Source: Thermococcus sp. JdFR-02
Lineage (GTDB): Archaea > Methanobacteriota_B > Thermococci > Thermococcales > Thermococcaceae
Assembly: GCA_002009975.1 (NCBI GenBank)
Contig: MTLP01000002.1
Coordinates: 1 to 64,000 of the forward strand
Length of the DNA: 64,000 nucleotides
Direction: 5' to 3'
Of the stretch, positions 1 to 64,000 are shown piece after piece (position 1 is the stretch's first letter; every line of letters starts with the position of its first letter). Under the pieces are notes generated by a model. It had not been told where the DNA came from. It saw nothing but the letters and a program-made list of their open reading frames with translations, and did no database searches. Both the position numbers and the translations under genes were made by a program.

Positions 1-179
1 TCGTTACAAAACAAAATTGACTCCATAACACAAAATTGCTTTTAGACAACAAAAACACAACAAAAAGAGCCAAAACAGAAAAATAAAAAACAATTACTCA
101 ACTCTTAAATCACTTCAATTTAATATGATATATACCAAGCACATATCAACAGCTGAAGCAATCTTTAAAAATACCCAAA

Positions 180-188
180 GTTTATAAA
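180..188 (+). promoter_or_regulatory. TATA box of the YhbY-S19e operon
   Basis: GTTTATAAAG-type box about 55 bases before the first start codon. Transcription would begin near 210, followed by a ribosome site (GAGGTGTGA, 227-235). The 180 bases before it show no gene. Confidence 0.55.
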
Positions 189-198
189 GCATGTAGCT

Positions 199-212
199 TT
201 CCTTTAGCGAGA
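199..212 (+). repeat. 14-bp element shared with the PDCD5 leader, copy 1
   Basis: TTCCTTTAGCGAGA is repeated exactly at 1190-1203. In both places it covers the transcription start expected from the TATA box and lies before a translation-related gene. A shared initiator or leader element is an inference. Confidence 0.5.
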
Positions 213-239
213 GCGAGAAAATTTAAAGAGGTGTGAGAG

Positions 240-659
240 ATGGAAAAACGCCTACCTGGAAAAGTGAGAAGAGCTATAAGAGCGAAATATTATGATATTG
301 AACCTAGAGCATGGATTGGAAAAAAGGGGTTAGATGAGAGTGTAATAAATGAAATTAACACCCAACTGGAAAAAGACGGCATTTTAAAGGTTGAGATTAA
401 GAAAGGTGCTCTAATAGTGACACAAATGAAAAGAGAACAAATAGCCGAAAAAGTTGCCCAGCTTACTGATAGTGAGTTAATAGATGTGAGAGGCAAAAGG
501 TTTATATTATTCCGTCCAAGAGAAGGTTGGGAAAAGTATTTAAGGAAGCTCAAGCTTAAGGAACTTTCAAAGGGAGAGCGGGAAGAAAAGCCCGTTAAAA
601 AGATCAAGCTCGATATCGCTCAATTTAGGAAGAAATTCAAGAAAGGAAGGGGTGAATGA
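240..659 (+). CDS. YhbY/CRM-domain RNA-binding protein
   Basis: A 139-residue basic protein. Residues about 4-95 match the CRM/YhbY fold: a GKKG loop at 27-30 in the place of the family's GxxG RNA-contacting loop, then helix-strand segments ending in the typical L-I-D-V-R-G-K...FRP strand at 80-93. A lysine-rich tail follows. Family members bind structured RNA, and bacterial YhbY associates with the pre-50S ribosome, so a role in ribosome assembly is the best inference. The start ATG follows a GAGGTGTGA ribosome site. Its TGA overlaps the first bases of the S19e region, so the two are co-transcribed and probably translationally coupled. Confidence 0.85.
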
Positions 660-661
660 GG

Positions 662-1114
662 ATGGCGACAGTTTATGATGTTCCTGGTGATTTGCTCGTT
701 GAAAGGGTTGCTCAAAAGTTGAAGGAGATACAAGAGATTAAGCCACCAGAGTGGGCATTATTCGTTAAAACAGGAAGACACAAGGAAAGAATACCAGAGC
801 AAGACGATTGGTGGTACTATAGAGTTGCTTCAATCTTAAGAAAAATCTACATTGATGGTCCCGTTGGTATTGAAAGATTAAGGACCTACTATGGCGGAAG
901 AAAGAATAGAGGTCATGCTCCAGAAAAGTTCTACAAGGGAAGTGGAAGCATAATAAGGAAAGCCCTCCAACAACTTGAGGCAGCTGGATTCATAACAAAA
1001 GTTCCAGGAGAGGGAAGGATAGTAACTCCAAAGGGAAGAAGCTTTTTAGATAAGGCAGCAACCGAACTTAAGAAGGAATTAGAGGAGATTATTCCAGAGC
1101 TTAAGAAGTACTGA
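662..1114 (+). CDS. rps19e: 30S ribosomal protein S19e
   Basis: A 150-residue winged-helix ribosomal protein of archaea and eukaryotes, needed for small-subunit maturation. Recognisable blocks are MATVYDVP at the start, [12 protein letters not shown], the tryptophan-rich [28 protein letters not shown] and the C-terminal GR(I)[10 protein letters not shown]. An ATG at 656 is in frame, but the ATG at 662 fits the conserved N-terminus and follows a GGGGTGA-type ribosome site inside the end of the YhbY gene. The two genes form one operon. Confidence 0.97.
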
Positions 1115-1189
1115 GCTTTTCTTTATTAAACCCCAAATTTTTATCTTTGTCATGCAGTTGCAATAACTTTTTAATTCCTTTTGCTTATC

Positions 1190-1203
1190 TTCCTTTAGCG
1201 AGA
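1190..1203 (+). repeat. 14-bp element shared with the YhbY leader, copy 2
   Basis: Exact copy of 199-212. It sits 18 bases after a TATA-like CTTTTTAATT (1167-1176), again at the expected transcription start, 19 bases before the PDCD5 ATG. Confidence 0.5.
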
Positions 1204-1221
1204 CTTTTGGAGGTGACGCTC

Positions 1222-1560
1222 ATGGCTGAAGATATTGAAGAAATCAGGAGAAAAAAACTTTTAGAACTACAAAGAAAACTAGCAGAGCAACAAAAAGCCC
1301 AAGAGGAAGAAGCCAGAAGACAAATGGAAATTGAAGCCCAGATACAGGCAATATTAAGGAGAATACTAACTCCAGAAGCGAGGGAAAGACTGAACAGAGT
1401 AAAACTCGTCAAACCCGAACTTGCGAGACAAGTGGAGCTTATATTGGTTCAACTCTATCAAGCGGGACAGATAAGGGAAAAAATCAGTGATGAAAAACTT
1501 AAGAGAATCTTAGCCCAGATAGATGCAAGGACGAGAAAGGAGTACAGGATTAAATGGTGA
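1222..1560 (+). CDS. PDCD5-like DNA-binding protein
   Basis: A 112-residue protein of the archaeal/eukaryotic PDCD5 (TFAR19) family. It begins MAEDIEEIRRKKL, continues as a long charged helix rich in E, R, K and Q, and ends in the conserved three-helix core (ILTPEARERLNRVKLVKP, then the IDARTRKEYRIKW region). Archaeal members bind nucleic acid, but the cellular role is not settled. A longer reading frame opens at 1147, but the ATG at 1222 follows a strong GGAGGTGA and matches the family N-terminus. It follows S19e by about 107 bases with its own promoter. Confidence 0.9.
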   Translation: MAEDIEEIRRKKLLELQRKLAEQQKAQEEEARRQMEIEAQIQAILRRILTPEARERLNRVKLVKPELARQVELILVQLYQAGQIREKISDEKLKRILAQIDARTRKEYRIKW

Positions 1561-1586
1561 CCTTTTAACTTCTTTTTGGTGATTCT

Positions 1587-2189
1587 ATGGAAGTTTATCA
1601 CCTTTACAGTGGAGGAAAAGATTCTTCTCTAGCCGCTTACATTCTAAGAAGTATTGGTTATGAGGTTAAGCTGGTTACGATTAATTTTAGAGTTTTAGAT
1701 AGTTGGAAATATGCAAAGAAAACCGCTGAGGCTTTAGGTTTTGAGCATGATGTTATTTTTCTCGATAAAAAGATCTTAGAAAAAGCTGCTGAAATTTGTA
1801 TTCAAGATGGACACCCAAATAGAGCGATTCAGTTTATCCATGAAAGAGCCTTAGAAGAAGTTGCAAAGATGGAAGAGGTCAAAAGGATTAGTGATGGAAC
1901 AAGAAGAGATGACAGGGTTCCAATGTTGGAATTGCCAAAGGCAAGAAGCTTAGAAGATAGATTTAACGTTCAATATATTCGTCCTTTACTCGGATTGGGA
2001 TATAAAACGATTAGAGAGCTTACAGAGAAGCTTTTCATTATTGAGATTAGAGAGAGTGAAAAGCTTGAAAAGAGCGATTACGAAGTTGAGCTTAGATATT
2101 TGCTCAGACAGAAAGGTATTGATCCGTTAAGCATCTTCCCCAAGAGACATTATCAGTCAAGGGTTTTGGGGTGGAAAGAGATTTATTAA
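1587..2189 (+). CDS. PP-loop (N-type) ATP pyrophosphatase family protein
   Basis: A 200-residue protein with the PP-loop SGGKDSS at residues 8-14 near the N-terminus. This binds ATP alpha/beta phosphates in enzymes that adenylate a substrate (tRNA thiolases, asparagine synthase, GMP synthase). A second conserved segment, ISDGTRRDDRVP around residues 101-112, probably contacts substrate. Family members activate RNA or small molecules, but the sequence does not say which substrate this one uses. A GGTGAT ribosome site lies five bases before the ATG. It follows the PDCD5 gene by 26 bases and is probably in its transcript. Confidence 0.75.
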   Translation: MEVYHLYSGGKDSSLAAYILRSIGYEVKLVTINFRVLDSWKYAKKTAEALGFEHDVIFLDKKILEKAAEICIQDGHPNRAIQFIHERALEEVAKMEEVKRISDGTRRDDRVPMLELPKARSLEDRFNVQYIRPLLGLGYKTIRELTEKLFIIEIRESEKLEKSDYEVELRYLLRQKGIDPLSIFPKRHYQSRVLGWKEIY

Positions 2190-2357
2190 AACTAAGAGTT
2201 GAGTTCGTTTCATTGTAACTTGGCCTTTCAATTTAATGTCGATTTTTGTTCAATCTCTTACTCAGCTTTCTTTTGGCTATAATAACTAATAAAACTATAG
2301 TCTAAAAAAATTATTATTTAAAATAGAAAAAATAAATTAACTAAAGCAGAAGGAAAA

Positions 2358-2367
2358 ATTTATATAT
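2358..2367 (+). promoter_or_regulatory. TATA box of the secreted-protein pair
   Basis: ATTTATATAT preceded by an A-rich BRE. Predicted transcription start is near 2390 and the ribosome site GGTGAT at 2405-2410. The 170 bases before it contain no gene. Confidence 0.55.
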
Positions 2368-2415
2368 CCTGGGAGTTTAAGATACAGGTGTAAAAAATCT
2401 GGTAGGTGATGCCAA

Positions 2416-2946
2416 TTGCAATGGAAGAAATTGTTAAGTTTAGTGTTGGGAGTATTGGCTTTAGCGGCTACTACAGAAATTGCGAGTGCAGAGAAAATTA
2501 TAAAGTCAAATGAAGGGGACATTATACCTGGTCCTTTTACAGAATGGAGAATAGTGGACTCGTATGTATATACAATAAATTATGGACCATGGGTAGAAGA
2601 AGTAAGGCATACATGTTATACCACTAGCTGTAGCGTAAAAAAGACCATAAGCCACTGCAGTGAAACTGTTCTCTGGGGTACAGTAAAAGTGTCTAAATCA
2701 GAGATTAAAGCAGAGGTGGGGTTTTCTATAGGAGAAGAAGATTGTGAAAGTATTAGCTGTAGTGCAACTTGTAATTACGGAGAGACACTTATCCTATATT
2801 GGAGGTATAGACAACCAGTTTATAAAATCATTCAAAGAAAATATATAGTAGATGGATTTGGCAGAGAATATGCAACAGATGAGTATGCCTATGCTTATGC
2901 GAGACAGGAATGGACACCAGAATGTAAGAGCATAGCTACAAGGTGA
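2416..2946 (+). CDS. Secreted cysteine-rich protein of unknown function
   Basis: A 176-residue protein with a TTG start chosen because AGGTGAT ends five bases before it. Residues 1-25 are a signal peptide (two lysines, hydrophobic run LLSLVLGVLALAA, cleavage near ASA). The mature part has seven cysteines (HTC, TTSC, SHC, EDC, ISC, ATC, PEC), suitable for disulfides outside a hyperthermophile cell. The segment around GTVKVSKSEIKAEVGFSI followed by a tyrosine-rich strand region recalls a beta-sandwich family of secreted Firmicutes proteins; that similarity is an impression, not a search. The stop overlaps the ribosome site of the next gene, so the two form an operon. Confidence 0.65.
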   Translation: MQWKKLLSLVLGVLALAATTEIASAEKIIKSNEGDIIPGPFTEWRIVDSYVYTINYGPWVEEVRHTCYTTSCSVKKTISHCSETVLWGTVKVSKSEIKAEVGFSIGEEDCESISCSATCNYGETLILYWRYRQPVYKIIQRKYIVDGFGREYATDEYAYAYARQEWTPECKSIATR

Positions 2947-2952
2947 AGAACA

Positions 2953-3849
2953 GTGAAGAAACACTTAGAAGAAAAGATTTATTCAGCGTCTGTAATAATT
3001 ATTTCATTTGTCCTCTTTTCATCTCTTTTAATTGGAATTTATTCTCATAAAATTTCAGAACGAAAATTAGAAAGCACTGGTACATTTATCAGCGAACACC
3101 TAGCCTATGTATATGCAAGTCCAAACGAGACTATAGAAGCAACAATCTATTGGTGTCCTTTAAGATTAGAAAAAAATACTAGTATAACTGCATATGCTCC
3201 AAATCTCAATTCGTGGGTTAAATACAGGGGGAAAGAACTTAAGCGATCTTCTCGTGGATATTTTGAATTACAGATACCAATAACTCCTTGGTATATAGGG
3301 ACTTACGAACTCAGAAACTTAAAGTTAAATGTTTCTATCTGGACCTCAAACACTAAACAAAAATTGATACTTCCTTTTGGGAACTGGAGTTTTGAAGTTG
3401 TATTTAATACCTCTTCCGATTTATTAATTACGGAATTTAATTCAAAAATTTTCACAGTAGAAGAAGCTACCAAACTTATAGCCTATGAGATAGGATTATT
3501 CAATCCTACAGATAGAAATATCTATGTCACAAATATTGCCTATAATCTTAATGCCTCAAAAGTCAGAACTATCGCGATAGCTTGTTACAATGCAACATCT
3601 ATTCTTAACTTACCTTCAATACATAATGCTTCAGACATTCCAGAAAACAATATTCTTCCTGTGACAGGGTGTCTAATTCCATCACGAGAAAAAAGATACA
3701 TTGTTGTTTATATTAAAGTGAATCCCTCTGTAAAAATGCTTTTATTAAGACCAAAAATAGAGTACAAAATAGATAATAGAACTCGTTTTATGCCAGGAGG
3801 AATAATGGAATTTACAAGAGTCCAAAAATCGTGTATGAGCCAATCTTAA
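2953..3849 (+). CDS. Membrane-anchored extracellular protein of unknown function
   Basis: A 298-residue protein with GTG start six bases after AGGTGA. Residues 10-29 (IYSASVIIISFVLFSSLLIG) form one membrane anchor; the rest is predicted outside, rich in N-x-S/T sites and beta-prone, with paired cysteines at the middle and end. The central part (ATKLIAYEIGLFNPTDRNIYVTNIAYN) looks like an immunoglobulin-like beta domain. It is translationally coupled to the secreted cysteine-rich gene upstream, so the two products probably act together at the cell surface. I do not recognise a family. The A+T-rich composition and isolation suggest an accessory pair. Confidence 0.6.
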   Translation: MKKHLEEKIYSASVIIISFVLFSSLLIGIYSHKISERKLESTGTFISEHLAYVYASPNETIEATIYWCPLRLEKNTSITAYAPNLNSWVKYRGKELKRSSRGYFELQIPITPWYIGTYELRNLKLNVSIWTSNTKQKLILPFGNWSFEVVFNTSSDLLITEFNSKIFTVEEATKLIAYEIGLFNPTDRNIYVTNIAYNLNASKVRTIAIACYNATSILNLPSIHNASDIPENNILPVTGCLIPSREKRYIVVYIKVNPSVKMLLLRPKIEYKIDNRTRFMPGGIMEFTRVQKSCMSQS

Positions 3850-4070
3850 GAATTATTTTTGATGTACTATCCGCAGATTTTTATAATTTTTATCTTCTTT
3901 TTGATTCTCTAACTTATTCTCACAGGAACAAATATCACTCTTCACCAAAAATTCTTAAGGATGGTGAATATTCTTTAAGCCAGAATGCATAGTCTTAATA
4001 TCCATCACGAGGCAAGATTTATAAAAGGAGACTAAAATGTTAGCTCTGAATATAAAAACTTAAGGGGAAG

Positions 4071-4090
4071 ATTTAAATAAGCTTAAGCTT
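4071..4090 (+). promoter_or_regulatory. Promoter of the L39e-L31e-aIF6 operon with a HindIII-type palindrome
   Basis: The TATA box ATTTAAATAA (4071-4080) runs into a perfect 12-bp palindrome, AAGCTTAAGCTT (4079-4090), followed by another AAGCTT at 4092. Transcription should start near 4100. The palindrome directly after the TATA box could bind a regulator. The rest of 3850-4070 shows only a second TATA-like stretch (GATTTATAAAAG, about 4016-4027) and no gene. Confidence 0.5.
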
Positions 4091-4135
4091 GAAGCTTGGT
4101 TAGAACTAATTACGATAACCTAAGGAGGGATAGGA

Positions 4136-4291
4136 ATGGCAAGATATAAGCCACTTGCAAAGAAGCTTCGCTTGGCTAAAGCGGGTAAGCAAAATAGGAG
4201 AGTTCCCGTTTGGGTAATTATTAAAACAAACAGAAAAGTTATGACGCATCCAAAGAGAAGATACTGGAGGAGGACAAAGCTTAAGGAGTGA
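4136..4291 (+). CDS. rpl39e: 50S ribosomal protein L39e
   Basis: A 51-residue very basic protein lining the ribosomal exit tunnel. Translation gives [18 protein letters not shown] at the start, then [16 protein letters not shown] and the family-typical end [14 protein letters not shown]. Length and sequence match archaeal L39e almost throughout. The ribosome site AAGGAGGGA lies just before the ATG. It is the first gene of an operon; its TGA is followed by the L31e ATG after six bases. Confidence 0.97.
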
Positions 4292-4297
4292 TGAGCT

Positions 4298-4570
4298 ATG
4301 GCAGAGGAGAGAGTTTATACCGTCCCAATTAAGAAGATAAAGAAGATCGTTCCAAGATGGAAAAGAGCTCCAAGGGCAGTAAAGTTCGTTAAGGAGTTTG
4401 TAGCAAGGCACACAAAGGCTCAAGAAGTAATTATAGGTACCGATGTCAACGAGAAGATCTGGGAACGTGGGATAGAAAAGCCACCAAGCAAGCTTAGAGT
4501 CAAGGTTACAATAGAGGAAAAAGAGACTGAAGAAGGAAGAATCAAGGTTGCAGAGGTTCACCTTGCCTGA
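4298..4570 (+). CDS. rpl31e: 50S ribosomal protein L31e
   Basis: A 90-residue protein located near the exit of the large-subunit tunnel in archaea and eukaryotes. It shows the family pattern: [20 protein letters not shown], then [32 protein letters not shown] and a strand ending in VAEVHLA. The ribosome site GGAGTGATGAG overlaps the L39e stop. It is the second gene of the operon and is followed by aIF6 after 31 bases. Confidence 0.97.
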
Positions 4571-4601
4571 TTTTATTTTAATTTAATGATGAGGTGCGAA
4601 A

Positions 4602-5288
4602 ATGCATATTGAGAGATTAGATTTTGAAAATTCACCATATTTGGGTGTGTTTGGAGTTGCAACCGATAAGGTAGTTCTTATTAGGGAAGGTTTGCAAGAG
4701 GGCAAGTTAGAAGTTCTTAGGGGAGTTTTAAGGGTTCCTTTAATTGAGACAAGCATAATGAAATCAAGGATTGTTGGAATCTTTGCCAAAGGCAATTCAA
4801 ATGCTATAATAGTCCCCCATTACATCTGGGATAACGAGCTTGAAAGGATAAACAATGCATTGAAAGAATTTGATATAGACCTAAGAATTGAGCCACTCTT
4901 TAGTAAGCTAACTGCTTTTGGAAACTTGATATTGGCTAATGATAAAGCTGCTTTAGTTAGTGCAAAATTCACAAAGGATGAGGCAAAGCAGATTGAGGAC
5001 ATTTTGGGAGTTGAAGTTGAGAGGGGAATTATAGCAACCTACTACGCTGTTGGAAGCGTTGGAGTTATAACCAATAAAGGCGGAATAGTGCACCCAGATA
5101 CAACTGAAGAAGAATTGGAATGGCTTAAAGATTTGTTTGGTGTTGATGTTTATCTCGGAACCGCTAACATGGGAGTTCCCTTTGTAGGCTCATGTATGCT
5201 GGCTAATTCCTTTGGTGTTGCGGTTGGCAGTTTAACTACTGGTCCAGAAATCGTTAAAATTGAGGAAGCATTAGGATTTTTGGGGTGA
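4602..5288 (+). CDS. eif6: Translation initiation factor aIF6
   Basis: A 228-residue pentein-fold protein that binds the large ribosomal subunit and prevents premature joining with the small one. Five similar alpha/beta repeats are visible; characteristic stretches are NSPYLGVFGVATDKV at the N-terminus, NSNAIIVPHYI, FGNLILANDKAALVS, and VPFVGSCMLANSFGVAVGSLTTGPE near the C-terminus. Length equals that of archaeal homologues. The ATG follows GAGGTGCG. It sits between L31e and LX, the order conserved in many archaea. Confidence 0.97.
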   Translation: MHIERLDFENSPYLGVFGVATDKVVLIREGLQEGKLEVLRGVLRVPLIETSIMKSRIVGIFAKGNSNAIIVPHYIWDNELERINNALKEFDIDLRIEPLFSKLTAFGNLILANDKAALVSAKFTKDEAKQIEDILGVEVERGIIATYYAVGSVGVITNKGGIVHPDTTEEELEWLKDLFGVDVYLGTANMGVPFVGSCMLANSFGVAVGSLTTGPEIVKIEEALGFLG

Positions 5289-5294
5289 GGAAAG

Positions 5295-5531
5295 ATGGAG
5301 GTTAAGGTTTATCGCGTTAAGGGAACCTTTGCAATTGGAAAAGAAAAACAACCATTCACAAAGGAATATAGAGCAGTAAAACCAGAGGATGTTATTGAAT
5401 TAGTCTACTCAGACATTGGAAGTAAACACAAGGTAAAGAGAAGCAAAATCTGGATTGAAAAAATTGAAGAAATTAGCCCAGAGGAAGCCGAGAATCCAAT
5501 AGTTAGAAGACTCAGCCTTGAAACAGCATGA
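5295..5531 (+). CDS. rplX: 50S ribosomal protein L18Ae (LX)
   Basis: A 78-residue protein of the archaeal LX/L18Ae family, a component of the large subunit. It begins [25 protein letters not shown] and has the conserved [18 protein letters not shown] segment. The ATG follows the aIF6 stop by six bases with GTGAGG acting as ribosome site, so it is tightly coupled to aIF6. Confidence 0.95.
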
Positions 5532-5661
5532 CCCCTTTTCATTAAATCTTTCACTTTATTATTACACCTTAAGCAACTCTTTAGCTTTTCTTAGAGAGCA
5601 ACACAAGTAAATCCAAACCCTTAAAAATTCTCCCTTCAAATTCTTCTTGGAGGTGAAAGTT

Positions 5662-6108
5662 ATGGCACAAAGTCAGGAAGCTTTGGAAAAGTTAGCTTAT
5701 GAATATCAGCTTTTACAAGCTCAAGCTCAGCTTTTGGCACAAAATTTAGAACTTTTAAATTTGGGAATGAACGAATTTAAAGCAGTTAAGGAGACTCTGG
5801 AAAAGCTTAAAGAAGTTGAAGAGGAAAAACCAGAGATTTTAGTTCCTATTGGGGCTGGCTCATTTTTAAAAGGACAAATAATTGATAAGAACAATGCAAT
5901 AGTTAGCATTGGAGCGGGTTATGCAATTGAAAAAAGCTTTGATGATGCAATAAAATATCTTGACGAGAGGATTAAAGAGTACGAGGATGCAATTAAAAGG
6001 ACTCAAGATGCTCTTCAAAACTTAGAACAAAAGCTACAAGACTTAGCAAGAAAGGCTCAAAAAATACAACAAGAACAGGCAATGAAGTTTAGAGTTCAAA
6101 AGAAGTGA
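5662..6108 (+). CDS. pfdA: Prefoldin subunit alpha
   Basis: A 148-residue subunit of the archaeal prefoldin hexamer, the jellyfish-shaped chaperone that passes unfolded proteins to the thermosome. Two long coiled coils (about 3-48 and 95-148, heptads rich in L, Q, E and K) flank a central beta region with the family block [15 protein letters not shown] and [18 protein letters not shown] at 5647 is in frame, but the ATG at 5662 follows GGAGGTGA properly. In many archaea ftsY follows this gene; here the next gene is an opposing membrane-protein gene ending five bases away. Confidence 0.95.
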
Positions 6109-6112
6109 TGTC

Positions 6113-7030
6113 CTAAAAGTCCTCCTTTTCCTCCATTTTCACTTCAAATTTCAACTCTTCTTTAACATCCCGCTTAAATGGCAAATCCAAAGCTAGTCTA
6201 AGGACAAAAATACCATGTCCTGCTATTACTCTTCCAAGCTTAAGATTTCTTAGAAGGTTTTGAGGATCTAAAAGATTATAGTGCGAGATTACAAGTATAG
6301 GCTCATTAAAGAATCTGTATTCAAAATTTGCAACATCTCTGGTTTCTGTTATTTTCTCCTTAACTTCAACCTTTCCCTTTGCTATCAATTCCACTTTTGC
6401 TTTTCTTGCCTTGCTCAAGTTAGCTTGTAAATAACCTCTAAACCCATTTTCAATTGGACTAATCCTCAACTCTGCAAAGTCTTCTTGGGTAGAAACGCTT
6501 AAAGTCTCTTGGGGGAACTCCAATCTATAACTTGGCAAAGCGTAGAGAATTACAATATCTTTAAATTCTTCATCCAAAACCCTAACTCCTGATAGGTATA
6601 TCTTTCCAGAGCCGTCTTGGGCTATTGCAAGAAAGAAAGGTTTAACTTCTAAAGTTATCTCCGCCGTTTCCATTTCTCTGTGAGATATAAACTCCCTACT
6701 GACATGATAACTCCTGCTTCTACCACTAGAATGCCACTCCCCAGTAGCTTTAAAGTATCCTTCCTCTACTTTTAATGGCTTTGAAAAGGTTAGTTTATCT
6801 TCGTAGATATTAACGTTGCTAATAAACTTCTCAACTTTCTTGGTTGAACTATATGAGGCGATAATCCCAATACCCACTAATAAAAGGAGAAAAATAAAAG
6901 CTCCAAAGACCCAAAGCGGCATTTTTCCTGTTTTTTGAGCAATAACTATGAGCGCAATAATGAAAACTGCAAGGAAAACAACACCAACTACAAGCAATCC
7001 TTTCCTTGTTTTTACAAAGATTGTTCTCAT
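6113..7030 (-). CDS. Membrane protein of unknown function
   Basis: A 305-residue protein. Residues 9-31 and 38-59 are two membrane segments (GLLVVGVVFLAVFIIALIVI and LWVFGAFIFLLLLVGIGIIA). The remainder is a soluble beta-rich domain carrying an S-S-G-R-S-R-S-Y stretch near residue 103 and many strands. The topology resembles E3-ligase-like GIDE proteins (two membrane segments with a soluble domain), but that is only a guess. A GGTGT ribosome site precedes the ATG. It converges with the prefoldin gene and lies downstream of an MFS gene on the same strand. Confidence 0.65.
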   Translation of the reverse strand: MRTIFVKTRKGLLVVGVVFLAVFIIALIVIAQKTGKMPLWVFGAFIFLLLLVGIGIIASYSSTKKVEKFISNVNIYEDKLTFSKPLKVEEGYFKATGEWHSSGRSRSYHVSREFISHREMETAEITLEVKPFFLAIAQDGSGKIYLSGVRVLDEEFKDIVILYALPSYRLEFPQETLSVSTQEDFAELRISPIENGFRGYLQANLSKARKAKVELIAKGKVEVKEKITETRDVANFEYRFFNEPILVISHYNLLDPQNLLRNLKLGRVIAGHGIFVLRLALDLPFKRDVKEELKFEVKMEEKEDF

Positions 7031-7061
7031 TCTTTACACCAACCTTTTCTTTTTATCGCTT

Positions 7062-8210
7062 TCAAACCTTATAAGGCTTTTTTAAGAAAGTCCAGAACCC
7101 AAAAGAGCTCAAAATCCCAAGTAAGGACACCATAATGGAGAGCATTCTAATGTTAAAACCACTCTCAAGTAAAAATGCAAAAGTTAGATGAGATAACGGA
7201 ATAATAATCGTCGCTAAGGCATCAAATAACCCCCTATAAGTGCCAAGCTTTTCAAGGGGAAAGTGCTTCTGGAAGATGCTATCCATTGAGACATTAAGCA
7301 TTTGTCCGCCTAAACCAAGAACAAAAACTCCAAAAAAGAGTGCCCAAACCTTTGAGAATCCGAACAATATCAAAGCGAGGCTTTGAAGAAGCATTCCAAT
7401 AAAAGCGGCTTTTTTAAGTTCTAACTTTTTCAAGAGCGAAACAATGCCTAGAAGTGCGATTAAACCACCAATGTCTCTAATAGATTGAAGCGTTCCATAT
7501 AAAGCTTCCCCAAGCTCTAAATTCCTCAAGGTGCTGAAGAGAAAGATCTTAAATGAGGAAATAGCAAAGTTAAAGGTTAAGATAATTCCTATAAAAAGAG
7601 CGACCGTTTTAAGAGTGAGTTCAAGCTTTGCAGGGCTTTCAGATTCCTCTTTTTTCAGAACTTTGACATTAAGGTAAGGCATTAATGAAAAAGCCCCAAA
7701 GATAAGGAAGAGTGCATCCATAAATAGCAGCCTTGCACCAAAGAGATATGCCAAATAACCTGCAAAGGGGAATGCTAAAAGAGAAAAACCTCTGCTAATA
7801 CCCTGCAAAGTTGCGTTAAGCCTCTGGAGCTCGCTTTCTTCCGAAGTTATTGTTGCAATTAGTGTAAATCCAAAATATCTGTGAAGAGTATCTAGAGCAG
7901 AAATGAGAGAGATTAAAATATATGCAAGCCAAACATTTGAGAAGCTGAAGATGAGAAAAACAACCAATATAGCTTGCAGTATCATGCTCAAAAACGCCAA
8001 TTTCACCTTTCGCTCAACCCTATCAAGAACTTTTCCCAAGAGAGGAGGAAAGAGCATCCAAGGAAGCATTGAAACAAGGGAATAGCCTGCTACACTTAAT
8101 AGGGAGCCTGTTCCTCTTAGCAACGTCCACGGAATAGCTACACTCTCAATAGCATCTCCAAAAACCCTTAACGCAGTGGTGAAGAGTACTAAGTGATAGA
8201 GTTTTTTCAT
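7062..8210 (-). CDS. Major facilitator superfamily transporter
   Basis: A 382-residue protein with about 11-12 hydrophobic membrane segments. The early pattern (VAIPWTLLRGTGSLLSVAG, then LLGKVLDRVERKVKL between segments 2 and 3) matches the cytoplasmic loop signature of MFS drug-efflux-type permeases. The substrate cannot be told. It is slightly short for the family, as archaeal MFS proteins often are. A GAGGGAGC ribosome site precedes the ATG. It lies between an epimerase gene and a membrane protein gene on the same strand; no functional link is evident. Confidence 0.85.
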   Translation of the reverse strand: MKKLYHLVLFTTALRVFGDAIESVAIPWTLLRGTGSLLSVAGYSLVSMLPWMLFPPLLGKVLDRVERKVKLAFLSMILQAILVVFLIFSFSNVWLAYILISLISALDTLHRYFGFTLIATITSEESELQRLNATLQGISRGFSLLAFPFAGYLAYLFGARLLFMDALFLIFGAFSLMPYLNVKVLKKEESESPAKLELTLKTVALFIGIILTFNFAISSFKIFLFSTLRNLELGEALYGTLQSIRDIGGLIALLGIVSLLKKLELKKAAFIGMLLQSLALILFGFSKVWALFFGVFVLGLGGQMLNVSMDSIFQKHFPLEKLGTYRGLFDALATIIIPLSHLTFAFLLESGFNIRMLSIMVSLLGILSSFGFWTFLKKPYKV

Positions 8211-8245
8211 CGAAGCTCCCTCACGTTATAGAAAAACCATGGAAT

Positions 8246-9169
8246 CTACTCACCCTTTTTATACCACCCAATCGTTTCCAAAAGCCCATCTTCAATGCTG
8301 TATTTAGGCTTAAAGCCAAGCTTCTTGATTTTGCTTATATCAGCCAAACTGTGTCTTATATCACCAGGTCTTGGTTTGTCAAATAGTATAGAACTTTTTG
8401 AATCTGTTGCATCAATTATCTTTAGTGCCAGCTCTAAAATGGTGGTCTGCTCCCCCCTTGCAACGTTAAATGTTTTGCCATTTGCATTATTGCTCTTTGC
8501 TGCCAAAATGTTTGCCATAACAACGTCTTTAACGTAAATGAAATCTCTTGTCTGCTTTCCGTCCCCAAAGATTATCAAAGGCTCATCTTTTAAAGCCCTA
8601 TTTATGAAGATGCTTATTACTCCAGAGTATTGATTAAAACCCTGTCTCGGTCCAAAAACGTTGAAGTAACGTAGAATAGTGGTTTTAACACCATAAATTT
8701 CATAAAACACCTTGCAGTAGTACTCTCCTGTAGTCTTTGTGACGCCATAGGGAGACATTGGTTTTGGTTTTTCATTCTCTTTGAGCGGTAAATTTTGGTT
8801 ATTACCATAAACAGCGGCAGATGAGGCATAAATTAACTTTCCTTCTCCATCCATCAAAGCTCTTAAAATGTTAAGCGTTCCAAGGACATTAATCTCTTCC
8901 GTCAAAATAGGCTTCTCTATGCTTTCAACGACGCTAACTAACGCGGCTTCATGAAAAACGTAATCAGCTTGAGATATCATCTCAGCTATGCTGTGATAAT
9001 CCCTAATATCAGCTTGAATAAACTCTACATTTGGAGGAACGTTTTCAATTTTTCCAGCATAGAGGTTGTCAATCACGATTACATCGTTATCTTCGCTAAG
9101 CTCTTCTGCGATGTGGGAACCTATGAACCCAGCTCCTCCAGTGACAACAATGAGCTTGTTTTTTATCAT
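8246..9169 (-). CDS. NAD-dependent sugar epimerase (UDP-glucose 4-epimerase type)
   Basis: A 307-residue extended short-chain dehydrogenase. The NAD-binding loop GGAGFIGS is at residues 11-18, the catalytic serine region is YASSAAVYG, and the Tyr-x-x-x-Lys pair is in SPYGVTKTTGEYY. The NVFGPRQ, DFIYVKDV and RPGDIRHS motifs are those of UDP-glucose/GlcNAc 4-epimerases, so it probably interconverts UDP-hexoses for surface glycans. An in-frame GTG at 9178 would add three residues, but ATG 9169 has GGGTG six bases before it. The neighbouring genes do not define a glycan cluster. Confidence 0.88.
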   Translation of the reverse strand: MIKNKLIVVTGGAGFIGSHIAEELSEDNDVIVIDNLYAGKIENVPPNVEFIQADIRDYHSIAEMISQADYVFHEAALVSVVESIEKPILTEEINVLGTLNILRALMDGEGKLIYASSAAVYGNNQNLPLKENEKPKPMSPYGVTKTTGEYYCKVFYEIYGVKTTILRYFNVFGPRQGFNQYSGVISIFINRALKDEPLIIFGDGKQTRDFIYVKDVVMANILAAKSNNANGKTFNVARGEQTTILELALKIIDATDSKSSILFDKPRPGDIRHSLADISKIKKLGFKPKYSIEDGLLETIGWYKKGE

Positions 9170-9261
9170 TTTAAACACCCAAATGAGTTAAGCTTCGGAG
9201 GTTTTATGTTTTTTGGAGCAAAACTTTTATTTTTAACTTTCCCACTTATTTTGGTGGTAAT

Positions 9262-10926
9262 GTGAAGAGAGTTTCATTGATTCTAAGCTTGCTTTTGATT
9301 CTCTCCCCGTTTCAACTTACCACCGCTGAAGTTCAAAAACCAAATGTTGTTGTGGAGATCAATCCAAACTTAGAGCTTTTTGCCATAGTTTATATTTTAG
9401 CCTTTAACGGAAGTGATGATTTTATAATTGCTCCGCAGGAGTATATTGACGCTGTCCTAACTTACTTCGCTCCATATAAGAATCATGAAGCAGTTTATTT
9501 AATGAGAGAGACTTTTCCAAGAGAGCTGCCGTATTACATAAGGGATTACTCTATAATAGAATGGGCAGCGAAAGTAGTCATTATGCCCTATTTGGGAAAT
9601 GAAAGTGAAGATGATCCTCTTTTAAGTGGACTTTTAAAAGCATTGGTGAGCTTTGCAAAGGAGAGCAACTTCATGAGGTTTTACAATTCCCATGTGAGAG
9701 AATATAAAAATGCAATAAGACCAGCAAAAGAAGCCTTAAAACCAAAGTTTCTTGAAAAGTTTGACAATCTGTTTGGACATCAGTATGATGAATACCACAT
9801 CTCATTGTCTTATAGTATTTGGATTCATCCTGGCTTTGCACGTAAAGAAAGGGAAGTTTACTATGTTGGGAGTGTAATAGACTTAGAAGATAGCGGATTT
9901 TCCTATACTTGGATAGCTGTTCATGAGTTTTCTCATGGTTATATAAATTCAATGGTTAAAAAATATGCCCACGAATTTTCAAAGGTCGATTATTACTTCA
10001 GATATGTCAAAACTAGCCTTGCATTTGCCCAATATGACAGACATTTTGATGCAAATGAGGGATATATTAGTGAAAGTCTTGTTGAAGCCACAGCACACTA
10101 TGTCATTAAAAATGAATATCCCGAAAATTCAAAATGGGGAATTTTAAAAGATCATGCACTGGGATTTTATCTTGTTGAAGACTTGATGAGAGAACTTGAG
10201 AATTTTGAGGAAACTAGGAAAAGCAATGAAACCTTTGAAGAGTATATCCCAACCTTAATCGAGCACATGCAGAGATGGGCTACTCCAGAAAATGTGAGCA
10301 AATATTTCTGGGAGAAAACACCAATTACAAGCTTCCTAGCTCTTGATAAAAGCTATACAATGGGCAAGCTGATACTTGTTTACAGCACAAACAATCCAGA
10401 TGAAAGCGGAAATGAATACGATAAAGAAACAGCTCTTGAATTAAAGGAAAGATTGAAAAAGCTCACATTCTGGGGTTTTTATTCAACAAAGCCAGTAATA
10501 GTTGCTAAAAGTGATAAAGAACTAACAGATGAAGATTTAAAGCAAAATCTCATCATCATTGGCGGACCAGGAGCAAATGAAATAGCGAGAAAATTGAACA
10601 ATAAACTGCCGATAAAATTTGTTTTCAATGGAACTTGGAAGTTGGAGCGTAATATCAGCAATGTTAAAAACTTCAGGGCATTTCTTATTAAAAGTGCCAT
10701 CTCCAGAGAGGAAATTTCCCCCAATTTAAAAATCCCGCAGAATTATCCACTTGGTATTCTTCAAGTCATAAGAAATCCATGGAATAAAAAGAACTTCATA
10801 ATTGTGATAGCAGGGGTTGATAGATACAGCACAAGGAGGATAACAAGAAAACTTGTATGGAAGCCAATAAGCTATTTAATCGAGAGTGGAAATTACGTAA
10901 AGTCGGGATTCTACATACAACGATGA
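9262..10926 (+). CDS. Secreted zinc metallopeptidase-like protein with an S-layer-like C-terminal domain
   Basis: A 554-residue protein with GTG start after GGTGG. Residues 1-22 are a signal peptide ending near TTA. The zinc motif HEFSH is at 221-225, and E275 in LVEATAHY is a plausible third ligand, giving a gluzincin-like arrangement of the DUF4932 type. The C-terminal region (about 385-500) has the surface-protein motif LIIIGGPGANEIARKLN and later IIVIAGVDRYSTRR, seen in S-layer-associated domains of Thermococcales. It probably trims proteins at the cell surface. It is flanked by the divergent epimerase and by purA, with no operon partner. Confidence 0.75.
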   Translation: MKRVSLILSLLLILSPFQLTTAEVQKPNVVVEINPNLELFAIVYILAFNGSDDFIIAPQEYIDAVLTYFAPYKNHEAVYLMRETFPRELPYYIRDYSIIEWAAKVVIMPYLGNESEDDPLLSGLLKALVSFAKESNFMRFYNSHVREYKNAIRPAKEALKPKFLEKFDNLFGHQYDEYHISLSYSIWIHPGFARKEREVYYVGSVIDLEDSGFSYTWIAVHEFSHGYINSMVKKYAHEFSKVDYYFRYVKTSLAFAQYDRHFDANEGYISESLVEATAHYVIKNEYPENSKWGILKDHALGFYLVEDLMRELENFEETRKSNETFEEYIPTLIEHMQRWATPENVSKYFWEKTPITSFLALDKSYTMGKLILVYSTNNPDESGNEYDKETALELKERLKKLTFWGFYSTKPVIVAKSDKELTDEDLKQNLIIIGGPGANEIARKLNNKLPIKFVFNGTWKLERNISNVKNFRAFLIKSAISREEISPNLKIPQNYPLGILQVIRNPWNKKNFIIVIAGVDRYSTRRITRKLVWKPISYLIESGNYVKSGFYIQR

Positions 10927-11060
10927 TCATCATAATTAGTGAGGCATTGTTGAAAAGTGGAGACTTTAAAATTAAACATCTTCGTGTCAATACCGCAACC
11001 GCAATCATTTTAAAGATGCCACCAACATAACTATGGATAACTCTTTTGGGTGAAAGAAAA

Positions 11061-12080
11061 ATGCCAAGTGTAATAGTCGTAGGTGGACAATGGGGAGATG
11101 AAGGAAAGGGCTCAATCATAGCTTATTTGGCTCAGCACGATGAACCAGAGGTTATTGCAAGAGGAGGAGTAGGAACAAATGCAGGACACAGCGTTTATAT
11201 ACATGGCGTTAAATATGCAGTAAGGCAACTCCCAACAGGATTTATGCAAAGAAAGGCAAGACTTTTGGTTGGTGCTGGCGTCTTAGTTGATCCAGAAGTT
11301 TTCTTCCATGAGCTTGAACACTTAAAACCCTTCGATGTTGAGAAGAGGGTTGGTATTGACTATCGCTGTACAATTATCGAACTAGCACATAGGGAGTTGG
11401 ATAGAACGAATTCACATCTGCATGGAAAGATAGGAACAACCGGAAGTGGATGTGGTCCAGCAAATGCAGATAGAGTTATGCGTAAGGCAAGGCAAGTCAA
11501 GGACATAAAGGAATTAGAGCCTTATTTAACCGATGTTGCTCAAGAGGTTAATGATGCTTTAGATGAGGGTAAGCTGGTTTTGATTGAAGGAACACAAGGT
11601 TTCGGGCTTAGCTTATACTTCGGTTCGTATCCGTACGTCACATCGAAAGATACGAGCGCTTCTGCAATAGCAAGTGATGTTGGAGTAGGTCCAACAAGAA
11701 TAGACGATGTTATAGTTGTCTTCAAGAGCTTCCCAACGAGAGTTGGTGCAGGACCTTTCCCAACGGAGATGCCCGAGGAAGAAGCGGATAGATTGGGCTT
11801 GGTTGAGTATGGAACAGTGACTGGAAGAAGGAGGAGGGTTGGATGGTTTGACTTTGACTTTGCTCGTTACTCCGCAAGGATTAACGGAGCAACTATGCTT
11901 GCCATTACAATGCTTGACAAATATGACAAAGAAGCTTTGGGAGTCACTGATTACGATAAACTTCCAAAGAGAGCTAAAGAATTCATTGAAGAAATAGAAG
12001 ACAAAGTTGGTGTCCCCGTTGCCTTAATAAGGACTGGTCCAGAGCTTGAGCACATTATCGATTTAAGGGAGAATATCTAA
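11061..12080 (+). CDS. purA: Adenylosuccinate synthetase
   Basis: A 339-residue enzyme that joins IMP and aspartate using GTP in AMP synthesis. The phosphate-binding loop [11 protein letters not shown] is at residues 8-18, followed by GGVGTNAGH, the IMP-binding [10 protein letters not shown], and [15 protein letters not shown]. The late [13 protein letters not shown] matches the family. It is about 90 residues shorter than bacterial PurA, as is usual in Pyrococcus and relatives. An ORF opens at 11046, but ATG 11061 follows GGGTGA and starts the conserved sequence. A TATA-like ATTTTAAAG lies near 11011. Confidence 0.97.
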
Positions 12081-12102
12081 ACCTTTATTTACTTCTTTTG
12101 TG

Positions 12103-12119
12103 TATCTCTTTTGGTGATA
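12103..12119 (+). promoter_or_regulatory. TGM-like site of the GH57 gene
   Basis: TATCTC-TTTTG-GTGATA matches the Thermococcales glycolytic motif TATCAC-N5-GTGATA at 11 of 12 positions. It lies downstream of a TATA-like CTTTATTTA (about 12082-12090), the position at which Tgr represses glycolytic and starch-use genes. Its right half also forms the ribosome site. Confidence 0.65.
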
Positions 12120-12121
12120 CA

Positions 12122-14551
12122 ATGCGTAAGGTTAGCATACTTTTAGCTGTGTTGCTGTTCTTCTCATTAGTTCCATATTCAAGCTCTCAAGAAAGCTTTG
12201 AAGTTTCAGAAATCGGTTTTAGACTTGTAAGCTGGAATCTCGATGGACAAAACATCATAGATGCTGGCGAAAGGGGAGCTATGGGGAAAAGCTATCCTCT
12301 CTGGGATTGGCTTTTGAACGAACCTTGGCCCGGTTCCCTAGCAACTAACAAGTACAAAATCCAAAGAGAGGGGAACAGAGTAACAGGGACAACAAAAGTT
12401 GGAGACGTTCTTGTTGAAAAAATCTTTGAAGTTCTCAACAAAAATAAGGCAAAGTTAACTGTAAAACTTACAAATGAGGGGGAAGATGTATTCAGAAGTG
12501 AAGTCAATTGGGATGGCTTTTCTTTAGGATATACCATGGCTTGGGCTGGCTATTTGGGAAAGCCCGGAGGGGAAAAGCAAATTTGGATTGATGAAACTTT
12601 GCACATTGAAAACAAGAATTGGGTCAGAATTGGAACAAAAGTTAAAGCTTTTGGCTTAATTGACTTCGATGAGGACTTAATAGCCTTGATCTTTCCAAAA
12701 GAAGAGAATACAGCTTTATGGCTTGAGAGTTCTGGATGGGGATTAGAAACGAGAGCAGAGTTTGAGACTTTAGAATTAAGACCAAAAGAGAGCAAAACTT
12801 TTGAATTTGAAATTTTCATTGGAGAAATCGAAGACTTAAAGCTAAGCTACCCAGAGATTTACAAATCTTTGAAGCCACAAATTACAAAGGAAAATTACAA
12901 AATAAGCTTTGAAACTCCAGATTTTCCAAGTGAAGGAGAGCAAATCCAAGTCAAAGTTAAGCTTACACCAAAAGAACCCGTTGAAGGCTCTGGAACTTTA
13001 AAGGTTCAGCTGAGCTGTGGTGAGAGTAAAGAGATCAAAGTTCCATTGAATCAAGAGAGTGAAATAGCTTTGAGGGGGAAAGCCCAAAAAGGATGTCAAG
13101 TCTCTGCAAGCTTAGAAATTAACGGCAAGATAATTTCAAGCGCAAAGAAAATGTTAAGTGTTTTTACGAAGGGTGAAAAACCTCTTTATGTAGTTTTTAT
13201 TTGGCATCACCATCAAAGCCCCGGTGTATTTCCAAATGGAACTTTACATGGACCTTGGGCTTTAGTTCACACCTATGAAGACGAGCTTAAACCATATTAT
13301 CCCGGAGGAGCTTACTATGTTCACGCATACCTCTTAGAAAAATATCCCCAGATTAAAATGACCTATCACCTATCGCCTTCTCTGCTTTGGCAGTGGAATT
13401 TAACGAATTCTCAATGGTGTCAAAGCTATCCAAAATATCAGTGTTTTGATAGGAATAGTAAGGAGGCAAAAAAGGTTCAAGAGGCAATGAAGCTCTACAA
13501 AGATCTGTATTCCAAAGGGCAGATTGAAATACTCTCAAGCTACTTTGCTCATCCAATAAGCGGATACATAGCAGAAAAATACAATTGGCTTGACCTCCTC
13601 GATTATGAGCTTTCTCTAGGAATAAACACAACAAAGGAAGTCTTGGGAGTTCAGGCTAAGGGGCTTTGGCTCCCAGAGATGGCGTTTAGTCCAAAGCTAA
13701 TTCCACTTTTGGAAAAGCATAACGTTAAATACTTTGCTTTAGATGATCAGTGCCATTTAAAGGTAATGTATCCTTACAGCCCTTACCATCTCTACAAAAT
13801 TGGAAACTCAAGCATGCTAGTTCTTTTCAGAGATCACAGACTAAGCGACGATTTTGCGTTCAACAATAACTTCAGAAGTGAAGAAAGGGCAAAAGCTAAG
13901 GCAAAAGAAATCGTTGAGAAGATTTTAAGCGTTAGGGAAAAAGATCCAAATGCAGAGGTAGTGACAATAGCGGCAGATGGCGAAAATTGGATGATCTTCT
14001 CAAACAATCCTCCTCTAACAGGGGTTTACTTTGAAGCATTGCTCCAATATCTAAGCAAGGCTCAAGAGAAGGGCTTAATAAAAACTGTAACGTTTGAAGA
14101 GATCACTAAGGAATTGAAGCCCTACAAAGAAATAACGCCCTTACAAACTTCCTGGCTCTGCTCTTGGGATAAGTGGACAAGAGAGAGGAAAGCAAAGCAA
14201 GAACCAATGTGGAAAAAGGACGAAGAAGTCTACGCCCTAATTCAGAAGTATAAACAAAAATGTGGAGAGGATAAAGTCTATTACAAAGCTCTCTACGGCT
14301 TTGCACAAGCCATGGATAGCGACTTTTATTGGGCTGAATTCATCTTTGATAAACACGTCTATGCTTGGCTTGATTGGACAGAGAACCTTGTAAAAGAAAA
14401 TCTTGAGAAATGTGAGATAGAGCAAACGATTAAAGTTAGTGAAACTAGAACCGAAACACCAACAACTCAAAAAGAAAAAGCCATTTGTGGTCCGGGAGCA
14501 ATTATTGGAGTTGCTTTACTGTCTTTATTGATATTAAGGAGAAGACGTTAA
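12122..14551 (+). CDS. Secreted GH57 alpha-amylase/pullulanase-type enzyme with CGP-CTERM anchor
   Basis: An 809-residue surface enzyme. Residues 1-25 are a signal peptide. About 30-270 is a beta-rich domain, about 270-350 a smaller beta domain. The GH57 domain begins near residue 355 (VFIWHHHQSPG); the catalytic nucleophile is E519 in LWLPEMAF and the acid/base is D619 in AADGENW. A threonine-rich linker precedes ICGPGAIIGVALLSLLIL and four arginines: the CGP-CTERM signal of Thermococcales surface proteins, with the Cys near residue 789. It should hydrolyse alpha-glucans outside the cell. ATG 12122 follows GGTGATAC. A TGM-like site at 12103-12119 suggests control by Tgr. Confidence 0.92.
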   Translation: MRKVSILLAVLLFFSLVPYSSSQESFEVSEIGFRLVSWNLDGQNIIDAGERGAMGKSYPLWDWLLNEPWPGSLATNKYKIQREGNRVTGTTKVGDVLVEKIFEVLNKNKAKLTVKLTNEGEDVFRSEVNWDGFSLGYTMAWAGYLGKPGGEKQIWIDETLHIENKNWVRIGTKVKAFGLIDFDEDLIALIFPKEENTALWLESSGWGLETRAEFETLELRPKESKTFEFEIFIGEIEDLKLSYPEIYKSLKPQITKENYKISFETPDFPSEGEQIQVKVKLTPKEPVEGSGTLKVQLSCGESKEIKVPLNQESEIALRGKAQKGCQVSASLEINGKIISSAKKMLSVFTKGEKPLYVVFIWHHHQSPGVFPNGTLHGPWALVHTYEDELKPYYPGGAYYVHAYLLEKYPQIKMTYHLSPSLLWQWNLTNSQWCQSYPKYQCFDRNSKEAKKVQEAMKLYKDLYSKGQIEILSSYFAHPISGYIAEKYNWLDLLDYELSLGINTTKEVLGVQAKGLWLPEMAFSPKLIPLLEKHNVKYFALDDQCHLKVMYPYSPYHLYKIGNSSMLVLFRDHRLSDDFAFNNNFRSEERAKAKAKEIVEKILSVREKDPNAEVVTIAADGENWMIFSNNPPLTGVYFEALLQYLSKAQEKGLIKTVTFEEITKELKPYKEITPLQTSWLCSWDKWTRERKAKQEPMWKKDEEVYALIQKYKQKCGEDKVYYKALYGFAQAMDSDFYWAEFIFDKHVYAWLDWTENLVKENLEKCEIEQTIKVSETRTETPTTQKEKAICGPGAIIGVALLSLLILRRRR

Positions 14552-14757
14552 TCTTCTTCATTATTCCTTTTCAGGCTTGCAGTGCAATTTAAAACTAAAG
14601 ATTTATCAGATTTTAGCCTATTCCATGTAGAGTTAGAGTATTAAGTCCCTAAACTCATCCTTCACTCTTTTTATTTTGCAAAAACATAATAATCCGCTCA
14701 AAAATTATAAAAGAAACAAATAAAAACTAAGCCGGCAATATATATTGGGGATATATA

Positions 14758-16155
14758 GTGAAAGATAGTGAAATAGACGAAGCCTTAGAAATTATTGCCG
14801 CAATAGAGGATGATTATGATAAGGTTGTCACGTTAAGCACGATTTTATCAATGATAAACGATCCCAACAACCCAAGCTATTCAAAAATTCTCTTCAAAGC
14901 TTTGGAAATAATTGAAAACATCACAAACAAGTACAATAAAGTTAGTGCCATTCTTACCCTTGCCAAAGCCGTGAAATCGGCTGATTCAAAATTGTATAAG
15001 AACTTAATAGAAATGAGTCAGCTTGAAGCAAGGGATATTATGAATAAAAAGGCAAGAGCTAGAGCATTTATTGAGATAGCCCTAGAAACAGCTTTTGATG
15101 ACATATTCTTAACTACTTATGAGAAGGCTATAGATGCCATAGCAGAGATAAGCATACTTGAGGACAGGGAAGAAACTCTGCTGTTCTTTATAGAAGGGCT
15201 TACTGAAAGAGGGAAGAAAAAAGAAGCTGTGGTACTCTTAGATGGATTTGTTGATCCTTATTATCATGTCCTCGCTTTGTCGTCCATAATGGGAACTCTC
15301 GCCAAAGAAAATGATCCCGCATATATAGATTTCATGAAAAAAGCCTTGATGAATATAGCAAACATAAAATCCGAATATATGAGAGACTGGGCTCTTAGTG
15401 ATATATGCTCCAATTTAGCTGAGGCTGGGAAGATTAATGAAGCACTGGCTATTTCAAAGAACATAAAATCAGAGAATGCAAAGATTTCAGCAATGGTTAA
15501 GATTATCCTTGAGCTTGTGGAGATGGGAGAGATAAAGAAAGCAAACAGAATGGCTGCCCTTATTTCAAACGATGTCTATAAGTCTAAAATAAAAGCTAAG
15601 ATGGCAATAAAACTTGTTAGGCTTGACAAATTCGATGAGGCAATAGATTTAGCACTCTCAATCAAAAAGCCAGAGTATAGAGATTTAGTTTTTAGGGATA
15701 TTGCCTCAGAACTTGCTCAAAACAGACATTTTGAGAAGGCATTGGAAGTAATAGATAACATAAACGATCTGTACCAAAAGGTTATGGCTCTCATAAAGAT
15801 AGCCATGGAATTCCTTGAAATTGGTGATTCAAGATACTATAAGGTGCTTGACAAAGCAGTGGAGATTGCAAATGAAATTGAGAATCCCCAGAAAAAGTCT
15901 TCAGCTTTGTCGATAATAAGCACTTTAATGGCTAGTGTAAGTTTAAGGAACAACATTAGAAACATCATAACGATGAAAATAAGGGATGCAGAGGTGTATA
16001 TAAACAAAAGACAATACGATAAAGCCTTAAGGGAATATATTGAAGCCAAGGAACTTGCAAAAAATGCCAACATGAGAATATTTGAGCTTGAATTGGAGAA
16101 GCGCATAGAGGCGCTAAAGAAGCAGCTCTCTCAAAGCACTTCAGAATCCGATTAA
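14758..16155 (+). CDS. Helical-repeat (TPR-like) protein
   Basis: A 465-residue all-helical protein with GTG start. Some eleven or twelve helix pairs of 30-40 residues recur, with A-x-x-x-A spacing and repeated motifs such as DEALEIIAAIEDDYDKVVTL, NEALAISKNI and EKALEVIDNI. This is TPR-type packing used as a protein-binding scaffold. No enzymatic motif or signal peptide is present, so it is probably cytoplasmic. The ribosome site is weak (GGGGAT at 14747-14752) after a TATA-like AAAATTATAAAAG near 14700. The partner is unknown. The 206 bases upstream contain only this promoter. Confidence 0.65.
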   Translation: MKDSEIDEALEIIAAIEDDYDKVVTLSTILSMINDPNNPSYSKILFKALEIIENITNKYNKVSAILTLAKAVKSADSKLYKNLIEMSQLEARDIMNKKARARAFIEIALETAFDDIFLTTYEKAIDAIAEISILEDREETLLFFIEGLTERGKKKEAVVLLDGFVDPYYHVLALSSIMGTLAKENDPAYIDFMKKALMNIANIKSEYMRDWALSDICSNLAEAGKINEALAISKNIKSENAKISAMVKIILELVEMGEIKKANRMAALISNDVYKSKIKAKMAIKLVRLDKFDEAIDLALSIKKPEYRDLVFRDIASELAQNRHFEKALEVIDNINDLYQKVMALIKIAMEFLEIGDSRYYKVLDKAVEIANEIENPQKKSSALSIISTLMASVSLRNNIRNIITMKIRDAEVYINKRQYDKALREYIEAKELAKNANMRIFELELEKRIEALKKQLSQSTSESD

Positions 16156-16172
16156 ATGTTACTGTTTTATTT

Positions 16173-16946
16173 TTAGACCTCCGTTTTTGTTTTCAATTTC
16201 CAGCCATCGATGTTTAAACCACCCATTTTGTCAAAAACATATAGTATCAGCTCTTCCAAGCTTTCAAGCTCTTCGTCCTCAATAGCTTCTAAAAACAGTG
16301 AAACAAATTTTTCATCAGGAAATTCCTCAAATAGATAGGCTCTTCTAAAATTTTCATCTATGAAAAGGCGATAGACTTTACTTGCTGGAGGAACTTCAAC
16401 GCAGAGAAACTTTGAATAAACTTCAAGGGCTTTATTGAGCGTTAAATAGTAGAGATAACCAAAACTTGGGTCTTCTCTTTCTTTCGCGTCTTTTAAACCA
16501 TCCAAACCGTCCCAAAGGAAGTATTTAACTGTTTCAACCCAAACATCATCGGGCTTTTTAAAGGGCTTTTTCATGTATTCTAACGCTTCTTTCTTAAGCT
16601 CCTCAATTATTCCCGTCTTGTCAAAGAGAACTTTGCCAATTGTGATAATCCTTGCAGCACTCCTCTTGTTCTGCTTAAAGTCTTTTTCAAAATAGTGTCT
16701 AATCTGTCTGGGTGGGTTTGCAAAGTATTCAATTAAAACGCCATTGATTATCCTGTTCCCTCTCTCACGCCAATCAACATCATTTGAAAGCACGATGTAG
16801 ACATCAACGTCAGAATACTTAGTTTCCATACCTATTGCATAACTCCCTGTAAGCAGGGCAGCTTCAACAAAGTCCTTTTCCTTCCATTCCTCAAGGAACT
16901 TTTCTAAAGCGAGTTGCCAATTCATTTTATCTGTTGAATAAATCAT
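16173..16946 (-). CDS. Nucleotidyltransferase-domain protein
   Basis: A 257-residue protein with the polymerase-beta-type nucleotidyltransferase signature: GS at 34-35 and the metal-binding pair D46-x-D48 in YSDVDVYIVL, plus a later glutamate in VLIEYF as the probable third carboxylate. The C-terminal half is helical with an HEPN-like look. Substrate is unknown; relatives include aminoglycoside adenylyltransferases and toxin-antitoxin enzymes. Its ATG overlaps the stop of the upstream amidohydrolase gene (ATGA at 16943-16946), so the two are translationally coupled. Confidence 0.8.
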   Translation of the reverse strand: MIYSTDKMNWQLALEKFLEEWKEKDFVEAALLTGSYAIGMETKYSDVDVYIVLSNDVDWRERGNRIINGVLIEYFANPPRQIRHYFEKDFKQNKRSAARIITIGKVLFDKTGIIEELKKEALEYMKKPFKKPDDVWVETVKYFLWDGLDGLKDAKEREDPSFGYLYYLTLNKALEVYSKFLCVEVPPASKVYRLFIDENFRRAYLFEEFPDEKFVSLFLEAIEDEELESLEELILYVFDKMGGLNIDGWKLKTKTEV

Positions 16947-17740
16947 AATCTCAACAGCTCCTTTGCATTTCTGTACAGAATACTTATCTTTTCTTCTTTT
17001 GTTATAGGAAGATTTTCAATAATCTCAATCTGTCTTTTGGCTCCATACTCCTTTGGAGTCTGCTCTAAAACATAATCACTTCCGAAGAGAAATTTGTTGG
17101 CACCTAAAGCCCTAATGTATTTTGCGAAATTTTCAATTCCAATTTTCTCTGTAACGGTTATTAAACTGTAGGATGTGTCAACAAATACATTATCCATTGA
17201 GGCAATTTGCAGAAAATCCTCAAAATGAAACGAACCACCCATATGAGCTAGGATTATGGTTGTTTCTGAAGCTATGAAAGGCAAAAGTGCGTAATCCTCA
17301 ATTGTGTTTATCCAAGGAGTATATAAACCCTTAAAGTATAAAGACGAGAAATCTCCAAGCATTGCATGTATTAAGACTGGAATTTTTAATTTGCCGGCAA
17401 CTTTTAGAACCTTCCATACATGGGGATGCCTAAGACAAAAGCCTTGCATATCTGGATGGAGCTTTAACCCTTTAAGGTTGAGGTCGTTAATGGCACATTC
17501 AAGTTCTTCTATGGCTTTATCAGCAGGATTTGGTACAACAGAAGCAAATCCTATTAATCTTTTGGGTTCAGAGTTGACAAGTTCGGCAATGTAGTCGTTG
17601 GAGATATATGGAGCCACAGGAAGCACGACAGAAATGCTTATGCCTTCGTTATCCATCCACTCTAAGAGTTTTTGAGCTGCATCTATTGGTTTTTGTTTCA
17701 TGTCAAATGCAGGGTGAACGTGGAAATCGATAATTTTCAT
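16943..17740 (-). CDS. Amidohydrolase-family (TIM-barrel) metal hydrolase
   Basis: A 265-residue protein of the amidohydrolase-2 (decarboxylase-like) family. The metal-binding D-F-H-V-H is at 5-9, followed by a GLKLHPDMQGF strand, PVLIHAM, ILAHMGGS and the C-terminal FGSDYVLEQTP, whose Asp is the catalytic metal ligand. Such enzymes hydrolyse or decarboxylate small molecules; the substrate is unknown. A GGTGAG ribosome site precedes the ATG. It is first in a two-gene operon with a nucleotidyltransferase, a pairing I cannot explain. Confidence 0.85.
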   Translation of the reverse strand: MKIIDFHVHPAFDMKQKPIDAAQKLLEWMDNEGISISVVLPVAPYISNDYIAELVNSEPKRLIGFASVVPNPADKAIEELECAINDLNLKGLKLHPDMQGFCLRHPHVWKVLKVAGKLKIPVLIHAMLGDFSSLYFKGLYTPWINTIEDYALLPFIASETTIILAHMGGSFHFEDFLQIASMDNVFVDTSYSLITVTEKIGIENFAKYIRALGANKFLFGSDYVLEQTPKEYGAKRQIEIIENLPITKEEKISILYRNAKELLRL

Positions 17741-18099
17741 AACTTCTCACCATCCTAAATATACTTTCCCTAGTGATTAACTTAAGAGTATCGATGTTAT
17801 ATTTCGGCAACAACAAGGGAATTTTTATTTTTGATCTTATAAAGAGACAAATTTTTCAAAGTCAATCTCGATATTTGTCTTTACTTTTTAATAAAGTTAT
17901 CAAGTCAAACTTACATTCTCTCTATTTTTTCGGTGGAAAAGTTTTATATATTTTAAGTGTAAAACTATTTATGAAAATTTCCTCATGCTTGGGAGACAAA
18001 TGAGGAGGGCATTGTTGAGCCTGTTGTGATATATGCTGTGGAGAGAAAGGCTTTGAATGTGAAGACTGGAGTTCCAGAGGCCTGTGAGGGGAGTAGCAA
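17741..18099 (+). other. Intergenic stretch with a promoter and a possible gene remnant
   Basis: A TATA-like GTTTTATATA lies at 17941-17950. The ATG at 18000 opens only nine codons, but the +1 frame is open from 17975 to a TAA at about 18118 and reads like protein (EEGIVEPVVIYAVERKAL, then a cysteine-containing end) without a start codon. This may be a decayed gene or chance. Nothing else is seen. Confidence 0.3.
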
Positions 18100-18372
18100 A
18101 TGTATTCAAACATAACCTTTCACTGGAAGCTTTGGATTAAGGAGATATTAAAACGTCTTTCAGGATACTTAGCAGCAACTGTAGTTGTATGGTCAATGAG
18201 TTCTTATAAAACAGCAGTAATGGTGCTTTCAGGGCTGATGATTATGGAACTTGTTATATCGGCATCCGTATTCCTAACCAGAAAGATTTACAAGATAAAA
18301 AAAGCAGAATTGCTGGGATTTGTAATAGGAATTTTAGTTGGAGGAATCATTGTTAGCATTATATTCCGGTAA
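18100..18372 (+). CDS. Small membrane protein, unknown
   Basis: A 90-residue protein with two or three hydrophobic segments (about 20-37, 40-57 and 68-88), ending in LLGFVIGILVGGIIVSIIF. A GAGGGGAG ribosome site precedes the ATG. No family is recognised. It is the first of three small membrane ORFs in a row on the plus strand, separated by stretches without intact genes. Composition and context suggest an accessory or decaying locus. Confidence 0.5.
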   Translation: MYSNITFHWKLWIKEILKRLSGYLAATVVVWSMSSYKTAVMVLSGLMIMELVISASVFLTRKIYKIKKAELLGFVIGILVGGIIVSIIFR

Positions 18373-18433
18373 TTTTCGCATTTTTGACTTAAAATATCAT
18401 TTAACTGGATATTGACTCATGAGGTGATAATGG

Positions 18434-18505
18434 ATGAGAAAAGATAGCAAGGTAATGTTAGGTATTTACTTGACTTCTCTTTTAATATTTTCAGTAAATT
18501 TGTAG
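18434..18505 (+). CDS. Possible 23-residue hydrophobic peptide
   Basis: The ATG at 18434 lies five bases after a good GAGGTGAT site and encodes MRKDSKVMLGIYLTSLLIF and four more residues before TAG. It has the shape of a single membrane segment or the truncated start of a longer membrane protein. A second ATG at 18430 opens only five codons. It could equally be a remnant. Confidence 0.25.
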   Translation: MRKDSKVMLGIYLTSLLIFSVNL

Positions 18506-18560
18506 TTTTATTAAACACATTGTCTGTCATGTCAAAGTAACAATAGTTGGGGGATTCAAA

Positions 18561-18890
18561 ATGAAAAAATCAGATATTCCATTAATTTTTGCTTCCGTTT
18601 TTGGCATTCTTTGGGGGATAGCAGCGTTTCTAACTGGACATGTTAAACACCCATTCTATATACTATACCTTATGCTCTTTCTGATCACACTACCTGCAAT
18701 TTCAAAGAAGAACATGCCCATCAGCACGATTGGAGTCCTCTTAAGCATTCCTTTAGCATATCTGGCATATCAAAACGTCAAAAAACTCCCTGCATCAACA
18801 TTGCTTTTAATAGCATTTGAACTCGGCATAATTGGTATGTACCTTGAAATGATCTGGAAGATAAGATGGAAAAGCTCAACATACAAATGA
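18561..18890 (+). CDS. Small multi-pass membrane protein, unknown
   Basis: A 109-residue protein with four predicted membrane segments (IPLIFASVFGILWGIAAF, HPFYILYLMLFLITLPAI, MPISTIGVLLSIPLAYLAY and TLLLIAFELGIIGMYLEMIW) and a basic C-terminus. No family is recognised. The ATG follows GGGGGAT. The next ORF starts 22 bases after its stop, so the two are probably co-transcribed. Confidence 0.55.
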   Translation: MKKSDIPLIFASVFGILWGIAAFLTGHVKHPFYILYLMLFLITLPAISKKNMPISTIGVLLSIPLAYLAYQNVKKLPASTLLLIAFELGIIGMYLEMIWKIRWKSSTYK

Positions 18891-18912
18891 GTAACCCATA
18901 GGAGGGATTTGA

Positions 18913-19314
18913 ATGCCCGCTAACATAACGTTAAGGACTTTAATCCTGAGAATGCTGTTTTTCTTTTTCATTATTACCGTATGTCTTTTTGTAATATTCA
19001 TGGTTGACGGAAGAAGTGTTGCAGAATTTGTAAGCTTCTTGAAACTTTTTACATCATTTTTTGCAGTACTGCTGGGCATGTTTATCATCACTTACATGAT
19101 TCTGGAGAGAAAAACAAGCTTTCGTAATTCAGTAAGGACATTGATTGCAGACATAATAAGTTACACTGCTACTCTTGGGGCAATATACTCTTCACATGGA
19201 CTTGATTCACGAGATGTCGCATTATCTGCTTTATGGATGACAATATTAGGAGTCGTCGTAATATACGAAATCGTCATCAATCACTATCGCCATAAAGCAG
19301 GTAATCAGAATTAG
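18913..19314 (+). CDS. Small multi-pass membrane protein, unknown
   Basis: A 133-residue protein with four likely membrane segments (about 10-32, 36-60, 75-92 and 98-118) and a short basic tail. The ATG follows TAGGAGGGA. It forms a pair with the preceding membrane ORF. Nothing in the sequence shows a substrate or catalytic role. Confidence 0.55.
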   Translation: MPANITLRTLILRMLFFFFIITVCLFVIFMVDGRSVAEFVSFLKLFTSFFAVLLGMFIITYMILERKTSFRNSVRTLIADIISYTATLGAIYSSHGLDSRDVALSALWMTILGVVVIYEIVINHYRHKAGNQN

Positions 19315-19327
19315 AAACATTTGCCAT

Positions 19328-19500
19328 AGTGGTGCAGTACCATCTATTGCTTTTAGGCAAATATTTGCTGAATTCACTAGACAAGGATACTTGAAAATCT
19401 TTGCTCTAGCTACGGTGTTCTGGATGCCTCTTTTACTGCTGATGTATTCAACTCAAAAGCAGAAGAGAAGAGTAAAGGAAAAACCTAAGTCCCATGCTCC
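19328..19500 (+). pseudogene. Possible remnant of a membrane-protein C-terminus
   Basis: One frame beside the preceding gene stays open and reads SGAVPSIAFRQIFAEFTRQG, then a hydrophobic helix (LKIFALATVFWMPLLLLMY) and a basic end ([11 protein letters not shown]). It has no start codon in a sensible place. The helix-plus-basic-tail pattern fits the end of an MFS-type transporter. The frame then runs into the reverse of ahcY. Confidence 0.3.
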
Positions 19501-20750
19501 CAGCTTTCTAGATATTTCTTCTGCTCTTCTGTTAATTCTTCTATATCAATGCCCATGGCTTTGAGTTTTATTCTTGCAATCATTTCATCTATCTCTCTTG
19601 GAAGGATATAAACTCTAGGCTCAAGCCTCTCATGGTTATCTTTGATATATTTAGCCGCCATAGCTTGCAAAGCAAAGCTCATGTCCATAATTTCAGCAGG
19701 ATGACCATCTGCTGCAGCTAAATTCACTAACCTTCCTTCCGCTAAGAGGTAAAGTCTCCTTCCATCTTTGAGCCTGTACTCTGTAATATGCGGTCTTGGA
19801 TTGCTTATCTCAACAGCTAAGCTCTCTAAATCTGGCTTACTAATTTCAACATCAAAATGCCCAGCATTTGCCATAATTACACCATCTTTCATAACTTCAA
19901 AGTGCTCTTTTCTAATACAGTTTATATCCCCGGTTGCAGTGATGAAAATATCTCCAATCTTTGCGGCTTCTCTCATTGGCATTACCAAAAATCCATCCAT
20001 TCTTGCCTCTAAAGCCCTAATTGAGTCAACCTCCACAACAATAACAGTTGCCCCAAGCCCTCTTGCCCTAAGTGCTATTCCCCTTCCGCACCAGCCATAG
20101 CCGACAACTACAACATTTTTACCAGCAACTAAGAGGTTTGTAGTCCTAATTATACCATCCCACGTTGATTGCCCAGTCCCATAGCGATTGTCAAAGAGAT
20201 ATTTTGTGTAAGAATCATTTACAGCTATTATTGGGAACTTTAAAACTCCATCCTTTTCCATAGCCCTAAGCCTAATTACACCCGTTGTTGTTTCCTCACT
20301 TGCCCCCCAAATGTTCTCAATTAGCTCTTGCCTTTCTCTATGAACGACGCTTACCATATCTGCACCGTCATCTATGAGGATGTTCGGTTTGATATCCAAA
20401 GCTTTGTGCATATTTTCATAGTAGGCTTCAGTATCCTCGCCTCTCCAAGCGTAAACTTTTATCCCAGCTTTTGCCAAAGCCGCAACGACGTCATCTTGAG
20501 TGCTTAATGGATTTGAGGCAGTTAAAGCAACTTCAGCTCCCCCAGCTTTTAAAGTTAAAGCTAAAAATGCTGTTTTCATCTCCAAATGCAGACATGCAGC
20601 AATCCTAACCCCTTCAAAAGGCTTTTCTTTTTCAAAATCTCTTTTAATGCTTTGAAGAACGGGCATGAAACGAGAGACCCAATCTATCTTCTTCTCTCCC
20701 TCAGGTGCCAGATTAATATCCTTCACACAATAATCTTTTGTGCAGTTCAT
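19485..20750 (-). CDS. ahcY: S-adenosylhomocysteinase
   Basis: A 421-residue enzyme hydrolysing S-adenosylhomocysteine to adenosine and homocysteine in the methyl cycle, using tightly bound NAD. Visible blocks are [11 protein letters not shown], the substrate-binding [25 protein letters not shown] (with catalytic Lys and Asp), the NAD-binding [21 protein letters not shown], and TGDINCI. Residues [15 protein letters not shown] near the C-terminus are also typical. It lacks the last tail of mammalian enzymes, as expected in archaea. A GGTGAT ribosome site precedes the ATG and a TATA-like TTTTTAA lies about 40 bases upstream. Confidence 0.97.
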
Positions 20751-20855
20751 GATATCACCAAGAGAAACTCAGAAGGAAGGTTAAAAAGGTTAGCTTTTAG
20801 GCAATTTTACTTCTTGAACTGCACCATCAGTAAAAGAACGAAATTTTATCATAGA

Positions 20856-21563
20856 CTATATTCCACCGCTTTCTCTAATCTTTCTTCTTATATTTGGGTC
20901 TCTCTCTGCTAACTCCTTCAAGAATTCTTCAAAAGCCTTCCAGTCTGGAACTTCCTCATTAAGATAAATTCCCGTTCTCCCAATTGCATCTCTCCTCGTT
21001 AAAATGTGCACCCTCTCTTTAACCAGCTCAACGCTCACTCCTAAAATCTTTGCAACCTCGCTTTCTCTGCCCACAACTTCTCTTTCAACATGTCCCTTTT
21101 CAGTTGGAATGATCAAGATAAGCTTTTTATTAACTCCCGGAACCCTTTTGTTCTTTCTAATTCCTTCAATGTCTATCATTCCACCCCATTTATAGAACTC
21201 CAGCTCCCTGTCGCTTGGATTTATAAGTGGAAAAGTTATGGTCGTTTCATCATCAATCTCTATATGTCCCTTTATTAGATGCCAAGGTGTTGCCATAACA
21301 ATTCTTCTTGCTTGGATTGGAATTCCTTCCAAAGCAAGTTCAATCAAATAGCTCGGCACCTTGAAGGGAATTACAATGTCAATGTCGCTATCTTTTCTCA
21401 CATCTCCCCTTGCAACGCTTCCATAAATATGGGGATCAAAATCGGCTAATCTTTCCATGATTGTTAAAGCCTTTTCCCTCTTTTCCTTCAAATAATACCA
21501 TCTCTTTGGAGGATAAATTACCTCTCTCTCATCCCAAACCCTAACAACCTTTTCTCTTGGCAT
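20856..21563 (-). CDS. Nucleotidyltransferase-domain protein (archaeal family)
   Basis: A 235-residue protein with the GSVARGDVRKDSDIDIVIPF nucleotidyltransferase signature near residues 48-67: GS followed by the D-x-D metal site. The C-terminal half contains a helix-turn-helix-like segment around EREVVGRESEVAKILGVSVE, so it may bind nucleic acid. Archaeal members are widespread but uncharacterised. No ribosome site is seen before the ATG, and a TATA-like TTAAAAG lies about 25 bases upstream, so the mRNA may be leaderless. It diverges from the gene at 21625. Confidence 0.75.
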   Translation of the reverse strand: MPREKVVRVWDEREVIYPPKRWYYLKEKREKALTIMERLADFDPHIYGSVARGDVRKDSDIDIVIPFKVPSYLIELALEGIPIQARRIVMATPWHLIKGHIEIDDETTITFPLINPSDRELEFYKWGGMIDIEGIRKNKRVPGVNKKLILIIPTEKGHVEREVVGRESEVAKILGVSVELVKERVHILTRRDAIGRTGIYLNEEVPDWKAFEEFLKELAERDPNIRRKIRESGGI

Positions 21564-21624
21564 GAAATTTAATCAATCCCAAAGCTTTTAAGTGCTTTTG
21601 CTCAACTTAGCGTAGGTGAAAGAG

Positions 21625-22044
21625 ATGACAGTCTTTGGAATAAACATAACAAAAATTAGTATTGAAAAGATTGGCGCTCAAGTAGGACAGGTTGAGGTTA
21701 ACTTAGCTCCAAAGGTAAGGGAGGTTAGATTGGGCGAGCTTAGAAGCCCAACAGGAAAAATAAATGGCATCGAGGTCCTTTTTGAGTACAACGTCACCTA
21801 CAGACCAGAGATAGCAAAGGCGCTCATTGAAGGGATGGTGTTTTACCTTCCACCACAAAAGGATAAAATCGACGAGATCCTTGAATTATGGGAAAAGGAA
21901 AAGAAAGTTGACCCATACATGTTTGCTGAAATTATAAACTCCGTAACCAACGAAATCATCCCAATTCTCATGACTTTAACCAAGGAAATGCGCATTCCAT
22001 ACCCAATCCCACTACCAAGGATCAATGTGAAAACTCAAGGATAA
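21625..22044 (+). CDS. Conserved archaeal protein, possibly SecB-like
   Basis: A 139-residue protein. ATG 21625 is chosen because AGGTGA ends five bases before it; an in-frame GTG at 21616 is less likely. The first half is beta-rich (MTVFGINITKISIEKIG, then LAPKVREVRLGEL and GIEVLFEYNVTYRP), the second helical, ending in a proline-rich YPIPLPRINV. Four strands with alternating charge followed by a long helix recall the SecB chaperone fold, proposed for some archaeal proteins such as MJ0357. This is a structural guess. It has no operon partner. Confidence 0.55.
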   Translation: MTVFGINITKISIEKIGAQVGQVEVNLAPKVREVRLGELRSPTGKINGIEVLFEYNVTYRPEIAKALIEGMVFYLPPQKDKIDEILELWEKEKKVDPYMFAEIINSVTNEIIPILMTLTKEMRIPYPIPLPRINVKTQG

Positions 22045-22109
22045 TTTTGTTTTACTATTTCTTTTGTTTAAAATCAAAAAATATATTAAGCAAAAATGTG
22101 TAACTCTGT

Positions 22110-22157
22110 TTGGCAAAATCTGTCCCGCTTTTCTTTTCTGCGAGATGATTTTGCCAA
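22110..22157 (+). promoter_or_regulatory. Perfect 11-bp inverted repeat at the start of the 22.2 kb operon
   Basis: TTGGCAAAATC (22110-22120) and GATTTTGCCAA (22147-22157) are exact inverted copies separated by 26 bases. A TATA-like AATATATTAAG (22080-22089) puts the transcription start near 22110, so the repeat covers the start and the leader. It may be an operator or an RNA hairpin just upstream of the ribosome site (GGGTGA, 22165-22170). Confidence 0.6.
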
Positions 22158-22175
22158 TATAAAAGGGTGAGTAGA

Positions 22176-23885
22176 ATGGACAAACTCAAAGTTATGGGTT
22201 TGTTTTTAGTTTTTATTCTTCTTCCAGTAAATGTTCTAGTTGAGGCATCCTGCTATAGTTACCTAAAGTCGATAAGTGAAGCCAGCTGGAACCAGAACTC
22301 TATGTGTCTAGAGATAAGCCAATATTTTCCTAAGAATGTAACCTCTTTAAACTTAACAGCAACTGGTGATTGTAATGTACTTGAATTTGGCAATCCTCCT
22401 CCACGTAGATACTTTAACAGAACCTACTGCATAATAAGCCAAAGTTATGATTATATTTACACCACGGTTGAAAGTACAAATACTGTTTATAGGATTTCTC
22501 CATATGGGTTAAGTGTATTAATTGCCAAATACCAAACTGTCGAAGATGCAAAAACTTACTTTGATAGCCTAACTTCATCACTGGAACAAGCAGAGACAAA
22601 GCCCAGTTATTCAGAAGAAATAATTGATGGATATGTGTTTTATGGAGAGAGAGCTGAGCCAGATGGTGACCATTATTACTTTGTGGGCGTGTTGAGGATC
22701 TGGGAAAACTACGTGATCAGTGTTTCTATTGAAACTAACTTTAGAGGAGGTATACAAGACTATAAAGACTTTCAAAATTTTACCACAAAAGAGCAGATTT
22801 GGGAATTCGAAAAAAACATTGGAATTCGTTTTTCAACATGGGTTCTTTCGGAAATAAAGGCAAAAGGCGACATAGGTGAAAGAGATGTTTCCCAAATGTC
22901 AAACACATCATTAACAAATCAAACAACATTCACTAAAACTTCTTTAACTCAAAATACGTCACAAACTCAAATTTCCCAAAAGAAAGAGAGTGCTTTGGAT
23001 ATTTTGAGGAAAATAAACAAAATCTTCATAGACACAATTGAGAAATTTAAATCCAAAGGACAGGAAGTTGCAGATGAAAAGAGAAAAAAAGAGGGAATGA
23101 CGATTTTTAGAGAGCCACCAAAAGAAATCAAGCTTGAAAATGGAGAAGTTTTGGGAGAAGAGGTCAAGCCCAAAATAGAAGAAGTTCAGAAAAAATTGCA
23201 CGAAATCATTAAGAAAGAGGATTTAGAGAAAATTGTAGTAGAGACACCCTATGGGATGGATGTCAAAATTTTAGAACAGGATGAAAAAATCTCTGTTAAA
23301 AAAGCAGAAAGCCCAGGTTTATGGTTTAAGATGAAGTATTATATCAATAAGTATATCCTCGACAAAATTGTAGATAAGATAAGTGACAAGATACCCGGCA
23401 TCAGCTGTTATAAAGACTACGTCAAAGCAGATAAGGATACAAACCTCTTCAATAAAGATGAAGAAATTAAAAAGACCCAATTAGACCTGCATGTTGATAA
23501 GAAAGCTGCCGAAAACTACAACAAGATGAGCGGAATAGAGGATAGGGAAAAAGCACTCTCACCAGCTAAAAATACAATTCCTTCAACTCCTATGACAAAG
23601 CCTTTCGAATATGTAGTGGAAGTACTTGGCACTGCAGTTAAGAAAAGCGTTGCAAACGACTACAAAAAAGAATACGAAATAACTGAGAGAACTGCTATAA
23701 GGTACAAACGAATGGGGCTTAAATACAAGGAGATAATAACTCTCACTATTAGAGATGTTGAGGAAGAGACAGGGCACTCAAAAATGGTGCAAACGCTAAA
23801 TGCACAGTCAAAAGGCGAGTATAAAAACCAAGAAGCAAGAATAAGAGCTTATATTATACAGCTCCACGAGGAGGGAAAAATATGA
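22176..23885 (+). CDS. Large secreted or surface protein of unknown function
   Basis: A 569-residue protein; ATG 22176 follows GGGTGA by five bases. Residues 1-26 are a signal peptide (MGLFLVFILLPVNVLVEA). About 27-225 is a beta-rich domain with several cysteines; about 230-275 is a serine/threonine/glutamine-rich linker; about 275-400 is charged and helical, possibly coiled coil; about 400-569 is a helical domain with a cysteine pair and a basic end. I do not recognise any family. Its final TGA overlaps the next ATG, so the two proteins are made together. A perfect inverted repeat covers the promoter region. Confidence 0.6.
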   Translation: MDKLKVMGLFLVFILLPVNVLVEASCYSYLKSISEASWNQNSMCLEISQYFPKNVTSLNLTATGDCNVLEFGNPPPRRYFNRTYCIISQSYDYIYTTVESTNTVYRISPYGLSVLIAKYQTVEDAKTYFDSLTSSLEQAETKPSYSEEIIDGYVFYGERAEPDGDHYYFVGVLRIWENYVISVSIETNFRGGIQDYKDFQNFTTKEQIWEFEKNIGIRFSTWVLSEIKAKGDIGERDVSQMSNTSLTNQTTFTKTSLTQNTSQTQISQKKESALDILRKINKIFIDTIEKFKSKGQEVADEKRKKEGMTIFREPPKEIKLENGEVLGEEVKPKIEEVQKKLHEIIKKEDLEKIVVETPYGMDVKILEQDEKISVKKAESPGLWFKMKYYINKYILDKIVDKISDKIPGISCYKDYVKADKDTNLFNKDEEIKKTQLDLHVDKKAAENYNKMSGIEDREKALSPAKNTIPSTPMTKPFEYVVEVLGTAVKKSVANDYKKEYEITERTAIRYKRMGLKYKEIITLTIRDVEEETGHSKMVQTLNAQSKGEYKNQEARIRAYIIQLHEEGKI

Positions 23886-24583
23886 AAGGTGTAGCTTTTC
23901 TTTTAGTAATAATCCTCCTTGGGGCAGGGGCTTACTACTTCATCGTCTTACCCAACCAGTCCACAAATGCCGACCTTGAGATGAAGGTATTTGAAGATTT
24001 AAGAGCTAAGGGACTTGAAAAAATTTACGTTGCTATAAATGACACTTCGATGCTAATTCGTTTTGAGACACCCGCAATAAATGGAAACCTCATGAACTTC
24101 ATGTACGATGTAGCCCTCGATGCCTATAAAATAGTGCCAAAAGATAACGTTAGAGTTGAGAGTTATTTCTCAGGTGAGCCCATTTTAGCCTTGAGTGTTA
24201 AGGGAAAGGATTTAACAAGCAAAAATATCGATGGACTTCATTTTGAAGATATTAGGAGACCTGAATTTAAGGTAGAAACTGATTTGGGAGTTTTTGACGT
24301 CTTGATTTACAATGTAAGCCTAAGTAGAGAAAAAGCGACTATAACTTTAGAGTATCTAGCTGACCAAGAAGGCTTTTGGAGAGATTACTTGGCTATGAAT
24401 TTAGTGGTGCTTGAAGATGTTCCTTGGGTAGATGAGATAGAATTTAACTATTTAGGAGAGGGTAACAGAACATTGACATTAACTTCAAAGAGCAACGATA
24501 TTTTAGCAGTTTATAGTGGGGAAATGACACCAGAGGAATTTTCAAAAAGAATCCAAGTTAGCCAATCTGAGAACACAAAATGA
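23882..24583 (+). CDS. Membrane-anchored extracytoplasmic protein, unknown
   Basis: A 233-residue protein. Residues 3-22 (GVAFLLVIILLGAGAYYFIV) form an N-terminal anchor or uncleaved signal; the rest is a soluble alpha/beta domain predicted outside the cell with alternating strands. No cysteines or catalytic motif stand out. It starts within the stop of the upstream secreted-protein gene (ATGA at 23882-23885), implying a shared function, perhaps as a partner or docking protein. Confidence 0.6.
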   Translation: MKGVAFLLVIILLGAGAYYFIVLPNQSTNADLEMKVFEDLRAKGLEKIYVAINDTSMLIRFETPAINGNLMNFMYDVALDAYKIVPKDNVRVESYFSGEPILALSVKGKDLTSKNIDGLHFEDIRRPEFKVETDLGVFDVLIYNVSLSREKATITLEYLADQEGFWRDYLAMNLVVLEDVPWVDEIEFNYLGEGNRTLTLTSKSNDILAVYSGEMTPEEFSKRIQVSQSENTK

Positions 24584-24784
24584 AATTCTGAGTGTCTAAG
24601 TAATATAAAGAAACATATAAAGCACCGAAAGACAAGAAGTGTCAAAAGCTAAGAAATGCTATTGGAATTGGCTGAACCTAGTGAAGATTAATACTTCAAG
24701 GTTTTTTGTTTTAATCTTTTTCATGATTTTGCCTTTATCGGAAACTTTATAACCTTAAACAATGACCCTCTTTTGGTGGTGACA

Positions 24785-25046
24785 ATGAGGAGGGATTTAC
24801 TTTGCCTTACCAAGCTCAGCAACGAAAGTTTTAGAAATTTTGAGTGAGAATAGAGCTCTCTCTTCTAAAGAAATCGCTTATAAAGCTGCAATGTCTGAAA
24901 GGACTGTTAGACATGCTTTAAAAATTCTCAAAGAGCATGGGCTTGTAGAGGAGATTTTCTTTCTTGGGGACATGAGAAGAAGAGGTTACAAAAGAGTGGC
25001 AAAAACATGGGAGTACAACCCCTTGATACCACAGCATTCCTTTTAG
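24785..25046 (+). pseudogene. Winged-HTH regulator gene with a +1 frameshift
   Basis: ATG 24785 follows an excellent GGTGGTGA site but its frame stops after 20 codons. The neighbouring frame, open from 24789, encodes LPSSATKVLEILSEN, SSKEIAYKAAMSERTVRHAL and a short C-terminus, a complete winged helix-turn-helix domain. Removing one T from the TTT at 24801-24803 joins the two parts as MRRDLLALPSSATKVL. So the gene is either genuinely frameshifted or carries a sequencing indel. Otherwise translation would have to start at TTG 24840 without a ribosome site, losing the first helix. It would act as a transcription regulator of about 86 residues. Confidence 0.7.
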
Positions 25047-25052
25047 TCCCCT

Positions 25053-26078
25053 TTAAACTTTAATTATTTTATATCCAGCCGCTTTTCTTAATCTATTCAT
25101 TACGGCTAACCCCAAACCTTTCTCTTCAATTCCTTCAGCGAGGATAATATCAACTCCACTCTTATCAAGCTCTCTCAGAGCTTTAAATAAATTCCTTGCA
25201 ATCTCCTCTTCACTATTCCCAAGATTAACATAAGCATCGGCTTCATAGAAGTCACCAGTAGCCATAACTCCAACCTTTATTCCTTGCTTTTTATACTCCA
25301 TTAAAAGTTCCATGATCTTTCCTTTGACTTTCTCTCTAACCCCTTCGATAACTATTACTTGGGCATTTGGTGCGTAATGCTTGTACTTCATTCCGGGAGC
25401 TTTTGCTAAATTAACCTCTTTTCCTTTTACCGCTGGATGGATCTTTATTTTTCCGATTACTCTCTCTATTTCCTCCATAGGCAAACCGCCAGGTCTTAAG
25501 AGTGTTGGTGGTTTAGTGGTTAAATCAAGAACAGTTGACTCGACTCCAATTTTAGTTTCTCCGCCATCTATTATACACTCAATTCTCCCATAAAAGTCAT
25601 CAATTACATGCTCAGCTAAGGTGGGACTTGGCTTTCCGCTTATGTTAGCAGAAGGAGCAGCTATTGGTCTCTTGCTTGCCCTAATTAAACCTAAAGCAAT
25701 TTCATGAGCGGGCATTCTTATAGCAACTGTATCTAAGCCACCGGTTGTGATTCTTGGAACATTCTCTCTTTTTGGTAAAACTACGGTTAAAGGTCCGGGC
25801 CAGAAATGCTTAGCTAAAAGTTCAACCTCTGGAGGCACTTCTCTGGCAAGTTCATGAACTTGATTAAAATCTGCTATGTGGACTATCAAAGGATTATCGG
25901 CAGGTCTTCCCTTAGCTTCAAAGATCCTCTTAACAGCTTTAGAGTCCAAAGCATTTGCTCCTAATCCATAAACTGTCTCAGTAGGGAATGCGACAAGCTT
26001 TCCTTCTCTAATAAACTTAGCAGCCACCTTTATTTTTTTCTCATCCAAACCTTCTCGCATTTTTATTATTATTGTCAC
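25053..26078 (-). CDS. L-threonylcarbamoyladenylate synthase (Sua5 type)
   Basis: A 341-residue enzyme making threonylcarbamoyl-AMP from threonine, bicarbonate and ATP for the t6A37 modification of ANN-reading tRNAs. The YrdC domain fills residues about 10-200: GLVAFPTETVYGLGANALD-like start (KLVAFPTETVYGLGANALD), KGRPADNPLIVHI, FWPGPLTVVL, VAIRMPAH, APSANISGKPSPT and STVLDL. A Sua5 C-terminal domain follows a linker with PGMKYKHYAP. GTG start is supported by GGAGGG. It ends six bases from the convergent HTH gene. Confidence 0.95.
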   Translation of the reverse strand: MTIIIKMREGLDEKKIKVAAKFIREGKLVAFPTETVYGLGANALDSKAVKRIFEAKGRPADNPLIVHIADFNQVHELAREVPPEVELLAKHFWPGPLTVVLPKRENVPRITTGGLDTVAIRMPAHEIALGLIRASKRPIAAPSANISGKPSPTLAEHVIDDFYGRIECIIDGGETKIGVESTVLDLTTKPPTLLRPGGLPMEEIERVIGKIKIHPAVKGKEVNLAKAPGMKYKHYAPNAQVIVIEGVREKVKGKIMELLMEYKKQGIKVGVMATGDFYEADAYVNLGNSEEEIARNLFKALRELDKSGVDIILAEGIEEKGLGLAVMNRLRKAAGYKIIKV

Positions 26079-26138
26079 TCTCTTCCCTCCATAATTTTAT
26101 TATAACCTTGAACCATAAAAATAGAGAGGGTGCGACTC

Positions 26139-26450
26139 ATGGAGAGAGGTGTCGGGTATGCCCTCAAATACTCAGTAAATGAACTAAAAAGATTATTCCC
26201 CCATATACCTTTCCTTGAGATCAATGAACCAGAGTTCACAAGAGATAAGATAAGAGTCAAATCCCTAGAAGAATTTATGAACGCCTGTGATAGGCTAAAG
26301 CTTTTAGTTGGATACTCTCTTGACATAGAGAATGGAAAAGCAAGGTTCCTAACGACATATCAGGGCACACTTCTTGTAATTGAAATCACTGCCGAGGAAC
26401 TATACAAAGCGACGAACCGTCTTAGAGTGGAAAGACTAAAGAGAGTTTAA
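26139..26450 (+). CDS. Conserved hypothetical protein (about 103 residues)
   Basis: ATG 26139 is preferred over the in-frame GTG 26130 because GAGGGTG precedes it. The protein is a small alpha/beta domain (MERGVGYALKYSVNELKRLF, then EFMNACDRLKLLVGYSLD and strands) without obvious catalytic residues, signal peptide or membrane segment. I do not recognise its family. It diverges from Sua5 and its last 15 bases overlap the convergent glycosyltransferase gene. Confidence 0.6.
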   Translation: MERGVGYALKYSVNELKRLFPHIPFLEINEPEFTRDKIRVKSLEEFMNACDRLKLLVGYSLDIENGKARFLTTYQGTLLVIEITAEELYKATNRLRVERLKRV

Positions 26451-27473
26451 CACATTTTTATAAACTTCTTCAACTCTTTTTGCAACCTTTTTCCATGAGT
26501 ATTTAATTGATATCAACTTTCCAGTACTTCCAAGCTTAACTGCATCTTTTGGTGTGCTTAAAATATGCTTAACCTCTTTAACAAGCTCCTCGAATGTTTC
26601 AAATGTTAACCCGTTCTTATTTTCACGAATAATCTCTTTAACTCCCCCAATTCTTCTTCCAATAGCAGGAACTTTTAAGGAGTTGGCTTCCAGAATTACC
26701 AGCCCAAAACCTTCTCGCTTTGAGGGTAGGATCAGAACCTTTGTTTTTGAAAGGATGTTTTCAATGTCCCTACGATATCCCAAAAACTTCACATTTTCAG
26801 GTGCATTTGCTTCCAATACTCTCTTTAGAGGTCCATCCCCCACAATCAAGAATTTTTCTTCTGGTAAAACTTTTGCCAGCTTTACAACTGTTTCAGGGCT
26901 TTTATAGGAAGTTAGGGAACCTATAAAGGTTATAAACTCTTTTTTTGCCTTAATCTCTCCAAGCTCTCTGATTCCGTTTGGAATTACATGAACTTCCTTA
27001 GCACCTAAGGAGAGAGCTTTTTTGCCTAGATCATGACTAACAGCGATTACCGCATTTGCTTTTATTAAGCTCTCTTTTACAAAGTATCTTCCCAATGGAA
27101 GCTTTGACATGAAATCCAGATCACTTCCATGTGCTGTAACTACCAAAGGGATGTTTTTCCTTTCTTTGGCAATTACTCCTGCATAGCTTGTGGTTCCAAT
27201 ATAGTGAGCATGAACAATATCAAAGTTAATCTCTTTACAAAGTTCTACAATTTTCCTTCCCCCGAGAAAAGCAAAGCTTACCCCTCGAATTCCAAAGATC
27301 CTGAGAGGTTTGACCTGATGAACAAACTCTCTCTCAAAATCCCTTGGCCTAACTGGACCATAAGTCAAAACATGAACTTCATGTCTCTTCCTAAGCTCCC
27401 TAACTAAATTATCGAGATGATTAGATACTCCGCCACCGTGAGGGGGATAATGACCAACCATTAGAATCTTCAT
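26436..27473 (-). CDS. GT4-family glycosyltransferase
   Basis: A 345-residue GT-B enzyme of glycosyltransferase family 4. The N-terminal HYPPHGGGVSNHLDNLVREL motif binds the acceptor or donor phosphates; the C-terminal half has FLGYRRDIENILSKTKVLIL and the E-x7-E donor site PSKREGFGLVILEA. It transfers a sugar from a nucleotide- or lipid-linked donor with retention, probably to a surface lipid or glycan; the exact substrates are unknown. The gene is on its own between a hypothetical gene and a surface protein gene on the same strand. Confidence 0.88.
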   Translation of the reverse strand: MKILMVGHYPPHGGGVSNHLDNLVRELRKRHEVHVLTYGPVRPRDFEREFVHQVKPLRIFGIRGVSFAFLGGRKIVELCKEINFDIVHAHYIGTTSYAGVIAKERKNIPLVVTAHGSDLDFMSKLPLGRYFVKESLIKANAVIAVSHDLGKKALSLGAKEVHVIPNGIRELGEIKAKKEFITFIGSLTSYKSPETVVKLAKVLPEEKFLIVGDGPLKRVLEANAPENVKFLGYRRDIENILSKTKVLILPSKREGFGLVILEANSLKVPAIGRRIGGVKEIIRENKNGLTFETFEELVKEVKHILSTPKDAVKLGSTGKLISIKYSWKKVAKRVEEVYKNVLNSL

Positions 27474-27524
27474 CGTCCTCTATATTGAATAGTGAAGGAG
27501 AAATAAAAATGTTGTTAAAAGAAA

Positions 27525-28814
27525 TCAAGGTTTACCTCTTTTATCGCCATGCTTTTCTTCTGCTTCTTTCCTTTTCTCCTCAGCAGGACTAGGCAAGTGC
27601 TTTATTCTTCCTTTTTCTTCTATAAATGCTTCCCTAAGTTTTTCTTTAGCCCTTTCAATCAAATCGTGGGCTGTTTCATAATCATTTGCTTGCAGTGCTG
27701 CTTTCGCTTGTTCTAATAGATTTTTGATCTCATCAACGTCTACACCAAGCCTTTCCATTGTTTTAACTTTTATCTCAAGTCTCATTAACTCTCTTTCAAG
27801 AACAAATTTTGGCATTAGATGGAAAACATTCCTTAGCTCTTTCGTTGATAGAAAGATAACAATCTCTGCATGAGATTTTGCAGCAATTGCAAAAGCATAG
27901 GCTTTTCCATACTCCCCTTCATCATATGCTTCCTTTGCCATATCAAGCTCTTTCTTGGCAAGTTCTAGGAGTTTTTGGGCTTGAGGTATGGCTAAATCAT
28001 CAAGTGTTTGTTCTGCTAGCTCTGTTTTATTTTCCGCAAGCTCAATAACTAATCCAACTGATGAAGATCCCAAATAGAGATATCCACCACTGGCTTTTAC
28101 TCCAGTGTAGTTGCCTCTAGTAACGGCTAATCCATGCTTTATCAAGAGAGCCTCTATCTTTTTAGTATTAACTCCTAAGTACTTTGGAATCGTTCCTTCC
28201 TCATCTTTTGGTTTTGAAGAAATGATTGTAACGGATACTAGGTTCGAGCTTAATTCTTTAAGTATTTCGTCAGTTATGTCCTCAAGACCTGGAAAAGTGA
28301 ATATCCAAATTGTATCTCCATAGGTTGCGCTATACTTTTCCTTCATCCATTTTTCTTCCAATTTGAGCATTTCTATGGCTGCTATATCATTTCCATTGAC
28401 AATGTAAGCAAACTTTATTCTTTTAAAAGCATCTGGAAATTCTTCTTTCAGCTTTTTTATTACGACAAGATTTGTTTCATACCTGTTTTCCCCATACCAT
28501 CTCTCATAGGTTATGCTCAAGTCTTGTAAATCCTGCTCATACTCCTTTGGCACCGCTATTGGACCACCAATAATTATGACCTTATCTGGAGCATATTCCA
28601 TAATTTCCGCTATTACGTTTGGATCATAAACCCCCCAAGGCGTAACCGCCACGTTAATACCTATTATCTCAGCTAAGCTATTGGCAATAGCTAAATCGGC
28701 TTCATTATCGCTCACCAAAATAACCACATTCACGTTCTCCGCTCCAATAAATGGTATCCCGCTCACCAAGATCAGCATGCTAAGAATTATCGTCAACCCT
28801 ATTTTTCTTCTCAT
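27525..28814 (-). CDS. Surface protein with a CWB2-like domain and helical C-terminus
   Basis: A 429-residue protein. Residues 1-25 are a signal peptide. About 28-150 matches the cell-wall-binding repeat 2 pattern: VVILVSDNEADLAIANSLAE, the GG-P loop KVIIIGGPIAVP, then RWYGENRYETNLVV. About 150-265 is an alpha/beta linker region, and 265-415 a helical, charged region with AKKELDMAKEAYDEGEYGKAYAFAI repeats like TPR hairpins. No C-terminal anchor follows, so it probably attaches through the CWB2-like part. An 8-bp inverted repeat lies between its TATA box and start. Confidence 0.75.
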   Translation of the reverse strand: MRRKIGLTIILSMLILVSGIPFIGAENVNVVILVSDNEADLAIANSLAEIIGINVAVTPWGVYDPNVIAEIMEYAPDKVIIIGGPIAVPKEYEQDLQDLSITYERWYGENRYETNLVVIKKLKEEFPDAFKRIKFAYIVNGNDIAAIEMLKLEEKWMKEKYSATYGDTIWIFTFPGLEDITDEILKELSSNLVSVTIISSKPKDEEGTIPKYLGVNTKKIEALLIKHGLAVTRGNYTGVKASGGYLYLGSSSVGLVIELAENKTELAEQTLDDLAIPQAQKLLELAKKELDMAKEAYDEGEYGKAYAFAIAAKSHAEIVIFLSTKELRNVFHLMPKFVLERELMRLEIKVKTMERLGVDVDEIKNLLEQAKAALQANDYETAHDLIERAKEKLREAFIEEKGRIKHLPSPAEEKRKEAEEKHGDKRGKP

Positions 28815-28828
28815 CCTCAGTCCCCTCG

Positions 28829-28851
28829 ATTACTTTTACAAATAAAGTAAT
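28829..28851 (-). promoter_or_regulatory. Inverted repeat between TATA box and start of the surface-protein gene
   Basis: ATTACTTT (28829-28836) and AAAGTAAT (28844-28851) are exact inverted copies seven bases apart. On the minus strand a CTTAAATA box lies just before them, so the repeat sits between the TATA box and the transcription start, a usual repressor position. The rest of 28852-29009 shows only a TTTCATGAAA palindrome (28863-28872). Confidence 0.55.
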
Positions 28852-29009
28852 ATTTAAGCTTTTTTCATGAAATCGTTTGCTTGGATCTGTGATTGTTTAC
28901 GGAAAAGTTTTGAGATTCGCCAGTTTATCGCTAATAGTTAAAAAATGTTTAAAACTGTTTATCTGTGTTTATTCATACCCAAAAGGTAATTATAGGTGTG
29001 TTTAGGAGA

Positions 29010-30458
29010 TCAGAGCGCATGACTTTTAAATATATCCCTATAAATCTTTTCACTGAATTCCCTGAGCTTCATCCCCTCCCTCTTTGCAATTTTCCTTAAA
29101 AGTTTTTGGGAGTTGCTCCCATATTGACAGGCTTTTTTCTCTCTATAGGCAACTTCCTTGAATAATCCAAGCTCAAGAGCTGCTTCCCTTAGAATGACCT
29201 TTCTCACATTGTCTTTGATTTTATATTCTAAAGGAGTTCTTAAAGCAATTCTCACTACATTTAAGTCTAAAAAGGGAAATCTGCCCTCAACGCCATTAAG
29301 CATTGCTATTTTGTCATCTCTAGCCAAATTCTTCTCTGCAAGTTCAATTAAGTCCTTTTCCATTAATAGGGGATTTTGAAGATATTTTGCATAGCCGCCA
29401 AAAAGCTCATCAGCACCTTGACCGCTTAGGAGGGTTTTGACATTGTCTTCTTTCGCTAATTTTGTTGCAAAATAAAATGGAATCCCAATTGCTAAGTTCA
29501 TTGGATTTGGTTCTTCAATTGCAAAGGCGACCTTTGGAATAACCTCTTTAACGTCATCAATATCAAAAATATATTCCCTGAGCTTTAGTCCAAATTTATC
29601 GGCAACTTTTCTTGCCCATTCCACGTCTACACTTCCCTCAGCACCGGCAGTGTAAAGTATGACATCGCTATATTTTGATGCTAAAAGGGCTAAAATGGAA
29701 CTATCCAATCCACCACTAAATAAAACTCCAACTTTTCCACCAATCCTGATTTTTACAGCATAATCTAGAGATTTCTTTAATCCTTCTTTCGTCTGTTCGT
29801 AGGATAAGGAACTCCCTTTAAGCTTCAAAATGTCAAAAACCTTGATTTTTTCAACTTTTCTCCTTGAAATCTTAACCATCTCTCCGGGTTTTACTGGAAT
29901 TGCCTCTTCCCCAATTCTCCATAAAACCTTCTTTTCTGAAGCAAAAAACCCATTTGGCGAGTAATAAAGAGGTCTAATTCCAATGGGGTCTCTAAAAAGA
30001 TAGATATTCCTTTTATCAGAAAAAGCAACTGCATAGTCTCCATTAATCATTTTCATCGCTTTTTTTATTGCTGGTGGGATTGCATTTTTTGAGCTAATCA
30101 AATACTCCAGAAGCCTTAAAATTGCTTCGCTATCTACATCACTCTCAAAAGAAATCCCTTTGCCTTCCAAATACTCCCTAATCTGCTTGTGATTGTAAAC
30201 TTCACCATTGTGAACTAAAATGTATTCGTTAAAGAATGGCTGAGTGAATGATTTTGAGCCAGTCATAGCTAATCTGCATTGTAAAAGAGCAATACTTCCA
30301 TTAGGTATTTCATTTATTTCAGAAAAGTCATCACTCTTTAGAATTCCCTCATTAGTCCAAACACCAAAGGAATCCTCTCCTCTATGTTTTCCAGCATTAA
30401 TCATGACCATGAGCTTAGGCTTTATGTTCTCACCAATTCCACCAGCTATTAGACACAT
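29010..30458 (-). CDS. asnB: Asparagine synthase (glutamine-hydrolysing)
   Basis: A 482-residue enzyme forming asparagine from aspartate, glutamine and ATP. Cys2 after the initiator Met is the glutaminase nucleophile, followed by RGEDSFGVW, QCRLAMTG and VHNGEVYNH of the class II amidotransferase domain (about 2-190). The synthetase domain has the ATP-binding SGGLDSSILALLAS near 250 and SGQGADELFGGY near 350. The family block GRFPFLDLNVV follows. Length is near that of archaeal AsnB. A GGTGAG ribosome site precedes the ATG. No neighbouring amino-acid gene is seen. Confidence 0.93.
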   Translation of the reverse strand: MCLIAGGIGENIKPKLMVMINAGKHRGEDSFGVWTNEGILKSDDFSEINEIPNGSIALLQCRLAMTGSKSFTQPFFNEYILVHNGEVYNHKQIREYLEGKGISFESDVDSEAILRLLEYLISSKNAIPPAIKKAMKMINGDYAVAFSDKRNIYLFRDPIGIRPLYYSPNGFFASEKKVLWRIGEEAIPVKPGEMVKISRRKVEKIKVFDILKLKGSSLSYEQTKEGLKKSLDYAVKIRIGGKVGVLFSGGLDSSILALLASKYSDVILYTAGAEGSVDVEWARKVADKFGLKLREYIFDIDDVKEVIPKVAFAIEEPNPMNLAIGIPFYFATKLAKEDNVKTLLSGQGADELFGGYAKYLQNPLLMEKDLIELAEKNLARDDKIAMLNGVEGRFPFLDLNVVRIALRTPLEYKIKDNVRKVILREAALELGLFKEVAYREKKACQYGSNSQKLLRKIAKREGMKLREFSEKIYRDIFKSHAL

Positions 30459-30619
30459 ATTCTCACCAAAGAAAACTCAAGCTAAAGGTCTAAAAACCTT
30501 TTTATGCTTACTAAAAGATTTTGTTCAGCGAATTTAGAAAATAGATAAACAAAAGCTCAAAAATAGAATGAAAAAGAAGAAATTATTCATCCCCTGATTT
30601 TTGGGCATCTTAACTCCAA

Positions 30620-31363
30620 CTACGTCAAATCTCCACAGGTGCAATAGTGCTCGTAGGTAAGGGTCTCCAGATCTTCAAAACCTTCTCTTGTTTTTGCTGA
30701 GAGATATAGAACTCTAACAGGGGGTAGAATCTCGGGTAAGAAAGAGCATAATTTATAAGCTAAAAATCCTTGCATTGAAGGATCCAACTTTAAGCGACTT
30801 GTTAAATAATCCACGTCTTCAAGATATACCTTGTATTTTTCAATCTTCTCTACTAAGTCTATCTTGTTTAAAGCTGGTACTGTTGTTGAGCCTAAGCGTA
30901 ATTCAATCATTATAGAAAAGAACCTTACAAAACAATAATCCCTCGACTTCTTTAGAATCTTCGGATCAAAGAGATATATTACTAATGGCTCATGCAAATT
31001 TTCCATTAGCCTTACTCCAAATTCGTGGAATAAGAATGTCTCCATCTGCCCTGGAGTGTCTATTAACACGTAATCACTCTTCTCACTAAGCTCCAAAATC
31101 CTCCTAAGATAATCCTCAAAGTGCATCATTAATCTGTCATAACTTTCAACAATCGCTCCGTTTGGTCCATAACCTTCTTTCATAAGTTCTTCAACTGTTA
31201 TTCTTTCCCTAACATCTACGTCTGGATTATAAGGTAAATTCTTAACCCCTGTGTCTAAATTTACGTAGCTGACTTTATGTCCCCTCTCTTCCAAATATTT
31301 TCCAAACTCAGAAGTTATAGTTGTTTTTCCACTCCCAGCAGTCCCTATAAAGGTTAAGATCAT
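30620..31363 (-). CDS. GPN-loop GTPase (XAB1/Npa3 family)
   Basis: A 247-residue GTPase. The P-loop GTAGSGKTT is near residues 7-15, the diagnostic Gly-Pro-Asn is in EEL(M)KEGYGPNGAIVESYDR, the G3 motif is DTPGQMETF and the G4 motif NKIDL. Archaeal members form homodimers; eukaryotic relatives assist RNA polymerase II assembly. An ATG at 31384 is in frame, but ATG 31363 follows AGGTGAT and begins at the conserved MILTFIGTAGSGKTT. It starts seven bases after the MinD stop, so they form an operon. Confidence 0.92.
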   Translation of the reverse strand: MILTFIGTAGSGKTTITSEFGKYLEERGHKVSYVNLDTGVKNLPYNPDVDVRERITVEELMKEGYGPNGAIVESYDRLMMHFEDYLRRILELSEKSDYVLIDTPGQMETFLFHEFGVRLMENLHEPLVIYLFDPKILKKSRDYCFVRFFSIMIELRLGSTTVPALNKIDLVEKIEKYKVYLEDVDYLTSRLKLDPSMQGFLAYKLCSFLPEILPPVRVLYLSAKTREGFEDLETLTYEHYCTCGDLT

Positions 31364-31370
31364 CAAAGCA

Positions 31371-32099
31371 TCACCTATTCTCATTTCCCATGCTCACAAT
31401 TTTCTCTGCTAGCTCCATAAAGGCTTTTGCTCCTTTAGACTTCGGCTTGTAAGCAACCACTGGAACACCTTCTAAAGTTGCCTCTCTAATTGCAGGATCC
31501 TCTGGAATAACAGTCAATAAAGGAACCTCCATAACTTCCTCAGCAATGTCTGGAGGTATATCATTCTTACTTCTTCCATACCTATTTAAAACAAAGCCCA
31601 AAACATTAAGTCCAGCTTTTTTCAGGACAAAGCCAACTTTCATAGAATCTGTTAAACAAGAGATTTCAGGGTTGGTGATTAGTATAACCTCCTCACTACT
31701 TAGCATTGCACTCATGGCATCCATCTGCAATCCTGCAGGACAGTCAATTAAAATAAAGTCAAAGTGGTTTTTTAGGGGCTTTATAAGTTTCGGCAAGTTT
31801 CTCGGGTCTGCTTTTATGACGTGTTGCCAATCAACAGCAGCAGGAATCATGTAAACGTTTTCATATTGAGGGACAACATAAATCGCTTCTTCTAATGGAA
31901 ATTCTCCAGCTAAAACATCATGAAGTGTAATTTCAGCAGCATCTACCCCCATAACCAAGCTTAAATTTGCCATTGTTAGATCAGCATCAATAGCACAAAC
32001 ATTTTTACCCAATTTCCCTAAGGCTATAGCTAAATTAGCAGTAGTAGTTGTTTTTCCGGTACCACCCTTTCCAGAAACGATTGAAATTAATCTACCCAT
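31371..32099 (-). CDS. minD: MinD/ParA-family ATPase
   Basis: A 242-residue P-loop ATPase with the deviant Walker A KGGTGKTTTTANLA near residues 10-22, followed by the DADLTMANLSLVMG switch and the VLIDCPAG-type Walker B (FILIDCPAG). Family members sort proteins or DNA on membranes; archaeal MinD paralogues also position chemotaxis and motility machinery, so the precise cargo is unclear. ATG 32099 follows GGTGAG; an upstream GTG at 32108 is less likely. It is the first gene of an operon with the GPN GTPase and diverges from the PIN-ATPase gene. Confidence 0.9.
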   Translation of the reverse strand: MGRLISIVSGKGGTGKTTTTANLAIALGKLGKNVCAIDADLTMANLSLVMGVDAAEITLHDVLAGEFPLEEAIYVVPQYENVYMIPAAVDWQHVIKADPRNLPKLIKPLKNHFDFILIDCPAGLQMDAMSAMLSSEEVILITNPEISCLTDSMKVGFVLKKAGLNVLGFVLNRYGRSKNDIPPDIAEEVMEVPLLTVIPEDPAIREATLEGVPVVAYKPKSKGAKAFMELAEKIVSMGNENR

Positions 32100-32194
32100 C
32101 AATCTCACCTTTATTTTTTATAGCGCCAAACCTTTATGAACCTTTAGTAAAGACTTATAAATCGAAGGATAAGTGTTGCAAAAGGTGAGAGAAT

Positions 32195-34003
32195 ATGAGA
32201 GTGTTAGTTCCAGACACAAGTGTGATTGTTGATGGTAGGTTAACTCAATATCTTGAGAGTTTAGGCGAGAAAGTTAAGGTTGTTGTACCTGAAGCAGTTA
32301 TTGCTGAAATAGAGCATCAAGCTAATGAAGGAAAAGCAATTGGTCACGTTGGACTGGAGGAATTAAAAAAGCTTAGAAAAATGGCAGAGGACGGAAAAAT
32401 ATTATTAGAATTCCATGGCGAGAGACCAGAGCTTTGGCAAATCAAGAAAGCAAAGGCTGGTGAGATTGATAATATGGTTAGAGAAGTTGCGAGAGAGTTG
32501 AATGGAACTCTAATTACAGGAGATCAAATTCAAAGGGATATAGCAATAGCCAAAGGCATCGATGTAATCTATTTAACAGTAAAGAAGGAAGTAAAGCATC
32601 GTCTAGAGGACTTCTTTGATGAACATACAATGAGTGTTCATTTAAAAGCTGGTGTAAAGCCATTGGCAAAGAAAGGGAAACCAGGAGAATGGAGATTAGT
32701 TCCAATTAGAGATGAACTCTTGACAGATAAAGAACTTGAAGAAATTGCTGACGACATCGTCGAGAGAGCTAAGAGAGATTCAGAATCATTCATTGAGCTA
32801 GATGAACCAGGTGCAACTGTTGTCCAACTTAGAAATTATAGAATAGTCATTGCAAAGCCTCCATTTGCTGATAGGATTGAGATTACAGCGGTAAGACCAA
32901 TTACAAAATTAAGCATTGAAGACTACAGTCTTTCAGAAAAGCTCCTAAAGAGATTGACTGAGAAGGCAGAGGGCATTTTAATAGCAGGTGCTCCTGGAGA
33001 AGGAAAAAGCACATTCGCTCAGGCTTTAGCTGAATATTATGCTTCTTTAGGCAAGATTGTAAAAACCATGGAAAAACCAAGAGATTTGCAAGTGAATGAA
33101 GAGATTACCCAATACACTGCTTTAAGTGGAAGAATGGACAAAACAGGAGACATTTTGCTATTGCTTAGACCAGACTACACAATATTTGATGAAATGAGAA
33201 AGACAAGCGACTTTAAGATATACGCTGACTTAAGGCTAGCTGGTGTTGGAATGATAGGTGTTGTTCACGCAACGAAGCCAATAGACGCTATTCAACGATT
33301 CATTGGAAGAGTTGAGTTGGGTATGATACCTCAAATAGTGGATACTGTAATCTTCATTAAAGCTGGAGACGTCGCTAAAGTTCTCAGCTTAGAGTATAAG
33401 GTCAAAGTCCCAAGTGGAATGACTGAAGAAGACTTAGCGAGACCGGTTATTGAAGTTAGAGACTTTGAGAGCGGTGAACTTGAGTATGAAATTTACACCT
33501 ACGGTGAGGAGATAAGTGTAGTTCCAGTTAAAAAGAAAGAAAAGCCTCCAGCGCTTAAGTTAGCAGAAAGAAAGCTCAAGCAAGAGATTAAAAAGTTCCT
33601 TCCAGATATTTATGCGGAAATTGAACTTGTAAGCCCGCATAAAGCGGTAATTTATGCGGATGAATATGACATTCCAGCAATAATAGGAAAGAAAGGTAAG
33701 AGAATCAATGAGCTTGAAAGACATTTGGGGATTAGCATTGACGTAAAAAGCTTTGAAGAGAAGGTACAAGAAGAACCAAAGGAAAAAATTTCTGTTGAAG
33801 TGGAAGAAAAGAAAAAATACTTCGTTTTAAGAGTTAGTCCAGACTTTAGAGGAAAGCCTGTGAAGTTTTATGCTGAAAACAATTACATATTCACAGCAAC
33901 TCCTTCAAGAAAAGGTCTCATAAAGGTCAATAAGAACACACCAATTGGAAGAGAAATAAAAAGAGTTTTAGAGGAAGGAAAGGAGATTTGGGCTAGTGCT
34001 TAA
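32195..34003 (+). CDS. PIN-domain, secretion-type ATPase and KH-domain fusion protein
   Basis: A 602-residue archaeal fusion protein. Residues 1-120 form a PIN domain with acidic residues in VLVPDTSVIVDGRL, PEAVIAEIE and TLITGDQIQRDIA. About 215-430 is a PilT/VirB11-type ATPase: Walker A GAPGEGKSTFAQALAE near 265 and the DYTIFDEMRKTSDFKIYADL box. A KH domain with the GKKGKRINELERHLG loop lies near 500. The parts suggest ATP-driven RNA handling or cleavage. It is widespread in archaea, and its role is not established. It diverges from minD and precedes the C/D box RNA. Confidence 0.9.
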   Translation: MRVLVPDTSVIVDGRLTQYLESLGEKVKVVVPEAVIAEIEHQANEGKAIGHVGLEELKKLRKMAEDGKILLEFHGERPELWQIKKAKAGEIDNMVREVARELNGTLITGDQIQRDIAIAKGIDVIYLTVKKEVKHRLEDFFDEHTMSVHLKAGVKPLAKKGKPGEWRLVPIRDELLTDKELEEIADDIVERAKRDSESFIELDEPGATVVQLRNYRIVIAKPPFADRIEITAVRPITKLSIEDYSLSEKLLKRLTEKAEGILIAGAPGEGKSTFAQALAEYYASLGKIVKTMEKPRDLQVNEEITQYTALSGRMDKTGDILLLLRPDYTIFDEMRKTSDFKIYADLRLAGVGMIGVVHATKPIDAIQRFIGRVELGMIPQIVDTVIFIKAGDVAKVLSLEYKVKVPSGMTEEDLARPVIEVRDFESGELEYEIYTYGEEISVVPVKKKEKPPALKLAERKLKQEIKKFLPDIYAEIELVSPHKAVIYADEYDIPAIIGKKGKRINELERHLGISIDVKSFEEKVQEEPKEKISVEVEEKKKYFVLRVSPDFRGKPVKFYAENNYIFTATPSRKGLIKVNKNTPIGREIKRVLEEGKEIWASA

Positions 34004-34034
34004 CCTTTTTAATATTTTGTTTTCGAATTTCCCT

Positions 34035-34085
34035 GTGATGAGCTTCCCCTCAAAGCTGAGCTGTGATGATTAGGTCGCGGGCTGA
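34035..34085 (+). ncRNA. C/D box guide RNA (two guides)
   Basis: All four boxes are present in order: C box GTGATGA 34035-34041, guide 1 of 14 nt (34042-34055), D' box CTGA 34056-34059, spacer GCT, C' box GTGATGA 34063-34069, guide 2 TTAGGTCGCGGG (34070-34081), D box CTGA 34082-34085, then a T run. Spacing matches archaeal 2'-O-methylation guides bound by L7Ae, Nop5 and fibrillarin. By the N+5 rule, guide 2 would methylate the C at position 5 of target CCCGCGACCTAA, and guide 1 the G at position 5 of CTTTGAGGGGAAGC. The targets were not identified. A TATA-like TTTTTAATATTTT lies upstream (34007-34020). Confidence 0.9.
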
Positions 34086-34138
34086 TTTTTAATTAATCTT
34101 TTATAAAGAAATTGGCTTAGTTAGCGTGGGGTGGTAAA

Positions 34139-35143
34139 GTGAAGCCTAAAGTATTCATAACCCGTCAAATCCCAGATAACGGAATAAGATTGATTCAAAA
34201 ATATTATGAGGTTGAGGTTTGGAAAGATAAGAAGGAAATTCCAAGGAAGGTTTTGCTTGAAAAAGTCAAAGATGTCGATGCTCTGGTAACCCTTCTAAGT
34301 GAGAAAGTTGATGAAGAGCTTTTAGAAAGGGCACCAAAGCTTAGGATTATTGCTCAATATGCAGTTGGTTACGATAATATTGACATAGAAGAGGCAACCA
34401 AAAGAGGAATTTATGTAACGAACACTCCAGATGTTTTGACAGAAGCTACAGCAGATTTAGCATTTGCTTTGCTTCTAGCAACTGCAAGAAGATTAGTTGA
34501 AGCTGATGCATTTGTTAGAAGTGGTGAATGGAAAAGAAAAGGCATCGCTTGGCATCCTCTTATGTTCTTAGGTCACGACATTTATGGCAAAACTATTGGA
34601 ATTATTGGCTTTGGAAGAATAGGGCAAGCAATAGCAAGAAGGGCTAAAGGCTTTGGGATGAAAATCCTATACTACAGCAGGACGAGAAAAGAAGAGGCTG
34701 AAAAAGAACTTGATGCAAAATTCGTGGATTTAGAAACTCTCTTGAAAGAGAGTGACTTTGTTAGCTTGCACGTTCCTTTAACTAAAGAAACCTATCATCT
34801 AATTGGGAAGAGAGAACTTAGGCTTATGAAGTCAACTGCTATTCTTGTTAATACAGCAAGGGGAAAGGTTATTGACACAAAAGCTTTAATTAAAGCTTTA
34901 AAAGAGGGATGGATTGCTGGAGCAGGTTTAGATGTATTTGAGGAAGAACCTTACTACAATGAAGAGCTTTTCAGCTTAGATAATGTGGTTTTAGCACCAC
35001 ATATTGGAAGCGCAACGTATGGTGCGAGAGAAGGGATGGCAGAGCTTGTTGCTAAAAACTTAATAGCCTTTGCCAAAGGTGAAATTCCTCCGACGCTTGT
35101 GAATAAAGAAGTTGTAAAGATCAGAAAGCCAGGATTCGAATGA
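34139..35143 (+). CDS. gyaR: Glyoxylate/hydroxypyruvate reductase
   Basis: A 334-residue D-2-hydroxyacid dehydrogenase reducing glyoxylate or hydroxypyruvate with NAD(P)H. The NAD-binding [20 protein letters not shown] lies near residues 155-175. The catalytic triad is Arg in [10 protein letters not shown], Glu in the FEEEP region and His in LAPHIGSAT. Early [10 protein letters not shown]-like sequence ([11 protein letters not shown]) matches archaeal GyaR of known structure. GTG start follows GGGTGGT; TATA CTTTTATAAAG lies at 34098-34108. Its 3' end overlaps the convergent DUF72 gene by 23 bases. Confidence 0.94.
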
Positions 35144-35837
35144 AGCGCTTAGCATCTTCACACATAAAGGTATTGTTAAAATAGATGTAGCTCTCACCCT
35201 TGTTCCATTCTTTTACTCTCTTTGCGATTTCTTTTAGCTCTTCCTCGCTGTATTTATACTTATAAATAATTCTACCCCTTTCATAAGCTCCGTGAAGGCG
35301 GTAATAGTTAAGCATTCCCTCATGGGCTGGCTTTCTAACTAACGGATCTGTTACATCAATTAGGTTAAAATCTCTAACAAATCGCTTTATTGAATTTTCA
35401 TTCCAACCTCTAAGCTCAATTGCAATTTCAAACTCTTTTCTATCAATTTCTGAAAAGAACTTTTCAGCATTTTGCCAGCTCTCTTCACTATCTCTAAAGC
35501 TCTTTGGAAGCTGGATTAGAATGAACTTAGCCTTTAAAATCTCTGCTTCTCTTAAAGTCTTTCTCCAAAACTCAAAGACTTCCTTTGTTGGCTTTAAAAA
35601 TCCTACATCTTTACTTGGCGTTACATTACTCCTCCTCCAAGTTGGCGAGCTTTTTGGATGTGTTATTCCCTGAAAAGCTTTGATTGAAAATACAAAATCT
35701 TCTGGTGCCTCATTCCTCCACCTTTTGAGGGTTTTCTCTTCCAATATACGGTAAAAAGTTTGCTGAATTTCCACAGTTTTAAAGTCTTGGAAGTATTTCT
35801 TCTTAGCTTCACAAAAACCGCAAGTTCCTACTAACAT
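35121..35837 (-). CDS. DUF72-family protein (TIM-barrel)
   Basis: A 238-residue protein of the DUF72 (YecE) family. Recognisable blocks are VGTCGF at the N-terminus, [36 protein letters not shown] and, near the C-terminus, [28 protein letters not shown] with [13 protein letters not shown]. The fold is a TIM barrel and no reaction is established. A GGTGAG ribosome site precedes the ATG. It is followed on the same strand by nothing related; the Dph6-like gene upstream reads the same way. Confidence 0.88.
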
Positions 35838-35880
35838 ACGCTCACCAAGAATAAACTTAGAAATTCAATGCTAATTACCT

Positions 35881-36561
35881 TTACTCCTTCCACTCCAAAT
35901 GTGCTCTTTTAACGCTCAGAATACCTGAGTAAGTGTACTCATCAAAATATCTTTCAACTTCATCAAAGATTATTCTTGCTTTGAAAAAAGGAGCATCTTT
36001 AACAAAGGTCTCAAATTCGCCGCCTTCACCGCCTATGTGAATTCCATATTTTTGATTTAGCCTTTTGAGTTCTTCAACTGCTTTTTCATCAATTTTCCTT
36101 CCAAGCCACTCTTTTCCTAATCCGTAAGCAGAAACCCCAACAATAATGATGTCAAATCCTGCATGTATCATCTCTCTCAAAAGCTGCTCAGAATTTTTGT
36201 GCCAAAGGGGAGTGTAGCTTACTAAACCAAGCTCATGACACACTTTTTCAATCCGAGTTCTCTGATATTCGCTCTCCAATGCTCCAGCAACAATACCATC
36301 AATATTTAAATCCTCTAAAACCTTTTTCAAATCTTCAACTTCTTTTTCCTCTTCTCCACTTGTGTATCCCTTAATAAGTGGGATTCCTATAGCTTTAGCT
36401 TGTAAATCGGTTAAATGTATGTTAGGGACGTGATACATGTAGCTTTCTTCACTTTTAGAATGCATACTAACCAAATGCTTCACTTCAAATCCCTGCTGAA
36501 GAGCCCAATACAAAGCATAAGTTGAATCCTTTCCTCCAGAAAATAAAGCTGCTAATCTCAT
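35881..36561 (-). CDS. Diphthine-ammonia ligase-type ATP pyrophosphatase (Dph6-like)
   Basis: A 226-residue N-type ATP pyrophosphatase. The PP-loop [14 protein letters not shown] is at residues 7-20; the conserved middle is [20 protein letters not shown], and the C-terminal [21 protein letters not shown] box is diagnostic of the Dph6 family. The eukaryotic homologue amidates diphthine on elongation factor 2 in the last step of diphthamide synthesis, and the archaeal protein likely does the same on aEF2. GAGGG precedes the ATG by eight bases. Neighbours give no further clue. Confidence 0.92.
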
Positions 36562-36618
36562 TTTTGTCCCTCGAAAATTTTAAAACTACCTATTTCTTAA
36601 TAAATTTTGGCTTTTAAA

Positions 36619-36639
36619 TTTGGCTTGATTTTTGCCAAA
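36619..36639 (+). promoter_or_regulatory. Inverted repeat in the DIPP synthase promoter
   Basis: TTTGGC (36619-36624) and GCCAAA (36634-36639) are exact inverted copies nine bases apart, placed between a TATA-like CTTTTAAATT (36611-36620) and the ribosome site GGAGGTGAT. They resemble the half-sites at 22110-22157. Operator function is an inference. Confidence 0.45.
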
Positions 36640-36653
36640 CTGGAGGTGATTCT

Positions 36654-37934
36654 TTGAAGGCAGTGATTCTAGCAGCTGGCTTAGGTACAAGGCTAGGTTC
36701 CTTAACAGAAGAAGTTCCAAAGGGGCTTTTAAGAATAGCTGGGCGAGAAATACTTTACCGCACAATGAAAGCTTTAGAGGAGCTTGGGATTGAAGAATTT
36801 ATTGTGGTTACAAATCCCAAGTATAAAAGCAAATTTGAGGAGTTTTTAAACAGAGAAGGCTTCAAACATAAGATTATCCTGAATAAAAGCCCTGAAAGGG
36901 GGAATGGATACTCCCTCTACTTAGCTAAGGATTATGTTAGTGATAAATTTGTTTTAGTAATGAGCGATCATCTCTATGAGAAGGCTTTTTTTGAGAGAGC
37001 CTTGAAATGTGAAGGACTGGTAATTGACAAAATTGGAATGTTTATAAACAAGAAAGAGGCAACAAAGGTTTTATACGAAAATGAGAGAATTAGAGACATT
37101 GGAAAGCATTTAGAGAGATGGGATGGATTTGATACAGGCTTCTTTATCCTAACTCCAGAAATTTTTAGTTATGCTGAAGAGATTATCAAGGAAAAAGCAA
37201 AAGCAGAATTGAGTGAAATAGTAAAGAGAGCAAAGCTTAAAGTTAGCGAAGTAAGCGGTTACTTTTGGGTGGATATTGACACTCCAAGCGAATTAAAAAG
37301 AGCTAGGCGAGAAATAATAAAGAACTCAATAAAGGGAGTTGGAGATGGATTGATTTCAAGAACAATAAATAGGAAAATCTCAACAAGGATATCGGGGGTT
37401 CTCATTGATTACGTTACTCCAAATCAAATGACTGTGATAACTTTCTTCCTTGGAATCGTTTCAGCGTTAGTTGCTTTGTTTAATATACCTTTAGCTGGTG
37501 CTCTATATCAAGTAAGCTCAATTCTTGATGGTGTTGATGGAGAGATAGCTAGGGCTTCAATGAGAATGAGCAAGTTTGGTGGATGGATGGATTCCATTTT
37601 AGATAGATACGTTGATTTCGCATTTCTTTTAGCGTTAGCATTTTCAATAAATCCGAGTCTCAGGCTTTGGGTCATTATAGCTTTAGCGATATTCGGTTCA
37701 TTTATGGTTAGTTATTCAACCGAGCGTTACAAGGCAGCTTATTCCAAAGATATCTATAAAGAGATCCCTGCCATGAAATATTTAATTGGTAAGAGAGACG
37801 AGAGAATATTTCTAGCGATGATCTTCTGTTTAATTAATAGAATACCAGAGCTTTTCGTCTTATTGGCAATGATAACCAATTTACGCATAGTTTTAACGGT
37901 TTGGCTAGCATGGAAGCATGACAAAAATATTTAA
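36654..37934 (+). CDS. Bifunctional IPC transferase and DIPP synthase
   Basis: A 426-residue fused enzyme that makes di-myo-inositol phosphate phosphate, the direct precursor of the thermoprotectant DIP. Residues 1-235 are a CTP:inositol-1-phosphate cytidylyltransferase with VILAAGLGTRLGSLTEEVPK at the N-terminus. Residues 250-426 are a membrane CDP-alcohol phosphotransferase domain with the motif D-G-x2-A-R-x8-G-x3-D-x3-D in ILDGVDGEIARASMRMSKFG and WMDSILDRYVDF. The TTG start is supported by GGAGGTGAT. The inositol-phosphate synthase gene follows 220 bases later with its own promoter. Confidence 0.95.
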   Translation: MKAVILAAGLGTRLGSLTEEVPKGLLRIAGREILYRTMKALEELGIEEFIVVTNPKYKSKFEEFLNREGFKHKIILNKSPERGNGYSLYLAKDYVSDKFVLVMSDHLYEKAFFERALKCEGLVIDKIGMFINKKEATKVLYENERIRDIGKHLERWDGFDTGFFILTPEIFSYAEEIIKEKAKAELSEIVKRAKLKVSEVSGYFWVDIDTPSELKRARREIIKNSIKGVGDGLISRTINRKISTRISGVLIDYVTPNQMTVITFFLGIVSALVALFNIPLAGALYQVSSILDGVDGEIARASMRMSKFGGWMDSILDRYVDFAFLLALAFSINPSLRLWVIIALAIFGSFMVSYSTERYKAAYSKDIYKEIPAMKYLIGKRDERIFLAMIFCLINRIPELFVLLAMITNLRIVLTVWLAWKHDKNI

Positions 37935-38046
37935 AAGTTCTAAACTCAATTATTATTTTAGAGGTAATTTTTTGCATCTTGACAGTCTTTGTCATGACTT
38001 TTTAGCACCTTAGGGTTGTATTTAATCCTTGACATTTGATCCAATG

Positions 38047-38063
38047 TATCACCGAAAGTGTTA
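38047..38063 (+). promoter_or_regulatory. TGM-like site of the inositol-1-phosphate synthase gene
   Basis: TATCAC-CGAAA-GTGTTA matches TATCAC-N5-GTGATA at 11 of 12 positions and ends where a TATA-like GTTATAAAC (38060-38068) begins. A site just upstream of the TATA box is where Tgr activates gluconeogenic genes. Other repeats in 37935-38154 are TGACA/TGTCA (about 37979-37993) and TGTAA/TTACA (38086-38099). Confidence 0.6.
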
Positions 38064-38154
38064 TAAACTCAAAGAGACTTTAAGCTGTAAAATATTACAA
38101 AACCAAAAACTATTTAATATTTATAAAATATAGCAAATGCAGGAGGTTAGAAAG

Positions 38155-39306
38155 ATGGTTAAGGTTGTGATATTAGGACAGGGATACGTCGGAAGCATTT
38201 TTGCCCTTGGAGTTGAGAGGATAAAAAATGGTGATCTCGGCTATTATGGAGTCCCATTGGCAAACGAACTCCCAATAAAAATTGAGGAGATTGAGATTGT
38301 TGGGAGTTATGACGTCGATAAAAGCAAGATTGGAAGATCTCTTTATGAAGTAGTAAAGCTGTATTGGGATAATAATATCCCAGAGAGTCTAAAAAGCATT
38401 GTTGTAAGAAAGGGGATTCATTTAAGAAGCTTAAAAAATCTTCCAATTGAGGCAGAAGGATTGGAGGATGAAATGACATTAAGTGAAGTCGTTGAAAAGT
38501 TGATTGAAGAGTGGAAAGATCTTAAGGCAGAGGTCTTTATAAACGTCTGCACAACTGAAGCTTCTGTTCCCTTTGAAAGTAAGGAAGAGCTGATAAAGGC
38601 AATTGAAGAGAATAATAAGGAAAGATTAACCGCTACTCAAGTTTACACCTATGCAATTGCCAAATATGCCAAAGAGGTTGGAGGAGCTGCTTTTGTTAAT
38701 GCAATTCCAACCTTAATAGCAAATGATCCCGCCTTTGTTGAGCTTGCAAAGGAAAGCAACTTAGTGATCTTTGGAGATGACGGAGCAACAGGAGCAACAC
38801 CTTTAACAGCTGATATTCTCTCTCACTTAGCCCAAAGGAACAGGTATGTTAAGGATATTGCCCAATTCAACATAGGAGGAAATACGGACTTCTTAGCATT
38901 GACAGACAAAGAGAGAAACAAGAGTAAAGAATTTACAAAATCAAGCATTGTTAAAGACATTCTCGGTTATGATGCGCCACACTACATAAAGCCCACCGGT
39001 TTCTTAGAACCTTTGGGAGACAAGAAGTTCATTGCAATGCACATCGAGTATGTGAGCTTCAACGGAGCAGTTGATGAGCTTATGATTACTGGAAGAATAA
39101 ATGATAGCCCTGCATTGGCAGGTCTTTTAGTGGATTTGGCAAGGCTTGGGAAGTTAGCTATCGAGAGGAGAGAGTTTGGAACAGTCTATCCAGTGAATGC
39201 GTTTTACATGAAAAACCCCGGTCCAAAAGAAATGGGCAACATTCCAAGGATAATTGCCTATGAAAAAATGAGAGTTTGGGCTGGATTAAATCCAAAATGG
39301 TTCTGA
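38155..39306 (+). CDS. myo-Inositol-1-phosphate synthase
   Basis: A 383-residue NAD-dependent enzyme isomerising glucose 6-phosphate to L-myo-inositol 1-phosphate, the first step of DIP synthesis. The Rossmann motif GQGYVGSIFALGVERIKNG is near residues 8-26; later blocks are NVCTTEASVPF, VNAIPTLIANDPAFVELA, GDDGATGATPLTADILSHLA and NIGGNTDFLAL, all typical, with catalytic lysines in KSSIVKDIL and YIKPTGFLEP. ATG 38155 follows GGAGGT; ATG 38137 is less likely. It follows the DIPP synthase gene and has a TGM-like site. Confidence 0.95.
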   Translation: MVKVVILGQGYVGSIFALGVERIKNGDLGYYGVPLANELPIKIEEIEIVGSYDVDKSKIGRSLYEVVKLYWDNNIPESLKSIVVRKGIHLRSLKNLPIEAEGLEDEMTLSEVVEKLIEEWKDLKAEVFINVCTTEASVPFESKEELIKAIEENNKERLTATQVYTYAIAKYAKEVGGAAFVNAIPTLIANDPAFVELAKESNLVIFGDDGATGATPLTADILSHLAQRNRYVKDIAQFNIGGNTDFLALTDKERNKSKEFTKSSIVKDILGYDAPHYIKPTGFLEPLGDKKFIAMHIEYVSFNGAVDELMITGRINDSPALAGLLVDLARLGKLAIERREFGTVYPVNAFYMKNPGPKEMGNIPRIIAYEKMRVWAGLNPKWF

Positions 39307-39401
39307 AATATCTATTTTCAATTCATATTTTTCTCTCTTTGGGAGCAAATTAAGGGAAGGTTTTTAAACTCCTTACCACTTCTCAAGATTGGGTGGTACC
39401 C

Positions 39402-40016
39402 TTGAGGTTTAAGGGCAAAACTTTTGGAAAAAATGTTAGGATTGAATTTGAGATATTAACCCTCAGCGAGCTTCAAATCGAAGATTTGGGAGATTTTGAT
39501 GTTAAAAATTTAAAAATCGAATTGCGTTCAACTTCATCTGGTCTTAAAATAATTGGGATTTGGGAAGGCAAGGTTGAAAATGCTGGTGAGGGTATTAAAA
39601 AAGCCCTTGAAGAGAGCTATAAGTTAAAAGATAGATTGCTTAAAAGGATGAGGACAAAAGTAGAGAGCATAAGGAGCACAATGAATAGACTGGGGTTCAA
39701 AGAAGAGGTTTTAGGTTATGGAAATTTGATAAAATTCACAAAAAAAGTTGGCGACTATGAGATTGTGGTATTGGCTTCAGCAAGAGACGACTCAATAAGG
39801 GTTGAAGTTTATGGAAATGATAAAAAGATTATAACGCCTGAAGTTGAAGCTCTCTTTGAAGATGTTGACATTGAAGAGCTCGAAGCCTATGATTTAGAAA
39901 GTGAAAGACAAGAGGAGAGATTGGTCATTAACATTGAGCTACCAAAAGGGGAAGAGAAACCAGAGAAGAAAATCGCTGAAGCAATAAGGCTCATCGAAAA
40001 TCTGTTAATGACTTAA
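39402..40016 (+). CDS. Conserved hypothetical protein (about 204 residues)
   Basis: TTG 39402 is preferred because GGGTGGT ends four bases before it; a GTG at 39393 overlaps that site. The protein starts with a beta-rich region (RFKGKTFGKNVRIEFEI), then a helix with KKALEESYKLKDRLLKRMRT, a second alpha/beta part (EVLGYGNLIKFTKKVGDYEI) and a helical end. No catalytic motif, signal peptide or membrane segment is visible. It may share regulation with Pgk downstream, but has its own TATA-like GTTTTTAAAC near 39360. Confidence 0.55.
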   Translation: MRFKGKTFGKNVRIEFEILTLSELQIEDLGDFDVKNLKIELRSTSSGLKIIGIWEGKVENAGEGIKKALEESYKLKDRLLKRMRTKVESIRSTMNRLGFKEEVLGYGNLIKFTKKVGDYEIVVLASARDDSIRVEVYGNDKKIITPEVEALFEDVDIEELEAYDLESERQEERLVINIELPKGEEKPEKKIAEAIRLIENLLMT

Positions 40017-40019
40017 GCT

Positions 40020-40036
40020 TATCACCTTTAGTGTTT
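40020..40036 (+). promoter_or_regulatory. TGM-like site upstream of pgk
   Basis: TATCAC-CTTTA-GTGTTT matches the motif at 10 of 12 positions, with a perfect left half. TATA candidates for pgk lie just after it (TTTAAATAAC about 40034-40043, or CCTTTTAAC), so the site is upstream of the TATA box, the activator placement. Confidence 0.55.
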
Positions 40037-40082
40037 AAATAACCTTTTAACTGCTTTTTATAAACATTTTCTTGGTGGTGGA

Positions 40083-41312
40083 ATGTTTAAGCTCACGGAT
40101 TTTGATTATCACAATAAAACTGTGTTTTTAAGAGCTGATTTAAATTCACCAGTGAAAAATGGGAAGATAATCAGCGATGCAAGGTTTAGGGGAGTTTTGC
40201 CCACGATACTGTATCTTCTTGAGCATGGAGCAAAAGTTGTAGTCTCAACCCATCAAAGCAAGCCGTACAATGAAGATTATATAACAACGGAACAGCATGC
40301 AGAGATCTTGAGCAATCTCCTAGGTCAGGAGGTTGAGTATGTTGAAGACATTTTTGGGAAATATGCGAGGGATAAAATAAGAGCTTTAAAATCGGGTGAA
40401 ATAATAATGCTTGAAAATCTCCGCTTTGCCGCTGAAGAGGTTAAATATAAACCTTTAGAGGACTGTGAGAGGACGTATTTTGTACGAAAGCTGGTGCCTC
40501 TAATAGATTATGTGGTAAATGATGCCTTTGCAGCTTCCCATCGCTCACAACCTTCTCTGGTAGGATTTGCACGCCTAAAGCCAATGATAATGGGCTTTTT
40601 AATGGAGAAGGAAATTAAAGCTCTAAAGAAGGCTTATGAGAGTGATGAGAGACCTAAAATTTATGTATTGGGTGGAGCAAAAGTTGGTGATTCTTTACAA
40701 GTTGCAGAAAACGTGCTAACTCAAGGAAAAGCCGATTTAATTCTAACTGGCGGCTTAGTCGGACAAATCTTCACATTAGCTAAAGGCTTTGATTTAGGTG
40801 ATGCCAATATAGAGTTCTTGGAGAAAAAGGGATTAATAGAACTGGTGGATTGGGCAGAGAGGCTTTTAGACATGTTCTATACCTTAATTAGAACGCCCGT
40901 AGATTTTGCCATAAATTATAGAGGAGAAAGGTTTGAGATTGATTTGCTAAGCGATGAAAAGAAGTTTTTTGATGAATATGCTATAATGGACATTGGAAGC
41001 AGAACTGTAGAAAAGTATGCACAGATATTAAAAGAGGCTAGCATTATAGTTGCTAACGGTCCAATGGGAATATTTGAAGTTGAAGAGTTTGCTAAAGGAA
41101 CGGTAGGCGTGTTTAGAGCTATAGGAAAAAGTGGTGCATTCTCTATTATTGGGGGAGGACATAGTATAGCCAGCATTTACAAGTATAACATTCAAGGAAT
41201 TAGTCATATAAGCACTGGCGGTGGAGCAATGTTGAATTTCTTTGGGGGTAAAGGTTTACCTGTTTTAGAAGCTTTGAAGATAAGCTATGAAATTTTTAAA
41301 GATAAAATTTAG
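40083..41312 (+). CDS. pgk: Phosphoglycerate kinase
   Basis: A 409-residue enzyme interconverting 1,3-bisphosphoglycerate and 3-phosphoglycerate; in Thermococcales it serves mainly gluconeogenesis, since glycolysis bypasses it with GAPOR. The N-terminal substrate block VFLRADLNSPVKNGKI is at 16-31; further blocks are MLENLRFA, VNDAFAASHRSQPSLVGF, YVLGGAKVGDSL and the C-terminal TGGGAMLNFFGGKGLPVLEAL. The final nucleotide-binding GG..H region (FSIIGGGHSIA) is present. ATG follows GGTGGTGG. A TGM-like site precedes the promoter. It converges on the ABC permease gene with 13 bases between stops. Confidence 0.97.
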   Translation: MFKLTDFDYHNKTVFLRADLNSPVKNGKIISDARFRGVLPTILYLLEHGAKVVVSTHQSKPYNEDYITTEQHAEILSNLLGQEVEYVEDIFGKYARDKIRALKSGEIIMLENLRFAAEEVKYKPLEDCERTYFVRKLVPLIDYVVNDAFAASHRSQPSLVGFARLKPMIMGFLMEKEIKALKKAYESDERPKIYVLGGAKVGDSLQVAENVLTQGKADLILTGGLVGQIFTLAKGFDLGDANIEFLEKKGLIELVDWAERLLDMFYTLIRTPVDFAINYRGERFEIDLLSDEKKFFDEYAIMDIGSRTVEKYAQILKEASIIVANGPMGIFEVEEFAKGTVGVFRAIGKSGAFSIIGGGHSIASIYKYNIQGISHISTGGGAMLNFFGGKGLPVLEALKISYEIFKDKI

Positions 41313-41325
41313 ATGAGAAGATTGA

Positions 41326-42090
41326 TTATTCAATCGTAGCCCTCTCAAAGGAATACATTGCAATTCCAAGTAAAGCGATGCTTAACAGAGCTAAAACACT
41401 CAAATCTGTCGTTATTGGAAATTTTGAAGTACCTAACAAGAAATATCTCGATCCGTCAACTGCATAGGTTAAAGGATTTATATGTGCTAAAACCTGCATC
41501 CAATTGGGCATTGTGTCTATTGGATAAAAAGCTCCGCTCAGGAAAAGCAATGGAAGCATTAGAAAGCTCATTATCATTTGAAAGCCTTCCATACTCGTCA
41601 TTCTCAAAGCTAAGCTAACGCCAAAGCTTGCAAATGCTACTGCTAACATGAAGCCAATTAGCAAAACAAATGGAATTCCTGAGACTTTTAGGCTATCCGC
41701 TATCATAAACATCAAAAGCAAGATTACAGTTCCTTGGAAGAGTGATGTCAGTGAATCGCCTACAATTCTACCCACTATAGCGGCTTTCCTAGAAGCTGGT
41801 GCAACAAGGATCTCCTTTAGAAATCCAAACTGCTTATCCCAAATAACGCTTATTCCACTTATGAAACTTGAATTAAATATCGTCATTGCTACAATGCCCG
41901 GAGCAAGGAATGAAAGATAATCTACCCCTCCAAATATTTGTCTTGCCATAGGGAAGTTGAAGACTTCACTCCACCCAAGTCCAAAGAATATCAACCATAT
42001 TATTGGATTTACAAAGCTCCCAATAACTCTTGAGCGAGCTCTTGTAAAGCGCTTAAGCTGGCGATAGGCAAGTGTTATAAATGCATTCAT
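41326..42090 (-). CDS. ABC-2 type transporter permease (DrrB-like)
   Basis: A 254-residue membrane protein with six predicted membrane segments, of the ABC-2 family (DrrB/NodJ type). The amphipathic N-terminus RQLKRFTRARSRVIGSFVNP and the segment GFLKEILVAPASRKAAIVGRIVGDSL, containing the E-loop of the family, are typical. With the adjacent ATPase it should export a lipid or small toxic compound. Its ATG overlaps the ATPase stop (ATGA 42087-42090). It is the last gene of the padR-ATPase-permease operon. Confidence 0.92.
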   Translation of the reverse strand: MNAFITLAYRQLKRFTRARSRVIGSFVNPIIWLIFFGLGWSEVFNFPMARQIFGGVDYLSFLAPGIVAMTIFNSSFISGISVIWDKQFGFLKEILVAPASRKAAIVGRIVGDSLTSLFQGTVILLLMFMIADSLKVSGIPFVLLIGFMLAVAFASFGVSLALRMTSMEGFQMIMSFLMLPLLFLSGAFYPIDTMPNWMQVLAHINPLTYAVDGSRYFLLGTSKFPITTDLSVLALLSIALLGIAMYSFERATIE

Positions 42091-43067
42091 CTGAATCTCC
42101 TCCTAGCAACTGTCTTTAATATAGCAAAACTTTCCCCATTTTCTTCCCTAATCTCCCTTCCTGTCAAATAAAGGAACACATCATTTAGCGTTGGCTTATG
42201 ATAACTCACTTCAAGAATTTTCCAACTTTTTTGGATTGAAAGCTCGAAAATCTTTGGAATTGCCTCACTTGCATTTTCAACCCCCAACTCTATCCTTCCA
42301 TCCGGTAAAATCTTGCAATCCTTAATAAACTCCGCCTTTATACACTCAATCATTCCATTTGTGAACTTCAAGTACACTACGTCATTTCCAATAAGTCTCT
42401 TAAGCTCATCTGCTGTTCCCTCTGCTATAATTTTACCGTGGTCAATTATTGCTATTCTATCAGCTAACTGATCAGCTTCATCCATGTAATGCGTCGTTAG
42501 AAAAATCGTCATATCCCTCTCTTTCTTCATCCTCTTTATATACTCCCAAATATGAGCTCGTGTATGTGGATCTAAGCCTATTGTAGGTTCATCTAAAAAG
42601 AGAATCTCAGGTTCATGAATCAAAGCTCTTGCAATCTCCAAACGTCTTGCCATCCCGCCACTAAATGTTTTAACGACCTTATCCTTAAACCTCTCAAGCT
42701 CGACAAATTTTAAAAGATCGTTGATTCTTTCTTTAAGCTTAATTCCATTGTATCCATAGATTTTACCATGAATATACATGTTCTCATAAGCCGTTAATTC
42801 TCTATCCAAGCTTGGATCTTGAAAAACTATCCCAATTTTCTTGCGAACTTCGCTCGGTTCCTTAACAACATCATAACCAGCAACTGTAGCTCTTCCCTCC
42901 GTTGGTTTTAGGAGCGTCGTTAACATGTTTATTGTGGTTGTCTTTCCAGCACCATTTGGACCTAAAAATGCAAAGATCTCGCCTTTTTTGACTGTAAAAT
43001 TAACATGATCAACTGCTATTAAATCGCCGAATCTTTTGGTTAAGTTCTCAACTTCAATTGCATACAT
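42087..43067 (-). CDS. ABC transporter ATP-binding protein (DrrA-like)
   Basis: A 326-residue ATPase of daunorubicin-resistance type. Walker A GPNGAGKTT near residues 38-46, Q-loop VFQDPSLD, signature FSGGMARRLEIARAL and Walker B ILFLDEPTIGLDP are intact, followed by the LTTHYMDEADQLADRIAII switch. A C-terminal DrrA-type region follows. It powers the downstream ABC-2 permease. The ATG follows the PadR stop directly (stop at 43068-43070), so the two are translationally coupled. Confidence 0.94.
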   Translation of the reverse strand: MYAIEVENLTKRFGDLIAVDHVNFTVKKGEIFAFLGPNGAGKTTTINMLTTLLKPTEGRATVAGYDVVKEPSEVRKKIGIVFQDPSLDRELTAYENMYIHGKIYGYNGIKLKERINDLLKFVELERFKDKVVKTFSGGMARRLEIARALIHEPEILFLDEPTIGLDPHTRAHIWEYIKRMKKERDMTIFLTTHYMDEADQLADRIAIIDHGKIIAEGTADELKRLIGNDVVYLKFTNGMIECIKAEFIKDCKILPDGRIELGVENASEAIPKIFELSIQKSWKILEVSYHKPTLNDVFLYLTGREIREENGESFAILKTVARRRFR

Positions 43068-43532
43068 TCAATCACCACCAAATTCCACAATAAATTTTAT
43101 TTCTCTGGCGCATTTTCGCATTAACTCTCCTAATTTCTCCTTTTGCTCATCATTAAGTTCAGGGAACTTTTTAATCATCAAGAATATCGCATCCCTCAAT
43201 TCTCTTCCTCCCAAGTTGAAAAACTCACCCATCACTTTAGCGTGATTTAACACTCTTTCAAGTTCTTTTTTATGTTCTTCGAGGTACTTTTTGCCATTTT
43301 CTGTGATTTTATATGTTTTCTTTTCTCTTTTTCCTTTTCCAACAGTCTCTATAAGACCACTTTTCTTTAAACTTGATAATGTGGGATAGATTATTCCAGC
43401 ACTCGGTCTGTAGTCACTAAACAGCTCACTCAGCTTTTGCATTATTGCATAACCATGCAAAGGTTCCTTCTCTAGAACATAGAGGATTAGAAGCTTGAGC
43501 GATCCTTTAAACTTTCTAAGCACGCTTTCCAT
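43068..43532 (-). CDS. PadR-family transcriptional regulator
   Basis: A 154-residue winged-helix repressor. The N-terminal block LILYVLEKEPLHGYAIMQKLSE, followed by RPSAGIIYPTLSSLKKSGLIE and the basic wing GKGKREKKTYKITENGKKYL, is the PadR signature; a C-terminal helical region would dimerise. It heads an operon with an ABC-2 exporter, the usual arrangement in which PadR represses the pump until a ligand binds. A GGTGAT ribosome site precedes the ATG. A palindrome just upstream (43542-43561) is the probable operator. Confidence 0.93.
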   Translation of the reverse strand: MESVLRKFKGSLKLLILYVLEKEPLHGYAIMQKLSELFSDYRPSAGIIYPTLSSLKKSGLIETVGKGKREKKTYKITENGKKYLEEHKKELERVLNHAKVMGEFFNLGGRELRDAIFLMIKKFPELNDEQKEKLGELMRKCAREIKFIVEFGGD

Positions 43533-43541
43533 ATTATCACC

Positions 43542-43561
43542 GATATGTCTTCAGATATATC
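43542..43561 (-). promoter_or_regulatory. Palindromic operator candidate of the padR operon
   Basis: GATATGTC-TTCA-GATATATC: two 8-bp arms inverted with one mismatch, at the minus-strand transcription start expected from a TATA box at 43587-43595 and ending nine bases before the padR ATG. Autoregulatory PadR sites commonly lie there. Confidence 0.55.
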
Positions 43562-43586
43562 TAGAGTTATAAGACTTTCGGTATCT

Positions 43587-43595
43587 TTATATATT
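43587..43595. promoter_or_regulatory. Shared TATA box of padR and the AAA ATPase gene
   Basis: TTATATATT reads as a TATA box in both directions. The starts expected 25 bases to either side fall at about 43565 (minus) and 43617 (plus), each inside an inverted repeat. Confidence 0.4.
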
Positions 43596-43607
43596 CGGGG
43601 TACGAAA

Positions 43608-43627
43608 TACTTCTGGGGGCAGAAGTA
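43608..43627 (+). promoter_or_regulatory. Perfect 8-bp inverted repeat at the AAA ATPase promoter
   Basis: TACTTCTG (43608-43615), GGGG, CAGAAGTA (43620-43627): an exact inverted repeat covering the expected plus-strand transcription start and lying 17 bases before the ATG. It may be an operator, or an RNA hairpin masking the leader. Confidence 0.55.
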
Positions 43628-43643
43628 GTTCGGAGGGCTGTAA

Positions 43644-44711
43644 ATGCTATTTGATTTGAGACCAAAAGAAAAGAGAGAGGAATTATTTGATAGAGAGAAA
43701 GAGCTTAAAGAGACTCTGGATGCATTTGATAGATATTCCTTAGTTTTGTTACTTGGAATCAGGAGAATTGGCAAAAGTTCACTTCTTCGGGTTGCAATAA
43801 ATGAATCTGAGAATATTGGAATAATAATAGATGCAAGAAAGCTATATCTCAAAGGCAGCCTTAATGAGAGCGCTGTTCTGAATGAAATGGGCAAGATTAA
43901 AGGATACTTCAAAAAGCTGAAGCTCAGAGAAGTTGATCTTAAGTTTTTGAAATTTGATGTAAACAGTAACAAACACTTAGTTGATATATTTGAAGAGCTT
44001 AACAGGCTTGGAGAGAAGAGTGGAAGGAGAATTATCTTAGCATTTGATGAAGCCCAATATCTAAGGTTTTATGGAAACAGGGGCGGGCGTGATTTATTGG
44101 TTCTTTTTGCTTATACCTATGATAATTTGGAAAATATAACACTCGTTTTCACAGGTTCTGAGGTTGGTCTTTTGCACAGCTACTTAAACCTTGAAAATTA
44201 TGAAATGCCATTGTATGGTAGATTAGCAAAAGAGATTACAGTCGAACCTTTTTCTCGGGAGGTTTCATTTGAATTTTTGAGACAGGGATTTAGAGAACTT
44301 GGGATTAATGCTCCAGACCATCACATTGAGCTTGCAATTGATCACTTAGATGGGATTCCCGGGTGGCTTGTAGAATTCGGAACAATTTATGCTGAAACTA
44401 GGAACTTTGAAATATCGCTTGATCAAACATTTAGGAGAGCCAAGAACACAATACACAATGAGATTAGAGAGTTAGAAAAAAGAAGCAATAAATACCGGTT
44501 CGTTTTAAAAGCAATAGCCTTGGGATGGGATAGATGGAAGAACATAAAAGAGTATCTACATGCAAGAAAGATTAGAACCTCCGATTCAAGATTATCCGAG
44601 ATTTTAAGAAATCTTGAGAAGATGGGCTGGATTAAAATGGAGCTTAGGGATGGTAAAAAGGTATACAAGATAATAGATCCAGTTGTGGAACAGATTTTAA
44701 AGGGTGATTAG
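43644..44711 (+). CDS. Archaeal AAA-type ATPase with winged-helix C-terminus
   Basis: A 355-residue protein of the archaeal ATPase (STAND-like AAA) family. The N-terminus carries the family box LFDREKELKETLDAFD; Walker A is GIRRIGKSSLLRVA near residues 37-50 and Walker B RIILAFDEAQYLRF near 130. A sensor-like TGSEVG and an ATPase lid follow; the last 90 residues are a winged helix (SDSRLSEILRNLEKMGWI). Such proteins multiply in Thermococcales; roles are unknown. It diverges from padR, and the next gene begins within two bases of its stop. Confidence 0.88.
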   Translation: MLFDLRPKEKREELFDREKELKETLDAFDRYSLVLLLGIRRIGKSSLLRVAINESENIGIIIDARKLYLKGSLNESAVLNEMGKIKGYFKKLKLREVDLKFLKFDVNSNKHLVDIFEELNRLGEKSGRRIILAFDEAQYLRFYGNRGGRDLLVLFAYTYDNLENITLVFTGSEVGLLHSYLNLENYEMPLYGRLAKEITVEPFSREVSFEFLRQGFRELGINAPDHHIELAIDHLDGIPGWLVEFGTIYAETRNFEISLDQTFRRAKNTIHNEIRELEKRSNKYRFVLKAIALGWDRWKNIKEYLHARKIRTSDSRLSEILRNLEKMGWIKMELRDGKKVYKIIDPVVEQILKGD

Positions 44712-44712
44712 G

Positions 44713-45144
44713 GTGAGGCTTATCCTAAAACCCCTCTTTGGAGTGGAACTTCCCCCAGAATTTGTGGAGATTTTAAAGTCTAAGTTAAAGGGAAGAGAAG
44801 TTAAGGAAGGTGAAACAATAGAGATTGATCTTTTGGGGAAGTCTTTGAGCTTTAAAGTTGTATATGCTGAGCCCAAAGAATTTAAAGTTGATGTAAGGAC
44901 GAAAATTGAACTAACGGAGAGAGAAGTTGTTCCAATAAGTTTTGAATTTGAAGAGCCTGTTAAAGATGTTATTCCCTTTGAGAAAGGGCTTGTTATGGTC
45001 TTTGAAAATGAGGTTCTAATCTTAAACCAAGAAGGGCATAAAATTTTTAATATGAAGTTCGAGAAAATAACAAAGATTGTAATAAATGGAAATGTAGTGA
45101 CGGTGGTTCATAATGACAAAAAGCTCACAATCATTCGAGTTTGA
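44713..45144 (+). CDS. Small beta-barrel protein, Cdc48 N-domain-like (tentative)
   Basis: A 143-residue protein; GTG 44713 is preferred since GGGTGAT lies just before it, with an alternative GTG at 44704. The first half (GVELPPEFVEILKSKLKGREVKEGE, then a GKSLSFKVVYAEP strand) recalls the second half of the Cdc48/VAT N-domain; the second half is a run of strands (VLILNQEGHKIFNMKFEKIT) like a propeller blade or barrel. The product is probably cytoplasmic. It follows the AAA ATPase at once and overlaps the EndoIII gene by 32 bases. Confidence 0.5.
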   Translation: MRLILKPLFGVELPPEFVEILKSKLKGREVKEGETIEIDLLGKSLSFKVVYAEPKEFKVDVRTKIELTEREVVPISFEFEEPVKDVIPFEKGLVMVFENEVLILNQEGHKIFNMKFEKITKIVINGNVVTVVHNDKKLTIIRV

Positions 45145-45850
45145 GAGCTGGGACGAAAAGAAGGAAAGAGCAGTTAAAATCGTTAAGAAGCTCATGAAAA
45201 TGTATCCAAGAGGGACAATGGAGAAAATTCTGCATGGAGACCCTTATTTCACTTTGATTCGGTGTATAATATCTCAAAGGAATAGGGATGAGGTAACAGA
45301 CAGAGTAAGCAAAATTTTATTCAAAAAATATCCAACAATGGAAGCTTTAGCTGCTGCAAAAGCGGAGGAAATTCAAGCACTTTTGAAAGAAAATGGCGTC
45401 GGTCTTTGGAAGACGAAGGGTAGATGGATTGTAGAGGCTTCAAGGATTTTGCTTGAAAAGTATAGAGGTAAAGTTCCAGACACTCTTGAAGAGCTTGTGA
45501 AATTGCCTGGTATTGGGAGAAAATGTGCAAATATAGTTTTAGCATATGGATTTGGAAAGCAGGCTATCCCAGTTGATACTCACGTTCATAGAATAAGCAA
45601 GCGCTTAGGCTTAGCACCTCCGAAATCATCCCCAGAGAAGGTTGAAGAGCATCTAAAGGAACTAATCCCGAAAGAACTATGGATTTATGTTAACCATGCA
45701 ATGGTTGATCACGGAAAGACTATTTGTAAGCCAATAGGTCCAAAATGTGGTGAATGTCCCTTAAATCAACTCTGCCCTTATGCTAAGGGCTTAATAAAAG
45801 AAGAGGACATTAAAGGAAAGTCCTCAACCAAAAAGAAGAAAAATGCGTAA
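45113..45850 (+). CDS. nth: Endonuclease III (DNA glycosylase/AP lyase)
   Basis: A 245-residue base-excision repair enzyme removing oxidised pyrimidines. The helix-hairpin-helix is LPGIGRKCANIVLAYG with the catalytic Lys in GRKCAN, and the catalytic Asp lies in PVDTHVHRISKRLGL. The C-terminal [4Fe-4S] cluster ligands are spaced C-x6-C-x2-C-x5-C in the segment from ICKPIGPKC to LNQLC. A lysine-rich tail follows. The ATG lies inside the upstream gene, which suggests coupling; no other start before the conserved region fits as well. Confidence 0.95.
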   Translation: MTKSSQSFEFESWDEKKERAVKIVKKLMKMYPRGTMEKILHGDPYFTLIRCIISQRNRDEVTDRVSKILFKKYPTMEALAAAKAEEIQALLKENGVGLWKTKGRWIVEASRILLEKYRGKVPDTLEELVKLPGIGRKCANIVLAYGFGKQAIPVDTHVHRISKRLGLAPPKSSPEKVEEHLKELIPKELWIYVNHAMVDHGKTICKPIGPKCGECPLNQLCPYAKGLIKEEDIKGKSSTKKKKNA

Positions 45851-45917
45851 TCCAAAGTTTTATATACCCTTTTTTCTCCTCTTATAAGTTGGAGAGAGGT
45901 GGTGAAAGAGATGGAGA

Positions 45918-47102
45918 GTGAGAACGATGACAGTCCTTTTGGAGCTGAAAGGGAAGCTCAAGGAAACTTACAAGGTAACCTTATTCTCCCTAGTGGCATC
46001 TTTAATCATAGGGTTCTTTGGAGGAACTTTTCTTGGCAAATATTTTGATAAGATACGCTCTTCTTATCCGGGCTTGCTTGTGATTCTTCCTGGAATGATG
46101 GGTTTGAGGGGAAACGTTTTTGGTTCTATGGCTTCTCGCTTTTCCACTATGCTTTATCTGGGTGACTTAGAACCGAGTTTAAAGGATAAGAAGGTTTTAA
46201 GAAATATCGTTGTTGGGATAATGCTCTCTATGATCCCTGTAACACTCCTATGGAGCATTGGAGTTCTTAAGGGAATTAGGGAGAATGCTTTTGAAATTTT
46301 TCTGATAGTTATAAGTTCAACGGTCTTTGTATCTATACTCTTAGGGTATTTTACAGCTTTTGTAACCATCTTCACCTTTAAGAGAGGGACAGACCCAGAT
46401 AGCATTGCTGCGCCTTTAGTGGCTTCAATGGGTGACTTGCTAACTATTCCATCCCTTATAGCTTTTATTCTGTTTCTGGAATATAGTGTAAAAGAATTCT
46501 GGCTCTCAAACTTGGTTTTAATTGCCACATTTGTCGTATTAATTAGAATAAGCAGAATTAGATGGGGAAAGCTTTTTGAATTTAGAGAAATTTTCATAAC
46601 AATAACACTCTTAGCTCTACTCTCAACGATATCTGGAGGTCTCCTAGAGCATTACAGTGATGCGATTCATAAGTCTATCTTGCTCAGTTTTGCATATCCC
46701 TCTCTCTTAAGCAGTTTTGGAAACTATGGTTCCGTAATTGCTGCCAAGACATCTACAAAGCTTCATTTAGGTGAGATAAACAAATTCCTTTCGCTTGATC
46801 CATTTTTGGACATATTATCTTTATTCACAACTACCCCTTTAATTGGACTCCTAATAAATATTTTCAGTATTTTAGTTGCCAAGCTGGTTTTAGGGGTTAG
46901 CATTAAGCCAATATTCCTCCTTGCATTGACCTACCCATTTATGGCTCTTTTCATAATGCTCTTTTCTTATTCCCTCTCATACGTTCTTTTTATGAAAAAC
47001 ATAGACCCAGATAATGTTGCAATTCCCTTGATAGCAACAAACAGCGATATATTAGGAACAATTTATGCAGTATTTGTTGCTAAGTTAGTGATAGGAGGAT
47101 GA
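45918..47102 (+). CDS. MgtE/SLC41-type divalent cation transporter
   Basis: A 394-residue membrane protein made of two similar MgtE-type halves, each with four or five membrane segments. The halves carry matching ion-path motifs: DPDSIAAPLVASMGDLLTIP and DPDNVAIPLIATNSDILGTI. There are no CBS domains. It should carry magnesium or a similar divalent cation. The start is unclear. The strong ribosome site GGTGGTGA points to ATG 45911 in another frame, and removing one T from the run at 45937-45940 would fuse MESENDDSP to LELKGKLKE. GTG 45918 and ATG 45927 are the in-frame choices. Confidence 0.85.
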   Translation: MRTMTVLLELKGKLKETYKVTLFSLVASLIIGFFGGTFLGKYFDKIRSSYPGLLVILPGMMGLRGNVFGSMASRFSTMLYLGDLEPSLKDKKVLRNIVVGIMLSMIPVTLLWSIGVLKGIRENAFEIFLIVISSTVFVSILLGYFTAFVTIFTFKRGTDPDSIAAPLVASMGDLLTIPSLIAFILFLEYSVKEFWLSNLVLIATFVVLIRISRIRWGKLFEFREIFITITLLALLSTISGGLLEHYSDAIHKSILLSFAYPSLLSSFGNYGSVIAAKTSTKLHLGEINKFLSLDPFLDILSLFTTTPLIGLLINIFSILVAKLVLGVSIKPIFLLALTYPFMALFIMLFSYSLSYVLFMKNIDPDNVAIPLIATNSDILGTIYAVFVAKLVIGG

Positions 47103-47106
47103 TAAA

Positions 47107-47871
47107 ATGAAGATAGGTGCTTCAACACTTTGCTTGCTTGATAAAAGCTTAGGAGTTGCATTAAACAAGCTGGTACGATACAAATTAGATTTCGTTGAGA
47201 TACTCAATGAAGGTTATCACAGCTTAAACAAGTATAACTATCATCTTCATCTTGGATTTTTGGAAAGCTATGGGCTGAAAAATATCATACATGCCCCTTT
47301 TAGCGATGTGAATATTGCATCACTGAATGAGAGGCTTAGAAGACCAATGCTCCAGCTGATTTTTAATACCCTTGAAATAGCTCAAAAAATGGGTTCCCTT
47401 TTAGTCGTGGTTCATCCAGGGCATTTTTCACCTTTAAGCAAGAGATTCCCAAGAACTTATGAGAAAGTTCATAAACGCTCTTTAGAAGAGATAGATAGAG
47501 TCGCTCAAAAATTGGACATTAAAGTAGGTTTAGAAAACATGCCAGCTTTCCCAATCTTAGATGGATTAACTCCTGAAAGGCTTTATGAGCTGATTGATGG
47601 AACAGAGCTATACATAACATTTGATGTTGGACATTTGAACACTGTAAACAGTGAATTTGAGGAGTTCATTGACCTTTTGGGAGATAGAATTATTCACGTC
47701 CATCTGCACGACAATGATGGAAAAAATGATAATCACTTACCGTTGGGTGAAGGGAGCATAGATTGGAATGCTCTGATAAGAAATCTTCCAAAGAATGTTA
47801 CTTGGGGCATTGAAATGGAAAGTTTGAGAGATTTAGAGAAGAGCTTGAAATATCTGCAAAGCCTTGTTTAG
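47107..47871 (+). CDS. Sugar-phosphate isomerase/epimerase-like TIM barrel protein
   Basis: A 254-residue protein of the xylose isomerase/AP endonuclease-2 TIM-barrel superfamily. Metal-binding residues are seen in VVHPGHFSPLS, VGLENMPAF, ITFDVGHLNT and HVHLHDNDGKNDNHLPLGEG, the last being the superfamily's most typical strand. It could be an isomerase or an AP endonuclease-like enzyme; the substrate is unknown. The ATG lies four bases after the transporter stop with GGAGGATG overlapping it, so the two form an operon. Confidence 0.82.
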   Translation: MKIGASTLCLLDKSLGVALNKLVRYKLDFVEILNEGYHSLNKYNYHLHLGFLESYGLKNIIHAPFSDVNIASLNERLRRPMLQLIFNTLEIAQKMGSLLVVVHPGHFSPLSKRFPRTYEKVHKRSLEEIDRVAQKLDIKVGLENMPAFPILDGLTPERLYELIDGTELYITFDVGHLNTVNSEFEEFIDLLGDRIIHVHLHDNDGKNDNHLPLGEGSIDWNALIRNLPKNVTWGIEMESLRDLEKSLKYLQSLV

Positions 47872-47887
47872 ATTTTAAAGCTAAATT

Positions 47888-47910
47888 GTCCGGACTTTAC
47901 TTTTGTAAAG
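47888..47910 (+). terminator. Palindrome and hairpin after the transporter operon
   Basis: GTCCGGAC (47888-47895) overlaps CTTTAC-TTTT-GTAAAG (47895-47910), 17 bases after the last stop. An end-of-transcript structure is plausible, but archaeal termination mainly needs T runs, so this is tentative. Confidence 0.3.
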
Positions 47911-48094
47911 CTTTATCTCAGAAATACAATATTAATAAGAACTGTACCTTTTCAGTAGTCAAGAAGAGTTGGACATTTTTTGCCTAATAAAAGCATAGAT
48001 GTTCTTTTCTAAACATTAAAGCCCATATTTTAAGTGCATAAAACTTTTATAGAGCTAAATAGAAAAATTTCGAATGGAAAGCATTTGTTATCAA

Positions 48095-48115
48095 AAAACT
48101 TTCAACGAAAGTTTT
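48095..48115 (+). promoter_or_regulatory. 9-bp hairpin in the leader of the acyl-CoA synthetase operon
   Basis: AAAACTTTC-AAC-GAAAGTTTT: a perfect inverted repeat five bases before the ribosome site AAAGGTGGTG. A TATA-like CTTTTATAG (about 48045-48053) puts it inside the leader. It could be an operator or a folding switch. The remaining 47911-48094 contains no gene. Confidence 0.5.
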
Positions 48116-48135
48116 CAACCAAAGGTGGTGATAAG

Positions 48136-49557
48136 ATGGAGAAACCAAAAATAGTTGAAGAGCTTGAGCCTTTCTTTAATCCTAAGGGTGTCGCAATTAT
48201 CGGTGCTACGAATAAAAAAGGAAAAGTCGGTAACGTCATTTTTGAGAACTTTAAAGTGAATAAAGAGAGGGGGATTTTTAAGGGTGAAATCTATCCAGTA
48301 AACCCAAAGCTTGCTGAAATCGATGGGATAAAATGCTATCCTAACGTTAAGAGCCTCCCAGACGGAGTTGACTTAGCAGTTATATCAATTCCAGCGCCTT
48401 TTGTCCCAAACGTTATGAAAGAAATAGCCGAGAAAGGCATTAAAAGAGTTGTAATTATTACAGGTGGATTTGGAGAGCTTGGAGAAGAAGGAAAGAAGCT
48501 TGAGCAGGAGATTCTACAAATAGCAAAGGAAAATGGAATTAGAATTATTGGACCAAACTGTGTTGGTGTTTATGTTCCAGAGACGGGTGTAGATACAGTT
48601 TTCCTTCCAGAAACAAAAATGGATAGACCAACAAGCGGTTCAATCGCCTTCGTTTCTCAAAGTGGTGCATTTGCAGCTGCAATGCTCGATTGGGCTGCAA
48701 TGGCTGGAATAGGAATTGGAAAGATGGTTAGTTATGGAAACAAAATTGACGTTGATGATGCAGACTTAATGGAGTACTTCATGTACGACGACCAAATAAA
48801 GGTGATAACCTTATACATTGAGGGAGTTAAGGATGGAAGGAAGTTTATAGAGGCTGCAAAGAGAGTTACACCTCACAAACCAGTTATAGCTTTAAAGAGT
48901 GGAAGAACAGAGTATGGAGCAAAGGCTGCTTCTTCACATACAGGCTCATTGGCTGGAGCAGATGTTATTTACGATGCTGTATTTAAGCAAACTGGAATTT
49001 TAAGAGCTGAGGACTTTGAGCACATGTTTGATATTGCTAAGGCTTTCGCAAAGTGTAAGCTTCCAAAGGGAGATAGAATTGGAATTATCACTGATGGCGG
49101 TGGAGCTGGAGTTATGGCAAGCGATGCAGTTGCAAAGTTTGGCTTAAAGATGGCTAATCTCAGCGAAGAGACCCTCAAATACTTAAAGGAGAACTTCCCA
49201 CCTCATGCAGTTGCTGGAAATCCAACCGATGTTGTTGGAGATACAGATGCCCAAAGGTACAAAGTTGCAATTGAAGGATTTGTAAATGATCCAAACGTTG
49301 ACGGGATTGTAATAATAACACTATTCCAAGTTCCATTGCTTGATGAAATGGAGCTAATTGAAATTTTAGCCGATTACGCAAAGAAGAGTGAAAAACCAAT
49401 TATTGCAGTTGCTATGGGTGGTAAAAAGACAGAATATTATGCAAAGATTTTAGAAGACAAGGGAGTTCCAGTTTACCCAACCCCCGAGAGAGGAGTTAGA
49501 GCAATGGCTGGTTTGGTTCAATACGCAAAATATTTGGAGAAGGTTGAGGGGGAATGA
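48136..49557 (+). CDS. ADP-forming acyl-CoA synthetase, alpha subunit
   Basis: A 473-residue subunit of the NDP-forming acetyl/acyl-CoA synthetase of Thermococcales, which makes ATP from ADP while converting acyl-CoA to acid in sugar and peptide fermentation. A CoA-binding Rossmann domain begins with PFFNPKGVAIIGATNKKGK; the ligase part has IIGPNCVGVYVP, FVSQSGAFAAAMLDWAA and SSHTGSLAGADVIYDAVF, where His carries the phosphate. ATG 48136 follows GGTGGTGATAAG; the longer frame from 48034 has no ribosome site. The beta subunit gene follows after four bases. Confidence 0.95.
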   Translation: MEKPKIVEELEPFFNPKGVAIIGATNKKGKVGNVIFENFKVNKERGIFKGEIYPVNPKLAEIDGIKCYPNVKSLPDGVDLAVISIPAPFVPNVMKEIAEKGIKRVVIITGGFGELGEEGKKLEQEILQIAKENGIRIIGPNCVGVYVPETGVDTVFLPETKMDRPTSGSIAFVSQSGAFAAAMLDWAAMAGIGIGKMVSYGNKIDVDDADLMEYFMYDDQIKVITLYIEGVKDGRKFIEAAKRVTPHKPVIALKSGRTEYGAKAASSHTGSLAGADVIYDAVFKQTGILRAEDFEHMFDIAKAFAKCKLPKGDRIGIITDGGGAGVMASDAVAKFGLKMANLSEETLKYLKENFPPHAVAGNPTDVVGDTDAQRYKVAIEGFVNDPNVDGIVIITLFQVPLLDEMELIEILADYAKKSEKPIIAVAMGGKKTEYYAKILEDKGVPVYPTPERGVRAMAGLVQYAKYLEKVEGE

Positions 49558-49561
49558 TTTT

Positions 49562-50269
49562 ATGAAAGATGAAGCTTTGAAAGTTATTAATGATGTTTTA
49601 GCTCAAGGTAGGAAGGCTTTAGTTGAATACGAGGCTAAGCAAGTTTTAAAAGCCTATGGCTTACCTTTACCAGATGAAAAGCTGGCAAAAACAGTTGATG
49701 AGGCTTTGGAATATGCCAAAGAAATTGGCTATCCTGTTGTCCTTAAACTCATGTCACCACAAATACTCCACAAAAGCGATGCAAAAGTTATTGCCCTTAA
49801 GATAAAAGATGAGGAAGAGCTAAAGAAAAAGTGGGAAGAAATTCATGAGAATGCCAAAAAGTATAGACCTGATGCAGAGATTTTAGGTGTCTTAGTTGCT
49901 CCAATGCTCAAGCCTGGAAGAGAAATAATCATTGGTATAACTGAGGACCCACAATTTGGACATGCAATAATGTTTGGTCTTGGAGGAATTTTCGTCGAGA
50001 TTCTTAAAGATGTAACCTTCAGAATTATTCCAATTGAAGAGAAAGACGCTTGGACAATGGTAAAGAGCATTAAAGGTTATCCAATCTTGGCTGGAGCAAG
50101 AGGAGAACCACCAGCGGATATGAAAGCAATAGTCGACATGATGCTTAGAGTTTCCCAACTAGTTAATGACTTGGAGGAATACATAAAAGAGATGGACTTG
50201 AACCCAGTTTTCGTTTACAATGAGGGCGAGGGTGCAGTTATAGTCGATGCAAGGATTATTTTGAAGTGA
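49562..50269 (+). CDS. ADP-forming acyl-CoA synthetase, beta subunit
   Basis: A 235-residue ATP-grasp subunit binding ADP and phosphate and carrying the second phosphohistidine. Recognisable are ALVEYEAKQVLKAYGLPLP, YPVVLKLMSPQILHKSDA with the typical His, GREIIIGITEDPQFGHAIMF, GLGGIFVEILKDVTFR, and EMDLNPVFVY near the end. ATG 49562 follows GAGGGGG; the in-frame TTG 49544 is less likely. Subunit lengths (473 and 235) match the heterotetrameric enzymes of Pyrococcus. The gene ends the operon. Confidence 0.95.
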   Translation: MKDEALKVINDVLAQGRKALVEYEAKQVLKAYGLPLPDEKLAKTVDEALEYAKEIGYPVVLKLMSPQILHKSDAKVIALKIKDEEELKKKWEEIHENAKKYRPDAEILGVLVAPMLKPGREIIIGITEDPQFGHAIMFGLGGIFVEILKDVTFRIIPIEEKDAWTMVKSIKGYPILAGARGEPPADMKAIVDMMLRVSQLVNDLEEYIKEMDLNPVFVYNEGEGAVIVDARIILK

Positions 50270-50353
50270 TTTTATTCTTTTCTCTTATCTTTCAATTGAT
50301 TAATTACAAGGATATATAGTTTTGTTTTGAGATGTTATATTGAGGTGTAGATA

Positions 50354-51349
50354 ATGCACCTGAGGTATTACGCCCCTTATTATGATAAAGAAACTCATGA
50401 AAAAATACTAAATTATTTGAAGAACATAAAGAAGGTTCATGATATAGATTATGAAGAAATACCAGTAAAGCCCTGGCCTCCAGAATGGTATTCTAAAAAA
50501 GCCGAAATGTCTGAGGCTTATGTATATGACTACCACCTAAAACCGTATTCAAGTTTGATTTTGTCTAATTGCAACAAGCTAATCCAAATGGGTCTTAATT
50601 TACATTGCGACACAGTTTCTTCTAAATTCAAGAGCAGATCGGGAAATATTTATGTGGCAGGAACAATAGCAGTTGTTGAAAATGATGCAGTATTACTAGC
50701 TCTGGATTATAAAGATGAAATTTTTGAATTTCTGAAAGCTCTATTGAGAGATGGTTGGAATTTATTAAACGTGCTGGAAAAAACAAAGCCAAAAACAATT
50801 GTTCCATTAGAGGAAAGTGAAAAAGAAATAAAACGAGCCTTGATTTTTGCCCTTTCAAAAGATTTTGATTATGTTTTTATGAATGTAAGACAAAATGCTC
50901 CAAGTGGAGATAAGTGGGATCCATTCATAGATTTTTCGCCAGATGCAGACATAATAGCAGTAAATGAAGAAGAGAATCGTATAATAGGGATAGAGGTGAA
51001 AGGATACCGCTCTAATAGGGGATTTACACAAAAGGCGAACATATATGAAGCCATCGGTGAGGCTATGATGTACCTTGTAAATCCATACATAGAGTACAGA
51101 GGAGAAAAGATAGAAGGAAGTATATTTGACAAAGTTTGGCTCTGTTATCCATACAAGAAGGACTTTGAAGACTTCAAAAAGGTAATGAAAATCACGCCAA
51201 TAGGATTGCTTTCAGCTTATGAAGGAGTTGTTAAAGAACCCAAAAAGAATCCTTTTGTTAATGAAAAAGCCAAAGAGATATTCTTGGGAAACCTGAGCAC
51301 ATTTAGAAGTTATATCCGCGGAGGGAAGAAAATGCACAAAATCATTTAA
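50354..51349 (+). CDS. PD-(D/E)XK-type nuclease-like protein
   Basis: A 331-residue protein with the nuclease core pattern SPDADIIAV (D197, D199), then GIEVKGYRSN with E214 and K216, followed by a helix YEAIGEAMMYL of the type seen after the motif in restriction enzymes. Residues 1-160 are an unfamiliar alpha/beta domain. It may cut DNA as an orphan restriction or defence enzyme; no methyltransferase is adjacent. GAGGTG precedes the ATG, and a GATATATAG TATA box lies about 50 bases upstream. Its end overlaps the convergent gene by eight bases. Confidence 0.65.
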   Translation: MHLRYYAPYYDKETHEKILNYLKNIKKVHDIDYEEIPVKPWPPEWYSKKAEMSEAYVYDYHLKPYSSLILSNCNKLIQMGLNLHCDTVSSKFKSRSGNIYVAGTIAVVENDAVLLALDYKDEIFEFLKALLRDGWNLLNVLEKTKPKTIVPLEESEKEIKRALIFALSKDFDYVFMNVRQNAPSGDKWDPFIDFSPDADIIAVNEEENRIIGIEVKGYRSNRGFTQKANIYEAIGEAMMYLVNPYIEYRGEKIEGSIFDKVWLCYPYKKDFEDFKKVMKITPIGLLSAYEGVVKEPKKNPFVNEKAKEIFLGNLSTFRSYIRGGKKMHKII

Positions 51350-51695
51350 TTGCTTCTTTCAATATCTTCTTTGCATCTCTTAGTGTTTTTCTATCAAATT
51401 CTCCTTTCTTTGCAAGGTTAACAAATGCTTCAAATGAGTTTTTAGGCAGAATGTGTTCTAACAGAAAGTATACGCTTCTATACGTCTCTTTTTGCCGTTC
51501 CCATTCGAGCTGATTTAAATAACGTCTAATCTCTCTTTCCCATTGATCGAGGATATCTTCTGTTATGTTATGTCCAAGAATTTCATGAAACCTTTTAAAT
51601 TGCCTTCTGTTGATTTTCACACTTTGTTCTGCTTGTTCAAACTTTATAGTTATCTTAAAACTCTTTTCTTTGTTTTTTGTTATCTCATGAGCCAT
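51342..51695 (-). CDS. Small helical protein linked to the tandem HNH gene
   Basis: A 117-residue protein starting MAHEITKNKEKSF; the frame is open further upstream to 51791, but ATG 51695 lies ten bases after the HNH stop. It begins with a basic strand region (SFKITIKFEQAEQSVKI), then four or five charged helices (EDILDQWEREIRRYLNQLEW, TYRSVYFLLEHIL, RKTLRDAKKILKEAI). No known family is recognised. Its position suggests a partner or control protein for the HNH protein. Its end overlaps the convergent nuclease gene. Confidence 0.5.
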   Translation of the reverse strand: MAHEITKNKEKSFKITIKFEQAEQSVKINRRQFKRFHEILGHNITEDILDQWEREIRRYLNQLEWERQKETYRSVYFLLEHILPKNSFEAFVNLAKKGEFDRKTLRDAKKILKEAIK

Positions 51696-51704
51696 CTTAT
51701 AAAA

Positions 51705-51733
51705 CTCACGATAAAATCGTGTAAAATCGTGAG
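51705..51733 (-). repeat. Hairpin and tandem 10-mer at the HNH/partner gene junction
   Basis: On the plus strand CTCACGAT (51705-51712) and ATCGTGAG (51726-51733) are exact inverted copies; on the coding strand CACGATTTTA is repeated in tandem. The structure covers the HNH stop and ends just upstream of the partner's start codon, so it could influence its translation. Confidence 0.45.
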
Positions 51734-52362
51734 ATGCCTTTGTCCATGTCCTCAACTTTAGCCCAAGAATACATGGAAGAATGAGCTTCACGATGGCATT
51801 GCCTGCATAAAGTGATTAAATTGTTCGGATTATTATTTAGTCTATCATTATCTATATGGTGTACCTCTAAATATCCATATCCACAATCTGAACATCTGTA
51901 ATTATATCTTTCAAGAATGATTTTGCGGAAGGATTCAGTAGTACTTGTGTGTTCTTTCTCTATTTCTTCTTCAATTTCTCTTACCATCTTTTTCGTTAAT
52001 TTGATCAGAATTCTACTTTTAACAGAAAACATGAAGTTATGTGTAATCTCTCTTTGGATTCTATTTTTAAAATTCTCAACAACTTCTTCAAAGTTAGTAT
52101 TCACGAGTATTTCGATGGGTTTTTCAAAGAGTTCATTAAAGAAATTCCCAAGAACAGGTTTAATCTCTCTTAGTTTCTTATTTTGGTGAAGTTTGTAATG
52201 ACACTGTCTGCATAGAACTATCAAGTTTTCTAAATCCCTATTTTCAACATCTCCATCCTTATAGTGGATATCAAGATAATTGTAATCACAATTTTGGCAC
52301 TTATACCCATCTCTTTTCAAAATCTTTTTCCTAATATGGGGTGGTACTCCATCATTTCCCAT
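51706..52362 (-). CDS. Tandem HNH endonuclease-type protein, first copy degenerate
   Basis: A 218-residue protein with two HNH (ββα-metal) domains. The N-terminal copy (about 17-60) has zinc cysteines C22, C25, C51 and C54, but IHYKD gives H33-Y34. The C-terminal copy (about 150-195) has cysteines C157, C160, C186 and C189 and an intact VHHID (H168-H169), N181 and LCRQCHREAH. The second His of the HH pair is the general base in HNH enzymes, so the first copy is probably inactive and only binds DNA. A helical linker joins them. ATG 52362 follows GAGGG; a TTG at 52389 is in frame. Confidence 0.75.
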   Translation of the reverse strand: MGNDGVPPHIRKKILKRDGYKCQNCDYNYLDIHYKDGDVENRDLENLIVLCRQCHYKLHQNKKLREIKPVLGNFFNELFEKPIEILVNTNFEEVVENFKNRIQREITHNFMFSVKSRILIKLTKKMVREIEEEIEKEHTSTTESFRKIILERYNYRCSDCGYGYLEVHHIDNDRLNNNPNNLITLCRQCHREAHSSMYSWAKVEDMDKGISRFYTILS

Positions 52363-52391
52363 AAACCCTCGCCTTGAATTAATATTCAAAG

Positions 52392-52524
52392 ACGCTCATC
52401 TATTTATTGTGACTGAAAGGTTTTAAGTTTTCTTCCTGAGTGGAGTTATTTGGACTTTCTGGCGTTGATTTGAATGTGGAAATGGTTTTCGGAACTAATA
52501 TCAGCCAAATACGTAGATGAGCGT
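52392..52524. repeat. Perfect 11-bp inverted repeat beside the nuclease island
   Basis: ACGCTCATCTA (52392-52402) and TAGATGAGCGT (52514-52524) are exact inverted copies flanking 111 bases upstream of the HNH gene. This could be a small mobile element, an end of an inserted segment, or a binding site pair. The interval and the bases to 52717 hold no clear gene. Confidence 0.5.
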
Positions 52525-52639
52525 ACGATCTATTTTTGGAAAAAAGGAGCGAGAAGATAGCCAACGAAATCATTAAAAGGGTTAAAGGTACAGAAAATTG
52601 ATCTGTAACAACAGTAGTTGTTTTGTGATGCTCCTTCAT
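52400..52639 (-). pseudogene. Possible remnant of a surface-protein C-terminal anchor
   Basis: A 79-codon frame reads HHKTTTVVTDQFSVPLTLLM, then ISLAIFSLLFSKNR: a threonine-rich segment, a single membrane helix and basic residues, as at the end of archaeal surface proteins. It has no ribosome site before its ATG and the frame opens only after a TAA. Probably a fragment or chance. Confidence 0.25.
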
Positions 52640-52717
52640 TTTTGTATCAGGAACACTTAGCAGAATAATTCAACTAAATATCTTTCATTCGAGCTTTTCT
52701 CTTTTTGTGAGTATCCT

Positions 52718-53773
52718 TTACTCACTACATTCTAAGACCTTTGGCTTTTCTCCTAACAACTCTGCAGCAGTTAAAACTCTCTTATTGAGCCTTTCTCCAG
52801 CTTCCCAAACTTCTTTTGTATGCTCCTTAAAGTGAACTTCTCTCGGCAAGTGATGATCATAAATTATTACTTCCGCATCAATGCCCTTCACTATCTTCAC
52901 CGCATTATCTACTGCTCTCCTCAAATTGGTCTTGTTGAGAAGATAACCGAGCATATAAGTCATAGGACCGTCTAAGATGAGCACGTTTGGGTTTTCTTTA
53001 ATTATCCACTCCGCATAGTCTTCTATTATTGGACCATTTAAATCGCTCGAATGAATTAGCTTTTCATCTTCATATTCAACCACAGTTGCAAAAACCCACC
53101 CAACCCTAGAAAACTCAATTCCATGGAATAGAGGGTTTGTAAACCTAACTTTGGTTTCTCCAAATTGAAATTCTCTTCCATCAGCAAAGAAAACTTGCAA
53201 ATTTTTAAATTTCATTTCAGGAATTTTGGGGCTGTTGTTCCACTTTTTAGTTCTATTTTTGAACCATTTGAAACCTTTCTCAAGCAACTGTTTCCTTCTC
53301 ACATTATAATCTCCAAAGTCTTTGCTTCTTGCTATGGGAAGTTCATCCATTGGATTTGAGTACTCCTTAGCTTTGGTTTCTTCTATTATGTTCTCCAATT
53401 TTGCGTCTCCAAAATGTTCGCAGAGATTTGAATAAAAAGCCTCAGCCCTCTTCCTTTGTGAATCGTTTATGTATTCGTTTGGATTCTTAGCGAGGAGTAT
53501 CTTTCCTCTATAAATCTCCATATTATGGGGAAAGTAGTGGTCGTAGTGATAGTGGGAGATAATGATAACATCAGCTTTTTCGCTTGCTTTTATTATCGCT
53601 TCTTCTCCCTCAACCAACCACTTGATCTTTTCTTCTTCACTTGCTGGAAAGCTTGGATGCATAACAGCAATTCCTGGATCAATTAGAACTGAAACATCTG
53701 GAGTTTTAACTAGTACGCAAGAGCTTTTAGCACCTAAAGAATCGAACCATATTGGTCTAAAGGAGAGCTTCAT
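52718..53773 (-). CDS. Metallo-beta-lactamase-fold hydrolase (UPF0282 type)
   Basis: A 351-residue MBL-fold protein with the metal motif SHYHYDHYFPHN near residue 80 and further ligands in NPLFHGIEF, IHSSDLNGP and YDHHLPREVHF. The DSLGAKSSCVLVKTPDVSVLIDPGIAVMHP N-terminus in pieces matches the archaeal UPF0282 family. Relatives act on nucleic acids or small molecules; the substrate of this branch is not known. The frame is intact and of usual length. It precedes an MFS gene on the same strand with 16 bases between. Confidence 0.88.
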   Translation of the reverse strand: MKLSFRPIWFDSLGAKSSCVLVKTPDVSVLIDPGIAVMHPSFPASEEEKIKWLVEGEEAIIKASEKADVIIISHYHYDHYFPHNMEIYRGKILLAKNPNEYINDSQRKRAEAFYSNLCEHFGDAKLENIIEETKAKEYSNPMDELPIARSKDFGDYNVRRKQLLEKGFKWFKNRTKKWNNSPKIPEMKFKNLQVFFADGREFQFGETKVRFTNPLFHGIEFSRVGWVFATVVEYEDEKLIHSSDLNGPIIEDYAEWIIKENPNVLILDGPMTYMLGYLLNKTNLRRAVDNAVKIVKGIDAEVIIYDHHLPREVHFKEHTKEVWEAGERLNKRVLTAAELLGEKPKVLECSE

Positions 53774-53789
53774 GTTATGAAATTACACT

Positions 53790-54884
53790 CTAAGATTTAA
53801 ATCTTAACCTCATCAAAAACACTCCTAAAGCCAAAATCCCAAAAATTCCTACAAATACGAATCCAAGCTTAAAGCCTAGAAACCCAACTACAATTGGTCC
53901 CAAAGCCTGCCCTATATCCTTTATGCTCTCCAAAAAGCCCAAAGCAGTTCCCTTAAGCTTTGAGATTTCAGTTGCTAATGGTTTGGTTGAGGCTTCACTT
54001 ATTGAAGCACCCAAGGAAAATAAAACCGCCCCAGCAATTATGAAGATCAGAGACTTAGAGAAGGCAAGTAAAAGCATGGCTAAGCTAACCAAGAACATTC
54101 CTAAAGCTATAGGCTTTATCCTCCCAATTTTGTCGCTCAAATAACCAGCATAAGGTTTTACAACTGCCATTATTGAAATCTCTATCGTTAAAATTAATCC
54201 AGAGAGCCAGGCTTTGTTTTCCAAAAAGTAGAAGAGGGGCAAAAAGGTTTCTATGCTTTGATAAGCCATGTAAACTGAGGCATCTAATAAGCCAAGCAAA
54301 AGCAAATCAAAGCTGAATGAGAATTCAAATCTCCTCAATTCTTTTCCAGCATCTGGAAAAGTGAAGGTTAAAGCGAGAACTATGAATCCAAAGAGAGAAC
54401 AAAGAAGAAAAACAATCCAAAAGCCAGCAAAGTAAATTAGAGTTCCAGCCAAAAGAGGTGCAAAAGCTCTTCCTATGAGTGTGGAAGAGCTTAGAATCCC
54501 CATAAACGTGCCTTTCCTCTCTGGAAATAGATCGCTTATTAAAGCCAAAGAAACTGGAACAAATATAGCTGTTGCAATTCCATAGTATGCTCTAACTAAA
54601 GCTAAAACCAGTGCATCTTTTGCAAGAAAGTAAAGGAGAGGAGCAGAGAAAAACACAAAGCCACTAATCTTTAACAACTTTTTCCTTCCATAAATGTCGC
54701 TCAAGAGTCCAGAAGCAAAGTTAACAAAGATTCCAGTTATCGTTGATGCTGAAGCAACTAATCCAATTTCGCCCTTTGTTAAGCCTAAGCTTTTGGCATA
54801 GAGTGGTAAAGTTGGGGATTTACTCATTGTTGAGCCGAGTATTGCAAAGAATCCCGCAACTAAGATGAGGTAGAGCTTTCTCAT
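53790..54884 (-). CDS. Major facilitator superfamily transporter
   Basis: A 364-residue protein with about 11-12 membrane segments. The loop FASGLLSDIYGRKKLLKISG after segment 2 and the similar YAGYLSDKIGRIKPIAL after segment 8 are the two MFS signature loops of multidrug-type exporters. Substrate unknown. No ribosome site precedes the ATG; a TTTTTATTTT box about 28 bases upstream suggests a leaderless mRNA. The MBL-fold gene follows on the same strand, probably in the same transcript. Confidence 0.87.
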   Translation of the reverse strand: MRKLYLILVAGFFAILGSTMSKSPTLPLYAKSLGLTKGEIGLVASASTITGIFVNFASGLLSDIYGRKKLLKISGFVFFSAPLLYFLAKDALVLALVRAYYGIATAIFVPVSLALISDLFPERKGTFMGILSSSTLIGRAFAPLLAGTLIYFAGFWIVFLLCSLFGFIVLALTFTFPDAGKELRRFEFSFSFDLLLLGLLDASVYMAYQSIETFLPLFYFLENKAWLSGLILTIEISIMAVVKPYAGYLSDKIGRIKPIALGMFLVSLAMLLLAFSKSLIFIIAGAVLFSLGASISEASTKPLATEISKLKGTALGFLESIKDIGQALGPIVVGFLGFKLGFVFVGIFGILALGVFLMRLRFKS

Positions 54885-54935
54885 GATTGAAATTTTGGAT
54901 GAAAGAAAATAAAAATCTTCTTGAAACTTTTGAGA

Positions 54936-55247
54936 TCACTCCTCTCTAACCGCTCCTCTTTCTTCTTCCTTTTGTCCAAAAAGCCCCACTAAATCGTGAA
55001 TTATTACAAAATCAATCAAAGCACTTATTCCAGAGCTTAAAGAACCAGCCATAAGCATTAAAACAGAGAAAAATAGGTCAAGACCTTTATAGATTAGTGT
55101 AATCTTCACAATCCTTTTATTCCCTCTAATAAGTCCCCAAGCTAAAAGAAAGTTCAGAACTCCAAAAGCCAAGTAAATGTTCGATTCCTTAGAATAATAG
55201 AGCAAAAAGAAAGCTTGAAGGAAAAGTAAATAAGCCGCTAACTTCAT
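54936..55247 (-). CDS. Small four-segment membrane protein
   Basis: A 103-residue protein with four hydrophobic segments (LAAYLLFLQAFFLLYY, IYLAFGVLNFLLAWGLI, LDLFFSVLMLMAGS and ALIDFVIIHDLVGLF) and a charged C-terminus. No family is recognised. Its ATG overlaps the stop of the PLP enzyme gene (ATGA at 55244-55247), so it is translated with it; it could be an associated transporter or unrelated. Confidence 0.6.
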   Translation of the reverse strand: MKLAAYLLFLQAFFLLYYSKESNIYLAFGVLNFLLAWGLIRGNKRIVKITLIYKGLDLFFSVLMLMAGSLSSGISALIDFVIIHDLVGLFGQKEEERGAVREE

Positions 55248-56164
55248 TCTTCACCACTAAAGTAAGATTCAAAGGCTTCGACATATTTAAACCCATCGTC
55301 TGGGAATATCAAAACATAAACTCCCTTTCCATACTTCTCCCTAACCTTCCCAAAGGCTTTAACAACTGCACCAGAGCTTAACCCTATTAAAAGCCCTTCT
55401 TTTCTTGCTATCTCTATTGAGCCCTCTATAGCCTCCTTCCTTGTCACCTCAATTACCTCATCAACATCCACTTGGAAGAACCACTTTGGTTTAGTTTCTA
55501 AGCGCTTTATCCCCGGAATCTTCTCGCCCTGAGCTGGAACGACGCCTATAACAGCTACATCCTTGTATTTCTCTTTGAAGTGCTTTGCTATACCTCCAAT
55601 GTGCCCGGAAGTACCAATACCTGCTATAATTACATTTGGCTTTTTCCCTATGCTCTTTAACTGCTCATCAATTTCTTTTGCCGTAATTTTGTAGTGAACC
55701 TCAAAGTTGTCATCGTTTTCAAATTGGTTGAGGTTTACAGCATTAGCTTTCTCAGCCTCTTTTTTAACAAAGTTTACCATCTCTGGATCTATTGTTTCAA
55801 ACTCCGTTTTAACCACTTCAGCACCAAGAACTTTAAGCAAGATTTGTGTTGTTTGTGGTGTTGGCTTTGGGAGATAAACTCTAAACTTAATTCCAAGTAT
55901 GTTTGATAAGGAAGCCATTGCAATTCCAACGTTTCCAGAGGTGGCTTCATAGAGTTTATCCTTCAGATCACCCCGCTTTTTAGCCTTCATTAGCATGTTC
56001 CAAACTGCTCTATCTTTTATGCTCTTGCTGTAGGGGTTGAAAAATTCAAGCTTTGCAAATACCTCCTGCTCATCAGTTGATAATCTTGAAAGCTTTACCA
56101 TGGGAGTGGGCCAACCAGCTTCGAGCAAATCTAAGGTACTTCCAAAAATATTTGTGCATTTCAT
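55244..56164 (-). CDS. Cysteine synthase-family PLP enzyme
   Basis: A 306-residue fold-type II PLP enzyme. The PLP lysine is in NPYSKSIKDRAVWNML, the phosphate/substrate loop is EATSGNVGIAMAS, and the PLP phosphate site is AGIGTSGHIGGIAKHF; the late LLIGLSSGAVVKAF is also typical of O-acetyl/O-phosphoserine sulfhydrylases. In Thermococcales relatives make cysteine from O-phosphoserine. The substrate cannot be fixed from sequence. ATG 56164 follows GGTGA by five bases; GTG 56173 is less likely. It is coupled to a small membrane protein. Confidence 0.88.
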   Translation of the reverse strand: MKCTNIFGSTLDLLEAGWPTPMVKLSRLSTDEQEVFAKLEFFNPYSKSIKDRAVWNMLMKAKKRGDLKDKLYEATSGNVGIAMASLSNILGIKFRVYLPKPTPQTTQILLKVLGAEVVKTEFETIDPEMVNFVKKEAEKANAVNLNQFENDDNFEVHYKITAKEIDEQLKSIGKKPNVIIAGIGTSGHIGGIAKHFKEKYKDVAVIGVVPAQGEKIPGIKRLETKPKWFFQVDVDEVIEVTRKEAIEGSIEIARKEGLLIGLSSGAVVKAFGKVREKYGKGVYVLIFPDDGFKYVEAFESYFSGEE

Positions 56165-56265
56165 TTCTCTCACCTAAACTTTGCTCTGTATAAGTGCTTT
56201 AAAAAGAAGCGATTGCGGCAAAAGGTTACTCATAACAAAAGTCAAAATTGAAAATAGCACCCAAA

Positions 56266-56871
56266 TCAAACAAATCTGCTTACTTCCTCAACACTTTTTC
56301 TTCTTTTCCTTGGAATTTCTTCTCTTGCTGAATATCCAACTGTAATAAGCCCAACTAAGAAATATTTTTCATCCAAGCCAGCTATCTCCTTAAGCTCTTC
56401 TTCTATATATGGAAAGTTTGCTACTCCAATATAACAAGTCCCCAAGTCTAGCTCAACGGCTTTTAGCATTAGGTTTTGTATAGCCATTGCCGCACTTTCA
56501 ATTGCCCAATAAAACTCCAACTCACTATATTTCTCGCACTTTAAGACATTAATCTCTTTGTTTATGAAAACTCCGATGTAAACTGGTGCTTTATACATGC
56601 CCTCCTCGAACCTCTGCTTTAGTTTTTTCATCTTCTCCTCTGATAAGCCTCTGTTTTTGTAATACTCTAAATGACCTTCCAAAATTAGCTTGTAAACCTT
56701 TTCTCTAACTTCTTCGCTTTTATATATAACAAAGAGCCAATTTTCTAAGCCACTTGCCGTTGGAGCCCTTATTGCAGCTTCGATAAGCTCCTTTAATTTT
56801 TCCTTCTCAACTTCTCGCTCTTGATAAAACCTCACAGAAGCGCGTTTGTTTATAGCTTCGCTCAATTCCAT
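56266..56871 (-). CDS. Nitroreductase-family flavoprotein
   Basis: A 201-residue FMN-binding protein of the nitroreductase family. It starts MELSEAINKRASVRFYQEREVE, where the Arg-Ala-Ser-Val-Arg segment binds the FMN phosphate, followed by AAIRAPTASGLENWLFVI, IESAAMAIQNLMLKAVELDLGTCYIG and the C-terminal RKRRKSVEEV. The reduced substrate is unknown. ATG 56871 follows GGTGA by five bases; GTG 56880 is less likely. It lies alone between the PLP enzyme gene and a divergent isomerase gene. Confidence 0.9.
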   Translation of the reverse strand: MELSEAINKRASVRFYQEREVEKEKLKELIEAAIRAPTASGLENWLFVIYKSEEVREKVYKLILEGHLEYYKNRGLSEEKMKKLKQRFEEGMYKAPVYIGVFINKEINVLKCEKYSELEFYWAIESAAMAIQNLMLKAVELDLGTCYIGVANFPYIEEELKEIAGLDEKYFLVGLITVGYSAREEIPRKRRKSVEEVSRFV

Positions 56872-56986
56872 ACAATTCACCGATTAACGTCAAAATTTTA
56901 CTTTATATTAATTTTTTGAAAACCAAAGGTTTATTGCATGGGATAAAGTTATATAGCGTAGGAAAGAGTCTCTTTAGGTGAAAAAA

Positions 56987-57700
56987 ATGTATGGCTGGAG
57001 AGGTAGAGTCGGTTTGATAGTCCCTTCATCAAACACAACAATGGAAATGGAGTTACATGAAGCTCTTCCAGAGGGAGTCTCACTTCACACCTCACGCATG
57101 CCTCTAAGGGAAGTTACCGAAGAGGAATTAATAAAAATGAGTGCTTTAGCTGTGGAGAGTGCAAGGCTTCTAAGAGATGCCCAAGTGGATCTAATCCTTT
57201 ATGGATGTACAAGTGGCAGTTTCATTGGTGGAATCGATTTTGAAAAGGAAATTGAAGAAAAGATAGAGCGTGAAGTTAATACTCCTGTAATCACCACAAG
57301 CTCTGCTGTTATTGAAGCGTTGAGAATTTTAGATGCCCAGCAAATTATCGTAATAACCCCTTATACCAATGATATAAATCAAAGGGAGAGGGAGTTTCTA
57401 GAATCCAATGAATTTGAAGTTCTCGATATTAGAGGCATAGGAATTGTAGAAAACACAAAAATTGGAAAGCTTGAGCCCTATGAAGCTTATAGAATGGCTA
57501 AAGCAATGTTTATGGAGGAGGCTGATGCTGTTTTTATAAGCTGCACTAATTTTAGGACTTTTGAAATAATTGAACCTTTAGAGCAGGATTTGGGAATTCC
57601 TGTCGTTACAAGCAATCAAGCATCCTTATGGCTAGCTCTGAGAGAGCTGGATGTAATGGAGAAAATCCCATGGCTTGGGAAGCTTTTAACAGAGTTTTAG
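56987..57700 (+). CDS. Asp/Glu racemase-family protein (maleate isomerase-like)
   Basis: A 237-residue enzyme of the aspartate/glutamate racemase superfamily. The N-terminal VGLIVPSSNTTMEMELHEALP and the two catalytic cysteines, in YGCTSGSFIGG and FISCTNFRTFE, are those of the maleate cis-trans isomerase/arylmalonate decarboxylase branch, with the ending VTSNQASLWLALREL. It could isomerise or decarboxylate a small dicarboxylate; I cannot say which. ATG 56987 follows AGGTGA by five bases. A TATA-like TTATATAGC lies near 56950. It diverges from the nitroreductase gene. Confidence 0.87.
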   Translation: MYGWRGRVGLIVPSSNTTMEMELHEALPEGVSLHTSRMPLREVTEEELIKMSALAVESARLLRDAQVDLILYGCTSGSFIGGIDFEKEIEEKIEREVNTPVITTSSAVIEALRILDAQQIIVITPYTNDINQREREFLESNEFEVLDIRGIGIVENTKIGKLEPYEAYRMAKAMFMEEADAVFISCTNFRTFEIIEPLEQDLGIPVVTSNQASLWLALRELDVMEKIPWLGKLLTEF

Positions 57701-57757
57701 CACTCCATACACCATGGAAAAATTTTTAAATCGAACTTCAGTTTATTACTTAGCTAT

Positions 57758-57774
57758 ATTCACCGAGGGTGATA
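57758..57774 (+). promoter_or_regulatory. TGM-like site of pfkC
   Basis: ATTCAC-CGAGG-GTGATA matches TATCAC-N5-GTGATA at 10 of 12 positions with a perfect right half. It lies downstream of a TATA-like ATTTTTAAAT (57722-57731) and ends four bases before the ATG, doubling as the ribosome site (GGGTGATA). This is the repressor placement of Tgr. Confidence 0.6.
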
Positions 57775-57778
57775 TAAT

Positions 57779-59170
57779 ATGACAACGTGGCAGGAGTTTA
57801 TCAAAGATTTCAGTGAGATGAGCATTTTTCTTGCTTATAACATCAATGTAGATGCGATAAAGGTGCTTAGGAGTGAGGATATTCAAAAGCTCATAGATGA
57901 GTTTGGTGCTGATAAGATCAAAAAGAGGCTTGATGAATATCCAAGGGAGATAAATGAGCCTTTAGATTTTGTTGCAAGATTAGTTCATGCTTTAAAAACA
58001 GGGAAGCCAAATGCTGTCCCCCTAATGAATCCAGAGCTAAATTCATGGTTTGATTCCAAGTTCAAATATGAAACTGAGAGAATAGGTGGACAAGTGGGAA
58101 TTATAGCAAATCTCCTAGCAAATTTGAACTTTAAGAGAGTTATAGCATACTCTCCTGTTTTGTCTAAAAAGCAGGCTACAATGTTCGTCCATAGAAAAAA
58201 TCTTCTGTACCCTATTATCGAAGATGGAAAGCTTTCCTTAAAGATGCCACTCGAAGCCTACCGCGAAGATGATCCATTAAAAATTAATCGTATTTTTGAG
58301 TTTAGAAAGGGAACAGTCTTCAAGTTGGGCAGTGAAACAATTGAAGTTCCCTTTTCTGGGCGTTTTATAGTATCATCTCGTCCAGAAAGTGTTAGGATTG
58401 AGATTAAAGAACATTTGAAGCCTTTTCTTCCCGAAATTGGTGAGATGGTTGATGGAGCTATTCTTTCAGGATATCAGGGAATAAAAGAACACTACAGTGA
58501 TGGAAAAACCGCTGATTATTATTTTGAGAAAGCCAAGGAAGATATAAGGCTTTTAAAGAAGAACAAAGATGTGAAAGTCCACGTTGAATTTGCATCCATT
58601 CAAAATAAGAAGATAAGAAAGAAGGTTGTTAAAGAAATCTTTCCATTAGCCGACAGTGTAGGAATGGATGAAGCAGAAATTGCTCACGTTCTTAACGTTT
58701 TAGGCTATCCAGAGCTTAGCGATAGAATTTTTAATTACAACAGGATTCATGACGTCGTTTTAGGAGGAAAAATTATCCTCGATGAAGCTAACCTCGAAAT
58801 CCTCCAGATTCACACCATCTATTATCTTATGTACATTACAAGAAGAGAAAATCCACTAAGCGAAGAAGAGCTTAGGAGTTCTCTAGAGCTTGCAACAACT
58901 TTAGCCGCTACAAGAGCTTTCCTTGGAGATATAAGAAACCCAGGGGACATTAAAGTTGGAACAAAGATACCATATAACGAGCAAGGGGAGTTTGTAAAGC
59001 TTAGGTTTGAAGAAGCAAAGAGAAGGTTGAGAAGCAAGGAATATAAAATAGTGCTGATACCAACGAGATTGGTCAAGAATCCAGTAAACACCGTTGGATT
59101 GGGAGATACCATATCCGCTGGAGCATTTACGAGCTATTTAGCTCTTCTCCGAGAAAAGGGTCTCTACTAA
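57779..59170 (+). CDS. pfkC: ADP-dependent phosphofructokinase
   Basis: A 463-residue kinase of the modified Embden-Meyerhof pathway phosphorylating fructose 6-phosphate with ADP. It has [10 protein letters not shown] near the N-terminus (sugar binding), the [16 protein letters not shown] block, [27 protein letters not shown] and the C-terminal catalytic [14 protein letters not shown], whose Asp is the general base. Length matches Thermococcales PfkC. The ATG follows GGGTGATA. The upstream TGM-like site suggests Tgr control. Its 3' end overlaps the convergent xerA gene by 33 bases. Confidence 0.96.
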
Positions 59171-59980
59171 CTTAGCCTTTTCTTGGGCTTTTCTCAAATG
59201 CTCTACAGTGACTTTTGTATAAATTTGTGTCGTTGAAAGGTTTGAATGACCCAAAATCTCTTGAATTGCCCTTATATCAACGCCACTTTCGAGCATATGT
59301 GTTGCAAAGCTGTGCCTTAAGACGTGGGGAGTAACACTAACACCAGCTCTTTTTCCATATTTCTTTAAAATGTACCAAACGGTTTTGGTGGATATCCTAT
59401 CCTTCTTTTCTCTTCTCTCCTCGACAAAGAGATATTCACTTTCATCTTCCCTGCTGTCTAAATAAGATTTTATTTCCTCAATGATGGGTTTTGGAATAGG
59501 AACTACTCTATCTTTAGCACCCTTTCCACTCCTAACAACTATCAAAGAGCGCTCGAAGTCAATATCAGAAATTTTCAAATTGCATAGCTCTCCAACTCTT
59601 AAACCACTTGTATAGAGAAGCAAGACAATTAGGCGATCCCTTTTCTTAGTTGGAGGTATAACACTAACCAGCTTTTTTACTTCTTCTCTTCTCAAGCTCT
59701 TTGGTAAGCTCTTTGGGACTTTCGGTGATTTTAACTTTGCAGCTTCATCTTCAAGTCCTTCAAACCTAAAGTATGCTTTCAAAGCCTGAACAACCAAATT
59801 TAAACTTCTATTTGAATAACCCTCCCTCTTTAACTTTGCTAAAAACCTTAAAGCAGAGCGTGCTGTTAAGTCATTCCCTTCTTTAAGAAAACGACTAACG
59901 TAATAAGAATACATTCTTACAGTATGTTTGCTCTTTCCCTCAAGCTCAAGATGCATCTCAAAATCGTCCATCGTCACCAC
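59138..59980 (-). CDS. xerA: Tyrosine recombinase XerA
   Basis: A 280-residue chromosome-dimer resolvase-type recombinase. The N-terminal SAM-like domain ([22 protein letters not shown]) is followed by the catalytic domain with Arg in [13 protein letters not shown], Lys in [14 protein letters not shown]-x-x-R in [14 protein letters not shown], and the Tyr nucleophile in [11 protein letters not shown]. It is close to Pyrococcus XerA in length and sequence style. GTG 59980 or ATG 59971 may start it; neither has a clear ribosome site. The Toprim protein gene lies 18 bases upstream, so the two form an operon. Confidence 0.95.
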
Positions 59981-59998
59981 AAAAAGAAAATTGTAAGA

Positions 59999-60820
59999 CT
60001 AAAGCTCAATAGTGCCCTCAATAGGTTCTACTTCCTTTGGCTCTTCTTTCTTTTCCTGCTCAACAAATGAGAGGCTTAAGTAAACTGTTTTAAGCAAATC
60101 CCTTACTGTTTCTTCATCTTCGGCATAAATATATCCCTGCCCAACTATGACCTTTCCAGCCAAGTTTAGCCTTTCTACAGCCCTAGCAAGATATTTTTCC
60201 TCTGGAAGTGGAGCTTCCCCAAAAAGCTCCTTCCAAAGCTCTGCCAACTTGAAAATGTTTGCTTTCTTTTCTAAGAGCAATACTAAGTTTTCATTCTCGC
60301 TCTTTAGCTTTACGTATTCATCTTCAAGCTTATTGTATCTCTTTTGCAATTCTTCGAAATTCCTTTTAAGTTCACCATTCTCATGCAAAGCTGCTTCATA
60401 CTTGCCCTTAAGGTCTAGAAGTTCGTTTCTCAATGCCATATACTCTGGCAAGATTTGAAGGCTCTTTAGCCCAGCTCTCACTAAAGTGTTCTTTATTTCT
60501 TTTCTAACTAGTTCTACGTCAATATGCTCTAAATCATGACCTAATGGGATTTTCATCCTCTCTACATGTCCAACTAATTCACTGATTTCAGAAAAAAGAC
60601 GCTCTGCTAACTCCCTTCCAACCCTATCCGCATCTGTTGCTATTATGAGTAAATCTGCTCCAGCAGCAGCACTTTTTGCAATCTCCAAGTTTGTAGTTGG
60701 AATTATTGCAGAGATGGTTATGTTGTATTCGCTTCCTAATGCTAAACCTTGAAGAGCTTTACTTACAACCTCAACATCACTCGCCCCTTCAACCAAAATT
60801 CTAACATCAACTATTGTCAT
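59999..60820 (-). CDS. Toprim-domain protein with coiled coil
   Basis: A 273-residue protein. The N-terminal Toprim domain (about 5-110) has the catalytic-type Glu in RILVEGASDVE and the D-x-D in IIATDADRVGRELAE. About 130-195 is a coiled coil (KGKYEAALHENGELKRNFEE and following heptads); about 200-255 is a small domain with GYIYAEDEETVRDLL, and the end is acidic. Toprim proteins cut, join or handle nucleic acid; this archaeal form is not characterised. ATG 60820 follows GAGGTG. Its link with xerA suggests a role in chromosome maintenance. Confidence 0.75.
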   Translation of the reverse strand: MTIVDVRILVEGASDVEVVSKALQGLALGSEYNITISAIIPTTNLEIAKSAAAGADLLIIATDADRVGRELAERLFSEISELVGHVERMKIPLGHDLEHIDVELVRKEIKNTLVRAGLKSLQILPEYMALRNELLDLKGKYEAALHENGELKRNFEELQKRYNKLEDEYVKLKSENENLVLLLEKKANIFKLAELWKELFGEAPLPEEKYLARAVERLNLAGKVIVGQGYIYAEDEETVRDLLKTVYLSLSFVEQEKKEEPKEVEPIEGTIEL

Positions 60821-60840
60821 TCCAAGCACCTCTCAGCTTT

Positions 60841-60853
60841 GGGGTGTTACCCC
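60841..60853. repeat. Small GC hairpin between the Toprim and mutA genes
   Basis: GGGGT-GTT-ACCCC in A+T-rich surroundings lies 20 bases before the Toprim ATG in the divergent intergenic region. It may be an operator. A TATA-like TTTTTATAGG for mutA lies near 60951-60960. Confidence 0.35.
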
Positions 60854-60991
60854 TAAATGATTATGAGCTTTAAGATGCTTAAAAATTCTCGCATTTTAAA
60901 ATTTGGATAAAATATCCAATGTAAAACTTAACCTTTAGTTATGTAAAAGGTTTTTATAGGCTTAGAACATAGCTAAGCAATGGTGGTGTTA

Positions 60992-62677
60992 ATGACTTTC
61001 GATAAAGAAAAGCTTGATGAGATTAAAAAAGCCGAGCAAGAGTGGGAAGAAAAAACAGTCAAACCTCTAATCCAAAAGAGACCTGAGAGAAAAGAAAAGT
61101 TTCATACTGATAGCGGATTTGAGGTTAAAAGAGTTTATACTCCAGCAGATTTAGGAGATTGGGATTATATGGAAAAACTCGGCTTTCCAGGTCAGTATCC
61201 CTTTACAAGGGGAGTTTACCCAACCATGTATAGGGGAAGATTCTGGACGATGAGACAATATGCAGGTTATGCAACTGCAGAAGAAAGCAACAAAAGATAC
61301 AAATACCTTTTAGAGCAGGGGCAAACAGGTTTAAGTGTAGCTTTTGATTTACCAACCCAATTGGGTTATGATTCTGATCATCCAATGTCCGAAGGTGAAG
61401 TTGGTAAAGTAGGTGTTGCAATTGATTCACTTTGGGATATGGAAATTCTTTTTGATGGAATTCCCTTGGATAAGGTTTCAACTTCAATGACCATTAATTC
61501 AACCGCTGCTAATTTGTTAGCCTTTTACATACTTGTAGCAGAGAAGCAGGGAGTTGCTCAAGGTGTTTTAAGAGGAACAGTTCAAAACGACATCCTAAAG
61601 GAATACATTGCGAGGGGAACTTACATATTCCCACCGCAGCCTTCTATGCGTTTAACAACTGATATAATAATGTACTGTGCCGAAAACGTTCCAAAATGGA
61701 ACCCCATTTCAATCAGCGGTTATCATATTAGGGAAGCCGGGGCAACAGCTATTCAAGAAGTAGCCTTCACCTTAGCAGATGGAATTGAATACGTTAAAGC
61801 CGTTATTGAGAGAGGAATGGACGTTGATAAATTCGCCCCAAGATTGAGCTTCTTCTTTGCAGCACACAACAACTTTCTTGAAGAGATCGCAAAGTTTAGA
61901 GCCGCAAGAAGGCTTTGGGCAAAAATTATGAAAGAGAAGTTTGGTGCAAAGAATCCAAAGTCAATGCTCTTAAGATTCCACACCCAAACAGGAGGCTCAA
62001 CTTTAACAGCTCAACAACCAGAGAACAATATCGTTAGAGTAGCAATACAAGCATTAGCCGCTGTACTTGGAGGAACACAAAGTTTGCACACGAATAGCTA
62101 TGATGAAGCTTTATCATTGCCAACTGAAAAGAGCGTTAGAATAGCTTTGAGAACACAGCAGATAATAGCCTATGAAAGCGGTGTTGCAGACACTGTAGAT
62201 CCATTAGCAGGGAGCTACTATATCGAGTGGCTAACTGATCATATTGAAGAAGAAGCCATGAAGTACATAGAGAAGATTGAGGGAATGGGCGGAATGATGA
62301 AGGCAATTGAAAGAGGATACATTCAAAAGGAAATTGCAGACTCTGCATATAGGTTCCAGAAAGAGGTTGAGGAAAAGAAGAGGATAATTGTCGGTGTCAA
62401 TGCATTTACGGTTGATGAACCAGTAGATGTTGAAATACTTAAAGTTGATCCAAGCATAAGGGAGAAGCAAATTGAAAGATTGAAGAAGCTTAGAAGCGAG
62501 AGAGATAACAAGAAAGTCCAAGAAGCTCTGGATATGCTAAGAAAAGCAGCAGAAAAGGATGACGTTAATTTAATGCCTTACATAATCGAAGCCCATAGAC
62601 ACTTAGCCACATTAGGAGAAGTTACCAACGTTTTGAGAGAAGTTTGGGGAGAGTATAGAGCTCCCTTAATCTTCTGA
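60992..62677 (+). CDS. mutA: Methylmalonyl-CoA mutase, large (N-terminal) subunit
   Basis: A 561-residue substrate-binding subunit of the B12-dependent mutase interconverting methylmalonyl-CoA and succinyl-CoA. Typical blocks are [15 protein letters not shown]-like ([15 protein letters not shown]), [80 protein letters not shown] and [19 protein letters not shown]. The B12-binding domain is absent, as in archaea where a separate small subunit carries it; that gene is not in the window. ATG 60992 follows GGTGGTG; ATG 60980 would disrupt this. Confidence 0.95.
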
Positions 62678-62728
62678 TCTTTCACATTTTTCTCAATTTT
62701 AAAAGCTTTAATATTTCTTTGAATGCCC

Positions 62729-62775
62729 TTTTACTCAAATCTAAACATTTTTATAGTTTCTCATGGTGAGTAAAA
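62729..62775 (+). promoter_or_regulatory. Inverted repeat flanking the TATA box of the DUF4443 gene
   Basis: TTTTACTCA (62729-62737) and TGAGTAAAA (62767-62775) are exact 9-bp inverted copies on either side of the TATA-like CATTTTTATAG (62746-62756). The transcription start is expected near 62777. The arrangement suits an autoregulatory operator. Confidence 0.6.
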
Positions 62776-62791
62776 TAAGAGGGGTGAAAGA

Positions 62792-63391
62792 ATGAGTTGG
62801 AAAAGAGGTGCTTATCCAGAGTTCACACTCGAAGATGCTATCGCAACTCTTTTCTTGTTAACGACTCCAAAAGGGAGGAAACAGATTTCTGAAGAACTAG
62901 ATTTAGGAGAGGGGAGCGTTAGAACATTACTAAAGAAGCTGAGCAATTTAAACTTGCTTGAGTCTAAACAAAGGGGGCACTATTTAAACGAAAAAGGTAT
63001 GGAGGTTTATAAAGCGATATCAAAGCTTTTCTCTGAGCCTGTTGAAGTTAAAAGCATAGATAACTTACCCACCTATGCTACAGTTGTAAAGAATCCTCCA
63101 AATTTTAAGAGCATAGAGCTTAGAGATGAAGCCATCAGGTTTTTTGCAAAGGGAGCCATGATTTTAGTATGCAAAAACAACGATGTGATTTTCCCTGAAG
63201 ATGGAAGATTATTGAGTGAGACACTTCCAGAACTAAGTGAGGATTTAAGAAAGCTCTCTCCAAGAGAAGGAGATTTAATAGTTGTGACCTGGGCAGAAAA
63301 GAGGGCAAACGCTATAAAGAGTGCGATACATGTTGCTTTAACTCTCAAAAAGAAAGAACTTCCTATGGAAATCATAAATCTAACGAGGTGA
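62792..63391 (+). CDS. Winged-HTH regulator with DUF4443 domain
   Basis: A 199-residue protein. Residues 10-80 form a winged helix-turn-helix (TLEDAIATLFLLTTPKGRKQ, EELDLGEGSVRTLLKKLSNL, then a KQRGHYLNEKG wing). Residues about 85-199 match the archaeal DUF4443 region (VKNPPNFKSIELRDEAIRFF, ILVCKNNDVIFPEDG, EGDLIVVTWAEKRANAIKSA), which may bind a ligand. It is probably a transcription regulator. GGGGTGA precedes the ATG. The pyrF gene follows after four bases, so a role in pyrimidine control is possible. A perfect inverted repeat surrounds its TATA box. Confidence 0.8.
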   Translation: MSWKRGAYPEFTLEDAIATLFLLTTPKGRKQISEELDLGEGSVRTLLKKLSNLNLLESKQRGHYLNEKGMEVYKAISKLFSEPVEVKSIDNLPTYATVVKNPPNFKSIELRDEAIRFFAKGAMILVCKNNDVIFPEDGRLLSETLPELSEDLRKLSPREGDLIVVTWAEKRANAIKSAIHVALTLKKKELPMEIINLTR

Positions 63392-63395
63392 ACGG

Positions 63396-64000
63396 ATGAG
63401 CAGGATAATTCTCGCATTGGATGTCTATGAAAAAGAAAAAGCTTTGAAAATCGCGAGAGAGACAAGGGACTATCTTTGGGCGATAAAGATCAATTGGCCC
63501 TTAATCTTAGGGAGCGGGTTAGGTATCGTTAAAGAACTCAAGAAAGAAACCAAATTGCCAATTATTGGAGATTTTAAAGTTGCAGATATCCCCAATACCA
63601 ACAGACTTATAGCAAAGAAAGCTTTTGAAGCTGGAGTGGATTACATAATAGTTCATGGATTCGTTGGAAGAGATAGCGTAGAAGCTGTAATGGAAGAAGG
63701 AAAAACGATAATAGTTGTTGAGATGAGCCATGAAGGTGCCAAGCAATTTATCCAGCCCATTACAGATGAACTTATCGAGCTTGCAAATGAATTAAATCCC
63801 TTTGGGGTCATTGCTCCAGCAACAAGACCAGAGAGAGTTAGATATATACGAAAAAAGCTCGATAGGAGCATAAAGATTTTAACTCCAGGAGTAGGAGCAC
63901 AGGGAGGAAAAGCATTGGAAGCTTTAAAAGCTGGTGCAGATTATATCATAATTGGAAGGAGCATTTACAAAAGCGACAATCCGAGGGAAAGTGCTAAGAT
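63396..64000 (+). CDS. pyrF: Orotidine 5'-phosphate decarboxylase (3' end outside window)
   Basis: The frame is open for 201 codons to the window edge, so the gene is partial here. It begins MSRIILALDVYEKEKALKIA; the catalytic Asp-x-Lys-x-x-Asp is GDFKVADIPNTN near residues 56-67, and VIAPATRPERV, TPGVGAQGG and YIIIGRSIYKS are the phosphate-binding parts. It makes UMP from OMP in pyrimidine synthesis. The ATG lies four bases after the DUF4443 stop with GAGGTGAA as ribosome site, so the two genes share an operon. Confidence 0.95.
   Translation, partial: MSRIILALDVYEKEKALKIARETRDYLWAIKINWPLILGSGLGIVKELKKETKLPIIGDFKVADIPNTNRLIAKKAFEAGVDYIIVHGFVGRDSVEAVMEEGKTIIVVEMSHEGAKQFIQPITDELIELANELNPFGVIAPATRPERVRYIRKKLDRSIKILTPGVGAQGGKALEALKAGADYIIIGRSIYKSDNPRESAK

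Follow-up and report, generated by a model that had tools for sequence, protein, structure and literature searches.

Four promoters in a 64-kb stretch of archaeal DNA (hereafter the window, meaning the whole stretch that was analysed) carry sites that probably serve as operators of the transcription regulator Tgr/TrmBL1. With moderate confidence, and with binding, sign of control and physiology all deduced from sequence, we propose that Tgr represses pfkC and the gene for a GH57 glycoside hydrolase, activates pgk, and occludes a distal promoter, P1, of the gene for myo-inositol-1-phosphate synthase (MIPS). The regulon and its TGM motif, TATCAC-N5-GTGATA, have been described for Tgr (TK1769) in T. 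kodakarensis and for TrmBL1 (PF0124) in P. furiosus (PMC4158304, PMC4706686). MIPS is a credible new member of this regulon, and it appears to be a new target; the other three sites lie at genes of sugar metabolism, as expected of the regulon.

Probable operators and promoters in the window

Sequences resembling the TGM had been placed by a sequence-only reading of the window at 12103 and 38047 (11/12 matching bases each) and at 40020 and 57758 (10/12 each), and all four 17-mers stand at these coordinates with these matches. Their promoters were located with a BRE/TATA matrix, obtained by expectation maximisation on 40 upstream regions of the window with MIPS held out. The first site, TATCTCTTTTGGTGATA (12103..12119; this and all features below are on the + strand), lies downstream of the TATA box of the gene for a GH57 glycoside hydrolase with a signal peptide (12122..14551; Pfam PF03065, 124 bits), whose start has been corrected to the ATG at 12122 instead of 12098. 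The BRE/TATA of this gene (12079..12095) scores 7.2 bits, within the top 0.2% of window positions. At pfkC, which encodes ADP-dependent phosphofructokinase (57779..59170; TIGR02045, 741 bits), the site ATTCACCGAGGGTGATA (57758..57774) is likewise downstream of the TATA box, the BRE/TATA (57718..57734) scoring 14.8 bits. The site of the phosphoglycerate kinase gene pgk (40083..41312; PF00162), TATCACCTTTAGTGTTT (40020..40036), abuts the upstream side of the BRE, which begins 3 bp past the site; the BRE/TATA (40039..40055) scores 10.2 bits, and the distance from site centre to TATA centre is +20.

Distances of this kind, given as TATA centre minus site centre, vary among the TGM sites of the genome. 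Negative values, from -8 to -47, belong to sites downstream of the TATA box or touching it: -22 to -28 for most of the amylase, rubrerythrin and GAPOR sites, -43 to -47 for two other TGM sites, and -8 to -10 for MalE-type genes. Sites upstream are found at +26 (a probable isomerase gene) and +32 (FBP aldolase/phosphatase). According to the published rule for Tgr, a site downstream of the TATA box leads to repression and one upstream of the BRE/TATA to activation (PMC4158304, PMC4706686). The GH57 and pfkC sites being downstream and the pgk site upstream, the rule predicts repression, repression and activation. The original assignment of sites to either side of the TATA box therefore holds for these three genes. 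For MIPS it holds only in part: of the two BRE/TATA elements there, one lies downstream of the site, but the one with the higher score is overlapped by it.

Related promoters were sampled from 94 Thermococcaceae genomes, with genera labelled g1 to g6 and the present genome labelled G000; g3 is taken to be Pyrococcus, g4 Thermococcus sensu stricto and g6 a third genus, while g2 and g5 are probably Palaeococcus and the T. litoralis group. The GH57 site is kept in 8/8 orthologues with an intact 5′ end. That of pfkC recurs with 10-11/12 matches at a fixed position in the sampled promoters of g1, g2, g4, g5 and g6, and also in Tgr-positive Pyrococcus. The right halves of both sites overlap the Shine-Dalgarno sequence, and at pfkC the right half doubles as one, so that part of the conservation of these right halves is owed to this overlap. 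The pgk site, in the form TATCAC-N5-GTGTT(C/T) or GTGTAT, is found between -63 and -65 in the majority of the genomes sampled from g1, g2, g4, g5 and g6, though in weaker form in some g4 genomes. Its identity between genera is 0.92 in the left half, 0.34 in the spacer, 0.82 in the right half and about 0.3 in the flanks, which is a textbook footprint.

Two predicted promoters at the MIPS gene

The MIPS gene (38155..39306; Pfam PF01658 and PF07994) probably starts at the ATG at 38155, not at 38137, as judged from its Shine-Dalgarno sequence GGAGGT (38142-38147) and from its relatives. Its TGM site is TATCACCGAAAGTGTTA (38047..38063). The spacer and right half of this site are overlapped by a distal BRE/TATA, P1, AAAGTGTTATAAACTCA (38055..38071), which scores 10.8 bits against the matrix built without MIPS and thereby exceeds 99.97% of window positions (top 0.03%). 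A proximal BRE/TATA, P2 (38105..38121; 7.7 bits), is placed as suits the probable start and its Shine-Dalgarno sequence. P2 is near-invariant in 79 genomes and is kept nearly everywhere outside g3; P1 is limited to the TGM-bearing lineages and is conserved between genera. The MIPS site had been put forward as an upstream activating site, a view that finds no support: the bases of its spacer and right half also serve as a conserved BRE/TATA, and its distances of +9 (P1) and +59 (P2) match neither the activator-type (+20 to +32) nor the repressor-type (-8 to -47) sites of the genome. With the strong and conserved P1 overlapping it and P2 some 59 bp further downstream, it would represent neither of the known modes.

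In the mechanism that we favour, Tgr would be bound at all four operators when maltodextrin-derived sugar is lacking. At pfkC and GH57 it would sit over the transcription start and repress, and at pgk, placed directly upstream of the BRE, it would activate. At MIPS the operator would be fused with P1, the spacer of the TGM containing the BRE and the TATA box running from the right half into the bases just past it; bound Tgr would bar TBP and TFB from P1, leaving the separate and widely conserved P2 to drive MIPS. Sugar would then open P1 and direct more glucose-6-phosphate into inositol phosphate.

Occlusion of P1 is, on the geometry from which the sign of control is judged, moderately favoured over activation of P2. 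The latter would also make all four sites Tgr operators, with that of MIPS acting as an upstream activator of P2, so that MIPS would rise together with pgk under gluconeogenic growth. Such activation is unlikely, although it has several points in its favour: the site does lie upstream of P2, which is conserved throughout the family; in P. furiosus, TrmBL1 can activate from sites as much as 156 bp ahead of the promoter (PMC4706686); and the sites of pgk and MIPS have in common the right half GTGTT, which the genome contains only four times. However, the MIPS site overlaps the better-scoring BRE/TATA, its spacing to P2 differs between genera (40-42, 56 or 64-66 bp) whereas that of pgk is fixed, and, one case at a divergent gene aside, no other activator-type site in the genome lies at a distance as great as 59 bp.

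Alternatively, the element at MIPS could be a second promoter only (CCGAAAG-TGTTATATA) with a chance likeness to the TGM, the other three being true Tgr sites; we regard this as less likely still. Conservation between genera is indeed BRE/TATA-like, with identities of 0.90 in the spacer, 0.97 in the right half and 0.85 in the next five bases; the spacer value, unlike that of pgk, is as expected if a BRE lies in the spacer. In nearly all site-bearing genomes the right half reads GTGTTA rather than GTGATA. Moreover, two genomes (G079 and G083) have kept P1 and lost the left half-site, which argues that P1 is independent of the operator. Yet the left half-site TATCA, which lies outside the BRE/TATA, is conserved in 11/14 of the genomes that bear the block, and its identity between genera (0.78, versus 0.21-0.41 in the flank) is as expected of an operator. 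A further genome, G085, retains both TGM halves although its P1 has decayed (score -5.9), and the MIPS site has the highest TGM score in the window. The mixed pattern of decay, P1 without the left half in two genomes and the TGM without P1 in another, supports two functions overlaid at MIPS.

In G000 and G002 the gene upstream of MIPS encodes DIPP synthase; in G001 it is a different codirectional gene, and several g5 genomes have a divergent gene for a lipoprotein-type binding protein at this place. Since the site is retained beside MIPS despite these differing neighbours, it follows MIPS, its owner. The divergent gene was rejected as owner of the site: the same kind of gene stands divergent in g6 and in some g4 genomes that are without the site. 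No Phr operator was seen at the MIPS promoter on inspection by eye.

Site scores, regulator and regulon

Simple counts of near-consensus matches are unremarkable. With up to three mismatches the 64-kb window holds 20 matches, versus 21 expected from shuffles, and with up to two mismatches the genome (2.36 Mb) holds 107, versus 97 for a reversed-pattern control; such counts, being equal to the control, were dropped as evidence for the four sites. A TGM weight matrix was trained on 12 sites of the same genome outside the window; these were chosen by near-consensus and gene function, so that the matrix is not fully blind, but the four tested genes contribute no information to it. Scored against background as the sequence-only reading had proposed, the four sites top the window: MIPS ranks first (18.2 bits), GH57 second (17.8), pgk third (15.9) and pfkC fourth (15.5), the fifth match reaching 11.1 bits, and 0-0.09 matches at or above each of the four scores are expected in a random 64 kb. 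The sites thus stand above chance by virtue of the independent matrix ranking and the conserved footprint in related genomes, not of mismatch counts. The reading that the four sites match a degenerate palindrome by chance alone, and were selected for their nearness to metabolic genes, has negligible likelihood: in its favour are the control-like counts at up to two or three mismatches and at least one one-mismatch match in the genome, before an aIF-1A-like gene, that resembles a plain Shine-Dalgarno coincidence, but it is already refuted in practice by the matrix ranking, by footprints that for each gene extend over 8 to about 45 related promoters and by the co-occurrence of site and regulator in Pyrococcus.

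Six matches to the TrmB regulator domain occur in the genome; one of them, at G000:C10:18512-19534, is a TrmBL1 equivalog (NCBIfam NF047390.1; 668.2 bits against a cut-off of 650). The reported residues Y49 and D50 are both present in the Tgr/TrmBL1 of this genome. Elsewhere in the genome, exact and one-mismatch TGM sites precede amylases, two MalE-like binding proteins and FBP aldolase/phosphatase. A further such site precedes a cupin-like gene directly 5′ of a gene for an ADP-dependent kinase; by position and similarity the two are probably glucose-6-phosphate isomerase and glucokinase. The GAPOR site has two mismatches.

Among the sampled Pyrococcus genomes, the pfkC site is present in 6/6 that are Tgr-positive and in 0/3 that are Tgr-negative; the pgk site follows the same trend, with one Tgr-positive exception (G009). 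For the MIPS site this comparison carries no information. Presence of the regulator in the genome, and of sites that track it in Pyrococcus, argues that the four sites are TGM sites of the Tgr/TrmBL1 regulon, in agreement with what had been suggested. The MIPS site is confined to three genera in the sampled promoters, namely g1, g2 and most of g5, and was not found in the sampled promoters of g3, g4 and g6. On the MIPS protein tree, where G000 and two g2 genomes hold the site and g3, g4 and g6 are without it, its presence requires at least three changes; this fits an old site that was lost several times, on a tree whose deep branches lack resolution.

Inositol phosphate synthesis and carbon status

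The product of MIPS feeds both DIP, a compatible solute of hyperthermophiles, and the inositol lipids, and the MIPS site would tie the Tgr regulon to this common precursor, inositol phosphate. The substrate is glucose-6-phosphate, so control by carbon status is reasonable. The adjoining gene for bifunctional IPCT/DIPP synthase, which serves di-myo-inositol phosphate synthesis (36654..37934; NF041135.1, 681 bits, above cut-off), has no TGM upstream of its start at 36654, as judged by consensus count and matrix scan of the window. The broader suggestion that the regulon includes compatible-solute synthesis therefore over-reaches: MIPS alone has a site, whereas DIPP synthase is without a TGM; the MIPS product also serves inositol lipids; and g3, g4 and g6 lack the MIPS site. 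Narrowed accordingly, the claim is that MIPS is probably a member of the regulon in three genera.

The prospects are about even that, in this genome and in g2 and g5, the sugar sensor that governs glycolysis and gluconeogenesis also controls the branch from glucose-6-phosphate to inositol phosphate, by way of an operator that is fused to an alternative promoter. If so, the supply of thermoprotectant and inositol lipids would track carbon status besides stress. The locus would then offer a compact two-promoter test case, with P1 under a carbon-source operator and P2 with a separate conserved element. In the literature covered on TrmB-family regulators and myo-inositol, with several founding studies (van de Werken 2006, Kanai 2007, Lee 2008) outside that coverage, MIPS does not figure among the targets of Tgr/TrmBL1. 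The genera most used in the laboratory, Pyrococcus and Thermococcus sensu stricto (as presumed for g3 and g4), are without the site, which would explain why it has been overlooked.

Comparison with known systems

In P. furiosus the orthologous MIPS gene (PF1616) is heat-induced, with a log2FC of 4.0 (PMC10746257). The Pyrococcus MIPS promoters examined differ from the one described here: they are without a TGM, and 7/8 are without the P2 sequence.

A parallel to P1 in operator placement is the malE (TM) promoter of P. furiosus, where the TrmB site overlaps both BRE and TATA and represses (PMC4158304, PMC4706686). However, the motif there (TACT-N3-AGTA) and the regulator are different, and MIPS has a second promoter downstream.

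With the glycolytic regulon of the Thermococcales, the system in this genome shares the regulator family (TrmBL1 equivalog), the motif and the kinds of target (pfk, gapor, amylases, binding proteins and fbp), as well as the placement rule at pfkC, GH57 and pgk; these three sites add a new genus to those in which this well-studied archaeal regulon is found. What would be added here is MIPS, a lineage-restricted target whose site, unlike the others in this genome, coincides in part with a BRE/TATA and is separated by 40-66 bp from a second promoter.

A conserved element in the MIPS promoter

The proximal promoter of the myo-inositol-1-phosphate synthase (MIPS) gene, P2, contains a quasi-palindromic element (38105-38130), CC(A/G)AAAACTATTTAA(C/T)nnn(C/T)(A/G)TAAAATA, that is nearly invariant across 79 related promoters and whose core, TATTTAAYNNNNRTAAAATA, occurs exactly only once in the source genome. 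The element is a candidate operator for some regulator.

TGM matches and ribosome-binding sites

At pfkC (57758-57779) and the GH57 gene (12103-12122), the right half of the Thermococcales glycolytic motif (TGM), GGTGATA, also serves as the Shine-Dalgarno sequence, and plain ribosome-binding sites therefore turn up in TGM scans; an apparent example elsewhere in the genome is the one-mismatch match preceding an aIF-1A-like gene. Outside the window, an exact TGM (G000:C6:42076-42092) lies 5′ of a rubrerythrin-like gene, beside which a flavorubredoxin-like gene is divergently oriented; this is a possible redox target of Tgr. A one-mismatch TGM (G000:C7:82105-82121) is located 5′ of a PadR-family regulator gene, which could possibly act as a second-tier regulator.

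Gene distribution and neighbours

The secreted GH57 protein (12122-14551) is patchily distributed, being intact in about nine of the 94 genomes, and the G029 copy of its gene is broken. Its C-terminal ~50 residues, which resemble the C-termini of numerous other Thermococcaceae proteins, are perhaps a cell-surface anchor. Immediately 5′ of pfkC, on the same strand, lies a gene of the arylmalonate decarboxylase / Asp-Glu racemase family (56978-57700). A divergent second phosphoglycerate kinase homologue (46% identical; G000:C29:39-1208) is confined to the source genome among the genomes searched.

Follow-up and report, generated by a model that had tools for sequence, protein, structure and literature searches.

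The window analysed here, a stretch of 64,000 nucleotides from Thermococcus sp. JdFR-02 (contig MTLP01000002.1 of a 2.36 Mb draft genome in 44 contigs, hereafter G000), carries two predicted nuclease genes that face each other tail to tail. On the forward strand, an intact open reading frame (ORF) at 50354-51349 encodes a putative PD-(D/E)XK protein of 331 aa. The reverse strand holds a 227-aa ORF with two HNH motifs (51706-52389) and a 149-aa ORF (51342-51791). We recovered all three frames with the boundaries given in the original prediction, as well as the overlap of exactly 8 bases (51342-51349) between the PD-(D/E)XK and HNH sides. This overlap is not conserved: in G093, a genome from another genus with the same convergent pair, the two stop codons simply abut. 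The statement that no methyltransferase lies nearby agrees with the neighbouring ORFs examined in the window and in G093, among which none was recognised. An Rfam search of the region did not find a non-coding RNA, and a test for a toxin-antitoxin operon found no co-directional small partner gene, the two genes being convergent.

The 149-aa ORF had been taken for a small helical partner of the HNH protein. It is actually the 3' tail of the HNH gene, split off by a short duplication in this assembly. Separate searches of 94 family genomes with the ORFs of 227 and 149 aa led to the same, single strong match outside G000, a G093 frame of 350 codons. There, one 336-aa ORF (L021:7460-8470) spans both window pieces and is 78% identical to the 5' part and about 70-72% identical to the 3' part. 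The 149-aa ORF matches residues 199-336 of this protein, where it lies in the same frame as the HNH part, and its first 20-odd codons are HNH sequence read out of frame. DNA alignment reveals a 10-bp tandem duplication at 51712-51731 (TAAAATCGTG twice on the forward strand) that is present as a single copy in G093. The extra 10 bp do not make up whole codons, so the reading frame changes immediately past the second HNH repeat, and the product as assembled would keep both repeats and lose the helical C-terminal region. The whole, disrupted gene of ~336-346 aa occupies 51342-52389 on the reverse strand; ATG 52362 is its likely start, TTG 52389 being also open. Weak matches of the 149-aa ORF to DUF7570 and phrog_1475 were dropped because the G093 counterpart matches neither.

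The HNH assignment is supported by Pfam HNH (37.4 bits in the window and 40.0 bits in G093, for a cut-off of 21.4). With the HNH endonucleases among its matches, of IscB, ZorE and McrA type, the protein shares two CxxC...CxxCH zinc-binding repeats. It differs from them by the tandem arrangement with a degenerate first copy and by a helical region at its C-terminus, which within the family is limited to two genomes. The catalytic HH is not found in each repeat: repeat 1 reads IHY or VHY (IHY in the window) in place of VHH, whereas repeat 2 keeps VHH. From what is generally known of HNH catalysis, a protein with an IHY/VHY repeat is expected to hold at most one active site. On these motifs, repeat 1 is probably catalytically dead and repeat 2 intact, leaving no more than one active site. 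Membership of IscB (61.1 bits against an NCBIfam cut-off of 175) and of the Zorya component ZorE (49.9 bits against 600) was rejected. The full HNH gene occurs in two of the 94 family genomes; in G008, a small self-made search gave a weak HNH-like match (E 4e-4) that is probably due to chance.

The exact 11-bp inverted repeat reported beside the genes (ACGCTCATCTA/TAGATGAGCGT at 52392-52402/52514-52524) is present, and belongs to a miniature element instead of marking the border of an island. Judged by sequence, the 133 bp at 52392-52524 are a MITE derived from an IS1595-type element, with terminal inverted repeats of 11 bp that are perfect (17 bp at 88%). Matches to positions 52394-52525 are numerous in other Thermococcales; in several of them, the left part of the query aligns with one end, and the right part with the other end, of a longer element (~0.96 kb in G011:C3, ~0.85 kb in G070:C4 and ~0.94 kb in G081). 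The terminal inverted repeats are common to the MITE and the full-length element, and the long G011 copy encodes a transposase fragment with a Zn_ribbon_IS1595 domain (39 bits, cut-off 25.4). A 139-bp copy in G084 resembles the window MITE. Compared with IS1595-family elements, the window copy is internally deleted to 133 bp, and a target-site duplication is not visible at its flanks (52391/52525). The MITE is located on the 5' side of the HNH gene without delimiting the gene pair, and is missing from G093 in the DNA alignment; it is unrelated to the pair. The three-component module originally proposed is thus reduced to two genes, the small partner being the HNH tail and the inverted repeat the ends of a MITE. 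When a single genome is read, a frameshift and a MITE can pass for extra components of a module.

Several IS1595-type copies, end fragments and short derivatives occur in G070, G081 and G084; in G000, no copy other than the window MITE was found. Positions 52525-52717, which separate the MITE from the next gene, resemble the tail of a lost gene, and weak matches to ~52551-52581 occur in four other genomes.

The PD-(D/E)XK protein consists of two domains. Its N-terminal domain (residues 1-144, 50354-50785 on the forward strand) is unnamed in Pfam and NCBIfam and is predicted to adopt a thioredoxin-like fold. The AlphaFold2 model of these ~140 aa, built from a 24-row alignment, reaches a pLDDT of 95.6 and a pTM of 0.89, and displays the b-a-b-a-b-b-a order of the thioredoxin topology. 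Its best PDB match is thioredoxin 6mos (Foldseek probability 0.92, E 0.046); many of its PDB matches are thioredoxin-fold proteins, which recur among the weaker ones, with none at E <0.001. Compared with thioredoxin, the model has APYYD in place of CxxC and a long insert between b2 and a2. The redox CxxC is missing from all 24 aligned sequences.

The C-terminal half (50795-51346, forward strand) carries the expected signature of the PD-(D/E)XK superfamily: an upstream acidic helix with E154/E156, the motif PDAD199 followed by E214-V-K216 (D-x(14)-E-x-K), and a following helix with Y231-EAIGE. All these residues are invariant in the five intact Thermococcales copies. The methanogen-like sequences L087 and L138 share the combination of D-x(n)-E-x-K with EA(I/L)G(Q/E), and the methanogen relative (L102/L138) matches PDDEXK_9 at 0.0015, below the cut-off, and Cas4 at 0.0017. 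We base the PD-(D/E)XK call of the original prediction on these motifs and on homologues, and the putative fold of the C-terminal half on the motifs and the weak matches of the methanogen relative.

Model libraries were of little help: the window protein has no convincing match among Pfam, NCBIfam, PHROG and PADLOC models, a search of the defence library with the protein itself gave no match, and sequence searches of the PDB returned nothing useful. In a full-length model from five near-identical sequences, the catalytic domain has a pLDDT of about 30-40. At this low confidence, its elements (H, helix; E, strand) are H152-167, E200-204, E209-214, H225-241 and E260-263, which would be compatible with the abbbab core of the superfamily; a fold search with this model was uninformative. 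An hhalign comparison of the Thermococcales with the methanogen and haloarchaeal nuclease domains was not significant. What sets the window protein apart within the superfamily is its fusion to an unnamed thioredoxin-fold N-terminal domain. We found no literature on this architecture.

The N-terminal domain extends well beyond Thermococcales. A relative 50% identical to it is encoded in a Methanosarcinaceae MAG (L087), another in a second methanogen-like genome (G257, L138), and others in 29 of the 294 sampled genomes (about 10%) of a haloarchaeal class. Its partner is a PD-(D/E)XK domain in Thermococcales, L087 and L138. The partner domain of L130/L131 aligns with these nuclease domains but has QTAK in place of EGK. 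The common haloarchaeal form, of 164-167 aa, joins the N-terminal domain to a zinc ribbon. A further fusion is that with a SWIM zinc-finger protein (L107:6001-8508, L132 and L133), a form also found on a plasmid; the L132 fusion matches the PADLOC candidate PDC-S62 at 3e-19. Related small genes of ~160 aa precede the gene for the thioredoxin-like/PD-(D/E)XK protein in L087 (9454-9942, directly upstream) and in L102 (5045-5530, with one gene between), and could be a conserved partner in methanogen-like genomes. With the PD-(D/E)XK protein comes a domain architecture that is unnamed, ranges from hyperthermophiles to haloarchaea and was missed by the family libraries searched. The protein also offers a thermostable test case for what a non-redox thioredoxin fold does on a nuclease.

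Within the family, homologues of the PD-(D/E)XK protein are patchily distributed (8 of 94 genomes), and the intact copies are 76-81% identical to each other. The convergent pair lies in both G000 and G093 between the same flanking genes, which encode a metallo-beta-lactamase and the acetyl-CoA-synthetase (ACD) beta subunit. In G091 and G092 the same two genes stand 5-12 bp apart, giving precise empty sites; this comparison with relatives lacking the pair supports an accessory, not a core, region. In other species the same junction (window 49500-53800; L059, L060, L061-L065) holds a SnoaL-like gene or a second metallo-beta-lactamase gene, which indicates a permissive site. A third case, G074, has the PD-(D/E)XK gene adjoining the same beta gene. 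Past its stop codon, an 80-bp stretch in convergent orientation shares 89% identity with the last part of the HNH gene, so an HNH gene was once there and has since been lost. In G078 and G081, the metallo-beta-lactamase gene of the flank is interrupted and reads as two frames.

The PD-(D/E)XK gene also occurs alone. In G082 it closely follows an integrase gene of archaeal phage type (Phage_integr_3), and in G011, G010 and G008 beside tRNA-Leu(CAG), the G010 and G008 copies being broken. Single homologues in unrelated contexts had been named beforehand, together with a core location, as evidence against an accessory module, so that the first half of this objection applies and the second does not. 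A search of viral contigs, phages and plasmids with the full PD-(D/E)XK protein found no relative.

The pair has apparently moved between lineages. Between the window and G093, identity at synonymous third positions is 0.73 [0.68-0.79] for the PD-(D/E)XK gene and 0.75 and 0.73 for the two HNH parts, against 0.44-0.56 for seven flanking genes. For unrelated third bases, the expected agreement also differs, at 0.48-0.57 in the island genes and 0.41-0.45 in the flanking ones; composition therefore explains part of this gap, and only part. By NG86, dS is 0.7-1.0 for the island genes and from 1.6 to saturated for the flanks. Since both island genes are less diverged than their flanks at synonymous positions, they probably moved together after the lineages split; co-transfer is thus supported, with the caveat of codon composition. 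The pair is an AT-rich unit, and the PD-(D/E)XK gene has a GC content of 35-37% in loci of 37-44%. Its dN/dS of about 0.05-0.15 (NG86, five intact copies) implies a protein maintained by purifying selection, while the broken copies in G008 and G010 indicate that the gene is dispensable.

The locus had been described as a possible defence or mobile-element module. The mobile part of this description stands, as a mobile accessory unit of two nucleases, on the empty sites, the co-transfer, the G093 pair and the G074 relic. The defence part is an inference. The account we favour, tentatively, is that of a mobile AT-rich convergent nuclease pair in which the PD-(D/E)XK protein is a stand-alone defence nuclease and the HNH protein an auxiliary or mobility nuclease. 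We prefer an accessory nuclease directed against foreign DNA in view of the patchy distribution, the mobility, the selection pattern and the other partners of the N-terminal domain (the SWIM fusion matching PDC-S62). We infer that the thioredoxin-like domain would be a binding module that chooses a partner or a target, after which the PD-(D/E)XK domain would cut the invading DNA, without a cognate methyltransferase. The PD-(D/E)XK gene would stay under purifying selection, while the HNH gene would be readily lost. No known defence system was recognised among the flanks examined.

Alternatively, the two nucleases might serve their own spread without benefit to the host, through a homing-like cut of the empty site followed by repair from the filled copy. 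The insertion point, the junction between the ACD-beta and metallo-beta-lactamase genes, is indeed the same in three genera; HNH is a typical fold of homing nucleases, both genes were probably co-transferred, empty sites exist and the HNH gene decays fast. We nevertheless consider a selfish pair unlikely: the solo PD-(D/E)XK genes occupy other, unrelated sites, the island is intergenic and interrupts no conserved target, and the junction, with its other genes in other species, may be merely permissive. Persistent purifying selection on the PD-(D/E)XK protein also suggests a use of its own.

Somewhat less probable still is that two unrelated accessory genes share a permissive site by chance, their convergence having no functional meaning. 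This would agree with the presence of the PD-(D/E)XK gene alone in four other family genomes and two other contexts. However, G000 and G093 have the same arrangement, the two genes having diverged equally at synonymous sites, and the HNH relic lies at the same position in G074, which argues that the two genes have at times, if not always, moved as a pair. Least likely, in our view, is a housekeeping-type accessory nuclease that processes DNA such as repair or recombination intermediates and docks through its thioredoxin-like domain: the superfamily does include resolvases and repair nucleases (PMC1913061), dN/dS is low and, on one haloarchaeal plasmid, a helicase and DUF790 pair is found close to the zinc-ribbon form, but the gene is missing from 86 of the 94 family genomes, is repeatedly broken and moves horizontally.

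Extending the favoured reading of an anti-invader nuclease, the redox-dead thioredoxin fold might be a recognition module shared by mobile anti-invader effectors across Euryarchaeota, an idea we regard as doubtful. The effectors would be PD-(D/E)XK domains in Thermococcales and methanogens, and altered nuclease-like domains, zinc ribbons or SWIM domains in haloarchaea. If so, the Thermococcales gene would be a member of an undescribed defence family. Elsewhere in the window, positions 43644-44711 encode an archaeal ATPase_2 protein that ends in an MCM_C winged-helix domain and matches the PADLOC candidate PDC-S27 at 1.8e-11.
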